From NCBI RefSeq assembly GCF_026151205.1, contig NC_087079.1, positions 6,916,169 through 6,980,168 of the forward strand: a stretch of DNA of 64,000 nt, in the 5' to 3' direction. Position numbers and translations under genes: made by a program. Of the stretch, positions 1 through 64,000 are shown one piece after another. Under the pieces are notes generated by a model. It had not been told where the DNA came from. It worked only from the letters and a program-made list of their open reading frames with translations, and ran no database searches. Each line of letters starts with the position of its first letter. The stretch's first letter is position 1. The stretch is from Bolinopsis microptera. Taxonomy: Eukaryota; Ctenophora; Tentaculata; Lobata; Bolinopsidae.

Positions 1-3000
1 CTGCTTTAATGTTTAATGTTTTATAGGCTCCATAATGTGATTTTATTGGCTAAGTTTTCCGGTATAGTACAAGTAGTATCCTATCTGCTTGACATTCCTG
101 CAGATAACAATACCATTAGATTGTTAGGCTCGGTTATAGGAAACCGTTAGAAATGGAACCTGCTAACCATTCTCCAGATAGCTTACCAGTTACCGTGCTG
201 TGCTTCCAACTGTGTAACCACTGCTATTTTAGTTTTATTTGTTAGTTTTAACTCGACTCTGCCTCTACAAATGGTCGATCTAGAAGTCGTATGTATTCAG
301 TGAGTATTGAGTAAGCAAGGTTTAGTTGATGTGGTCCGGTTTAATGAGATACTTGACTGGGGAATTGTTTAAAGTGGCCTGAATCTCATTACGGTTTAAA
401 GTTTGCTTGAAATATTTGAATTAAATCTATTCAGTAATTCAGTTTAACAATTAAGTTGCGGTTTTACTTTTTCATTGAAAACCATTTCAATCAACTGCCC
501 CCGCATCATCCGCAAATGACGATGAGATCTCATCGGCTACGATCTATTACACTTATTAATATTCAATTACTTATTGTCCGTTGCTTGTCGATCTTTGCCG
601 GAATTTTACAGTTTACTGGTTTCCTGAACATGTTTTTAGGTTTGTCCGCCCTTCGTGGTGATTGACCGAGCTTACGTTGACAACTTCCTTATCAAGGGAG
701 GGTGATCAGCTTCTAATCAGCTTATTTATGTCTCTGGGAAAGTCAGCTTGAGGCCTGATGTTATCGGATGATTTCCTGATCCTGATTTTAATTGGATTCC
801 TGTTACAACGTACCAGATGAGGTTTCCTTCAGGTTAAATCGTGCTTAGATTAGTTTCTGATCCACTGCAGCATAACCAGGATATCCTACTCACTGAGATC
901 AGTGCCTTGTAATACATTGCATGACAAGGAACCATGACCATCAAATAGTAAGCCCTGATAATACGATACAACACAGCAGCTGATCGTATCTCTGCTACAA
1001 GCTGGCGGCTTGTAACGACTCATGACTCAACACGAAGGACCAATAAATTATAGGCTCCCACTTCTTCTGTTCTTCACTCATCGTTGTAATTCGCTGTTCA
1101 AATTATTATCCGTATATAAACACAGTGTTAGGGGGCATGATAACCTCGTATAAACTTGCGAATAGTTGCAGAGCAATGATCGTGCGGGTGGCCAAATTGA
1201 TTTGTAGTTATAGTTAAAGCATAACGGACTTATTGCGCCGCATGGCGATTGTTGGTTGAGTACGGACCCGCTATGGACTTTTAGCCAACCGTTTAGCAAA
1301 TTTGAAGTTAAACACTCTCGCCTATGTGTGATCCCGCCCCAAACCACCAATAGAATAATATAGTTGCAGTTGTAAATTGTGAATATCATGCGTCGACACC
1401 AACTGATCATAGACCTTTTGACGGAAGGTGGCTGCACATTATCAACCGTTTGTTACTGTAATCAATCTCATCGTTTACCGCCATTCTGTAGGCATAATAA
1501 GCCGCTAAACAGGTCTCAATAGGCTGCACGGCTACCCATTAGGAGGAATGAGATTTTGACAATTGTCTACAAAAATTGGGAACTCTTGACTGCCGATGGG
1601 CAGGTCATTTGCTTTAAAACACCCTGTGTCTATCATGTGGCCATTGAGCAGATTGGCCGTTTTGTCTAGAAAACCGGATTGAATGCCATTGACCATTGTT
1701 CTCCAAGATTGATTATATTTGTTGATAAGTAATATAAATATAGGGGAGGGCTAGGCTTCAGAGTGCGAGTTCCCACCTCAGGCATCTCGCCATTACTCAA
1801 ACTTATTAGCTGAATTTGATCTGTACTACTATACTTATACTCTTATACTCCGACATTATTAGGATAAGACTGGAACTGATTCCCAGATCAGAGATCTCCC
1901 TCAAAGAGCAGGGTGCTCTCAGAAGAGCTTCAGTTCCAATTATTTACTTAACGTTTTTTAAATTTGCGCCCGTCCAACTACAAAGCCTTTTGAGATTACG
2001 AACTCGCTAAGTTCCTACAAAGTGACAAATTGAGTCGATTACGGGCCGCTGAGCTCGTTTGATTCTTATTCCCCAATAGATCTATCTCCGGTCCACCATT
2101 ACCGCATTGCCCCTTTGATTAGGCATATTTTCAGTAGTTGTAGCATCCGGGAACACCATTGGTCCTTGTGGGTCACGTGGTATGATCCTGTGTTCCCCAA
2201 TCTGTCAGGGTGAATGATCACTATCACTTTATCACCAGGGTTCGAAGCACATAATTAATTCCAGAATTGAGCTTCAATCACTCATTCTACTGGCGCATCG
2301 CTTACGGGACCGTCCTCGTGAATTTGGTCGTCTGAAGTCTGAGACGTTTTATCGAATAATCGTCTGAAGTCATTAGATTTTGAAACAAGTTTGCTTACTC
2401 TTGATTATAATTGATTGACCGAGCTTTTAAAACTTTATCATTTCAAGTATCAACTTTCTGGTAGTTATAAATCGCTCAACTGATTTACTAAGTTTTGCTG
2501 TTTGATATTTATTTTATTTATTAACCACCGCTATTTTAATTATCTTGTTTATTGAGTACCGCTATTTATCTTGTTTATAGAGTATTGCTGTTTATGCTTG
2601 TTTCGGGTGACTTACCTACGTAGTTTCAATATTTTCACAGACAAAACTGACAGTTAACTGCCGTCCAGGACGACGCTGTCATTTCGTATATGAAATGTCT
2701 CGGTAGTTTAGGTGAAGTCTCGGGAGTTTAGGTGAAGGTTAAATTGACCTAGGTCATGCACCTGTCATTAGTTTTTGGTATGAACCCCAACAGTTAAATT
2801 GATCAAGGAGCTTATTAGATTTAATTTTAACTGTCCAAAAACTGTCATATTTGCTCTTGGGAGTATCGCGATTAATTCTGATTTCAAGTACGAATTTGGT
2901 AGCACTGATTATTATTATAGGCAGCTGTTTTTCCTATAATTGTAATAATTTGTCCTGGTTTCTTTACTATCAGCAGACTACTTATTTCATAATTTTTCAT

Positions 3001-6000
3001 CCAGTTCTTTCTATTATTGTCGCAGCTGGTGTAAATCGGCAAATCATTTTCCAGAGGAGTCCTAGAAACCGATTAGTTAAGTGATTAGACGGTGACTCTA
3101 TTATGGTAGGACAAATGGTTTCAATTAGCTTTCAATCGTTAACATGATGTATGGGAAGCAGGTGATTGGTAGCCGAATTATGAATCTGAATATTGAGTAA
3201 CAAATCTTGATGCAGTTGATAAGTATTATCTCTGATTACAGCTATAACTATCAGTTATTCCCTGCTTTATGTCGGGCTTCGGGTCAGATGGATTTCTGGT
3301 TATCATGGACACGGTAATCAACCAATACCACGTAATCTTCTTCTATTGGATCACGTGATCCCAACTACCTGTTACTCTTACAAACAGCACGGGTTTCTTC
3401 TTCTCACCCCAATCAGCCCATTAATTAAGAAGTAATTACTTAATGGGCCTGGAGGTACTTTGAGAGAGATTGATTGGTTTTGTAGCGGAACACTGTTGAC
3501 TAGATGATTGATAAGCTCCTGATGGTCTATTAGATGATCGTCAAATTTGCATAACTATTCTCACAGTTCCGTTAAATTCAGTTGGATTATTGCCGTGTAG
3601 TCAGTTAAATGTTTTATTCGTTGAACTTGACTTTCTGGGAGTGGGATTATTCATTATCTCCGACCGAATTGTCTTGTTCAACTTGGTGCTTGCATTTTTT
3701 CCCTGATCGGTATTGAAGTATTGACCCCTCAATGACTTGTGAATCTCAGCCATCTAGACTCCACCGGTCAGCTCATCTTAATTCCATTGAAAATCAATTT
3801 CGATCATTGATTTCCCCCAGTCGTCTCTTATCTGGTGCGACTTGTCAGTAGGAATATTTGGCTGCTTATAGCGACTATCACCCCACAGTCCGGGGCGGTC
3901 TGGCCCAATTGTCAGGTCTGGACTTTCCCAGACTACCCCACTACCTCTGAAACCCGGCGACACGTGCCCATTACGAGTACGAGCGCGGCGTTGCCTAGAC
4001 CACGTGATCTCATAATGTGACGTCACGTGACCGCGGGAGCAGCGCGCGCTAGCTCGCAACTCAGCTGAGATAGCCCAACTTGTTTCTGTGGTTCTTGAGT
4101 AGGATTTGTGCTCCGTTTTGCTTCACCAAGCCCATGATGTTGAGTTACTTTGTTTGATTAAAAGCCTCAAAATTCAGATGAAATACATGTTTATTGTTTA
4201 GTTTAACGATTCAGTGCTTGATATTTGACCTTGTGATATTTTTGACATCTTCTACTTATCAAGCAATGCCGTTGGGTTCTAACTGTTTTTGTGTGGTTCG
4301 GTTTTCAGCCTACTTCGGTATAAATTGTAACAGTCAAACTAAGCCTGCCAACATATTGTAGTACTTGTTAATAGTTTTACTGAAACCTTGCTTCTCCATA
4401 TAAAAGACACCTCATTACCTCGCAATTTAGCTCAATTCCCCTTACGTTCTCACATCACTTCCGAGTAGAATTTCAAACTTCACTCAGTTAAGAAGCCGAT
4501 TGTATAACAGTGAGTGTATCAGATAAGCAATAAGCAGAGATGGAGGACAGAAACCTTACCCACCCAGACAGCAGATAGTTAGATCAGAGGGAATGATGCG
4601 GCCACCTTCTTGATGCCATACAACTGCACTTGGTCAAGCAATTTGTTCAACTATCACGTGGTTTCGTATCTGGTTTGCTATTGGCTGAGCTGTTTAATCA
4701 GCTTGATTGAATGGAAACCTAGGGCAATATATTCCGAAAATAATAAGGGTTTTACTGATTTCAGACTCTCCAGGATCGCCCACCCTTCTGTTGTTGCTGC
4801 GTAGTCCAATTAGTTACAGTCTTTCTATGCATTTCCTTATTCCATGCTATGAGAGTTTGTTTTTGTTAATTTCGAGGCCTTCTTAATTTAATTTCTTGAG
4901 GTCTACCTTCTGGCGGACACCTTCCCTCAGATCAACTGCATGACAGTGCGGCGATTAAGACAATTGTATTTAATTCAACTCAATCGTATTCAATAAAATC
5001 AGCAGTGTGGACCACCTGACTTAGGTTCTATTTCAAGAAAAACCGTCTGATTTTCTGCTTTTGCTAACAGTTTAGTGTCTTGGGAACGTAGTTCGGGTCG
5101 TACATTTTGAACTGCACGTATAAAAGCAATGAAAACTAGCCACTTATATATTGCCATACTTTCCGTGTCCTCCGTCAAAAACTCCAATATTTGTTTGGCA
5201 ACACTTGATGAAGCGCTGGTAATGGTACTTATATCGAGGTGAAAGCGTACCCTTGCCTACAGAGTACAGGGTTTGATTTTTCAAGCCATTGGTTTGGGAA
5301 ATAAACCGTTTCAAGCCATTCCGTCCGTTTGTTTCTTAATTTGAAACTGATCAACACTTTTGAATGTTCCAAGGAAAATCCAGCGTGACACAGCATCTCC
5401 ACGTGGCTCAAGTGAGAAATAATTTGCCTATCTATAATTGCTTTTCCGTTTACTTTCTGTAATTCTAAGCACACTTCAACAATTAACAAGAAATTAAGGT
5501 TTCACTCGTTTATTGGCACAAGCTATTTAAAATGTTTGACGTTCCAATGGCTTTGATCTCACGAGAAAATCAGCTTATTCAATCCGTAGTTGAGCACCAT
5601 AAATCATAAACATTGTCTTGGTTATAAACAGTGAATACCGTGAATACCGAGAACTTGTGGTGTCACTTGCTTTTTCCACAGGACCACGTGCTTTCTCCTC
5701 CGTTGTATCCCCAGTAATTAGTGAACCAGTTAATCAGTAGTTTCCCTGCTCGATTTATAATATTTAATATAATTCAGCAATTATTATCCAACATTTTAAT
5801 TGTCTTGTCGTTACAGCGAGAATTTTAACTGGAAAGTTGGAGCAAGAATTTATTAATATAACAAGGGTTAATTATCACTTTGAACCTCCGCGACTTTACC
5901 AGGAAAAACAATACCGTAAACCCCCTTCGATATCACACTAATTTAAATTAGCCAGATGATTGTCGTCAAATATGCATTATTTTCAACTCATGTCGATACT

Positions 6001-9000
6001 GGTTTCCACATATCTGTTTCTCGGAAAGTTTCCTGACGACAACGTTACTTCCCTTTCTTGCAAAATGAAGGGAAGTTCCCATTTGCCTCTCAGCTTGTAT
6101 CAATTATAGATAATACGTTAATCAAATGGGAAGTAATGAAAAATTAACAATAGAAGTGCGAAGTGTGGCAGAGTGTGCGATGGCCATGCATTTTCCCACT
6201 GTCGATAATTATTTGCCTTTGCCGGGGAGGTCGGTAAAATTACTTGGGATGGCACTCCGGGACTGACTGGTTATTTTGGGAGTGCTTGTTGAGTGCTTTT
6301 TGAGTGAGCTCATGTTCAAATTGACTGCCAGCATCAACAAAGTTTCCAGATTATTGTGGGTGACAAGTTACACTACCTAATCTCACTATTCTGTGAGCGA
6401 TGTTTCATCTAAAAGTAAGACGAGTCCGTTTTTACGTCTAAAAGTAGGGAAACAGTAAATACCATCTATCTTAAGTCTCAACTAATTGTATTGTGTTTAA
6501 ATACGTTAATACTTTAACCAACTCAATAAACCAATCCCAAAACCCATTACCCAATCCTTATGAATAGATAGATCCGATTTGATAAGCGCTCTAGATTTTA
6601 CAGCTGTATTGGTGTCTGATCTCCCTTAGCCCAAGGTGTCAGCCCAGCACCTCTCTCAATTTACAGTCTCAACGGTCTGTCAATTACAGGTCTATCCATA
6701 CGTCACGATACTTTAACCAATAAAATCACCCAGTTCTCCATTCCAACCAACCAGAGAGCACCACTGGGCTGAGGTCGGAATTTCAGAGCTCGAGTCTAGC
6801 CAGGTCCCACGAATGACCAGGCCACTAAATCAATAACAGTTATAAAGTTCTGACAAGCCCTCTCAATCAAAATCCTGTTAGCTCTACTCAGCACTTGCTT
6901 GCCAACCATGTCGTCAGCTACTTGACTCTCGGCTGACCTGTTTCCTGCGGTTTCATTGGGTGTTATGCGCGGTCACGTGACCGATCATATCTGCTTTGGC
7001 TTGATCCAGAGCCTGTATTTTGCCCCATGAACCCTATTGTTCTCTATTGTGAAGTCTAAAAACATAGTGCAGACTGAACTGATGCAGGGACTTGTGAGTT
7101 GAGATAATCCCGTCCCTTCTATCATTGACTCTTAGCAGACTTTTATCCGGGTCTACAACTTGTGATTCGTTGCAGCTTCGTCCAGTATCGTCTGAAGATA
7201 TCGGCATTTACGTGGCGACTTTAAGCGCACATCTGATTTAGTTATTTGTAATTTGTTACCGTTAGTTTCCGATCCACCACTCCGAAAATGGTGATATTTT
7301 GAAGTGTTGTATTTACTACGAATTAAACGAACTTTTAAAATTTTACCGAATTTTTAAGTTGCTTAATTGCAATGTTTTTAACAATTTCCTAATATAAGGT
7401 TTACACGAGGGAAATAGATAAAACGTGCCCTTATTCGTTCTGCAACATGTAACAATATAAAAGCCAAGATAATGAAGCTTATTACTAAAACTATCACTAA
7501 TTCTACGATCTTTAAATAATATTCCTAGCAAATTATACTACCTTGATATCTTGGTATATATATAAAGCGAGACGACACATATCTGTTGCTATTTTACTGA
7601 CACAACGACATGAACTGTAAAACGAATTTTTCTGCGGAAACCGCGAGAGATATATAATTGAAACCTTTTTGGCTGAGTTGGATGACTTATTGCCTTTTTG
7701 ACCAGTATGAAGAAATTAAAAATTGGCCAAGGAATAAGAACTTTAGGTCCCGAAATTTGGACCCGCAAGTGGTGTCAAAATCACGAAATAATTAAATATT
7801 GTTGTCTCAAAACACCATTTTGGGGTTAGCTGGGTCTTGATAACTTCTCCGACGTTTACATGGATATTATAATATTTGTATACTTACTTCGTTACTTCGT
7901 TGAGTTCATCCGTGGAGTTCATACCTTTATAATAATTTTGATAACTTCGCCGACAATCACATTATATTTACTAAAAGGACGATTAGTATGTTAGCTGTGG
8001 ACAGTATATTACAGTATATCACCTGACATATAAACTCTAAACTTCCCGTCAGTTTGTAAGTAGTCTGGTTATCTTTTAATCATACTTATTTATACGGTGA
8101 GATGAGACCGTCTGATGAAGATATGGGGTTCTTTCGCCGATTTAAATCATCAGCTTAGTATCCTTACTATATGCTAAGAGTTTATATGCGATACTTCCTG
8201 ACAAGAAGTAACCAGCCGTAAATTAGTTTATATTTACGTCCTATGATTGGCTGCCGGGATTATTACTGATTGATTTACGCAAGCCACTTGATCGGGTCCC
8301 AGTTTATCTCGGTTGTCACAACATGAACATTGATACTAGTTTTGTGGTGATCTGGTCAGTTCTCATTATCCACTCTCCAGTAATCATTGGGAGTGATTTT
8401 CTATCTTAACCGTCGGTTTTATCACGCGTTTTCAAAAGTATAACCATCTCCATCGATTAGATAGATTAAAGAGGTTATGGTCGAACTCGGGTCTTGTGAA
8501 AGACTATTTTTAGTCAACCTCATTTTACCTCATTTACCTCGTAGTTTGGTTTAATACTGCTGAAGGCTGGGTAGGGGTGGGGGTCAAAACTCCAATCCTA
8601 TGCCGGAAATTGTTTTCGGGAACTTTTATATTTCGGTCATTCATCATGTTATCATCACTTAAACTGTTCTTGACTTGGATGGATTCATAAACGTTAACCC
8701 GTTCTTATTAAAATCAAAAATGGGCGATTTAAGACTGCGGGTTTACCAACTAGTCATTTATAAAGTATAAACTTACCAAGATGAAAAATTAACGATATTT
8801 TGTTTTCTACGGTCCATGATTTCTATCTTGTACCAGTGTCCAGTGGCAATTGAACAGATTTTGCCGTAAAAAATGACAAGTTCTAACTGTTTAACCCGTA
8901 CTTTATAATCACATATGGGAAGGTGAAAATGTCCAATAAGTGCCCAGTTAAGTTGCCCTCCCGTTAATATCTTAACATCTCACGCGGGGAGGTATAACGT

Positions 9001-10288
9001 AATAAATCTGCCGTTATATTAATCGTACAGTTAGGGTATAGAGCTTATCATTATCTTGCTGAGATCCTCAGGTAAATCATTATCTTGATCATTTTTACGC
9101 TGCAGTATGATGTTGTTCAACATAATCACATATAATGCTGTGTTTATACCCCGTATAATTCAACACATATAACCCCCTATAGTATTAGTTCAACACTGAT
9201 TTTCAGGAACATTTACCAGTATCGTTCGTTAGCCCGGTATTATATGAAAATTAATCTTGTAAAAACACTTTCCGGAGTTAAGCCAATTGTACTTGTAGCA
9301 TTGCTGCAATCCTGATACCTGTACGAATGGGCAGAGCATAAACATGGCGCACGTGCAATTACCTGGCGCACGTGCAATTACCTGGCGCACGTGCAATTAC
9401 CCAAAAACAGGGCCCACGTGCCCAGTCAGACTATGCCCAAATAATCCCAGACTCCCCCAATTATTTTCATACTCGAGACCCCGCATTAGAACCTGCTTAG
9501 TACCCGTCAGCAGTCAATATAGAGGTCGTTTATAGTTATCAAATTCTCTCCTCATTTTGGGGTCACGTGACTGCAATACTGCGCTCTGATTGGTGGAGGC
9601 CATGTTGTCCTGCACCTCACTGGTCGGTGTAAAGTAGAGGTGAACTGGGGGGTCTGCGACAGTCTCCTTCAGTAAGTCTTCCTCCTCATTTGCTGGTTCA
9701 CGGGACGTCCCATTACAGCTGGCACCTGACTAGGGGGCTTATAAATACAGGAGGAAGTTAGTGAAACGTTCCCATTGCTTTTCAGAGGCTTTCGTTGAAG
9801 TGCTACTGCTACAGAGTATTTTATAAAGGAGCAGAGGTGTAGTGCAGTAGTAAGGTGATGTGCCTGCTTATCATGGATGTAGTAAATATTGATCGAATAT
9901 TTAAACATTTAATTATAGCATGCGTTGTTTTGGGATGATGGGAGCAGTTAAGTCATTTGTCAAATATTGTTGCAAACGATATTGAGAGAAATAACTCATT
10001 TGTTGGGAACGTCAAAAACCATTTTATAAATCTTTGATTGCAAAGCAATTTGTTTGATTGCAAAGCAATTAATTTGGGATCCTATAAGAATGTTTCAACT
10101 GTCACCTCGACCAATTTTGATTTTGATTTTGTTACCTAATAAATTCGCGTTGTGTACTTTATAATCTCTCGTAACTTTGCATTAGCGTGACCAAGCCTAA
10201 AAAATCTTTAAAGTTAGTGTTACACGTATTTATACAATAGCGAAAAGTTTAAATAATTTTAACGACCACTTGTTATAGGTTACAACAT
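1..10288. other. Intergenic region, no gene recognised
   Basis: I see no reading frame here with coding character: the longest open stretches are under about 120 codons, have no recognisable motif and lack convincing splice partners. The sequence is AT-rich and mostly unique. It contains many CACGTG palindromes (for example near 2174, 3351, 4002, 4024, 5685, 6974), small local direct duplications (near 2330-2370 and 2535-2600) and the 19-bp triplet at 9345-9401. The part next to 10289 would be expected to hold the promoter of the homeobox gene, but I could not identify a core promoter. Confidence 0.6.
9345..9401. repeat. Three tandem 19-bp units, each with CACGTG
   Basis: Three identical direct copies of TGGCGCACGTGCAATTACC lie at 9345-9363, 9364-9382 and 9383-9401, and a fourth CACGTG follows at about 9415. 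Each unit carries the same E-box palindrome, so the block is a regularly spaced cluster of potential bHLH-zip sites about 0.9 kb upstream of the homeobox start codon. A regulatory role is inference. Confidence 0.8.
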
Positions 10289-13200
10289 ATGATGATTCCA
10301 ACAATGTCCGACTACGCGAGTTACCTTGGAACAAACCTTGCCAGCCTCCAGAAGATGCAGACTAAGACCAAGAGCTTCCGAATAGAGGACATCCTGGACA
10401 TCCGGGACCAACAAGACCAGATCTACACCGGGGTCAGGGCTGAATGTAAGTTAGCGCTCTGTTCGTCTAATTTTAAGCTCTTTCTTTCTTTTCTTTGAGC
10501 GACTCCTGTTAGTTAAAATATTGAGTTAAGCCTGGTGGATGTTTGTGTAAAATATGGGTGTTATTGGACTTCTTTTATTGCTTACTATTCTCTACGATCT
10601 TTGATCCGCAATTCGCACTTGATTGATGACAAGTCCACAACTCTTGAAGATCTTAGATCGTGTACACTAAACCACCATCCTATAATTTAGTGGCAACATA
10701 ACACCAATCCTGCTCATCTAATCGTCTCTTTGCCCTTATAAGGCAGTTTTTCGCACCCTTCCTATCTGGTCGATTGTCACTCAATTAGATCTCCAAATCT
10801 GATACTTATGGGACGAGGCGGTGTTGTTGCTGGAGGGGGAGAGCGTGTTGTTACGTTATCAGGCCCGCCTTTCACTGTAAACAAGGTGCTGATCCGGCGG
10901 TTGCTTGAGACACCAGGGTTTTAGGGGGATTAAAATTTCATATTTGCTAAGACTTGATCTCTATCGTTTAGATCAGAACAGGTCTCAAAAGGTTCAGGGT
11001 TTTGGGTTTATCTTTTATTGTACCGCTAAAATTAGCTCTCCCAGTCTTGTGTCAGTGTCACGTCTGATTTGAAAATTGGTAGGTGTAAAAATCTAATTGA
11101 TCTTATCAGAAATCGTTTTGAAACACGACCCTGGATTCCTCACCTTCAATTATTACGCTATTTGGGTTGAGTTACAGGGGCAACTAGATACGTCTGAAAA
11201 CCAGCCCCTGGCGCTGCTAGTTCTGGGAAAATAGGGGTACTTTCACACAAATCCATGTATTTTCACACCTACAGTAGAATACTACTTCTGTAGTAAGACG
11301 TTATTGATTACCTCATCAGTTTAAATAGTAGCACAAGTACCAATATATGAGTACTACTGTAGTCATGGTAACCAGTATATAATAAAAAGTACCCTAATTC
11401 TGTAGAGGTACTTGGAGAAGTGTTGGAGTGCTCTGTTAAAAACTTTTCTCATCACTTCGTCAATTTAAATTTCATGGTGGGAGAGGATCAGTGGATCACT
11501 GCCTGCAATCAAACTTTTAGAACTTGTGGAAAAATGGAACCAACATATTATGGCCTTGGTGGTTGAAAACCGATTTTTATGAATTAAACAGTTTATGTGC
11601 TTTTAAAAGTCTGATTACAAATCAATATGCAACCAGTTCCATCTGCCTTATAACCACATGCTCCTTCTTAAACTTTCCCATTCTGTATGTTTTAATCAAC
11701 AGATCTCAGTTCAAACACTGTAACCATTTTAATAATATCCTGCACTCAACAATTGTTACATTTAATAACTTGTTAAACACTCTTGAGCCCGGTCCATTCT
11801 TTACATTAATTTCGCCAAAGCACACGGGAAAAGTGCTTGTTAAATCTTAATTAAATTAGAGCAGAGTATTTTATAAAGGAGCAGAGGTGTAGAGGCCAGC
11901 ATGCGATTATTCGGCTCTAAAGATGCTGTTTAGATTAGGGCAGACTGTAGTGTTAGTGAACCCTTGCGTGAAAATTGAGAAGAAAGTGAGATGAAATTGA
12001 GCTGGAATTGTCTAGAAATGGGGTGTTCTGATTGGTTGTGATATGTCACGCGATCAAGGCTTTTGTTTCAGCCAGCAACAGAATGGATGAGAGTTTTTTT
12101 GCGAGTTTTACACAAATAATTGACAAATTGAACTTGCGAAGTGAATTGTGAACATGCAAGTCGTTACAGAATTTGTTTAAAATGTTGTTACAAGTATCAG
12201 TATGGCTGCCCAGTCATTACAATCATCACAATGGGGCATCATAAGTTTGATGATTGATCAAAGTTCCGTTGGAGGTCAATAAACGTTCCACTGAATTTAA
12301 CAAATATCTTTTTCAGGTGAAGTAAACTGTTACGACAAAATGCGGCTAGATGGAAAACGTATCAGAGGACCGAGAAAAGACAGAACCATATTCAGCAAGA
12401 TACAGCTCTTCCGCTTAGAAAGGTGAGTTCCATCTTCAGTCGGCCAAAAATCCTGAAATCATCAATATTTCTCCGAATTTCTATATCCTCATTCTTTGTT
12501 TCCGGTTTAGCCCCGATCACGTGATTCATAACCAGGAAGTAAGACCATAAGTCGCTCCCACTGTGCCCCAGGTGTGCCCCGGGAATTTCAATTTTGTGCC
12601 CCAGCTGTGCCCCATCTGTGCCTAGCTAGATTATCAAGTAGGCATTCTTGTCTATGAAACATGCATTCCAGAGCGAGTCATAGTCATTGAGTTCATACTA
12701 ATTTGGCATTACTTTGGAACCGTACTTCACATGATGACTCTGTCAACAGGGTAGTAGAGGCCAGGTCTGATTGTATCAGCATCACACTATCACGTGACAT
12801 CACACTATCACATGTAATCAGGCTACTCAGCTCCTCCTTTTCTGCAACTGTTTGACTGTTGAGTACCCGGAGGTAATCTACAGTAAATCAGCGTCATCAC
12901 GTCTGATTACCCCACAGGCTATTTACCTTGTCACCATCACTCTCTCCTCTTCTCACTCCTTTTCTCCCTGTCAACTCCTACTCACCTCCTCCACTTCCCT
13001 TGACAGAAACAAGCCGATTAGACCGCACCATCACACTAGAGAGCGTGAAAATGTGGTTACTGTCACACAATTTATACGAGACGAGGCAGAGGTTCCTACT
13101 CAGAGAGAAGGTATCCCGGACTCTGATAACAAGCAAGGGTGGGCTAATTCGGGGAGCATTAAAAGTTAATTTGAGAGCACGTCGTCAGCTGGCTTGCAAC

Positions 13201-15438
13201 GTCTTGATTGGTCCCGTCTAGTCAAAGTACTGTGTCAACGCCTCCCACGGCCCAGACTCGTCACAGACTCGTCACATGACCACCGGGGGACGGTCACTGA
13301 AACGCAAGCTTAGTCCTCTATAACGGTCAAAATAGTCGGCAAACATATTTGTCAGCTGGGTAGACGGTCTTACCCTCGGTCAGACCTGAAGTCAGCCTGC
13401 AATCTGACGGCATGGCCTGACTGAACCTTCATTTAGACGGAGATTCTATGTAGATTTTTGCCTGAATATATAGCGATGTGTCCAATTCCTTCTCTACCTC
13501 TCAGTTTGTGGGGGTGATAACCGCAGGTGACAAATTGGGCATTCAACCGATCACCAGATTGCTGATATACTCACCCCTCTCGCTTCTAGACAAGCTTTAC
13601 TGACAAATTAATTACCTTAACTACTGGAAATGAGCGATACAGTTGCTTGTTTGCCATATTAAGCTCTTACTGGGATTGCTAAATTAAATATTATCCCAAT
13701 GCCTCTGATTGAATAATAAAGTATTCTGTACGGCTAGGAGCTAGGCACCGCGTCGATTATATTCACTTTCCCTTGCTTGACAAATTGCAACATTTAATTA
13801 AAACACGCTACAATGTAACGACTTTTCTAAAGTTTGCATAATATGCCTCGGCGGTTACCAATCCTCTGAATAAGTGAGTCGCGGTGAACCGGTAAAGCGA
13901 CCTACTAACATAATTTATAATTTAGTACCGATTAATTTCACCGCTACACGTCAACGTTTAAGCTTCACTTCGATCACACAACCGGTCCGGAACAACATGG
14001 GAAGTAGATACCGGCACGATTGAAGAGTTAAAACTTCTGTCCCCGTCGCCGTGTCGCCACAGACTTCCTGGCGCTGGGCTTGACAAATTCCAGTCTATGC
14101 TGTTGTCTAAAAGAGAGCTCGTATCCAGGCTGAGGTGATGTAAGAGTCATGGGAGTGTCCCTCTCCGGGCCGGACAGCGTGCCATCGGCGTGCAGCCCCG
14201 GAAAAACCCTAGCCACTACAGTCACACAGTGACAGTGGTTCAGATGCGTGGCAGCTTGTTTAGTCTGGTTTTAACCGGGCTTGTTTAGTCTGTTTATTAA
14301 CCACTAACCAGGTTTATTTTTCAGGAGATTCCACGATCAGAAGTACCTGTCCTCGTACGAAAAAGCTCTGATTGCTCACTCACTCCAGTTGACTCAACAA
14401 CAGGTTAGTTTATAATTTAGCATTTTCACTTGCAGTGTGTAACAAATTACAAGACCAAATCTTGCTTTTTATTTTCATTCATAAGTTAGGTTAGCCCCTC
14501 TATATAATCCAAGATAACTATTCCTGATCGATATCTCTTCAGGTTCAAACGTGGTTTCAGAACCGCCGAGCTAAAGCAAAGCGAGAGGAGAGAGAAAAAG
14601 AAGAAACAAGTGGGCAAATCCATCGGCTCCTCCCCACCTCCTTCATCCTCATCCCCTGGGGGATCTTTCGAAGTAGATGCTGACACACCCACCTCTTCCG
14701 GATATGGAATGCTCTCTGATAATACTCTGACCGGTAGTCCTCTGTCTCCCTCCAGACTCCAGTCTCCGCGTGGAGGTCGGTACTTTAAAAACCTAAATAG
14801 GATCTTACAAATTTTTAATATTTCATAAATATTTATTTGTGTGACCATGAATCTTTAGAGTTGGAATTTGTGGTCGGATTTGATCGTTTGCTTATTTTCC
14901 ATTTAATTTTATATTATACTCCATGTTGACCGCAAAGTTTTTAAACTTGGAGAGTTAAAACCAAGACCAAAACAAAAGGTTTTAAAATGTAATGGAATGC
15001 CTAATTTTTACTCTATACGTTTGCTAACATGCCTGAATTTCCTCAGAAGAATCCCCGACAGCCGGCACTAGGCTCTCTCCAGTCGGGACCTCCCTAGTAT
15101 CCTCACCTCCCCCCACTCCCCTCATATCTACAACTTCTCCCCTCATCTCGAGATCTCCTCTTATCCCCACCTCTCCCTTTGTGTCCACCTCGCCCCTTAT
15201 CTCTACCTCACTCATCTCCCCTACCTCACTGATATCCTCAGCTCCTCTCATCTCACCTGTTATGAGACTGGTCTCTATGTGCAGTTCAGTGGGTGGTGAC
15301 ATCATCTCTCCCTCCTCCGTCGCTAATAGAGTCCTCACCACTCCTGTCTCAACTAAACCACTGGACAATCAGACGGACAAACTTAGAAACAGTGCAATCC
15401 ACAGGTTCTCCATTGATCATCTGACATCACGCAGATGA
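10289..15438 (+). CDS. ANTP-class (NK-like) homeobox transcription factor, five exons
   Basis: Predicted nuclear DNA-binding regulator. Exons by splice consensus and phase: 10289-10445, 12317-12422, 14325-14403, 14543-14775, 15047-15438. The first exon carries an EH1-like Groucho-binding motif (SFRIEDIL), as in many NK-family proteins. Exons 2-4 encode the homeodomain: F8, L16, F20, L40, W48, F49, Q50, N51 and R53 are all present, and position 47 is Thr, as in Hex, Tlx and BarH types. Its end, WFQNRRAKAKR, recalls Msx. Introns cut codon 18 and fall between Q44 and V45. The homeodomain frame stops at 14681-14683, giving about 160 aa, whereas a Ser/Pro/Thr-rich tail continues in the +1 frame of exon 4 and into exon 5 with matching splice phase. 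This suggests a one-base indel or assembly error. The subfamily (Hex, Msx, BarH or other NK) is not resolved. The start is the first ATG of the open frame; an upstream untranslated exon is possible. Confidence 0.85.
10446..12316 (+). other. Homeobox intron 1
   Basis: It runs from GTAAGT to TTTTTCAG. It includes a 31-bp segment at about 11863-11893 (CAGAGTATTTTATAAAGGAG then CAGAGGTGTAG) that is identical to one at about 9812-9842, upstream of the gene. A 108-codon open stretch at 11524-11850 has no coding character. Confidence 0.7.
12317..12422 (+). CDS. Homeobox exon 2: N-terminal arm and helix 1
   Basis: The acceptor is TTTTTCAG and the donor AG|GTGAGT. It encodes the basic arm (GKRIRGPRKDR) and helix 1 up to the split codon for Arg18. 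The phase 1 entry matches the exon ending at 10445, and the phase 2 exit matches the exon starting at 14325. Confidence 0.85.
12423..14324 (+). other. Homeobox intron 2
   Basis: It runs from GTGAGT to TTTTTCAG and splits the homeodomain. It contains a GTGCCCC repeat cluster near 12565-12630 and two CACGTG sites, plus short open stretches (12852-13221, 14028-14225 minus) that I judge non-coding. Confidence 0.7.
14325..14403 (+). CDS. Homeobox exon 3: homeodomain residues 18-44
   Basis: This 79-bp exon encodes the end of helix 1, the loop (FHDQKYLSSYEK) and helix 2 up to LTQQQ. The acceptor is TTTTTCAG and the donor CAG|GTTAGT. It is too short to appear as an independent open frame, but both junction phases fit its neighbours exactly. 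Confidence 0.85.
14543..14775 (+). CDS. Homeobox exon 4: recognition helix, then frame conflict
   Basis: It opens with VQTWFQNRRAKAKR in phase 0 from the CAG acceptor. In that frame translation reaches TGA at 14681-14683. From about 14583 the +1 frame gives a far more protein-like tail (Lys-rich stretch, SSPPPSSSSPGG, acidic and Ser/Thr-rich). It runs to a donor at 14775|GTCGGT in phase 1, which matches exon 5. The switch would fall in the purine-only run of about 14579-14607, a plausible spot for a sequencing error or a recent indel. Confidence 0.75.
15047..15438 (+). CDS. Homeobox exon 5: Ser/Pro/Thr-rich C-terminal tail
   Basis: The acceptor is TTTCCTCAG. The frame entered in phase 1 is open for 130 codons to TGA at 15436-15438. 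Composition is Ser/Thr/Pro/Ile-rich with a degenerate repeat of the type SPLIS-TSLIS, then a more ordinary, basic end (HLTSRR). It is continuous only with the +1 frame of exon 4, not with the frame that reads the homeodomain. Confidence 0.65.
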
Positions 15439-16284
15439 AAGGGAGGGAATCCTGTTGAAATTTGTTTCGACCATATATCGTTTCGCTGTTATGATTTGAT
15501 TTGAGCTCTCTGATTTGATTGTTGAGCTTGGAGTTTTTGAAAAATACGGTTTGAGTTACTATGCTGTGTATTTATCTCTTATAAAATTCTTATTTTTTAA
15601 TCGTAGTCAGTCTGGACTGTTTGATGTGAATATTTTGGGCCATATTGCATCCCGTAATGTAGAACCTTCTTATATGTTGAAGCATGAACTCAGGAATAAG
15701 ACTGTATTGATAAGAATATGTGTAGCTGTATTGGATCTGTTACTTTGGCATGGATAAAATTTATTTTAATGTAAGAATGTTAGGAGGTGACCTTTGGTCT
15801 ATAAATCCTGTACATTTTAACGAACCTTAGTTATTGTTATTTCGAAATTTACTTTGCTATCATTACAATTCACTGCAGTGAATTGTAATCTTAATTCCCA
15901 TAAAAATAATATTTTCTGAAACTTATTCTAGTGTATTCTACGATTATTAAGATTCTGGAAACTTTTTGATCAGCCTTTTGGATCTGTACAACATTAAACT
16001 GTCTGTTATATTAGAACAGAAGTACAACTAAAAAATATTTCAAATTTAGCATTTAAGGAATTCTAAGTTGAGAGAATTGAATGGATCTTCATAATGTATA
16101 AACTGAAGTTAAATTCGAAGTACGTGGCAATGAATTACACTGAGTTATTGAAATATTTTAAATTAGTCCCAACATACGAGCTTTGTGGCCCGAAATAAAT
16201 TCGATATTCTGAGTATATTATATTTGTTTATTTGTACAAAATGTTATATGCAATGGTGACATGTTTTATGTTGAATTCAATAAA
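15439..16284 (+). other. Probable 3' untranslated region of the homeobox gene
   Basis: There are no coding frames. AATAAA polyadenylation signals on the plus strand lie at 16194-16199 and 16279-16284, giving a 3' UTR of about 0.8 kb. A perfect palindrome sits inside (15862-15889). Confidence 0.5.
15862..15889. repeat. 28-bp perfect palindrome
   Basis: The two halves (ATTACAATTCACTG and its exact complement) meet with no spacer. It lies in the presumed 3' UTR of the homeobox gene and would form a long hairpin in RNA or a dimer site in DNA. Confidence 0.85.
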
Positions 16285-17765
16285 TTTGCCTTTTTCATTT
16301 GTCAGAAACCTTCATTGCATAATTGCTAAAAAATGTGAACTATAAATCGCGGAAATGTGGGGGTGTGTTCTCGGCCACTATTTCTTAAAAGTATCAAATT
16401 TGGAATTGAGCATTTAGATAAATTAAATCAATATTATGACATATCATGGCAATGTTCTTTATTTACAGAACCCTTAAAGTTAAAGTAAATCGTGAGGTTT
16501 GGGTACAAGTACCACTATTTTGATATCGACCCGGGTTACTGAAAGTGAATATTTTGGCTGCAGTTTTGAAGAACTCTAAATGCTTGTTAAACACCCCTGC
16601 AGGAAGTGTTATTTGTAACCACCCGTATTCGCATTCAGAATTGAGTTGGATTATTCTCTGATAGGAGATCGGGGACGGTATCTATTATTGAAGTAAGACG
16701 TAACCAATAATTTAATGGCAAATAAATATTACGCAAACGGAAACAATGGGCTCTGAACTGGTTGAGTTACGTAATTACTTAGCTCTACCTTAACAAAAAT
16801 AGAAGAAGACGTAGCCTGGGTTGATTTCGCTAGTGTGTCAGTTTACTTCATCATTCTTGTTGTGATACTGTCACTGATGAAATCACAATATCTTACTAGT
16901 ACTACAGCATATCATGTGAGCAGACAAGTGATAAGGAGAAACCTCAACTAGGATACAGAATTAGTAGTCTAGAATATCCCCATTTTCAATACTTTCAACA
17001 CTACTATATAACAAATAATTTGAGGGCTTATGTCGCACTGAAGATGACGCCTTGCAACACGTTTGACGATAGCCTGTAAATTGATAGTTTGATAGCAGTA
17101 TTTACAACAAATTATCTAGCTTGATCGATTCAAAGGGATACAAAAATTCCCACTAAACTGGTTATTTGACACCTACAGCATAGACATCATAGAGGCATTA
17201 ATGCCCACGTTGGAGAGTTCAGATTCAAATGTTTTAAGAATCCATTTCTTTGAATATAAATACAATAACACGACAAGACCAGCGTCAAGCATGTCGTAAT
17301 CTTACGTGTACATCTATTTGTTTTAATATTTTTCATTCTTTCAGATATACTGTGACACTTATGAATATCAATTTACATGTTTGATATTAAGGACCTTATT
17401 GTATTCTGAACACTGGAACAACTAAAGGTGTTAAAGAGGTGATGATCACATTCACAATATAGCTGTACAGTTTTTAGCAGAAATAACACACACACATTAT
17501 AAATGACGCGTGCTTGTAATAGGCTCGAAGGTTTGCATAATTGCAGCTGGATTGAAAAAAAAAAGTGTAAGCTAACTCGGGTTTTGTCCATTATCCTAAT
17601 TAAAATGAGAAGTGAACGGTAATTGAGCTAAAAATATCCATTCAGCTATTGCTTGTTCATATTTTGCTGCCTCTTTTGCCGCCATTAACCGCTCATTATC
17701 ATTATTCCGACTCATGAATAGCATGCAATAAACGGTAAACCTCCACCAGTAATACTAATGATGTG
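16285..17765. other. Intergenic, nothing recognised
   Basis: AT-rich unique sequence between the homeobox gene and the large repeat-protein gene. It must hold the promoter and any 5' UTR of the latter. An acceptor-like CTCCACCAG just before 17750 leaves open a non-coding or coding 5' exon that I cannot place. Confidence 0.4.
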
Positions 17766-20700
17766 ATGAGAACCACCTCAGGAGCTAATATCTCCACTAC
17801 TTGCCTATGTAAACCACACTATGATCAGATAATCATCCCGAAAGCAAAACCTATTGTTCGAAAAACTCAGTCCGAAAGCAGTTTGTCTGGAACGGGAAGT
17901 AAACGTCCTAAAAAGTCAGTAAACTTGAAACATCGAATCAGAGAAAATGTACGGAGAAAGCTTCAGAAAACCTTAAAAGTAAATGTCAAACAAACTAAAG
18001 ACAAAACAAAAGCTCGCCCAGTCAAACCACAAAAAGTAAAGTATGACCAGAATCAGTGTGATAGTAAAACGAAGTCAGGATATCAAGTCACCCAAAGGAC
18101 TAGAAAAAGGGCTCCCTCTGGGAAAGTAAAACCTAAGAGAATTGGCCGGGAACGTGACAGCAATTACACAAGGACAAATAAAGCTGAGTCAAGCAATCAA
18201 AGCGCCCAGTCTGGCAAACAAAGCGCCCAGTCTGGCAAACAAAGCGCCCAGTCTGGCAAACAAAGCGCCCAGTCTGGCAAACAAAGCGCCCAGTCTGGCA
18301 AACAAAGCGCCCAGTCTGGCAAACAAAGCGCCCAGTCTGGCAAACAAAGCGCCCAGTCAGGAAAACAAAGCGCCCAGTCTGGCAAACAAAGCGCCCAGTC
18401 AGGAAAACAAAGCGCCCAGTCTGGCAAACAAAGCGCCCAGTCTGGCAAACAAAGCGCCCAGTCTGACAAACAAAGCGCCCAGTCTGACAAACAAAGCGCC
18501 CAGTCTGGCAAACAAAGCGCCCAGTCTGGCAAACAAAGCGCCCAGTCTGGCAATCAAAGCGCCCAGTCTGGCAAACCAAGCTCCCAGTCTGGCAAGCAAA
18601 GCGCCCAGTTTCTGAACTGGTATCAGCTCCAACACAGTAACTCACAGCTCCAACACTTCCAGCGTGCAGGTCAGTTGGGGTCCTGTCTGAGTGAAGTGAA
18701 AGGGAACAGTCATTGCACCTGCAAGTGCAAAGTCAAAGAATTTTGTCAGTGCAAATGCGAATGCAAGAACAAAGAATTTTGTCAGTGCAAATGCGAATGC
18801 ATAAACAAAGAATTTTGTCAGTGCAAATGCGAATGCAATTCCAAGACCAAGAAATGGTCTAAATTTAGATGCGAATGCAAAGACAAAAAGTTCTGCGACT
18901 GCAAATGTGACTGCAAGGAAACGTTTTGCAATTGCAACTGGAATGCTTACATATGGTGGAATAACCGATGGGAAAATAAACTTGGATATGACTGCATCAC
19001 ACATGGAACTGCAATGAAACGAGAAAATGACCCGCTAGCAAAGAATCGCACAATGATTGATCAGAGCTCAGATAACGAGAAAGTAACTGAAAAACTTCAA
19101 TATAATTCACTTAAAGACGAGCTGACAGACCCAAGGGTAGACATCTCCGATAGTCTTCACAGTAACGATCAGGCAAATAAGTTTCTTAGTCTGAAAGTCT
19201 ACAGAGGACAAGGAAGACTCCTCTCAGGGTCTCCAAACCCTGCAGTCACCAAACCTCGCACACCTTCACCAGCAACACCAGGGTCTCCAAACCCTGCAGT
19301 CACCAAGCCTCGCACACCTTCACCAGCAAACCCATTGCTCACTTGTGTATCAGAGCAGAGTAGACCAAATATCCCCGTAGAGAACAATCATTCCAACAGC
19401 TGCAGTGATAAACACGGGTCCTCAATCTCCGGTTCTCAATCACATCCTGGGACTGACAATTATGAACAAGCATCGCCTTATCTGCAAGATCTACCACATC
19501 TTTTTACCTCTAGACTTAATCAAGTTCCTGAAGAATCACCTCATCACAATCCACAACATCATATCTTTCCTGGACTTAATCAAGTTCCTGAAGATTCACC
19601 TCATCAATATCCAGAATCTACACTTTCTTCAGCACAATCAACTATTAATGGATCGTCACCGGATTCAATGCTACCACCTTATTGTGAACTGTCAGATGAT
19701 GGCCATTCTTTAAAATCGACGGGTCAACGTTCAAGTCAACAGCCATTGCCAGGGCAGCAACTACGGCCAATTCAACAACCATTGCCAGGTCAACAGCCAT
19801 CGTCAGGGCATCAACCATTGCCAGCGCAGTATCCAGATCAACGACCTTGTCCAAGTCAACAACCACAGCAGCAACCACGGCCAGATTATCAACCATTACC
19901 AGGTCAGCATCCAGACCAACAACCATGTCAAAGTCAACAGCCATGTCCAGACCAACAATCATGTCAAAGTCAACAGCCATGTCCAGACCAACAATCATGG
20001 CCAGGTAAACAACCAGGGCCTCAACCATTGTCAGCACAGTATCCAGGCCAACAACCATGTCCAATGCAACAACCACAGCAGCAACCACGGCCAGATGAAC
20101 AACCATTGCCAGGTCAGCATCCAGACCAACAGCCATGTCCAAGTCAACAGCCATATCCAGACCAACAATCATGTCCAAGTCAACAAACAGGGCAACATCC
20201 ATTGCCAGATCAACAACCAGGGCAACATCTATTGCCAAGACAACAACCAGGGCAACATCCATTGCCAGGTAAACAACCAGGGCAACAACCATTGTCAGCG
20301 CAGTATCCAGGCCAACAACCATGTCCAAGTCAACAACCACAGCAGCAACCATGGCCAGCACAACAAGCATTTCCAGGTCAGCATCCAGACCAACAGCCAT
20401 GTCCAAGTCAACAGCCATGTCCATACCAACAGCCATGTCCAAGTCAACAAACAGGGCAACATCCATTGCCAGTTCAACAACCAGGGCAACATCCATTGCC
20501 AGGACAACAACCAGGGCAACATCCATTGCCAGAACAACAACCAGGGCAACATCCTTTGCCAGGACAACAACCAGGACAACAACCATTGCCAGGTCAACAA
20601 CCAGGACAACAACCATGGCCAGTTCAACAACCAGGAGAACATCCATTGCCAGGACAACAACCAGGGCAACATCCATTGCCAGAACAACAACCAGGGCAAC

Positions 20701-23700
20701 ATCCTTTGCCAGGACAACAACCAGGGCAACATCCATTGCCAGGACAACAACCAAGGCAACATCCATTGCCAGTTCAACAACCAGGGCAACATCCATTGCC
20801 AGGACATCATCCGGGGCAACATCCATTGCCAGGACAACAACCAGGGCAACATCCATTGCCAGAACAACAACCAGGGCAACATCCTTTGCCAGGACCACAA
20901 CCAGGGCAACATCCTTTGCCAGGACCACAACCAGGGCAACATCCTTTGCCAGGACAACAAACAGGGCAACATTTATTGCCAGTTCAACAACCACAGCAAC
21001 AACCATTCCCAGGACAACAACCAGGACAACATCCATTGCCAGGACATCATCCGGGGCAACATCCATTGCCAGGACAACAACCAGGGCAACATCCATTGCC
21101 AGGACATCATCCGGGGCAACATCCATTGCCAGGACAACAACCAGGGCAACATCCATTGCCAGGACAACAACCAGGGCAACATCCATTGCCAGGACAACAA
21201 CCAGGGCAACATCCTTTGCCAGGACAACAAACAGGGCAACATCTATTGCCAGTTCAACAACCATGGCAACATCCATTGCCAGGACATCATCCGGGGCAAC
21301 ATCCATTGCCAGGAAAACAACCAGGGCAACATCCATTGCCAGGACAACAACCAGGGCAACATCCATTGCCAGGACAACAACCAGGGCAACATCCTTTGCC
21401 AGGACAACAACCAGGGCAACATCCATTGCCAGGACAACAAACAGGGCAACATCCAGTGCCAGGACAACAACCAGGGCAACATCCATTGCCAGGTCAACAA
21501 CCAGGGCAACATCCATTGCCAGGTCAACAATCAGGGCAACATCCATTGCCAGGACAGCAACCAGGGCAACAACCATTGTCAGCGCAGAATCCAGGCCAAC
21601 AACCATGTCCAAGGCAACAACCACAGCAGCAACCACGGCCAGATTATCAACCATTGTCAGGACAACAACCAGGGCAACATCCATTGCCAGAACAACAACC
21701 AGGGCAACATCCTTTGCCAGGACAACAACCAGGACAACAACCATTGCCAGGTCAACAACCAGGACAACAACCATGGCCAGTTCAACAACCAGGAGAACAT
21801 CCATTGCCAGGACAACAACCAGGGCAACATCCATTGCCAGAACAACAACCAGGGCAACATCCTTTGCCAGGACAACAACCAGGGCAACATCCATTGCCAG
21901 GACAACAACCAAGGCAACATCCATTGCCAGTTCAACAACCAGGGCAACATCCATTGCCAGGACATCATCCGGGGCAACATCCATTGCCAGGACAACAACC
22001 AGGGCAACATCCATTGCCAGAACAACAACCAGGGCAACATCCTTTGCCAGGACCACAACCAGGGCAACATCCTTTGCCAGGACAACAAACAGGGCAACAT
22101 TTATTGCCAGTTCAACAACCACAGCAACAACCATTCCCAGGACAACAACCAGGACAACATCCATTGCCAGGAAAACAACCAGGGCAACATCCATTGCCAG
22201 GACAACAACCAGGGCAACATCCATTGCCAGGACATCATCCGGGGCAACATCCATTGCCAGGACAACAACCAGGGCAACATCCATTGCCAGGACAACAACC
22301 AGGGCAACATCCATTGCCAGGACAACAACCAGGGCAACATCCTTTGCCAGGACAACAAACAGGGCAACATCTATTGCCAGTTCAACAACCATGGCAACAT
22401 CCATTGCCAGGACATCATCCGGGGCAACATCCATTGCCAGGAAAACAACCAGGGCAACATCCATTGCCAGGACAACAACCAGGGCAACATCCATTGCCAG
22501 GACAACAACCAGGGCAACATCCTTTGCCAGGACAACAACCAGGGCAACATCCATTGCCAGGACAACAAACAGGGCAACATCCAGTGCCAGGACAACAACC
22601 AGGGCAACATCCATTGCCAGGTCAACAACCAGGGCAACATCCATTGCCAGGTCAACAATCAGGGCAACATCCATTGCCAGGACAGCAACCAGGGCAACAA
22701 CCATTGTCAGCGCAGAATCCAGGCCAACAACCATGTCCAAGGCAACAACCACAGCAACAACCACGGCCAGATTATCAACCATTGTCAGGTGAACAACCAG
22801 GGCAACAGCCATGTACAAGTCAACATCCAGGGCAACAGCCATTTCCAGATCAACAACCAGGGCAACAACCATTGTCAGCGCAGTATCCAGGCCAACAACC
22901 ATTGCCAGGCCAACAACCAGGGCACCATCCATTTCCAGGACAACAACCAGTTCAACAACAATTGCCAGGTCAACAGCCATCGTCAGGGCCTCAACCATTG
23001 CCAGCGCAGTATCCAGATCAACGACCATGTCCAAGTCAACAGGCATTTCCAAGTCAACAGGAATTGCCAGGTCAACTACATACAATACCATCATCCGATA
23101 TAACAAAATTGTCATGTCCCACGCCCCAGGAATCATCCTCATGTCTGATTAAACCAATTAATAAAGAACCACGACCTTGCCGCCCACTATCGCCTTTTCC
23201 GGATTCGACACTTATGTTCGGCTGTAAAATAAATACCCAGGATTCAGTCGGAAGGCTATTCAATAAATATCCTAGCCAAGACAAAACAGATCCTCCTGTT
23301 GATCCACGAATGTCCAGGTCGTTTGGTCCGGTTGATCCCGCTGAGTCATTAGATTCGCTAACAACTCCCAGTTTGGAAAAAGATACACAGCCTAAAATAA
23401 GTGTGTGCAACCCAGCAGTGAGCGTGTGCGACCCAACCACCTGTCCCTTTTTCAGGAATACAGCAGAGCTTCACCGGGAACAGCCAGCTTATACCGTTCC
23501 TCTGTGCACCACAATCATGACATCACCCTCACGCTCATTACCGTGCAACAGACACCGTTACCAGGGCAACAACAGACACAAGCAAACACCATCCTTAATC
23601 AGGGCTACTTCAGGACAAAAGAGGTGGAGTGAGCCACGTGGTGGTTTGTCTGAACCTAATTTACCTGCTACTAGGTGCCAGGAAGAAATACCATACAATC

Positions 23701-26700
23701 CAAACATTTGTATCGAATTGGATTACAATGCTAAACCACTTAGACCCAAAACCCCAGATGTTAATATTAACACCCAATATCTCAGACCCAGAGCACCAAT
23801 CTTATCATTAGACAAAAATCAGGTCAACAAACCTGTTAGCTTTACTGGTGAGCTATGTATTCATTGTGCTACGATGCCACAAGGAAACTGTTGTCATGTG
23901 TGTGAAATGCAACCGAAACGACCGAGCTCAAGAACAAGACTGAGGTTACCATCAGCTGAGAAACTTAAAGCTAAGTCTCCTGTTCTTGTGATCAACAAAC
24001 CGTTTAGAAAACACGAAAAAAGTTCTTCTTCGGACAAAGGAAGGCGCTCACCATCAAGCAAAGAAAATGAAGTGACTGAACCTGGAGACCCTTCAGAGTG
24101 GGAAGACAACAAAGCAACACTTCCTGGTACTTCAGGCGGATGTTTAATTTGTTCTTGTGATCAGGCCGGATTTAACTGCTCGTGTATTGGTGAGAGGTCG
24201 AGTGAAGCAGACTTTAGCAGAACTGGATTTGCGGTAGGTTTGCACCAAAGGGATGAAGTTACTTTCGCTCTGTCGGCGGACCCTGTAAATAACAAACCAA
24301 ATTATCCAATCCTGAATATTCGAGCTCCAGTCCTAGACGAGATAGATGAGACTTCAAACAGTTCTTCAATCACATCAACCGATAACACTACAGAAAATTC
24401 CAACACTGACTCATTTGTAAAGGCTCTCAATAAATTATCCGGTCCCGCCCACTCAGCAGACACCTTGAGGTTCAACACCAAGGACACGCTCAAGAAGAGA
24501 GTCTTGATAAGTGAATCGTGTGAAGTTATCAACTCAAAACGTCACAACAACACAGCTGTGGACAGGAAAAGGGTAGCCAGCCAGGAGGATGAAATCAGAT
24601 TGAGATACGATGACATGATGAGACATCATCACTCAGTCATAGGTTGCGGCGCTCAGCCCATAGCGTGGACAACATCTTCGCTGGGCCCTAAAACTACAAC
24701 TGTTCAAGCATATAAGGATCCGATAGCTTCTTTAGATGTTATCACACCATCATTTGGGGTTATTTCACCATCACATTCAACTCACCCCATTGTAACATTA
24801 CCAGATACAGATCGCGATGCTGTGAGAACTTCTTGTGATGTGATGGCTCAGCAGAGATTATCAACATTTTGCAGCAATCCAATTCCCAAAAAAGAGGTCC
24901 CGGAAAAGACTGACTTACCATCCTTGCATCACTTTAAACCAGTTGACAACGAATCTGATCAAGATTACCCGATCGACTTCTTCCTGGAACCAAAGCAGCG
25001 AATAACTGGTCTACAACTATGCGAGTGTAACTCGGATTCAGAGATAGTGGAAGATAACAAATGTACTGATATCGACCCTACACAGGCGTTCGATTATATT
25101 TCTGATGATGACTGTCCTGAAGATGATTTGCTTTTGCATTTTCATAATAATCTACGTCATGCCATACCGGAATATTTACATGAACATTCAGAGGAGATAA
25201 GCCTATCTGTGTGTAGACAGATAACGCTGAAGAATGGTTTTGATGGGTTAGAGGCAGAGGAAAAATGTGTCCACCAATGCATGGCGGGATATGAATGTGA
25301 TTGTATTGCAACCTCAGAAAATGAAGAGGAGTGCCAAAGTGATCTCAATCTCATGGGTAAGTTTACATTATTTCTTTACGAAGCTTAATAAAGTCAGTCT
25401 CTGTCGAAGTTGGAAAAGAAATGCCTTTAAACTCCTTTCAATAGTTACACTTACTGTTTGTGTTAGGGAAAAGTTGATTTCTTTCGTCTAAAAATTAATT
25501 CCCGTTTAAACTAAACGTAAAGAGTGTCCTCGTAGTCGTAGTCAAAAAGCAATCAATCTCTCGAGAGCTCTAGCACGTTAAGTATTTAACTTTATGTACG
25601 GAAATGATTAGTTCATGTCAAAAACTTGGTGGGAATTTACCTACAAATTAAAAAATCTCACGAGGTGCTATTCCCTCGAAGCGCAAAGTTGGTTTTGATT
25701 TTTGATTAAATTTAAAGTATTTAATCTTAACTTTGCAAGTGCAACTGCAAGGAGGTATTTAATTTTTGCATTTTTGACAAGACTTTCACCTTTCACTTTT
25801 GATCACCTCGCTACATATCTACTTCAAGTTCATGTTGTAAATTTAGATCTCGACAGATCTCACCGATTAAATGAAGGATGATGATAGTAATCACTTTATA
25901 CTACACGTGACTATCACGTGACTTATTTAAACACGTTCTTTAGACGGCCCCGACAGTCTTCATCTTGTCACGTGATCGAAACAGTTTTTCGCCGATAACT
26001 CGACAGGGGAGCATTTTGCCATTTTAACCTTATTATAATAATAGGAAGTTTAGAATGATTCAAAATTTGCGTCCAAAAATACATCGATATTCAAGTTGAT
26101 TTCGGCTTTAGAGTTTTAGAATAATCTCGACATGACATTCGTGTGCAACTGTGCAGAGTGATTTAGCACACTCATTAAATGGCAGTTATATCCATTATTT
26201 GTTATCGTGGGAGCTACCCTCCCTTTTATTTTAAAGCTGTGATCGTGGAGCACTTCAAGTAAATTATAAAATTGTAGTGCCACATAATATATCAATCGGA
26301 GCAGTTTTAAAGTTCAAACAATGATCACACACTCAAGCATGTGGGTCACTTAGATAATCCAACTGCCAACCATATGTTTAAACATCTCAAATCAATCTAT
26401 TAAACTCATTATCGATCATATTATAACTCCCGCAGCGTCAAGAACAGACAAGCTAAAGAACAGTGATAATTCGAGTAATGACGTCATCACACAGGGTGAT
26501 GACGTCACAACTCTTGGGGAATCGCTGGAGGTAGAGCAGGTTAAGATTACCATTAACAACAACAATATCCTGGAATCATACACCATGTTAAGAGACCGGG
26601 ATGTGTGTCATCACGATCAGGTGGTCAAGGAGAGATACCCAGGAGTAGTGTTCGAGAGTGAATATGAAATAATGAGAACTGTTTCCAACCTTGATCAGAT

Positions 26701-27352
26701 CAAAACAGTTTCTCCTGAGCCTATATACCAGGGACCTAAATCTAACCCTAGATCAATCTGCCTTGATTTTAGTGTTCATTCAACCAAACCAAAAGCGAGA
26801 GTTAGGGCACCGTCATTCTTTACAAAGCGACAGAAGAAACCCTCAAATATCTACGATAAGGTCCGTGATTCGTCGGGCGACGATGAAGATAAGCCAGACA
26901 AGAAGCAGACGATTGGAAAGACGATTAAGAACTTTGTGAAAAAGTTTGGTTTGAAAAGGAGACGTAAATTCAGCCACAACTCAACCTCAGGATCAGACCA
27001 CGAGTCTGGCTCAGAATCCTGCACCATAACCAAGGGAGGACCGCGCGAAAATACACTCCATTCCAGCAGCACATCTTCCCTTACCAGCCTCAGTAGGTCT
27101 GTCACGTCATGCTATGACGTCACAAACATTGGTGACGTCATGAGTAATCTTGCTCCCTCTAAACCAAATCGGTCTAGAAGTAAGACTAAGAGTGTGGATG
27201 AGTGTAGGACAGGGACTACAACTAGTTCTACAGTGTGTAGCAGTAGTGAGTACTGTAGATGTCAGTGTCAGAATCAAAGGAAGGGATGTTGTCAGGGTCA
27301 ATTTCATCATCCAGTTACGATGGACTGGGATGATTATCGGATTATGGGATGA
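17766..27352 (+). CDS. Giant low-complexity repeat protein (about 2835 aa), two exons, not recognised
   Basis: Exon 1 is 17766-25356 and exon 2 is 26436-27352. The donor ATGG|GTAAGT and acceptor CCCGCAG join in phase 1, and both flanks are open. Order along the protein: a basic N-terminus (1-140); about 20 SAQSGKQ heptads (145-282); a Cys-rich block of CKCEC/EFCQ units (317-395); Pro/Gln decapeptides of GQQPGQHPLP type (about 657-1775); then 1060 residues of non-repetitive, polar, Ser-rich sequence with scattered Cys clusters (CLICSCD, NCSCIG, CRCQCQ). There is no signal peptide or transmembrane segment. The non-repetitive regions, open for over 1000 codons and continued by exon 2 in phase, make it a real gene. 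I do not recognise the family. The start is the first ATG after an in-frame stop at 17736; the codon before it is GTG. Function unknown. Confidence 0.8.
18201..18612 (+). repeat. 21-bp coding tandem repeat (SAQSGKQ heptads)
   Basis: About 20 copies of a 21-bp unit encode Ser-Ala-Gln-Ser-Gly-Lys-Gln. A few copies differ (Lys to Asn, Gly to Asp, synonymous GGA). Near-identity at the DNA level points to recent homogenisation. All six frames are open across it, which explains the overlapping long frames on both strands. Confidence 0.95.
18715..18950 (+). repeat. Cys-rich CKCEC coding repeats
   Basis: Three near-identical 39-bp units encode 13 residues with the pattern CKCECxNKEFCQ. They are followed by two diverged units (FRCECKDKKFCD, CDCKETFCNC). 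The Cys-x-Cys-x-Cys spacing would suit metal binding or disulfide cross-linking; neither is shown. Without a signal peptide, an intracellular metal-binding role is as likely as an extracellular one. Confidence 0.8.
19735..23090 (+). repeat. 30-bp coding minisatellite (Pro/Gln decapeptides)
   Basis: About 110 copies of a 30-bp unit encode GQQPGQHPLP and variants (PLPGHHPGQH, CPSQQP, PFPGQQ). The central part is nearly pure; the edges are more varied and include Cys. The array lacks stops in several frames, so long frames of 800 to 1165 codons appear in other registers on both strands; these are shadows. A Pro/Gln-rich array of this kind is expected to be extended and disordered. Confidence 0.95.
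20501..22786 (+). repeat. Tandem segmental duplication of about 1.13-1.16 kb within the coding array
   Basis: The block 20501-21658 is followed directly by a second copy, 21659-22786. The offset is 1158 bp at the left end and 1128 bp from 20973/22101 onward, so the second copy has lost one 30-bp unit. Rare variants (WPVQQPGEHP, the QQPFPG step, SAQNPGQQPCP) recur in the same order in both, proving block duplication on top of unit-level repetition. Confidence 0.85.
25357..26435 (+). other. Intron of the giant repeat-protein gene
   Basis: It runs from GTAAGT to CCCGCAG, 1079 bp, in phase 1. If it were retained, the frame would end 10 codons later at 25386-25388. It contains three CACGTG motifs between 25900 and 25980; nothing else is recognised. 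Confidence 0.75.
26436..27352 (+). CDS. Second exon of the giant repeat-protein gene
   Basis: It encodes the C-terminal 304 residues: an acidic/polar stretch, then a strongly basic segment (KKFGLKRRRKF) typical of a nuclear localisation signal or an acidic-partner site, Ser-rich runs and a final Cys cluster (CRCQCQ). The stop is TGA at 27350-27352. Four TGACGTCA octamers lie inside it. An ATG at 26585 is internal and need not be a start, because the frame continues upstream to the acceptor in the phase of exon 1. Confidence 0.8.
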
Positions 27353-27925
27353 TAAATTGTAACCGTTATACATTTACACAAATGATCGGTAGCCCGTAGC
27401 AGTTACTTTGGAAGTAGGAGATGTGAAGCGTTTGTGTCTGAGAAATATTTTAATTTTTGATTTTTTACAACAAATGAGAACACTGATTAAGATATTTTCA
27501 AGACATAATGTAGATATTCACATATTATATGGTTCACGAAACTACGCAAAACATTTTTCTCTGTCCATTTATAATGCTAAGGGTGATCGAGAAGCTGAGC
27601 TCTTACATTCTTACAAACAATTTTAAAATTTTGACACAAACTAGGGTATTCAATTACTCTCCTTGAAACGACAGAAACTTTATCAGTGAACAAATTGTGG
27701 TAGATTATACTATTACTGTTTTAATTCCTAGACTATCATTACACCTAATTGTAATCTAAAATAACACCTAGACCTAAGAAAAGTTACAACATCGAATTTA
27801 GATATACAAATTAGAATTTAGACATATCAAAAGGGGGAGTTGACTAATCTGTCAGTATAAAACAAAAACACTATCCAAGAAGACCGACCAGCGGAATTCC
27901 ACAGGAACATCTCGAAGTGGGATAT

Positions 27926-27954
27926 GGTTAGGGTTAGGGCTAGGGTTAGGGTTA
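27926..27954 (+). repeat. Short interstitial TTAGGG telomere-like tract
   Basis: About four to five units of GGTTAGGG type, one with a T-to-C change (GGGCTAGGG). It is too short to be a telomere. It may be a chance or repair-inserted tract and is consistent with the metazoan telomere repeat. Confidence 0.8.
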
Positions 27955-28287
27955 CGTGCAGGGGTGGGGTAAGGTTATGGTTCAAGCGGATTCGCTGGTC
28001 AGACTTCTTGAACACTGCCAAAACACTTTAATTAAGGTGGGCGGTGGTAAAAAGCGAGTTATCATCTCCATAAACGTGTCCACGGTTGCCATGGTTACCA
28101 CGGTTGCCATGGTTACCACGGTTGCGGTGGTGTGTTACAATATACTATCTTATTCATAATCGCATATACAAAAATAACCAACAAAATAACGATTGCTTCC
28201 TATATTATTATTCAGATAACGTCTACAGTACGGACAGTAAAATCTAAAAACAGAGTTCTGATTATCAGTGTCTGGCGTCTTCAGTTC

Positions 28288-28380
28288 CTAGGTATCTTCT
28301 AGTACGCCCCATAGGTATCTTCTAGTACGCACGATATGTATCTTCAAGTACGCCCGATAGGTATCTTCTAGTACGCCCTA
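28288..28380. repeat. Four tandem units of about 24 bp
   Basis: Units of the form GGTATCTTCTAGTACGCCC recur four times with a few substitutions (one AAGTACG, one GCACG). It is non-coding and lies in the convergent intergenic region. Confidence 0.8.
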
Positions 28381-28652
28381 TCTGTCAGATTATGATGTTC
28401 TGTATCCTACATAACAGGGGTAATTATTGTTCTTCGGTAGTTATGATAATAATAATCTGAAGTGATAAGTCTCGTCAGACTGTGGGGTTTAGTCCGCTCA
28501 AATCACTCTGGTGTAGGAAGATAGTCTGAAGTCTGATATTTTTGGTTGTATGTTCTTTATCTGGGGGAACCGGGAATTAGTTTATACAGAAGGTCAGGGT
28601 TATAGAACTCAAATTTCAATGGTATTCAATCGACTTTGCAGAACATCATGTT

Positions 28653-28709
28653 GTTAGTGGGCATGTTGTGGCAACATGCCAACATTGTTGTGGCAACATG
28701 CCAACTAAC
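28653..28709 (-). repeat. Inverted repeat just after the RasGEF stop codon
   Basis: The outer arms GTTAGTGGGCATGTTG and CAACATGCCAACTAAC pair at 15 of 16 positions. The inner sequence (GGCATGTTGTGGCAACATGCC) is itself a 9-bp stem with a 3-nt loop. On the minus strand it begins 50 nt after the RasGEF stop, inside the presumed 3' UTR. Confidence 0.7.
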
Positions 28710-28759
28710 ACTTAAATGCCTCTTCACATGTTCAGGGATCTTATAAATTATTGCTATCA

Positions 28760-31700
28760 TTAAACTAACTTGGGTTTCTTGGGCTCGATCTGTAAGGACA
28801 TCTCGTAGAGGGTCTCCTCGTCCAGTGCGTTTAGTTGTTGTAGAGGAGCTACTATTGAGGGGACAACTTCGAAATGGTAGGGCGTGTGCTGGGGGTGACA
28901 AATTAGAATAAACTGTTCATGTGTTATTTACTTCTTTAAATGTTAACTCAGGACTTTAAAATAAATAATAAGACTTTTGTTGGGTAAAGTTTGTTATAAA
29001 ACCACACGAACACTGAACAGTACCGGGAAGGGATCTGGACCTAATACAATTATAATTTATTATTAACCTAAATAAAAATTTACCTAACTATATTTTACCT
29101 GGTAAAGTCGGAGACGGTTAATAATGTCATTAATGTAGGTACACTTCATGAAGTTGATCATGCCATTAACTACTGTAGGGTTACACTCCGTAGCGAAAGT
29201 GAGGTCTGACATGAAGAGTCCAACGTAGGGGATACAGGGTGGGTTAGACTGAGGGGGAGGGTATTGTTAGTTAACGTAGGGGATACAGGGTGGGTTAGAC
29301 TGAGGGGGAGGGTATTGTTAGTTAACGTAGGGGATACAGGGTGGGTTAGACTGAGGGGGAGGGTATTGTTAGTTAACGTAGGGGATACAGGGTGGGTTAG
29401 ACTGAGGGGGAGGGTATTGTTAGTTAACGTAGGGGATACAGGGTGGGTTAGACTGAGGGGGAGGGTATTGTTAGTTAACGTAGGGGATACAGGGTGGGTT
29501 AGACTGAGGGGGAAGGTATTGTTAGTTAACGTAGGGGATACAGGGTGGGTTAGACTGAGGGGGAGGGTATTGTTAGTTAACGTAGGGGATACAGGGTGGG
29601 TTAGACTGAGGGGGAGGGTATTGTTAGTTAACGTAGGGGATACAGGGTGGGTTAGACTGAGGGGGAGGGTATTGTTAGTTAACGTAGGGGATACAGGGTG
29701 GGTTAGACTGAGGGGGAAGGTATTGTTAGTTAACGTAGGGGATACAGGGTGGGTTAGACTGAGGGGGAGGGTATTGTTAGTTAACGTAGGGGATACAGGG
29801 TGGGTTAGACTGAGGGGGAGGGTATTGTTAGTTAACGTAGGGGATACAGGGTGGGTTAGACTGAGGGGGAGGGTATTGTTAGTTAACGTAGGGGATACAG
29901 GGTGGGTTAGACTGAGGGGGAGGGTATTGTTAGTTAACGTAGGGGATACAGGGTGGGTTAGACTGAGGGGGAGGGTATTGTTAGTTAACGTAGGGGATAC
30001 AGGGTGGGTTAGACTGAGGGGGAGGGTATTGTTAGTTAACGTAGGGGATACAGGGTGGGTTAGACTGAGGGGGAGGGTATTGTTAGTTAACGTAGGGGAT
30101 ACAGGGTGGGTTAGACTGAGGGGGAGGGTATTGTTAGTTAACGTAGGGGATACAGGGTGGGTTAGACTGAGGGGGAGGGTATTGTTAGTTAACGTAGGGG
30201 ATACAGGGTGGGTTAGACTGAGGGGGTGGGTATTGTTAGTTAACGTAGGGGATACAGGGTGGGTTAGACTGAGGGGGGAGGGTATTGTTAGTTTCATTAT
30301 TGGTTTAATTATTAGTTTAATTATTAGTTTAATTATTAGTTTAATTATTAATTAATGGGTTGTTAATTATAAATTATTAGTAATCAATTAGTAGTTTTTT
30401 ATCGGAATGGGTTAAATTAGTTCAATCAGTAAAGGGTTCCTTTATCTGTAAACCAGTTCGTGATTTTCCATACTTTTAGAAACTCTAAAAAATATAGAGA
30501 GTCTAATATCGTTAAATTTCGTTTAACTTGAGTATATTATAATTAGACCGTCGTGAAAATTAAGCATGCATAATTGAAAGAAGTCTAAAGTTTGATAGAT
30601 TGTGAAAAACTCTGACAGACATGTGGATATCTATTTCTAAGCGATCGTGATCGCGCACAAATTGATACATTCAGAAATGGCAACAAATTGAGGTTTTGTG
30701 GGCCAGACAGCGAGTTAGGTGTCTTCTAAACGTCTGGTCTTGGTCTGCACTAATGGATCTTCGCGCTCTTCATGGGAACAAATAAGCTTGAAGAATTTCT
30801 TTAAATCTTAAAAAGTCTGTGAGTGTTTATCTGTCACCTGGGAGACTTTCTTGCGGAGGTTCCTGAAGTTACTGTTGGGCAGGATAATCTCGTACAGCTC
30901 GTCATTCCTCTGACATACCTTCCTCTCGACCTGGTGGTGGACGAAAATTAGATGAGTACTAATCTATAAATTTGTAAACAATCAAACTACTTGTATTAGA
31001 TGATTATTAAATTTAATCTATAAATTTGTTAACAATCAAACTACTTGTATTAGATGATTATTAATCTATAAATTTGTTAACAATCAAATTACTTGCATTA
31101 GATAATTATTAATCAATAAATCTGTAAACAAAAGGATTACCGTGTGATTAATTATTAAACTATAGCAACCGACACACATGGCTTAATTAGCACCTCCATA
31201 CAGTTATCAGTCGCTGAACTATAGCAATGCAATTAACATCAACTCGCTAAATGTTGATTAATTAATCCGATAGTTCGGACCCTCTAGACGCACGTGGATT
31301 CTAATAGCAGAGAAATTGTAAACTAATGTAAAGCGCAGTAGTAAGATTACTAAAGATCAGGATAACCCAGTATCCAGATCTAATCCCCTAATTACCCTAA
31401 TTACCCTGCTAAAAGATAACCCCACCTTATTCCAGCTAGCATGTAGCCGGCTGATGGCGCTTCCCTCCAGAGCGTTTATAATAGCTATAAAGGAGCTGAA
31501 GTTGTTCAGCTTGTACAGTTCGTCCGCGATTGAAATGAAGTCTGTGATCAGCTTCGCTCTGTTGGCTTTGTCTTTCTGGGCTAAGATTGACGTGGCTGAA
31601 ATAGTAGCAAGTATTAGAGTATTGGGTGAGGGGTCCTTAAATTCGATTGATGTGTATCTATACTCAGTTATGGAAATAATCTTACCTTGAAGTAGTGATT

Positions 31701-31975
31701 ATTAAAATATTGGCCCGAAAATGGTCTCAATCTAAACACAAATATCAAAAATCAGCTCTCTTACCAGCCCATCTAGTAAGGGTATTCATTCTCTCTGCGA
31801 AGTGAAGAATGTTCTTGGCTTGGTGGGAGTACTTTGGCTTGACCCACGCTTGGTTAACCAGCTCTATTGGCTTTATCTTGGCAAACAAAGCGAAATCCAG
31901 CATGGTTAATTGTCTTGCGATCTCTGGGGGACCGTGGTCGAACAAGGTGGCGTTAGCAGAGAGGTTGGGAGGCAG
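28760..31975 (-). CDS. RasGEF catalytic (CDC25 homology) domain exons
   Basis: Five exons: 31975-31765, 31595-31426, 30930-30838, 29248-29099, 28888-28760. Hallmarks in order: PPEIARQLTMLDFALFAKIK, then PIELVNQAWVK, then SGLEGSAISRL (the conserved block before helix H), NFRNLRKKVS, PPCIPYVGLFMSDLTF with its following GNP-like CNP, and the end block LDEETLYEMSLQIEP. Length and order match a complete CDC25 domain, so catalytic activity is likely. The protein stops about 10 residues after the domain, with no C-terminal RA domain or proline tail. That argues against SOS- and RalGDS-type architecture. Confidence 0.9.
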
Positions 31976-34900
31976 CTGAGAGGAGAGGATGGTTATTAAC
32001 AAGAATATAATGGAAATTCCGAGAAATACAGGCTATGTTATCTCCATTCTCCAGTGAGACCAATGTAATAGGAAGTTGTAAAACTCTACTTATCGGTATA
32101 CCTCACGACTAACACCTCCAAAGGTAGTGTTAATGCAACCTTTGTAAGAGTGTTAGTAACACCTAACTGCTAACATAACTAGACCCCCAATAAGTCTCAT
32201 TTAAATGGTTTTAGTAACACCTTGTACACGGTGTTTAAATGGTGTTAGTAACACCTTAGTGCAGCTTACTTTAAGAGGCGGGGTACGGTTATCTTCCTTC
32301 TTAGAAACTGGAACCTGCACCATCCCCCTCACAACCAGTAACTTCTGCCGTAATATCCGGTACTGTTGGGGGTTGTCATGTGACACACACGTGTGTATAA
32401 AGGACATAAACTCCTTCTGGAGGTGCGGGTTATCTGAAACAGGGAGGTGTTAGAAAGGTGTTAGAAAGGTGTTAGAAAGGTGTTAGAAAGGAGGTGTTAG
32501 AACGGAGGTTTCAGGAGTATTATTATTAGTGGAATTTGTAGATACAGTAGGAAGATGAGACTAAGTAAAGGGTGAGAAGATGAGGAGGAGGAAGCAAGAG
32601 TCAGGACGGGGGGGGGGGGGGGGGGGGGCCAATGACTACCAATGGAGACTTTTGGAGACTAAAAATCATGGGGACTAGAGGTCAACTCGTTGACGTAATT
32701 CACCATTTGTCCCCATAAGTCCCCAGAATTTTTGACAGTTATTTATGGTTTTCAAGTTAGTTTAATAACGATACGATCGAGATGTTTTGTCCAAGATAAG
32801 AGTAGGATAAATCTAAATGGGGACTAATGGAGACTTTTGGGGACTAAAAATCATCTAAATGGGGACTAATGGAGACTTTTGGGGACTAATGGGGACTAAA
32901 AATCATGGGGACTCGGGGTAAAATCGTTGACGTAATTTCCCAAGTCCCCAAAAGTAGTCATTGGCCCCCCCCCCCCCCCCCCCGTCAGGACACTAAAAAG
33001 GTTGACGTGCGCTTTTTTGTGTCACTTTCATCTCCGAACTTACTCTCGAAATCGTCTCCGTCCGTGACCCACAACTTGAGGCAGTTGATAACACCGTTCT
33101 GGATTCCTATCCGGTACTTGACAAACTCCTCCATAGTCATGTTCGGATCACGTGGTACATTGTACCGTTGTACCAGTTTCCGTAACAACTGCTTCGGAGT
33201 TGTGAACGCCTGAAACGAGCGGTTAGATTCCAGTTTTATGGGGGCAAAAACTTATTTTTATAAAGTATTTTAGTAATTTCCCGTTTACCTTTTTTTACGG
33301 TATTTATTTTCCTTCTTATAAATACTCGGTGTTTAAGTAATCTTTTCTGTTGATTTGTCGTCAAAGGCTGATTTAATAAGCAGTTAGCCTGTCAACTTGT
33401 AAAGTAGATCCTATAACTTCGCATTTTTTGGGGGCATTGAGCGCTGGGAATCTCTCTAAATTTCGTTTAGCTTGAATAATTTCGATCATGACAATCATCA
33501 AAATTAAGCATGCATAATTAAAAGCATTTTAAAGTCTAAAATATCGTGAAAAACGGTGACAGACACGTCCTGGACATATTAACACTTTTCACAATCCCAT
33601 TCTTAACGATCATAATAGCGCACAAATTGTTACATTTAGAAATGGCAACAATTTGAGGTTTGCGGTGCAAACAGTGGGTTGCGAGGCTGCACAACGCTGG
33701 TCTGGTCCATACTTTAATAATATATTAATGAGTAAACTTATTCACGAGTATTAAGCCGGCACCCAACTCTCTTTAAACACTTTACCCTTTTTAAAACACT
33801 GCGTTTTTCCACACAAACTGTCTGACTAGACATTTTGCAAATAGACAAAATCATTTCGTGCGGTCTAAACGGTCGGGACGGTAACCAAAGTGAGACAGGT
33901 CCCGCTTAGTTAAACTGTTTGTTAGTCAAGTTTTATTTGATTCATTTAACATGACTTCATTATAATCTCACAGTAGTGATTATAGCGATAAAGCTAACAA
34001 ATCTATAAGTTAGGGGTGATCATTTATCAGTATTACCTGGTAGGTAAGGAGGAAGACTTTAACAAAGTTTATCCGATAACTCCGCGTATCAGTGAGCAGC
34101 TCAACGAACCGGTTAAACGTCCCACTCTTGATCTGAAATAGCAGTTATTAGAACCTGTCAGCCGTTAAAGATAACATAATGTCTGGTTATTTAAAGGATT
34201 GCTCCTCTTTACTCTATATTTTAAATGGTGGAATTTAGCTCAAAATTCAAACGATAAGGTAATCCCCATCCAAACGATAAAATATCATTAAAACAGTTGC
34301 TCGGAAGTCTCATGGCACACCCGAGTCCACATGGTTTATAAGTTAAGTAAGGAGTAATTCCACCGTACTATAAATATCCACTAGTCTAGACTATTATCTG
34401 TCAATCCCTTCTTCATTTTAGTGGGTTTAATGTTGCCGAAATCCTAACCAAACCACTCAAAAACATGGTTAGATCATGTGTAAGCTTCACTAATATTAAT
34501 ATGGCAGAAACTTATTGAAAGTAAGTTCGTAATACTTAGCGAAAGGGAAGGATAAATTGCAAGAGTCTAGACCACTTCTGTCTTAGTGGCTCAGATATTA
34601 ATCAAGTCGGTAAGAAACTGGATGCGTTGAAGTTCCGCGGAACAGAGATACAATTTATAAGGAAAGCACGTATGAATCAAGCATGCTTGTCTTTGCATTT
34701 CGGGTATACTGTTCAACTCAATGGTTTAATTCTGTCAAACTGTGAAAGAGAAAACATGCAGATAAACCAAACATTCCTGCTTAACCAGGAGAAAATCCCA
34801 AGACGAACCTGTCCGTTTTGCTCCTTGATAAGGGTGGCCTCTATCTTGGAGTCGTCGTCCCAAATATTAATATCATCTTCCTCATATATCTTACTCTGCG

Positions 34901-37900
34901 CTCGTTTTACCCTTTCTAATGGTTTTCGAAGGATAACAGCCTCTGGCCCTTTTGGGTCAAATCTATTTGATGGCTCAATTCGTCCTGAAAAAAAGTAAAT
35001 AACTTTTAAAACTTTGCCTAGAATGGTTAAAATTCACTTCTCTGAAAAATACCACCATGCAATTGTTCAAATAAGGCACAATCCTATCGACTGTAAAACT
35101 CACGAGTTGACAGGATTGGTATTGGGGACGTTGGAGAGGTAGGAGAGGTTGGAGAGGTAGGAGAGGTGGGAGAGGTAGGAGAGGTGGGAGAGGTAGGAGA
35201 GGTGGGAGAGGTAGGAGAGGTAGGAGATGTGGGACACGATACCAACATGGGGCTAATATCAGCTAACATGGGCGCCGATACCGGTGAAGTTGGAGAACCA
35301 GTATCGTCCCTGATAACCAGACCACCTATATCCGGCTCACCCCCGTTTGTTTCTACCCCGTTAGTAGATTCATACGAGGTGACCTCCCCTCGTGTGGCTG
35401 TCTCCGCAAGGATCTTGTCTATCAGGTTTAGTGTTGGAGTAAGACAGTCGTTAGGACGAGGAGAGAATGGGGACATGATGGGGGTGTTGTTTTCTGAGCC
35501 AGAACAGTCGCTGAAGCTTCGAACTGAGCTGAAGTGGTACAAAGTTAGTGAACTGAGCTGAAGGGGGTACAAAGTTAGCGGTTATCTTTTATAACTTCGA
35601 TTTAGTTTGCGGAGTTATGTATCTGGGTTTTTGTAGCACCATTAAATATGTGTTTCACTGGTTCAAGCCATGATGAAGTGCTCAACCAATAGCATTCAAC
35701 TATAACACTGATTATACATTATAGTTATACATTGTACACTATACCTAAACTAGGCTGACTTACTTCAAATCAGTGCTATCAGTGCTTTCGTGCCGTTTCT
35801 TTGCTCTACCACGTCCCATCATGACAGAATTTCTGTTGTCATTGCAGGGACTCGAACTTAAGATCCTGCAACAAGGTTATTATTGTTAGAGGTGATTGAA
35901 AAAAAGTAATTATACTTTTAAGAGAGAGATTTACTGAGTTTGTTATTAAAATTTAAGTTATTTTCATCCTAGTAGCAGCTGATTTGCGATGAAATTGATC
36001 ACAATTTCATCAAAATGTGTCTCTTACCTTTTGAATTTGATAGCGATGGATGAATTAGGACTGATCTTGTTTTTGATAGCACACATTGTGAGATCCAGTG
36101 TGGTTTCATTGTGTTCTAAAGTGGAGGCTGCTGGAACCTGTAGAGAGGAGGTGTTACATTTAGATATCCTTAATGTAATACTTGAATACACTATCACGTC
36201 ATCTCAGAAGAACGGCTACATTCATGTCAATAAGTACCTAAGGTTTAGCTTATTTGTTATTGGTTATCAAACACATATTGCAATGTAACAGACTGACCCT
36301 GATTCCGTAGTATCTACAGAAGATGGCGTGGAGTTGCTGTAAAGGCATGCTGAAGTCAACCATAAACGTGTGAGATGTTTCCTCTTCACCGTGTAAAGAA
36401 ACCTGAAAGAGAAAGTTTCCTTAGTTCATATTCAGGCGCTACCAGTAAATAGTAACCAGTAACCTAGTAACCCAGTAACCTAGTAACCAGTAAATTTAGT
36501 TTATGGTGAAGTTCTAATCTTTACTTTCTGTTGATTTTTTTACTTTCTGCTGAAGATTTTATCTGCAATTCATGTAAGCAGTTACGTGATTATTGTTTAT
36601 ATTGATAACAACATTTTCTTCCTTCATTTTCTATCCCTAGTTTAGAACTTTTATTGAACAATTGATGACAAAGATCCACAAATTGCTACAATGCTGTCAG
36701 TCGCTAAAATTCATTTTGTTACTTTTTGCGACAAACCGATTGCTGTTGTTAAATAACATTCAACAGATGTTAAAAGTTAAAAGCCTTTTAATTCCATTGA
36801 TTTGCTTGTTGACCTTGTTAAAACAACCACAGTATTAATACAGTGTTTCAAAGTAGGATTTATTAAAGATACAAACTCGTACATCCAAACAACTTTACCG
36901 CATACAAGATCAAACAAATATTATCTAGACTTGAAGGCTCGTAGAGGATAATGATCAAACGATAGGAGATTCATCATTAATCAATTAAAATGTAACAGTT
37001 AATGAGTTAACAACAGTTAGCTATGAACAGCTAACATTCTCAATTTACAGTTAACAATGTAAAGTAACAAACAAGCAACAAACAGGGTACATTGGAGAGG
37101 TCTCATACATCGAAATAAGGAGTTACTGTGTGGTGCAGGCCCCTCTAACGACTAGGAGGAGACCTTATCAAGTACAAGTAAGCAAGTGTAAACTATGAAC
37201 AGTTAAGTAAGTGTAAAGCGCACCACGTGTAACAATGTAAACACGTGTAAAATGTAAAGTGTACTCACATGTATCGGCTGATGTATCATGTGAACGACCA
37301 GTGAGTCCTGTTTACTAGTCCCCTTATCCTCCAGAGCAGCACACAACTTCATGTTGTCCTGGATACGCTCGTTATCGTGCAGGTAGATACCGTACCATGA
37401 GGTAGGGTAGTCCAGACAACTGAAACACAAGGAAATATTTTAGATAGGTAGTAATAATGAAAATGTATGAGGTACAATGTGGTCCCTTTTCTAAAAACAA
37501 AATAATGTAACGGATAGAAAACATATTTTTTCCGGGAATTTCTCATGGATTGCTAATATCTGATAATTAATAATGGACAACTGGACATCAACTAAAAATG
37601 CAACAAATCCACACATTGTTCACTCACTTGGTACTGGTAATAATGCGGAGTACTTCCCCAGCTGTTATCTTATCTGAGATGTACATGTTTACAAAGTGTC
37701 TGGTGTACTGTTGGGATGTACTGTACACTTGTAGGTCGAATATAAACATCCGGAACCGGGCTCGCAGCTCTACTTTGTCCTGAAGAAAAGGGGGGGATAA
37801 GTGAGATAAGAGTGAGATAAGAGTTACAGAAAGATATGATAGTTGGATTAAAACAGGAATAATAGGTTCAAAAATTTCAATTATGTATTCATAATATGTT

Positions 37901-40900
37901 TTGACTCGGACAGAATAGTTGTTGAAGTTGTTAAATAATGCAGTAGATGATGGCCATCATCTGAGCCTCTTATCGAGCAATAGATGTCGATTCTGGAAGT
38001 GAAGCATGTTTTTGTCACGTGACAGCAATAAACCAATAACCAGTCAGCTTCCACTATTGACCAATCGAACCCAAGAATCACTATCACGCGATAGAAGATA
38101 TATGCTTCACCTCCACACCATAATCCATATTTCCGAATCCATATACGAGGAGAGATTCTAAACAGCTGTAACAAAATGTGTAACTGTGTAAAATATGTAA
38201 AATGTGTAAAATGTGTAAAATGTGTAAAATGTGTAAAATGTGTAAAATGTGTAAAATGTGTAGAATGTGTAATATGTGTAACTGTACTACACATACCACA
38301 GAGTTGAGAGAGTAAGAGTGCAGCATCTTGTAGTCGTCCATCCAGCCTCCTTGTCTCTCCTCGTTAGAGGGGAGGTACACTCCGTAGTAGTTCCATTTGG
38401 AGTCATCGCGTGACTCTACCTCCAGCAATATCTTACTGTAATACAAGGGATTAATTTAATTGAATAATTAAATATTTGATTGATTAATTGAATATTGATT
38501 TACAAATTAATTAAATATTTATCAAATATTTTAAAAAGTTATTTATCAAATATTTAAATAAGTTTTAAAAATATAATTAATTAAATATTAATTTACAAAT
38601 CAATTATTACTTATTGACAAATTTATTCATCACTGTTTGAATATCGATCGAGTTAATGTATTGAGGTTGATATTTTACAGGTGACTGGACTCATATCATA
38701 CTAACGACATGTCACTTTTCCAACTTCCGGTATGTGAAACACCAAAATAGCCACATTTCCAAACCACTTCCCGGTTCAAATTCCCACCAGAGAACTACCT
38801 TATCTTTTATCTAGTTCCCTAATTTGAAACAGTACAAACCTGATAAGGTCTGCAACACTAGCGTCACTGTTGATAACGACTAGCACAGTTCTGTTCTCAT
38901 CTGGAATCATAACATGCAGGTAGAGGGACTGTCCGCCTACTCCTTGCGTACGCGTCTGCAAAAAGAGGGCCGTGTGGGTTAGTTATTGATTAGATGTGAG
39001 AGTAGTTATTTAATGTGGACAAAAGAAAATATTTGTTGGGCATTTGGACAGATGATCTATGTTAAATTTCAAACACAAGGAAATATCATATTTGTATCCA
39101 TTGTACCCCATTTTACAGATTCTTCATTGATCAAAAATAACGCACCTTGCCACGGAAGTAACTCGACTGAGTTGATTCTGTCCAGTAAGGATGCAATACC
39201 AAACCTTGGCCCTAAGGAAACTGAGCCCTATTTGATAGGGTCTGGTGCCGACAGCCTCGGGACATCTTGAACTATTTTCACAATCTAACTACATATATCA
39301 TGACTTCTCCCAAAAGAAGGACCTACGACCTGAACTTCATCTGTTAATAAGTTGCGCTCAATAACTAATATTATGGACTTTAGAATAATGAAGACAGTAA
39401 CACTTCCTACCTTTAGCTCCAAGACGTCATAATTCGTTATATTGTAAAATGACACCAACTCATCCGTTCTCAAGCTGTGAAGTAAGCGTAAAGGTTACAA
39501 TTTAACACTCATATATTATGTGATAATGCAGTATATTTGCTGCGTGTTCATCAAGTTATGAAAATCAAATTATATTGGTGTTAAAAATAGTAACCCAGTT
39601 CTTTATCACTAAAGCTAATGACTAGTTTAAAACTGCAAAAATTATCAACTGAAACACAGAAAACGTTTCATAAAATTGTGAAGAAAAATATGTACTTACA
39701 AAACTTTGTATTTAGGATGATATAGACCAAACTTTTGCATATTTCTTTTTATGTGCGTCTCTTTGAGTTTGGGCGAGTTGATAATCTGTAATAAACTATT
39801 TTGTAAACGGATAATTATCAAAAAACCCTGCCAGCTGGTGACTTTACGGTACATCAGTGCGAAATCAACAGTCATAGTAGGAATAATAAATACTTTAAAT
39901 AAGAAAAGTAATTTCTTACGGTAGACAATAGATCTGCTGTGGTGCTATCAGTCTTGTAATTTGCAGTTATAACCATAGGAGGCAATGCTATGGCTACCTT
40001 AACCTCCATCTCACTCGTTTCTTTCGAGATCACTCGGAAATGCAACGTCGGAGCCTGCGATTATGTTTTTAATATCACATGAATAAATAAGTCATTATAT
40101 ATTTAGAATCATGCGATTCTCCGTAAACGGTGACAGTATCATTAGGGTAGGGTCAGTGGTGATTGATGACAAGTGACTTAATTTGTGGTTAAAACGTACC
40201 TCCTCCATTGCTGTGCAGAGTTGGAGCTCTTTGTTTAGATTTAGATCTTCTTCACTTCGCTGAGATAATCGAATGATTAGGGCGCTAAGTGGTAAATGGC
40301 CACCCTTAACGAGTTAATTAGGGACTGATTGCAAACAGCTGGGTCATTTACCGCTACTGGCTTTGTTTTGCATCCTTTGGAGATAAAGCACATGGCGCGC
40401 GCCCTACTGCGCGCGTATTTTGCGCTACAAATATTAGTTTTATATCATCCGCGCGTGCCGCATAAAAACACAGAAGACGTTTCCTTGTCCCAAGTCCTTC
40501 CGAGCGGTCAAATCACCATAATTTTGTATGGTTTGTGGCTTCCGGTAACTTGGTTAAACCGACGTCTGCAGCCTCCGAACTTCTACACTAACACTTCTTA
40601 TAGTCACTCCAACACCGGATGTACAATATCTCACGATTCCATCTAGGGAGTTTTCAAAGTGTGGCAGTTTGGGCTCAGGATATAGCATGGTATAATATCC
40701 GAACATAGCAAATTTATTTCACTTTGTTCATAATAATGGTTAGAACTTAGAGTTATACGTTTTGCAGTAGCATAATACTGACCGATTGATGAATATTTGG
40801 TACCGAAGATTGGGTGCAAATTATGGACCTTATTTTGACTTCAAAGTTATAAAACACGAGTCAAGTGCAATAACAGACAAAAGGAAGCAAGGCTATTTTC

Positions 40901-43900
40901 AGCATATCCTGTCATGAGAGACTGAACCCTAAACGACTGTGGTTATAAGACAATATCAAGATGATAAGAAAGCTAAAGATAAACTGACAGTGAAATTTAG
41001 TGATGAATCAATCGAGTCCTTATTTATCTTGAAAGCTTGAATTATATCTCTGTTTAATCTGGTTCCTCACGTGGTTGCAATGAAACAGAAAGTGCACTAT
41101 ATATATATATATTGCACTTTGTACCAATTCGGTTACACATCAATAGCAGCCACTGCACCGAAATCTTTGCACTATTGCTATGTGCGGGTGAGACCTTTTT
41201 GCTGCTAATGAACCACAAGATAACTAATGAATTTAGCCAGCATCCAGGCAGAGTGTCTGATATCGGCTCACTAAAATTAAATACTCATTAATCGGCATTG
41301 TGAAACCTCGCCTTTATAAATTATCGCGTCAGCAGCACACACGTGGCAATCATCCACGTGTTCAGCCAATCAGGGTGAGTTGCTGGGGTCACGAGTGATG
41401 AACTGACCAATCGTGTTGCAGGCTGGATTCTACCAAGGAGTTTGAGAGGGTAATACAATCAAAAAACCGATTATACATTACCAGAGATGGAACTATAGGA
41501 GCTAGGAAAGTGAGATGTAATAATAGTGGACTTTGCTTCTGACATACATACATTTAAATTTTAAAAGTATTCACAACTTGACACTGTCGACATTTAAAAA
41601 TTATCAAGCATTCTCCAAAGATAGATTTTGTCCTCTTAGTTAACTTAATCTAAAATAATGGTCACTAAACATTACACCCCCTCAAAAATAACTCACACAC
41701 ATTCAGTTAGTAACACACAATAAGTCACTCTCACTATTTACTAACCACACTCTGTTTTAAACCAGCTCCCCCCTCTCTCGTACTATTCCTGACCCTCACG
41801 TCACCTATTGCACGCTCAATCTATTCCGCATAACTCTACTCCGCATAACTCCATACTAAAACTCTTGTAGTAGCAGTAGTACTATACTATTTGTACTGCT
41901 GCATTAAAGCATTATATGCAAGTGCGGCCATGACATGATTTGTCGACCACTATACAGTATTTAATGGTTCAGCTGTGTGTCGGGCTTCTTGGATCCTACC
42001 CAGCAACAGTACAGCACTATTTACGTGCAGTCAGACTTAAACAGTCATACTATGAGCACAATGACATGCTCTCTGGTGACCAATACCCCCGCCCCCCCCC
42101 CCACGTCTTATGGTGCATGTTATCGTGAGCTCACTACACAGCGCCTTTTCCGTTACCAGACGTTAATAAGTCACAGCGAGACTTAATACTACTGTAAACT
42201 GAAGTAGATGTCTGATACTGAGCAGTATCAACCATGAAATGGTCTAGTGGCCACATCAGTAAACACTGCAGCCATATTGTGCTAACTGGGACACTACAGT
42301 GCACACTACACACTGCACCACTTGTGCTGCACACTGCACACTGCACACTGCACACTGCACACTGCACACTGCACACTGCACACTGCACACTGCACACTGC
42401 ACACTGCACACTGCACACTGCACACTGCACACTGCACCACTTGTACCACGGTACAGTCAGACGACCATGACTTGTAATACACTACCGTAATCGTCAATAT
42501 GTCTAGCAGTAACTACTTTCGCTTTGCAGTGGCATGCTCTGGTGACCGCCGCCCCACCCATGCTTATAATATAACTATAGTGGTATCTATTATAATATGA
42601 CATGCTAACTAAAGCACCATATCTCCTGCTACCAGACGTAAACACACAGCTACACAGTTAGAGCAGTAATAATACCCACCTTGATACCACCTGTATAGTG
42701 TATACTGACAGTATTATACGTCTGACGGTAACTAGTTTCTGTATCTCTGTAGCAGACCTACAAGTACAGCTGACAGTAGGAACAAGTAAACTCTCTCTCT
42801 CATGCTGTTTACTAGACAGTATGTCTCTCAGTTAACAGTAACTCTCTCTCAGTTCACTACTTTATTAGACATTACTCTACTAGTAAACAGTATTCTACCG
42901 TGTTGTTCACTAGACATGTTCTGTAGATGGAACTATAGGAGCTAGGAAAGTGAGATGTAATAATAGTGGACTTTGCCTCTGACACTAGACATGTTCTGTA
43001 GTAGACATGTTGTCGACACGTATTATTGTAAAGACAGTAGGTGCGGTGTTACTACAGTACTACCTACTACTGTTAGTGTTAGCAGACATACACTTCTGTC
43101 TTGTTAAACTGAGTGATGAGTACGATATCACGTGATATCGCGTGACACTGTATGATTTTATGTAAAAATTAAAACTATTTTACACTTTAGCTCATTCTTT
43201 GGAGTGGCGATAGTTGCCTGTAGAGTGAGGAGTAGTACTTAGTAGTAACAGTAGTAGAAACAGTAGTAGTAACAGTAGTAGTAACAGTAGTAGTAACAGT
43301 AGTAGTAACAGTAGTAGTAACAGTAGTAGTAACAGTAGTAGTAACAGTAGTAGTAACAGTAGTAGTAACAGTAGTAGTAACAGTAGTAGTAACAGTAGTA
43401 ACAGTAGTAGTAACAGTAGTAGTAACAGTAGTAGTAACAGTAGTAGTAACAGTAGTAGTTACTGAGGAGATTATTGTATACAGTAGAGTTTCTGTTATAT
43501 GAGAGGAGGAGTAGTACGTCTTATTACGTCACAATATACAAAATACATGGTCATGACGTATGAATTCTTCTCTAGTGAAAACTTTTGATTTTCCACAGAA
43601 AACGGCTGATTTCTTCTTTGAGAGAAGGAGTAGTAAGAGTGAAGGTGATATTACAGTACAAGTTCTTATGTTACATAATATTACATACAACGTGATCATG
43701 ATGTTTTCGTGTATCTAAATTACATGACGTGGCGCGTGGGGAATATTATTCTGAGGAGAGCTTTTGTCACAAGAACAATTTGATTAGATTGGTAAAATGG
43801 TGAGAAATGTTGCTGATATTTGATTGCCAGGCCACGAGTTTACTGAAAAGTAAAGGAAAGGTCTAGTTTGAGAAAAGCAGTTTATTTTGGGAACCCATAG

Positions 43901-46900
43901 GAGCATTGCATTGTAAAATGTGTATATGAAATACAAATGTATAGTTGCACATAATATATGAGCATCAACAAAATATATTATTATAAGATAGGGAGTTGGA
44001 TAACGAGTAGATTATTATTATAGCTCCTTTATAAATATTATAGTTAATAGTACAATTTACCTTTCACACACTGTATCACAAGACCATATTGTACAAATAG
44101 CGAGAATTTGCTAGATGTCCAACGTCAATTAACGCACATCAGGGGAGCGTGATAACTGTCCAACCAATCGTGGCCAAGAAATAGATCGACATACCTCAGT
44201 AATAATAAAAATATTCGAATAATATTCATAAGAATTCAAAATATTTGAAGTGCATGAATAATGAATATGGATGTAAGCACTTAGTACCTCAAAAAAATGT
44301 GCATCAATTTAGTATCCTAATACAATTGCACTGCTGAATTTAGAATGCAACCTCTCAAAATATCCAAAATACATTCTTCAAATCAGATATTTCAGTAGTT
44401 TTACTACCAATACGGCAGAATGTAGCCGCATTAACAGTTAACACCATGTAATGATGCAGCTAGTCTGAGTGGATATTATTTTGAGTAGCATAATGACGGA
44501 ATATACCACTTTACCATTCATAATTCCTATTCTAAAATTTACATTTGATCCAAAAATAGAGTTCACGATTTTAAAGAAATTTCAGAGCCAGAATGCTACT
44601 AGTTATAATGCCGGGATGACATATTTTGCACTTAAAACTGTTCAAATAATACTATATCTTACTACATCCACATAATCCAACCTAATACACACCTAGAAAG
44701 TGGATGCCCGTCTGAGAGACTTTACTTTGAATATTATTCCAAAATCCGCATAATTACAATTTTGACAATCAATAAAGGGGACGTGTAAAATCCGGATTAT
44801 GGGTACAATTTACGAACAGTAATTTTCGAAAGTTGTAATCCATATAGAGGGTCTTTGGAATGACCGCTTAGAGCCGTTTATCAATCAAATGTTGCTTTGG
44901 TAGAGGAAGTAGGTTATATTTGATCCTAAAATAGAGTTCTGTGCAGCATACGAAAGGACTTAAAGTTAATTACTCTGCTGGGTCAGTCTGCAACCTGCAG
45001 TATTGAAACTGTAGCTATTACTTATTAGATAAGAGATGCAGTATTGAGACTGTAGCTATTACTTATTAGATAAGAGTATCCCATGTTCCTCGACTGAGCT
45101 TATTCTGGCTGTGGTTTAATGGTGGATCGTGCATGGCAATCAATGAACACGGGAGTGCAATAATTCGTCAGAATTCAGAAACACCCTCGTCCTGACTTAT
45201 CATATTAACATTCGACTATAAAATTAACACAGTAATATCAGTTTACAAAACTTGCTATGTAATGACCTAAATTATATTATCTGCAGAAAGCTAAAGTTCG
45301 CGCAGTTTTACTGATTTTTGCTGCAGAACTGGCACGCCATTTTCAACGGGTGGCTGACAAAAAGTCACCACCTGCTTACATCACAACCAGTCCACGTTTC
45401 AACAGCGTCCTCAATGTCACAATCCAGACCCTCTAAGATACCAGCTGACTGGGAAGTGGGAGCAGTTGAGAAAAAATATAATTATATTTTTGCACCGCAG
45501 AATAATTCGCTACAACTTAAGCTTTAAACTTCGCTACCACTCCCAATCTGTAGCTTTAAACGATTTGACTGACAAATTATGTCAGTCTATGTTGTTAAAG
45601 GACTGAGGAAGTCTCTATTTTGGTTATCTAATTAAGATATCATGCTAATATATGTGCAGTCCGAGCAAGTTAGCGTATTAGTCGTAAAATAGCCGCAAGT
45701 ATTTACCATCATATATGGGTGTAAGGAGTAGGGACTAAGTAGTAAGTTACGAAGTTTTAAGTTAAGGTAATTAAAAGTATTTTGCGGTTTAAAGAGCAAG
45801 ACAGGCGCGACTCATGAAGGGAAGTACGAAACCCCGCGAAATTGTAAATTTTCAGGACGGAGCAAAATTTAGTCCGGCGCATACCAAAACGTAGAGAAAT
45901 TAAAGATGAGGAAAAGAGGTTAAAGGTTAGATCTAATCTTAATTTAATCTTACCCAGAAATCAAGACAGTCCTGCAGAACCAGCCCCGGACACAGCTTGT
46001 ACCTCATCAGAGGCATGTTCGTAAACTGCAAGATTTAGAAATCTTTAGAAATATTTAGAAATCTTTAGAAATACTTACAAATCTTTAGAAATATTTAGAA
46101 ATCTTTAGAAATATTTCAGTATAACATAATGAATGAATTAGAATAACTGAACTAAAATAGAAGATGTTTATGAAATTCCGAGAAATATGTTGATCGAACT
46201 TTAAGACCGTATCTGGTATTAAGCGAAGCTGTTGGATTTCTAACTTTCTAAATACCTCATCATTTCTAAGTAACTCCGCGGAATATTTCTACCATTAAAC
46301 AAAGAGTACAAGTTGCGAGATAGTGGACCTCTCGATCCATCACATTCAGTCTATATCAAGTTCATTCAAAGCTGTTTTTAGATACTGCAAATGATTTGTT
46401 GGCTTTGAAAGCCGAAAGGTTTTTCGCAAGTCTAATGCACCGTGGTCTATCAGCTGATTCGTGTAAAAATAGTTATTTGTATGAGAAAGTGACCTATTTT
46501 CAGGATTACATCAGTCCTTCTGAAGAATATGAAGAATATGAAGAATATGAAGAATATGATACCATATAAGGACAAGTTCATAATTTATACTGAACACCAC
46601 AATTACCGTTACTTCTTAATTCCACAGAGTATTTATATTTTATCATCATAAATAATATAATGATTTAAAAGTAACTATGCACTTACATTAAATAATCATT
46701 TAATAAAGTTTAATTGAAACTCGCAATTAGCAAGTACTCGCTACTTGTTCCTTTCGTGGCAAAGTTTCTAAGTCTTAAAGATTCCACAACATTTCTTAAG
46801 CTTGGATCTCCAGAATCAAGGACCTAGTATATTAATATTGCATGCGGAGGTGAGTATATCAAGATACACTCAGCTCCGCATGCAATGTAAGCGTTGTGTG

Positions 46901-49900
46901 TCAAACCCTCTCGTACGATAAGTTGCAACTTGTTTTTCATACCCAATTAGTAAATGTGTCATATTTCAGCTTGATCTAGCAAATTCCAGAGATACTAACG
47001 AAGTTACTTTATGATATTATATAAATTATCCCGAGTGCCGCGGCGGGAGAATGTTGTACAGTTTTCATGGTTAACAAGAAAAGTTAGAACGTAACAGTAA
47101 CTGGGGCAACTAATTCATTAATTGCAATTTACATCCGGTGAAATTATAGTTAGTTACTGGTATTTGTGAGGATTCCAATTATTGTGAACAGTAACACGAG
47201 TAATATCACGTGTAATATCACATATTATCGCTCTTTTCAGCTGATTTTTCCTGTTTACATATTTTAGTCGGCTCCACAAACGGTTGCCAAGTTCTTCAGA
47301 CCGTTTTTTCCGCTAACCAATTAAAGAAGACAACTTAGTGTTAATAAGATGTGGTTACTATGGTTACTTCCGCCCACATACTCACGAGATATAATGTGGA
47401 CTAATCTAATGTGTTAATCAATATGGCCCGGTTAAATCGGTCTATGAAATGTATATATATATACATTTCATATATATATCAGGTGACGGTTTGACTAGAA
47501 ATAGCGAGCTAGTGCTTTGAACAAATCCATTTTAACATAGGTACTTAGTAAGCGGTACCGCGAGATATTCTTGATTATACCATTTTAAAAGTGTATCTAA
47601 TGTATTAATAATAATAGTTATTCCATTTTAAAAGTGTATCTAATGTATTAATAATACTTATGCCTTTTATAAATTTATAAAGTGGTCACAGTAAAAATGA
47701 CATCATTACTCTACATGTTATTGTTATTAAAATTATCATGTTAAAAATAAAACTAACCTTTTCAATCTCAGCGATAAGATGATAGAGCTTTACTGTGGGT
47801 GCTAATGTGAAACTAACCTTTTCAATCTCAGCGATAAGATGATAAAGCTTTACTGTTGGTGCTAATGTGAACAAGATCTCCTTTCCGAAACCCTTTTTCG
47901 AGCACAGCACTGAGGCCGGCACTTTCACCTGAAAGAGGAAAACATTTTACTGAGGCCGGCACTTTCAACTGAAAGAGGAAAACATTTTACTGAGGCCGGC
48001 ACTTTCACCTGAAAGAAGAAAACATTTTACTGAGGCCGGCACTTTCACCTGAAAGAAGAAAACATTTTACTGAGGCCGGCACTTACACCTGAAAGAGGAA
48101 AACATTTTACTGAGGCCGGCACTTTCACCTGAAAGAAGAAAACATTTTACTGAGGCCGGCACTTTCACCTGAAAGAAGAAAACATTTTACTGAGGCCGGC
48201 ACTTTCACCTGAAAGAAGAAAACATTTTACTGAGGCCGGCACTTTCACCTGAAAGAGGAAAACATTTTACTGAGGCCGGCACTTTCACCTGAAAGAAGAA
48301 AACATTTTACTGAGGCCGGCACTTTCACCTGAAAGAAGAAATCATTTTACTGAGGCCGGCACTTTCACCTGAAAGAGGAAAACATTTTACTGAGGGGAAC
48401 TTTCACCTGAAAGAGGAAAACATTTTACTGAGGCTGGCACTTTCACCTGAAAGAGGAAAACATTATACTGAGGCTGGCACTTTCAACTGAAAGAAGAAAA
48501 CATTTTACTGAGGCCGGCACTTTCACCTGAAAGAAGAAAACATTTTACTGAGGCCGGCACTTTCACCTGAAAGAAGAAAACATTTTACTGAGGCCGGCAC
48601 TTTCACCTGAAAGAGGAAAACATTTTACTGAGGCCGGCACTTTCACCTGAAAGAAGAAAACATTTTACTGAGGCCGGCACTTTCACCTGAAAGAAGAAAA
48701 CATTTTACTGAGGCCGGCACTTTCACCTGAAAGAGGAAAACATTTTACTGAGGCCGGCACTTTCACCTGAAAGAGGAAAACATTTTACTGAGGCCGGCAC
48801 TTTCACCTGAAAGAAGAAAACATTTTACTGAGGCCGGCACTTTCACCTGAAAGAAGAAAACATTTTACTGAGGCCGGCACTTTCACCTGAAAGAAGAAAA
48901 CATTTTACTGAGGCCGGCACTTTCACCTGAAAGAAGAAATCATTTTACTGAGGGGAACTTTCACCTGAAAGAGGAAAACATTTTACTTTCCGTCTCGTTA
49001 TGGTTTAGTAAATAATTATGGTTGTTATTTTGCTAGCAGTGATTTCAAACTGTGGTAGTTTTTTGGTTCATAGTAGCTACTTTCAAGTTTCATGTCAGAC
49101 AGAGAAATTCGGATATTAGAAATCCCAAAAAGGGGGAAGCGAAATGATCATGTCAAATTTCAAAGAGTCAAGACACGACATACATTTATACACTTATACA
49201 TTTTCATCTGGTCAACAAAAAGCGCTATTTGGCAGCGTGCCAACAAACTTCCGCACTAACAAAACAGAACACACTACTACTGCACAGGTAAAGTACTGCT
49301 AAACACTGACAGACTCTTCTCCACAGGACCCAGTAAACGTACACACTTGACACTTAACCTAACCACCCTAATTAACCCACTCACTTTACCTAGCCAGAAA
49401 GTCCTGTGGATCCCGGCTACCCAAAAGTCAGAACTTTTACCACCTTGTTTGATATCTCCGAGCACGTGGGTGGTTTTGCACGTGGGCGGTTTTTGCACAC
49501 CACGTGACAGGGTTTATAGTGTCACGTGATGTTGATTATCTCATACCACGTGGTACTTGCCGCCAGAAGTCTTGTAAGACTTCACACCGTGCCAGACGTA
49601 ACATCTGCCAGGTGACTGTATGAGTACTATTGTTTACATAACCAGGTTTAACCTGACATCTCGTCAAATCTTGATTACAACGAGTACCATAGTTACCATA
49701 GCAACGAGTCCTGTTACCACGTGACACGATACCACGTGATACAGCTCTAATTAGTCACGTGACAACCAATCTACCATCTGATTGGTAGGAATATGGAGAT
49801 TGGCATCATCGCTTACATTACAGGTGATTGAGGGTAGTGGTTGGGGCGTGTTGAAAGGTGGTTTACAGGTAAATATCAGGGATGTGGTGGAGAAGCTAAC

Positions 49901-52900
49901 TTGATATTACTATAACAGGGTGTAATAGAGGGAACTGAGAGAGACTGAGAGAGTGGTTATCAATAGAGCCGGGGATACAGATTACTTTGTAGGCTGCTGT
50001 AATGAGAGTGTTAACTATATCGCACGTGGGCGGTGATAACTACTGTTATCTATTGGCAGGGTAATGACTTGTCTAATCTTTAACAGACTGCTGCCGCGCG
50101 TGCTTCAAGTCTGTATTTTGGTTCTGTGTTTTAAAAATACGTGTTATTTTTAAATTTAAAGTGCACTGAAACAAGCCAACGCGATGATTTCAGTATGGAA
50201 TTTACGCCCAATTGTTAATTTTGTTATCATCGTTTAAAGAAATTTACAGGAGTTATTCCAGTTTACAGATCCTATTAATTGATATATAATATAATATATT
50301 ATATAAAGATATTAAAACCATTAATTTTTCCCACTGTCTGGCAGAAACCATCAGCGCATTGAAGATATTGCAAACTGTGATAAACACGCCCTGACTGCTA
50401 GTCTGCAAACTGTGATAAACACGCCCTGACTTGTCTGAAACTGGCGCTACCTCTCAAACAACCCTCTCTTAGTTTCATCAAATTACCACCAACATCACCA
50501 ACATTTCACCTTCAGTACACGTGTAAGATAATCTTCACTGGAGATTCTACACGCCTCACACTCGGTTAAAACACTATATTATATATACCTCAAACATTTC
50601 ACCACAAATACTCCACAAACACTTTAAACAGCACCACCGACCAAGCCCTACATAAAGTGGCAAATAGTAACTTCACCCCTGTAACCCTGGTACCTCGTAT
50701 GTAGCCCTACATAAAGTGGCAAATAGTAACTTCACCCCTGTAACCCTGGTACCTCGTATGTAGCCCTACATAAAGTGGCAAATAGTAACTTCACCTCTGT
50801 AACCCTGGTACCTCGTATGTAGCCCTACATAAAGTGGAAAATAGTAACTTCACCCCTGTAACCCTGGTACCTCGTATGTAGCCCTACATAAAGTGGCAAA
50901 TAGTAACTTCACCCCTGTAACCCTGGTACCTCGTATGTAGCCCTACATAAAGTGGCAAATAGTAACTTCACCTCTGTAACCCTGGTACCTCGTATGTAGC
51001 CCTACATAAAGTGGCAAATAGTAACTTCACCCCTGTAACCCTGGTACCTCGTATGTAGCCCTACATAAAGTGGCGAATAGTAACTTCACATCTGTAACCC
51101 TGGTACCTCGTATGTAGCCCTACATAAAGTGGCAAATAGTAACTTCACCTCTGTAACCCTGGTACCTCGTATGTAGCCCTACATAAAGTGGCAAATAGTA
51201 ACTTCACCCCTGTAACCCTGGTACCTCGTATGTAGCCCTACATAAAGTGGCAAATAGTAACTTCACCTCTGTAACCCTGGTACCTCGTATGTTTTTGCAA
51301 CTTCCGTCCTTAATCATGTCTCACACATTACTACACTGTATCTCTAGTACCAGCTGCATTACAAGATACTATCACATCACAGAGTACTTCATCACAAGAT
51401 TTTGAGCGCTTCTCTGCCAGTCTATGGGTTCCAAACATTCACACAATATGTACGTCAGTTCCTGCACAATGTTACAGAAGAGCTATATTGGTTATTTGAA
51501 TGATTCGGCCCCTCTAATAACTATATTATATTGGAGCTGTCCAACATACTCCAAACTATTTAAGGTATTTAACTGAACCTCTCGTTCCCTCTATCTACCC
51601 CACATTACTTTAGAATCTAATTCCATCCTGAATGTAATGCTCAGTAAAACCAAATTAAGGAATATCAATTAGAGAGCTTACCATGGTTACCAATATCAAT
51701 TAGAGAGGTTACCATGGTTACCAATATCAATTAGAGAGATTACCATGGGCACAAGGCACGTGATGGTATCTGGCAGATGTCACAACTACTCACTACTACT
51801 ACTACAGGTCAAAGTAAGTGCTATCCCATGTCATTACTGACAGGTAGTTTGATTAGCTAGAAGTGGGGAGGCAGGTATTATTCCACTGGGACTATTATAT
51901 AATGCATTTTGCATATTATTATGACAAAGATTTATCCTATATACCGTACACTAGTATTTTTTTTTCTAATGTCACTAGTAGTGAGGCAGGATAACAGCTC
52001 ACTCAGCAGCTAATGTCACTAGTAGTGAGACAGGATAACAGCTCACTCAGCAGCTAATGTCACTAGTAGTGAGGCAGGATAACAGCTCACTCAGCAGCTA
52101 ATGTCACTAGTAGTGAGGCAGGATAACAGCTCACTCAGCAGCTAATGTCACTAGTAGTGAGACAGGATAACAGCTCACTCAGCAGCTAATGTCACTAGTA
52201 GTGAGGCAGGATAACAGCTCACTCAGCAGCTAATGTCACTAGTAGTGAGGCAGGATAACAGCTCACTCAGCAGCTAATGTCACTAGTAGTGAGACAGGAT
52301 AACAGCTCACTCAGCAGCTAATGTCACTAGTAGTGAGGCAGGATAACAGCTCACTCAGCAGCTAATGTCACTAGTAGTGAGGCAGGATAACAGCTCACTC
52401 AGCAGCTAATGTCACTAGTAGTGAGGCAGGATAACAGCTCACTCAGCAACTAATGTCACTAGTAGTGAGACAGGATAAAAGCTCACTAAGCAGCTAATGT
52501 CACTAGTAGTGAGGCAGGATAACAGCTCACTCAGCAGCTAATGTCACTAGTAGTGAGGCAGGATAACAGCTCACTCAGCAGCTAATGTCACTAGTAGTGA
52601 GGCAGGATAACAGCTCACTAAGCAGCTAATGTCACTAGTAGTGAGACAGGATAACAGCTCACTCAGCAGCTAATGTCACTAGTAGTGAGGCAGGATAACT
52701 GCAGACTGTGTGTTGTCCGATTAACAAATACTTTAAAATTTGCCCAATTGATAGTTGTAACACTGCACTTGTAGTCTGTGCAAAGTCAGAACTCACTGGG
52801 AAACCGCAAAGTTCACGTCAGCCACACGGGTGTCAATTCCTGCTAAATTCTTCGGATTCTTCAGAATGTTCCCCCTGTGTTTGGTCAGTTGGCTTTGACA

Positions 52901-55900
52901 CAAAAATAATCTCAGCTTACAATAAAAGTTAGAGTTTTAGTAGGTTGAATCTGAGATTGGAAGTGTTAATTTGTCAAATTCACACAATTGTCAGAAACGG
53001 AAGTTTAAATTTGTTGTGTTGACGCCGTAAAACTGTGAAGCTACCATACTGTAGTATCCAATATTTTAACCTTCATTAGTCGGCAAGGTTTTCTAGGGCA
53101 CAGACTCTGACGACATAATATCAGAAACCAAGCGGTTATAAACCTTCAAATTATATCAATAGTCCTGCACCGTTCTAACCAATAACCACTGTGTTTTAAC
53201 CGTTCTAACCACTGAGCACTGTGTACCGCCAGCCAGTCGGCCGCTTCACCAGTGACAACACCTAAATTGGTAGTGTCAGTGACAAGCTTAATTTCATATA
53301 GTGGTGGCGATGATGACGTCAGATCAGCGTGTGTGTGCTGCAGTTTGATAATGAAATCCTGAGCTTCTGGCAGCTTTTGTTATTTAAACAGAGCTGCAGT
53401 GATGAGCTCTAGATTACTCGACCGTATTAGTGCTCTACTTGGCAGTGGTCCAAGTGAATTGTTTGGACAATGGAGCCATGAACATTAACGAGGTATTAAT
53501 AGGCTGAGAAGGAAGATTAACCCGCTACCACATGTAATCACATACACGCATAATCACATACCACGCATAATCACTCATATAATTAAGCATAATTAATAAC
53601 AAATTCCTTTCTTTCCCCTGCATGCTGGCTGCTCAGCACAAAGCACTACAACCCTTGTCAGCATTTAACTCGAGCCTTCATTCTAACTCAATGTCTAACT
53701 TGGCTGTCAAAGAGAAACCTTAGTTGGGTAGTTTCAGACCCTGCAGTAGAATGCTGCAGCCTTAGTTGGCAAAGCTAGCTTTGACAGATCAAGTAGTTAT
53801 AGGCAATCCCTGCTGATACCAGGGTTACCAGGGTTACCAGGGTTACCAGGATCCCTGCTGATACCAGGGTTTCATTAGATTTATGAAATGTAGGTCTCTG
53901 CTAGCTGCTTCTGCACATGTGGGCGCATTATAGCAGAACATTATAGCATGAAATGTAGGTCTCTGCTAGCTGCTTCTGCACATGTGGGCGCATTATAGCA
54001 GAACGGTGGGTTCCAAGTCAGGAGCTCGGCAGACTGATGAATATCTCCCTAGTATTCAGTACCGAGCTTCTTTCTACGGTAAAAGTAGTGGCCTGGTCGC
54101 TTATGTGCAATTCTTTAGAAATCTGCGCTACTGTCAAACGTCAAAGTAACATACATGTAGTTTTCAAAGTAAAAACTCTGTACGCGAGTGTGGTGGACAA
54201 TAACTTTTCTAATGTAGGCCGCGGCAGATACCCTACAGTACCCATCACGTACCCACTTAAAGAACCACGTTTTTTCTCAAGCAGGCTGAGACATTCACCC
54301 TCCACTCTCATGTAAGCAGCTACAGGTCCCCACTACAGGTCCCACTACAGGTCCCTTTACAGGTCCCACTACAGGTCCATTTATAACAGACATACCCCTG
54401 CACAAGAGAGACCACTCTCCCACCACCCAGGTAACTCTCCAACTTTAGCATGCATCAGTTGATGAGACACCGGGAGTGAGAAGCTACTGTATACATTGTA
54501 ATATTATTGTGGCGCAGCCAGCAGGGAGAGAAAATCTGTTTACATTCACTGAATTCCTCGACATGCATCAAATGTGCATATCTCACCGGATATGTTATGT
54601 TATTAGGAGTATGTGTGTACATTGTATGGAGACCAGGTGGTGATGTACAATGTACGTCGTACATATTGTGTCGTACATATTATGTCGTACATATTGTCTC
54701 GTATATATTATGTAGTGTGTACATATTGTATTTGTATATTCTGTATGTGAACTGTGCATTCTTATGTTGATACTGAATGGATTATACATTTTATTTGTAC
54801 GGATTCTAATTTCATTATATTTCTATATTTCATCAAATTTAATCAGAATCTTAAAGGAATGTGGATCATATCAGCCGAGTGTACGATACAAAATTTTTCA
54901 TGAGTTAAATCGTTAAAACTGCGGTGTGGCTATCTCAAATTTTTGATATTTTTAGCTCGAAATTTAAAGGATGACCCATATCAACCATTTTCACATATTA
55001 TTGTACATTATTACAGACGAGATAAAGGATGACAGACAATTCAGTACTGCCAGTAATCAGATAATAATGGGACATGGTTCAGTGACATCTGACCTTGACA
55101 GACGGCAGAATAAGAATTTGGTACAGTCTCTAGAAACTTGGAGCTTCAGTCTAAAACAACACAATAAATACATTAGATTGAACCTTGTGCTGCAAGATAG
55201 GTTGTACAACTTACACTCCACTTCAGGATACCATGTTTTTAATTCCCGATACTCTGGCACTGTCATCCCCATGTGTTTCACATTAGAACAGGTTTCCCAA
55301 CCCACCCTCATTCTAAATTAGTCCCTGATATTGTCAGTAACTCTCACGTTACTTTCCCACATGTGGTCACATGGTGTCACATGTGACATGGTGTCACATT
55401 CCCCACTCTCACGACCTCACGCTCACTTCTTTACCCTACACTTAAAGTGCTGTTGACGTAGTTTTCTTATCAGGCCGTGCAACAAGTTTTCTTATCAGTT
55501 GATGGCGTTTTTAAGAGAGTGCTTGTTGTAATACGATACAGTGGGAAGTGTGTGTCTTATTTTAGTTCAGCTGAAGGAAATGAAACGCCCAATACGGGAG
55601 GAGAGAGAGCTTCTTTTAAGAGAAACCCATACTCCTTAGGTTACTAGGTTACATACTCCTGGTTACTAGGTTACATGCTCCTGGTTACTAGGTTAGGTCG
55701 GTGATAGGAGGAGATAGTGACCATCAAGGAAATATTTCAATCTTTGTATCGCTTATCAAGCTCGTGATCAAGAGGAAACATGATAAGGTAAACTCATTAG
55801 AATCCTCAGCAGAATAGTTTCTCATTGGACTTACTGAAAATACAGCGGTATTTTAAATAGTTCTGTTAAACCTACTAAGCTTTGTAAGCTATAAAATTCC

Positions 55901-58900
55901 GTGTCAGATACTGCCAACTATGCAGGGATAATAAAGTTTTATAGCTGTCAACAAATAGTGCATAACTTTATAATATCCTCCTCTCTTCACCTCTTATTTA
56001 CCCTGGTTTAAAACTAAATCTAACCAAAACATAACACTATTCTCAACCATATGTCCATATCAGATACCGGCTAACTCATTCCCAGAACCTCACCTGTATT
56101 TAAAACAACATAGCGTGGGGTTTAACGTCGAGAGAGGTTTAAATTTAAAAGTTAGCTTCAACAAAGCACTATCCCAGACATCATATTATAAAATACTCAG
56201 GTTGACAGTTAATGATATAGTTCTAATGTACCGTCACAATAGTGACTTTAATAATGATATAACAATATCTAGGAGCGAGATGTTGTGTCTTTGAATGGAC
56301 GATGTAGCCGTCCGCGTCGCCAGATCTTCCCAGATACACTCGCAATATCTTTTAAAGTTATCTCTGAGACACGTATTCCTTCAAATGTGGCAAGTTGATT
56401 CAATTATATCGGCTTTCAGAGTGTGTTTAGATTGGTTCACAATAGGATATCAGAGGATAATAAGTGTTATCAGCAACTGCCAAATTGATAAATCGATTTT
56501 TGACAGAGGTGGTTTGGGGAAAAACAATAAAACTTGATGTTTTTAAAAACCTTTCTGACGACTGATGTCGCAATAGGTCATTAAAAGCTTTAAACGTGCG
56601 TGAAGCTTTGATCATATTTCCTTTGTGGTAAATGTCGATTTCTAGAGAATTGAAGATCTATTGTGCGCCAACTTGTTGTTGTGGAAGTAGACGCCCAGTT
56701 CCAACTGAGTTTCAATATCAGGACATTACTGGACAATCACAGTAGAACTATCAACTGAAGTTTGATCTGGACGGTTTTTTCTACAGAACCACAAATACTA
56801 TTAATAGACAAGCTCTGAAGAACTTTCAGAGCTCAACTTCATGAATAGTAAACGATCAACATTTACCTTAACACTTACCACTACAAACAGTTACAAATTC
56901 GGACCACGTACCACCTATCAACAGTGTTAATTTAACACTGATTAACACTAATTTAACACCCATAAAACTGGAAACATTCTCGCAACCATACCTTGACTGT
57001 GACCTCCTTGAAGAGCCCAATGTCGCTGAGTCTCCTCCCGGTACGGTTCCTCATCATGTGAACCTGCTCCGTCTCCTCAAACCGCAGCTCCTCCGCTGTA
57101 CCAGACAGATGCAGTTCGTCTGTAGTGCCGGTCACGTAGGATGCCCCGCTCTTCCTGCCAGATAAACGGTTAGTCAATATTTAAACATCTAGATCTAATG
57201 CTCGCCTGCAAGATTGACTTTTTGATGGTCTGTATCATCTGTTAAAGTTCATGTTGTTCGTGCAAAAGTTCAATGCTCCAGCTCAATCTTCGCTTCTGTC
57301 GAGATTAACTTGTAATCTGTTAGTCAATTCTGCCATTAATGGAGAACCGACAGCTTCGTGGACACCACACTGCACATATTGAATATTCCAAATACCCTTG
57401 TCTCGACTCACTCAACGTGACATCTCCTTATTTGGGCATCACGTGACTCTACATCTCCTTATTTGGGCATCACGTGACTTGACTCACTACACTCAACGTG
57501 ACTGATTACATGCAATAATTTATTAAACTGACTCTATTTAAATACTCGAAACTCTTATTTACTTCACAATATTAATATCTTCTTATCTATAAAAGATGGC
57601 AGTCAAACAAAACCTGTTGTTTTTATAAAGATGTTTTTATGTTTTTTATTGAACTGTTGAAAAGCCGCCGGATTTAGTTATGAACAGGTTTATAGCTATC
57701 TAAAAAGTATTATTGAATTTACCGAACCCATGTTCGATTTGAGAGTGCTCATTATCTGGGAAATTCTAATTTCTTGGGGTCCAGGATTAAACAGACTAGT
57801 AATTGGGTATGTATTCAAAATATTGGATACGATATTTGATATCACGAACTAGTATACATATATTATATATTATATAATATGTCTGTTCACTCGAATAACC
57901 ACGTACCACCACATAAATTGTTGTGCAATTGTTGGAACATCATAATAGAATTATCAAATATCTCGCAATATATTATCGTATTCAGTTCGTAGGATTGATT
58001 GGCAGGACAACTGTTTAGTCTTTACATAATATTATGAGTGTTATACTAGTATTATTATGAGTGTTAGTATCCACTTTACAGTTTACATACCCATACCAGT
58101 TACAAAACTGTTTGAATTTTTGATTAGTACACGTTTAAGAAGCCCTCTCTCAAACACTCTATACTTGTCCTTTAAAACACCGTGAATGATCTCTTTTCGA
58201 TCAAATAATTTCGGAGTCCAGTTCCGAAGAACCTTTTAAAGCTTTCTCCACAGTAACAGTAATAGTATCAGTGTTGTATTCAGTATCAGTGGTGTATAAT
58301 AGTGTACACCTTTATTCTGGAGAATTGGGAGGGCGAGTACGGGGTCTAGAAGTGGGATTGGTGACGACAGAGGACTGTTTTTCAGACAATGCGGACGGCT
58401 GGAGCTGAACCAATTTTAGGCTGCTCCTCTCCCAGCAAGTATTTAAAAAGGTTCTCTGTCTGCACAGCTGTGGTATTATTGTGTCCCACAACTAATGATT
58501 ACTTAGACTCATTCATGGTCAGAACTTCAATACGATACGTTAATTGACAATGAAAATAGAGCATTCTAGAACAATCTCCCTCCCAGCGCTCTAATTATAA
58601 GACCAATTAATTAACTAATTAGCAGCTCTAATCATGCCGATTATACCATAGTATCGTGATTAATCATCAATCTTGAGTCTCTTGGCCATAGCTCGTCTCA
58701 ACGACATAACTGTTGATTGCAAGTTCAGATTTCAAGCTGAATGTATTCTTAAGACTTCTCTGATCATGCATTAAAAATATTTTTCAGATCATGGGTTTAA
58801 AAATTGAGGATAAATTATTTATAGAAAATAGATATCCTACATTGACACGCCTTCTCGCGTAACGTGCTTAATGGTTATTATGTGCGATATGCTCAGTGCA

Positions 58901-61900
58901 CTTAAAACCACTGCTTTATAAAATTTGCATATTATCCAGATGATATTATCATAAGGTCATTCATGATGATAATTGTTGAAAATCATTGCGAACTTGCGAA
59001 GCAGCTGATTTTATGGATTGCGTTTGAATTTTAACGCTTGAAATGCTATTAAGTATTGCTTAACAGATTACAGATATTACGGATCGTATTGAGATTCCTA
59101 AAATTACAACTAAATGCGGATTCAGCCGACTCCAGAGAAGCCAACTACTCTATTTTTAGTTTGGGGATTCTTTGGAAGAAGTTTCCCTAAAAATGTATAG
59201 AGATCTCGGATGAAATATGCAGTACATCGCTCTTAGAAATGTAGTTTATGAACGTACATACGGGATACAACTAGTCAAACATTTCTGAGAGTAGATTGAC
59301 TTTTAAGAAGACTTCAATTCTTCATTCTACTTCAACGGATTCTATGCTGATCACTGGTAATTCCATTGGCAATGTCGCTTCCTTATCGGAATTAATAATT
59401 GCTTGATAAAATGTTTTGCGTGACAAGCTGGGTGCAGAGTAATTCCCATTTGAAGGATTTGAAAAACCTTTTTAAATTATTACATGAAGCATTTGGGACT
59501 GCACTACGTCTAAGATCTTGCTACATGTTGCACGTGCAAGATGGGGAGGTATGTTGCACGTGCGCTCGCACAACATACCACCCCAGCACGTGCAGCCGGA
59601 GAACAATACACATCCTGCTCCGACCCCCGGAAACTGTCCTAACAAAACCTCATATACCCACTTATATTATTATAGTTGTGTGGTACAATGTACCAATACA
59701 GTGTACAGGTACTGTTGACTGTGTTATAATGCACACTGATAATAATACAATGTAATGTAGAGATCTGGAGGTGTGATTGGTACATTGCCATGGCTTCCAA
59801 ACTACACCGTTACTTCCAACAAGTTATCCTTTTGTAGGATAGTTACAAGATATCATCTCAATTTTAACAATTTCAACATAAGTTTCAACTTTTATTTACA
59901 AGATATTGTATAAGCTTAGTTACATGCTATCATCTCAATTTTCAGCAATTATTTTAGATCTTGAGGTCTGAAATGGAAGGAACCCTTAAGGGGGAAGTGT
60001 TATAATATGAAGTATTTGTTAACTGTTGGTAAATGAGATATAATTTTAGCATCTTAAAAAAGTTGCTTTATATTTCACTTCGAACAATTCTGTTTTCTTG
60101 TGACTTGGATTACTAATAGAAAAGTATTAGGTTATTAAGGCATGCAACCTTATAGCAAGTAGATATATTCGGCCTTCAGTAGCTTAATCAAGAATTTATT
60201 GACTAATATCTCCAAGGTCAAAATTATGCAGCAATATTTATTACAATTTTTAATCGCAGCAGCGTCGAAGATTGCAATTATAGGTTCAGTAATGACGTAA
60301 CCTTTCATTAAAACATTATTTTAGGTAGAGTATTGGAAACGGTTACTATATTTTAGGTAGAGTATTGGAAACGGTTACTATATTTTAGGTAGAGTATTGG
60401 AAACGGTTGCTGTGGAAACGGTTGCTGACGGAGGTAGACAGTTTGCTGACGTCATCAATTGTGTCGTTATGAAAGGAGTCTAAAATGGAAAAATCTTTTT
60501 TGACATAAAACGATCTTGCTAGTACGAGAACTAGTATGAGAACTGAATAACTCTGGTACCATAATCAAGATTTTAATGAAATGTTAAAGGCACATAGGTT
60601 ATATTTGTGTTCTATTTATGGTGGGAATTGTGTTCTCGTGTACCTGAGTCATCTAGATTCTAGATATCTACATAAATACAAATTGGATTACAATTTAAAT
60701 CTTTTCAATAAATATCTTGAAATGGTGGAAAAGAAGTTGAATAGATGAGATTGTAACTTAATTCAAGCTAGTCCTCCATATCCAATCTAGGTTATCGGGT
60801 ATTAAAATCCAATATTAAAATCCAATGTTGAGAACCTGATCTCGAAAATGGAGGTCCACTTAAGCCCATTTAATGAAGCTATAGTATCACACCAAATTAG
60901 GAATTTTCCCACAAAACTAGGCAGAAAATCGTTAATTAGGTAGGTCATCAAATATTGCAATTCATTATGAAATCGATTGTGGCTATTTGATATTGATGAC
61001 ATTAAAAAATATTGCTTTAAAACTCAAGGAGTTTGTGACCATATATGGACATTTTTGTAGCTTCATGAACTTTGGAACCTTGAACGAGGAGCCATTAAAA
61101 CAGGGGAAATATTGTAAGTTTCGTCATAAAGTTGGTCCTGGGAAGAACTCGAGTAACTCAAGAAATGTGGTAACCATTGCAACACCATGGTAACCATTGC
61201 ATTGCAACACCATGGTAACCATTGCAACATCATGACGAAAAGGAAGTGGTTAAATGTTGGGAAATGATGCAACTCAGTTAAAATTACAGTTTTCCACAGG
61301 TTGGTTTGTGACGCGTTGTGTAATCGATCAGGACTCTCAGCCAGACCATCTCCAAAATTTGGAGAGGCTTTATAACTCATCTCATGTCTGGGATTGCAGT
61401 TAACTCGTTACATTTATTTGCGAACCAATCCCCCTTCCTAAAATACTCTGTTTATTCTACGACATTATCAGAGCGAGATTGTATCTGATGTTACTAAGCT
61501 TAAGTGAGAGGAGTTGCTTAAATTTACAGTATCTGTTTGTTTGTGCAGAACTACAGGATTGTAACAAACAAAACATTGTTGGTTTTAACAACACAAACAT
61601 TGCAAATTAATAGCGTTGATAGTTAGATCATAATCATCACGACGCATCCTGCAGCAGAAATAACAATGTCTGACAAGCTGTTTTGTTATTTCTGGAGGAA
61701 ACTGTTTTGAGGAAAACATATCCTTATCTTTGCGATATGTTTGACATTAAACACCTTCACATGCCGAGAGACAATATTCACACAGCCAATAGTACCGTAG
61801 GTGGTGGAAATAAGCAGATAGTAGTACACTTAAGAGACTAACTAACGGTTAAACAACATCAGAAACTCCCGAGAAAGTGTTTTAATATTACCTGCGCTGC

Positions 61901-63480
61901 TGGGACCAGCAGATAGATCTGAAGTCCTGTTTGTGTCCGATGAAGAGAGAGTCGGAGGAGGATGTCAGACTCTCAGGGTAGTGGAGAGAGTTGGTGGTGC
62001 AGTAGGAGAGAGGGGTGCAAGGGGTGTTGTGATCTGGAACACCTGGGGAGACAAGGAGTTAAGTGGAGAGAGTTGGTGGTGCAGTAGGAGAGAGGGGTGC
62101 AAGGGGTGTTGTGATCTGGAACACCTGGGGAGACAAGGAGTTAAGTGGAGAGAGTTGGTGGTGCAGTAGGAGAGAGGGGTGCAAGGGGTGTTGTGATCTG
62201 GAACACCTGGGGAGACAAGGAGTTAAGTGGAGAGTTGGTGGTGCAGTAGGAGAGAGGGGTGCAAGGGGTGTTGTGATCTGGAACACCTGGGGAGACAAGG
62301 AGTTAAGTGGAGAGAGTTGGTGGTGCAGTAGGAGAGAGGGGTGCAAGGGGTGTTGTGATCTGGAACACCTGGGGAGACAAGGAGTTAAGTGGAGAGAGTT
62401 GGTGGTGCAGTAGGAGAGAGGGGTGCAAGGGGTGTTGTGATCTGGAACACCTGGGGAGACAAGGAGTTAAGTGGAGAGAGTTGGTGGTGCAGTAGGAGAG
62501 AGGGGTGCAAGGGGTGTTGTGATCTGGAACACCTGGGGAGACAAGGAGTTAAGTGGAGAGAGTTGGTGGTGCAGTAGGAGAGAGGGGTGCAAGGGGTGTT
62601 GTGATCTGGAACACCTGGGGAGACAAGGAGTTAAGTGGAGAGAGTTGGTGGTGCAGTAGGAGAGAGGGGTGCAAGGGGTGTTGTGATCTGGAACACCTGG
62701 GGAGACAAGGAGTTAAGTGGAGAGAGTTGGTGGTGCAGTAGGAGAGAGGGGTGCAAGGGGTGTTGTGATCTGGAACACCTGGGGAGACAAGGAGTTAAGT
62801 GGAGAGAGTTGGTGGTGCAGTAGGAGAGAGGGGTGCAAGGGGTGTTGTGATCTGGAACACCTGGGGAGACAAGGAGTTAAGTGGAGAGAGTTGGTGGTGC
62901 AGTAGGAGAGAGGGGTGCAAGGCAGGGACAAAAGGATTTCGCGGCATGTACGAAATCACGAAATTTTCCATTCTCCGCGACAAATTTTATGTATAGTTTA
63001 ATGTATAGCCTGTTAAATTTCGCGGTACCGCGATTTTTGGCCAAAATAATCGCGAAATCCTTTTGTCCCTGGTGCAAGGGGTGTTGTGATCTGGAACACC
63101 TGGGGAGACAAGGAGTTAAGTGGGGGTGTAGGGTGAGATATCATGGACATCAGAGGAAACTTTAGCATTAACTCCATCCAAACAGGTATCATTATACGTA
63201 TTTTTCTAATATTTGCGAGTATCAAACTCAATTGTGAAACATCTAAAAACTGTGAAACCCACCTTTGGAAACGACAGCGGTAACAGTCTTACCTTTGGAA
63301 ACGACAGCGGTGACAGTCTTACTCTCACTCATCAGGTCCCCAATGGTATCCAGCCCATCTAGACTGTGGAACTGCCTGTTAGGTGCCTTCTTCTCGTTAC
63401 CGTTCATGTTGTGAACACTGAAACTTCCTGTTCCCCGTCCTGATGTTTTACCCGTGATACTGTTCAGCCTGATCGTTCTC
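28760..63480 (-). CDS. Ras-family guanine nucleotide exchange factor with multiple ubiquitin-like modules, 5' partial
   Basis: A GEF of this type would load GTP onto a Ras/Rap-type GTPase at membranes. Twenty-five exons in gene order: 63480-63293, 62042-61892, 57154-56992, 47928-47818, 46025-45954, 40259-40200, 40054-39920, 39785-39700, 39474-39411, 38955-38840, 38435-38297, 37779-37628, 37419-37269, 36402-36298, 36137-36028, 35528-35104, 34984-34809, 34132-34037, 33209-33044, 32433-32270, 31975-31765, 31595-31426, 30930-30838, 29248-29099, 28888-28760. All 24 junctions agree in phase, giving about 1193 aa to a TAA stop. The C-terminal third has RasGEF_N and CDC25 homology; the middle has repeated modules with a (Y/F)-G-(V/I/L)-Y motif. 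The first exon enters in phase 1, so the gene starts outside the window. The family is clear but the subfamily is not: I found no cNMP, PDZ, PH or SH3 signature. Confidence 0.88.
29221..30290 (-). repeat. 51-bp tandem array of a 3' splice site, 21 copies
   Basis: The unit in gene sense is 25 nt of intron end (TAACTAACAATACCCTCCCC then CTCAG) plus 26 nt of exon start (TCTAACCCACCCTGTATCCC then CTACGT). The exon-proximal copy runs into the real exon, starting at 29248. Upstream units are near-identical; single-base variants occur at three or four places. In the exon frame every unit contains TAA, so an upstream acceptor would give a premature stop. The 51-bp period leaves two other frames open, producing spurious frames of over 360 codons on both strands. 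Confidence 0.92.
30514..30750. repeat. Interspersed repeat, copy 1
   Basis: A diverged copy of the sequence at 33458-33712 in the same orientation. Shared blocks include TAAATTTCGTTTA, AAAATTAAGCATGCATAATT, GTGAAAAAC, TGACAGACA, GCGCACAAATTG, AGAAATGGCAACAA and GGTCT near the end. It is intronic in the RasGEF gene. No coding frame and no clear terminal repeats are visible, so SINE or MITE cannot be decided. Confidence 0.75.
32270..34132 (-). CDS. RasGEF_N (REM) domain exons
   Basis: Exons 34132-34037, 33209-33044 and 32433-32270. The motif order is IKSGTFNRFVELLTD, FLLTYQ|AFTTPKQLLRKLV, then MEEFVKYRIGIQNGVINCLK and WVTDGDDFE. This is the classical REM arrangement in which FTTP, the (V/I)-x-x-x-(V/L)-K-x-W helix and DFE are diagnostic. 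The REM domain stabilises the catalytic helical hairpin. The last exon bridges to the catalytic domain with an unremarkable linker. Confidence 0.88.
32450..32512 (-). repeat. Short tandem repeat at the branch-point side of a 3' splice site
   Basis: Units of CCTTTCTAACA, about 12 nt each, recur four to five times in gene sense ending roughly 20 nt before the AG of the exon starting at 32433. Each unit has a polypyrimidine stretch and a CTAAC branch-point-like core, so the array multiplies candidate branch points. Confidence 0.7.
32608..32983. mobile_element. Non-autonomous DNA transposon with poly-G/poly-C terminal inverted repeats
   Basis: A 376-bp element is flanked by an exact 8-bp direct repeat GTCAGGAC (32600-32607 and 32984-32991), the expected target-site duplication. 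Its termini are a run of 21 G followed by CCAATGACTA at the left, and TAGTCATTGG followed by 19 C at the right, so they are inverted repeats. The interior has degenerate repeats of GGGGACTAATGGAGAC type and no coding frame. An 8-bp duplication fits hAT-like transposition, but the G-run terminus is unusual. It is inserted in an intron 53 bp from the exon ending at 33044. Confidence 0.85.
33458..33712. repeat. Interspersed repeat, copy 2
   Basis: It pairs with 30514-30750, with block identity over about 240 bp and small gaps. It lies in the intron between exons 33209-33044 and 34132-34037. Divergence implies it is older than the near-identical tandem arrays. Confidence 0.75.
34809..35528 (-). 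CDS. Ser/Thr/Pro linker exons with a (TSP)n run
   Basis: Exon 35528-35104 is the longest in the gene. It begins with SVRSFSDCSGSENN, has a Pro/Ser-rich stretch with acidic Thr/Glu runs, and ends in about 13 consecutive Thr-Ser-Pro triplets (35117-35235), followed by an intron at CAACTC|GTGAGT. Exon 34984-34809 is acidic and charged (YEEDDINIWDDD) and leads into RasGEF_N. TSP runs are candidate proline-directed kinase targets and would be disordered. This is the linker between the N-terminal modules and the catalytic unit. Confidence 0.8.
35521..35578 (-). repeat. Two-copy duplication of a 3' splice site
   Basis: Two units of 29 and 30 bp: in gene sense ACTTTGTACC, a short pyrimidine stretch, CTTCAG and CTCAGTTC. 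Both contain an acceptor AG|CTCAGTTC. Splicing at the exon-distal AG would read TAA after three codons, so only the AG before 35528 keeps the frame. Confidence 0.8.
36028..40259 (-). CDS. Repeated ubiquitin-like (RA/FERM-F0/F1-like) module exons
   Basis: Ten exons. Reading the spliced protein, three successive segments of about 90 residues share a pattern: a beta-strand start, a T-x-x-D-L-(I/L) helix, and the motif FGLYHP, YYGVYLPSNEE or WYGIYLHDNE, then a D(V/K)(L/V)EL ending. Exons 36402-36298 and 36137-36028 look like a fourth, shorter module ending IAIKFKR. The pattern resembles talin/kindlin F0-F1 or RA ubiquitin folds; this rests on motif resemblance only, and no structural comparison was possible. 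Such modules bind Ras/Rap GTPases or lipids in other proteins. Confidence 0.6.
38190..38285 (-). repeat. 9-bp minisatellite next to a 5' splice site
   Basis: About ten units of AAATGTGT(A) on the plus strand begin about 12 nt inside the intron that follows the exon ending at 38297. The repeat is downstream of the donor GTATGT and is continuous with it in composition. Confidence 0.75.
41485..41544. repeat. 60-bp dispersed duplicate, copy A
   Basis: It is identical, apart from one T/C difference, to 42925-42984, exactly 1440 bp away in the same orientation. Intronic. Confidence 0.9.
42328..42437. repeat. 7-bp tandem repeat (CACACTG)n
   Basis: About 15 units of CACACTG, flanked on both sides by the same CTGCACCACTTGT. 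It is intronic and open in several frames, so short Cys/Val or His/Cys shadow frames appear. Confidence 0.95.
42908..43001. repeat. 60-bp dispersed duplicate, copy B, inside a 19-bp direct repeat
   Basis: CACTAGACATGTTCTGTAG occurs at 42908-42926 and 42983-43001, bracketing a 56-bp segment that matches copy A at 41487-41542. The pattern looks like insertion of a copied fragment with a target duplication, or a templated repair event. Confidence 0.8.
43243..43460. repeat. 12-bp tandem repeat (CAGTAGTAGTAA)n
   Basis: About 18 units with one shortened copy near 43400. Intronic in the RasGEF gene. Confidence 0.95.
45954..63480 (-). CDS. N-terminal exons present in the window
   Basis: Exons 63480-63293, 62042-61892, 57154-56992, 47928-47818 and 46025-45954, separated by introns up to 9 kb. 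The first encodes a basic Ser/Gly-rich segment, the second and third a Ser/Thr-rich and then charged stretch (GTTDELHLSGTAEELRFEE). The end of the third with the fourth and fifth gives a beta-rich segment (KEVTVKVKVPAS, ILFTLAPTVKLYHLIAEIEK) that could be the first ubiquitin-like module. Exons 1 and 4 each have a second in-frame donor in a tandem duplication (63263 and 47758). Confidence 0.7.
46031..46117 (-). repeat. 10-bp repeat upstream of a 3' splice site
   Basis: Units of the type TTTCTAAATA or TTTCTAAAGA in gene sense recur about nine times, ending about 10 nt before the acceptor of the exon starting at 46025. Each unit offers a TTCTAA branch-point-like core. Confidence 0.75.
46837..46886. 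repeat. Near-perfect 24-bp inverted repeat
   Basis: The arms ATTGCATGCGGAG... and ...CTCCGCATGCAAT pair at 22 of 24 positions around a 2-nt centre. It lies in an intron of the RasGEF gene and could extrude or fold as a hairpin. Confidence 0.85.
47443..47472. repeat. 30-bp perfect palindrome with an AT core
   Basis: TATGAAATGTATATA followed directly by its complement. The AT-rich centre makes it a potential cruciform or fragile site. Intronic. Confidence 0.85.
47758..47877 (-). repeat. 60-bp duplication of exon end and 5' splice site
   Basis: Two direct 60-bp copies meet at 47817/47818. Each ends with GAAAAG|GTTAGT in gene sense, so the exon starting at 47928 can end at 47818 or at 47758. 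The longer form adds 20 residues (VSFTLAPTVKLYHLIAEIEK), which are a near copy of the preceding ones, and stays in frame. Confidence 0.88.
47909..48985 (-). repeat. 40-bp tandem array of a 3' splice site, about 27 copies
   Basis: The unit in gene sense is AAAATGTTTTCCTCTTTCAG followed by GTGAAAGTGCCGGCCTCAGT: 20 nt of intron end and 20 nt of exon start. The copy at the left end runs into the real exon starting at 47928. Two shortened variants (GAGGGGAAC instead of GAGGCCGGC) near 48389 and 48949 mark the ends of two blocks of about 13 units, implying block duplication. Upstream acceptors would shift the frame or reach TGA. Confidence 0.92.
49463..49761. promoter_or_regulatory. Cluster of eight CACGTG palindromes
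   Basis: CACGTG at 49463, 49479, 49501, 49523, 49547, 49718, 49733 and 49756. Two have the ten-base form GTCACGTGA(C/T), the extended E-box bound by USF, MITF and TFEB-type factors in animals. It lies in the 9-kb intron of the RasGEF gene. An enhancer role is inference. Confidence 0.4.
50646..51290. repeat. 59-bp tandem array, 11 copies
   Basis: The unit starts CCCTACATAAAGTGGCAAAT and contains GTAACCCTGGTACC; copies start every 59 bp from 50646 to 51236. Differences are few (CCCC/CCTC, one GGAA, one GCGA). Intronic; it does not include a recognised exon edge. Confidence 0.92.
51967..52699. repeat. 44-bp tandem array, 17 copies
   Basis: The unit is TAATGTCACTAGTAGTGAGG then CAGGATAACAGCTCACTCAG and CAGC. 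A near-palindrome TCACTAGTAGTGA sits in each. A GAGGCAG/GAGACAG variant recurs mostly every third or fourth unit, so there is a higher-order repeat. Intronic. Confidence 0.92.
53876..54005. repeat. 66-bp direct duplication
   Basis: The segment from ATGAAATGTAGGTCTCTGC to GCATTATAGCAGAAC occurs twice in tandem (near 53883 and 53948) with no internal difference that I see. Intronic. Confidence 0.85.
57155..61891 (-). other. Intron of the RasGEF gene (4.7 kb)
   Basis: Mostly unique AT-rich sequence. It has a 29-bp duplication with CACGTG (57419-57479), a 32-bp triplication near 60329-60420, a CAACACCATGGTAACCATTG duplication near 61170-61215 and three CACGTG at 59527-59592. No exon recognised. 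Confidence 0.6.
61981..63122 (-). repeat. 82-bp tandem array of a 3' splice site, 12 copies
   Basis: The unit in gene sense is CACTTAACTCCTTGTCTCCC then CAG and 59 nt of exon start (GTGTTCCAGATCACAACACC and so on). Acceptors precede 62042, 62124, 62206, 62286, 62368, 62450, 62532, 62614, 62696, 62778, 62860 and 63099; one unit is 80 bp. The last unit but one is split by the transposon at 62923. The exon 62042-61892 uses the left-most copy; all others would reach a stop. Confidence 0.92.
62923..63071. mobile_element. 149-bp hAT-like MITE inserted in the splice-site array
   Basis: Perfect 21-bp terminal inverted repeats (CAGGGACAAAAGGATTTCGC plus one base) and an 8-bp target duplication GTGCAAGG (62915-62922, 63072-63079). 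The CAGGG terminus and the 8-bp duplication are typical of hAT elements. There is no coding capacity. The interior holds further inverted segments of GCGGTACCGC type. It interrupts one 82-bp unit, so it arrived after that unit existed, and it has not been copied by later array growth. Confidence 0.92.
63262..63321 (-). repeat. 30-bp duplication of a 5' splice site
   Basis: Two direct 30-bp copies; each carries TCCAAAG|GT in gene sense (GTAAGA for the inner copy, GTGGGT for the outer). The exon starting at 63480 can end at 63293 or 63263. The longer form adds 10 residues (KTVTAVVSK type, a copy of the preceding ones) in the same frame. Confidence 0.85.
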
Positions 63481-64000
63481 CTGAAACAAAGATACTTAGA
63501 TACTTCTAGATACTTAGATACTTCTAGATACTTAGATACTTAGATACTTAGATACTTAGATATTTAGATACTTCTAGATACTTAGATACTTAGATACACT
63601 CAGATACTTAGATACTTAGATACTTGAGAGTTGTACACTGTAGTGAACGTTTAATTCTGACGTATTGAACGTCCGTTCCATTCATTTTGTAGTGAACGTT
63701 GAAAGATTTTGTTAGAATTTCGAGTTAAACGTTATATTTTTAAGCACATATTGTATAAAAACATACGAATAATTACAAAATAATACGATTTCGTGCCGAC
63801 TTACTGTAGAACTTGTTGATATAATTTATGAATTATCATTTCAACTGGCATGGTAATTCAAAAATTGCAAACGGCAGTTTAACTGGCATAGTAACACAAT
63901 TTAAGCACAAATCAATTAATTTTAATCAAAATTCCCGACGCTGTGCAGTTCATTGGCGGGAATTGGACAATTCTGGTGGATACGGGTCAAGATCTTCCCA
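63481..64000 (-). other. Partial intron at the window edge
   Basis: It begins with the 9-bp repeat next to the acceptor and continues as AT-rich unique sequence. The missing upstream exons of the RasGEF gene lie beyond 64000. Confidence 0.6.
63484..63626 (-). repeat. 9-bp repeat upstream of a 3' splice site
   Basis: About 14 units of AGATACTT(AGATACTTCT) type run up to the acceptor of the exon starting at 63480. In gene sense they read AAGTATCTA and end about 7 nt before TTTGTTTCAG. Confidence 0.8.

Follow-up and report, generated by a model that had tools for sequence, protein, structure and literature searches.

Tandem arrays across splice junctions of a RasGEF gene and of other genes in the ctenophore Bolinopsis microptera

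Introduction

Minisatellite-like duplications over intron-exon boundaries have been described in amphioxus, where they are called "mirages". In the accessible portions of the two reports, the genes concerned are Adh3, the globins BflGb6 and BflGb9, PGBD5 and troponin C (PMC3087553; PMC3902484). The same portions describe a length instability of the arrays, between alleles or somatically, and report or suggest that splicing is normal (PMC3087553; PMC3902484). Intron gain by tandem duplication is a related process, for which the available part of one account gives ATP2A1, the potato RdRp and 24-bp repeats of fission yeast (PMC4974935).

The locus presented here is a RasGEF gene of the ctenophore Bolinopsis microptera, contained in a window of 64,000 nucleotides (contig NC_087079.1, positions 6,916,169 to 6,980,168), to which the coordinates below refer. 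As far as the accessible portions of the amphioxus reports go, the likeness with mirages is close: the repeat unit includes the exon-intron boundary, 5' and 3' boundaries are both involved, and the copies bear AG/GT signals in units of varying length. By the same portions, the ctenophore arrays are larger, up to ~52 copies versus 3 and 6 in the BflGb6 haplotypes, and, unlike the gene-by-gene amphioxus reports, they were sampled over 484 edges. The structure would hence belong to the known mirage kind, found here in a lineage that is probably new for it. No earlier ctenophore report of mirages was found in the open-licence part of PubMed Central, where one of the literature searches was worded with amphioxus and says nothing on absence from other groups.

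The RasGEF Gene

A gene model, Pfam and a spliced alignment delineate the gene on the minus strand:

28760..63480, minus strand: RasGEF gene, 27 exons, 1260 aa without a stop
63480-63263, minus strand: E1, first end exon
28888-28760, minus strand: E27, last end exon

The model has 26 introns and 53 counted edges, in place of the 24 junctions listed in the sequence-only reading, and its exons, spliced at GT/AG, read as a single open frame of 1,260 residues. The product contains RasGEF (E 3.8e-56), RasGEF_N and FERM_f0 domains according to Pfam; the real 5' end of the gene may lie upstream of E1. An independent reference, 2ije, was used to guide a spliced alignment, which recovers all four introns from E23 to E27, including the E26 acceptor at 29248, within its own array. 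This entry is deposited under the name "Guanine nucleotide-releasing protein", and we take it to be RasGRF1. Coding exon E18 carries a Thr-Ser-Pro repeat of 9 bp (window 35122-35234).

Tandem Arrays at the Junctions of the RasGEF Gene

Six junction duplications had been read from the letters of this gene, and TRF found all of them, with periods and copy numbers that match. They lie at 6 of the 53 edges, four acceptors and two donors:

29222..30293, minus strand: E26 acceptor array, 51 bp x 21.0 (TRF)
35521..35578, minus strand: E18 acceptor, two copies of 29/30 bp (TRF)
47750..47871, minus strand: E4 donor, 60 bp x 2.0 (TRF)
47909..48987, minus strand: E4 acceptor array, 40 bp x 27.1 (TRF)
61980..62922, minus strand: E2 acceptor array, 82 bp x 11.5 (TRF)
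62923..63071, minus strand: 149-bp MITE-like element, CAGGGACAAAAGG...CCTTTTGTCCCTG, inside the E2 array
63071..63125, minus strand: extra partial copy of the 82-bp unit, beyond the inserted element (genome match C8:6979239-6979293)
63261..63322, minus strand: E1 donor, 30 bp x 2.1 (TRF)

Five introns are concerned, intron 1 being affected at both ends by different units. A strict rule, which asks for 4 nt or more of the TRF call to either side of the edge, is passed by 5 of the 53 edges; the E1 donor passes it only with the first donor copy taken as the edge, TRF stopping 2 nt past the second.

The E26 unit consists of 24 nt of intron (ACTAAC, pyrimidines and CAG) and 27 nt of exon, the E4 acceptor unit of 20 nt of each, with CAG before the junction and GTGAAA behind it in most copies, and the E2 unit of 19 nt of intron and 63 nt of exon. 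The E18 array extends 8 nt into the exon, and both copies of the E4 donor read gttagt. ACTAAC and TTAACT are branch-point-like motifs, and one or the other is contained in the intron portions of the E26 and E2 units. Inside the long arrays, the identity given by TRF is 92-100%. Short repeats had also been noticed on the branch-point side of other acceptors, and TRF indeed places arrays 8-17 nt upstream at E1, E5, E22 and E25.

Two further arrays of intron 3 are at no recognised junction:

50644..51292, minus strand: 59-bp x 11 array (TRF)
51966..52699, minus strand: 44-bp x 16.7 array (TRF)

In many copies, the 59-bp unit shows an acceptor-like ttacag followed by AGGTGAAG, and this array could derive from an exon that has gone unrecognised. 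The ordinary intronic minisatellites of the gene are similar to the junction arrays in periods and copy numbers. Unlike them, the straddling arrays, here and in the other genes described below, reach 7-63 nt into the coding exon.

The MITE-like element is bordered by an 8-bp repeat, CCTTGCAC, and its ends are hAT-like. It is a high-copy element: a genome search gave 892 candidates, and the 40 that were scored are 97-100% identical. As it sits inside the E2 array, this array is older than one transposition.

Decoy Copies and the Reading Frame

The splice signals of the repeated copies are intact: in ten arrays, none of the 372 AG/GT positions deviates from the anchored copy, and by matrix the decoy acceptors of the RasGEF gene score within ~2 bits of the authentic site. 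Each of its 58 acceptor decoys would nevertheless lead to a premature stop (20/20 at E26, 26/26 at E4, 1/1 at E18 and 11/11 at E2, the last count including the copy past the inserted element). The two-copy donors, on the contrary, are both in frame, the second E4 donor adding 20 aa and the two E1 donors differing by 10 aa. In the other genes, decoys were scored in four of the eight donor arrays and two of the three acceptor arrays. A stop falls in the added piece for 100 of the 103 donor decoys, the remaining three shifting the frame, and for all 15 acceptor decoys; one of the ten decoys of L044 is too close to the locus end for a matrix score.

Judged by the reading frame, the protein-making copy would be the one that touches the exon body, save for the two in-frame donors, and the spliceosome would use this exon-proximal copy. 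The expansion would be tolerated because growth falls on the intron side. Tolerance then follows as a consequence of the geometry, and a special mechanism is not needed.

Decoys decaying under selection were looked for and none was seen. Variation in the 9-nt splice context is, if anything, lower than in the rest of the unit (2/90 versus 40/406 unit positions, P = 0.019), a comparison biased by mismatches at unit ends. The arrays could be functional, for example if decoys diverted some transcripts to decay and thereby set expression; the intact AG/GT, the less variable context and the stop caused by every acceptor decoy of the RasGEF gene are in line with this. However, the context test is probably inflated by the unit-end mismatches, the three units that were tested are private to the RasGEF gene, and the presence of an array differs between two close paralogues, L010 and L011. 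A function of this kind is very improbable.

Straddling Arrays and Chance in the RasGEF Gene

Twenty-three arrays of period at least 20 are present in the RasGEF gene, and five of them extend across an edge by 4 nt or more in either direction. The excess over chance depends on the null that is chosen. Under uniform placement, 4.4 straddlers are expected, and there is no excess (P = 0.45); uniform placement was discarded as the only null, since arrays may then cover whole exons. A founder-unit null gives an expectation of 1.1 (P = 0.003), as does placement limited to introns or to one edge (P = 0.004), and the founder null with array-inflated introns collapsed gives 1.36 (P = 0.013). Because the RasGEF gene had been picked for its appearance, other genes were tested.

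Junction Arrays in Other Genes

The test families were myosin heads, kinesin motors, other RasGEF genes, CCT chaperonins and SNF2 helicases, with exons located by Pfam. Gene models came from spliced alignments, in which the references were paralogues from the same genome, intron-poor or in a single frame, and for the RasGEF genes the protein of the RasGEF gene above and 2ije. From the family searches, the best 65 of 94 scored candidates were listed for myosin and the best 122 of 127 for kinesin. Left out were one myosin, one kinesin and one RasGEF place, four of CCT and six of SNF2, most of them isolated or with a single exon. The reference, L001, had contributed 11 edges and one array to earlier counts and was removed from the final set.

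A filter dropped exons below 15 aligned residues or 28% identity, and edges whose matrix score was not above 0. It removed the L011 acceptor (72 bp x 3.1) and the acceptor arrays of L040 (edge score -0.2) and L032 (26 bp x 112; only 3 nt into the exon), all of which would have counted, or nearly so, in favour. It also removed tiny weak exons aligned in or beside arrays (L006, L009, L010, L011, L016 and L040-L045).

With 298 confident exons, 11 of 484 edges lie within arrays of period at least 20, three of them acceptors and eight donors. For example:

L032, kinesin donor array: 33 bp x ~52, 26 nt of exon and gtaagtt
L043, donor array: 35 bp x 25, 30 nt of exon and the donor start
L013, myosin donor array: 40 bp x 22, copies without a single difference
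L044, acceptor array: 49 bp x 10.6, the acceptor and 30 nt of exon

The RasGEF gene is therefore not special in kind, as it had seemed when read by itself, even if its own rate (5/53) is higher.

An artefact of repeat assembly is an extremely unlikely source of these structures. A single assembly is the basis of the analysis and the copies of L013 are without differences, as such an artefact would have it, but the structure recurs with other units in many genes and on several chromosomes, variants and small indels are found among the copies of most arrays, and a mobile element lies within the E2 array.

Under the founder-duplication null, 11 of the 67 arrays of the test set straddle an edge against 5.16 expected (P = 0.017), and with at least five copies 7 of 21 against 1.79 (P = 0.0025). 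A first version of this statistic (11 versus 6.39, P = 0.061) was rejected, as higher-order periods inflated the expectation, and basic periods were adopted. A looser exon filter gives 11/71 versus 6.67 (P = 0.077) and, with at least five copies, 7/22 versus 2.26 (P = 0.009). The kinesins hold 10 of the 11 straddlers (10 of 39 arrays, 3.84 expected), the myosins show one among 23 arrays, and the other RasGEF, CCT and SNF2 genes together none among five. In the CCT and SNF2 replicate, no straddler was found at 93 edges, with only four arrays and little power. Twenty of the 21 arrays with at least five copies come from two families (5 myosin, 15 kinesin).

A shifted-edge control, in a set without CCT and SNF2 and with L001 still included, found terminal units across 11/402 true edges versus 91/9,063 intron positions 20-400 nt away. 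The ratio is 2.7, or 4.6 for arrays with at least five copies. The profile has its maximum 0-20 nt from the junction and drops at 40-100 nt.

The junction excess is moderate and rests mostly on kinesins. The alternative raised in the sequence-only reading, by which duplication in this genome prefers splice junctions, has moderate support from the independent gene set. That junctions are preferred sites of minisatellite birth or amplification, with arrays of near-identical splice sites at ~2% of exon edges as the outcome, is a view that we hold tentatively. The arrays could also arise with no junction preference, in a minisatellite-rich genome where chance crossings persist if the protein is unbroken. 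This is likewise conceivable, with some doubt, and would fit the uniform placement null in the RasGEF gene (5 observed, 4.4 expected), the lumpiness of the sample, in which myosin and kinesin supply nearly all arrays of at least five copies, the absence of straddlers from CCT and SNF2, albeit with only four arrays of period at least 20, and the P of 0.077 under the looser filter. On the other side are the straddlers of the test set, more numerous than the founder null expects (P = 0.017, and P = 0.0025 for arrays of five copies or more), and the shifted-edge profile, which is highest within 20 nt of the junction. The best reading is that local birth of minisatellites tolerates junctions; it may also favour them.

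Origin and Age of the Arrays

In a search of the 265-Mb assembly, which can miss matches, the 51-, 40- and 82-bp units had no match outside their own loci. The duplications had been considered independent events, and this is borne out by units that are unrelated and by these three being confined to their own loci. A dispersed origin of the three long-array units was also considered and has no support, other genomic copies not having been found in this one search, which can miss them. Introner elements are repeated sequences that bear splice sites and form dispersed families. The three long-array units differ from them in being present at one locus each, within the reach of a search that can miss copies.

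Close paralogues allow a comparison. L010 and L011 are inverted C11 myosin copies ~140 kb apart, 91-98% identical by segment. L011 carries a 72-bp acceptor unit 3.1 times and L010 once, at an exon below the confidence filter, and this difference could be a loss instead of a gain. The kinesin paralogues L021/L022 and L024/L025 are 97-100% identical in aligned blocks, with introns of different lengths, and intronic arrays of L021 are missing from L022.

The sequence-only reading had raised the creation of introns, or the shifting of splice sites, by tandem duplication of AGGT-bearing segments (the Rogers model), caught in progress in this gene. In the accessible text on such intron gain, the duplicated DNA bears splice signals, as it does here (PMC4974935). 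AG directly followed by GT occurs at one place within the 40-bp and 82-bp units, the E1 and E4 donor duplications are in frame, so that edges could shift, and straddled kinesin introns are somewhat less often common to paralogues (2 of 9 versus 55 of 118 other introns). This difference in sharing is, however, not significant (P = 0.19); that the array-bearing introns are young is suggestive only. Moreover, GT is missing behind the acceptor AG in the 51-bp and 29/30-bp units, and none of the five affected introns has both splice sites in one array: the array is on one edge, its partner splice site lies outside, and the two ends of intron 1 are in different units. Rogers-type gain, as presented in the accessible text, places copies of the same duplicated segment at either end of the new intron, a layout that the five RasGEF introns do not have. 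Intron creation caught in progress is not supported by this comparison, and the Rogers model is a very improbable explanation of the arrays.

A Possible Course of Events

The arrays are, we believe with good confidence, junction-spanning minisatellites of the mirage type, born locally, in which the exon-proximal copy keeps the protein. At the start, a short segment that happens to hold a splice junction would be duplicated locally in tandem, a step supported by the search above, in which the three long-array units had no further source in the genome. Unequal exchange or slippage would then expand some of the duplicates, to 10-50 copies; we infer this because the long arrays are 92-100% identical and two close paralogues differ in copy number (3.1 versus 1). 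The gene would survive through the copy at the exon body, the last one for acceptors and the first one for donors, which keeps the frame, and the intron-side copies would be removed if the exon-proximal site is used. Among near-identical sites, the spliceosome would prefer the exon-proximal one, most simply by exon definition. Junction arrays stand at ~2% of the sampled edges, 1.6-4 times the founder-null frequency according to the filter. The excess could reflect a preferred birth at junctions, a preferred amplification or a higher duplication of exon-proximal DNA.

With 10-50 near-identical sites and one position that preserves the protein, these arrays are natural splice-site competition experiments, by which intron versus exon definition and scanning rules can be tested in a lineage remote from the usual models. 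At ~2% of the sampled edges (11/484), they could be numerous genome-wide. They are raw material for splice-site shifts, the two donor duplications that stay in frame being examples, and the duplication model of intron origin can be tested on them. Comb jellies are far from amphioxus; hence, the structure may be a general consequence of a genome rich in minisatellites. If the junction preference is true, the species would be a natural genome-wide assay of exon-proximal site choice among many sites.

Other Observations

On the plus strand of the window, coding-looking repeats extend over 18193-23076, with a 21-bp unit present 20 times and a 30/60-bp unit ~47 times, the latter with CAACAACCAGGGCAACATCCATTGCCAGGA units. 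This suggests a gene for a structural protein rich in Q, P and G. Elsewhere in the genome, receptor L055 has as its best solved relative the comb-jelly receptor ML032222a, of Mnemiopsis (221 bits), and among the 60 of 237 matches listed for receptor L056 vertebrate kainate receptors come first. Ten of the 32 matches listed for ionotropic glutamate receptors, including loci L055 and L056, are single open frames of 900-990 aa. These frames are apparently intronless, in an otherwise intron-rich genome.
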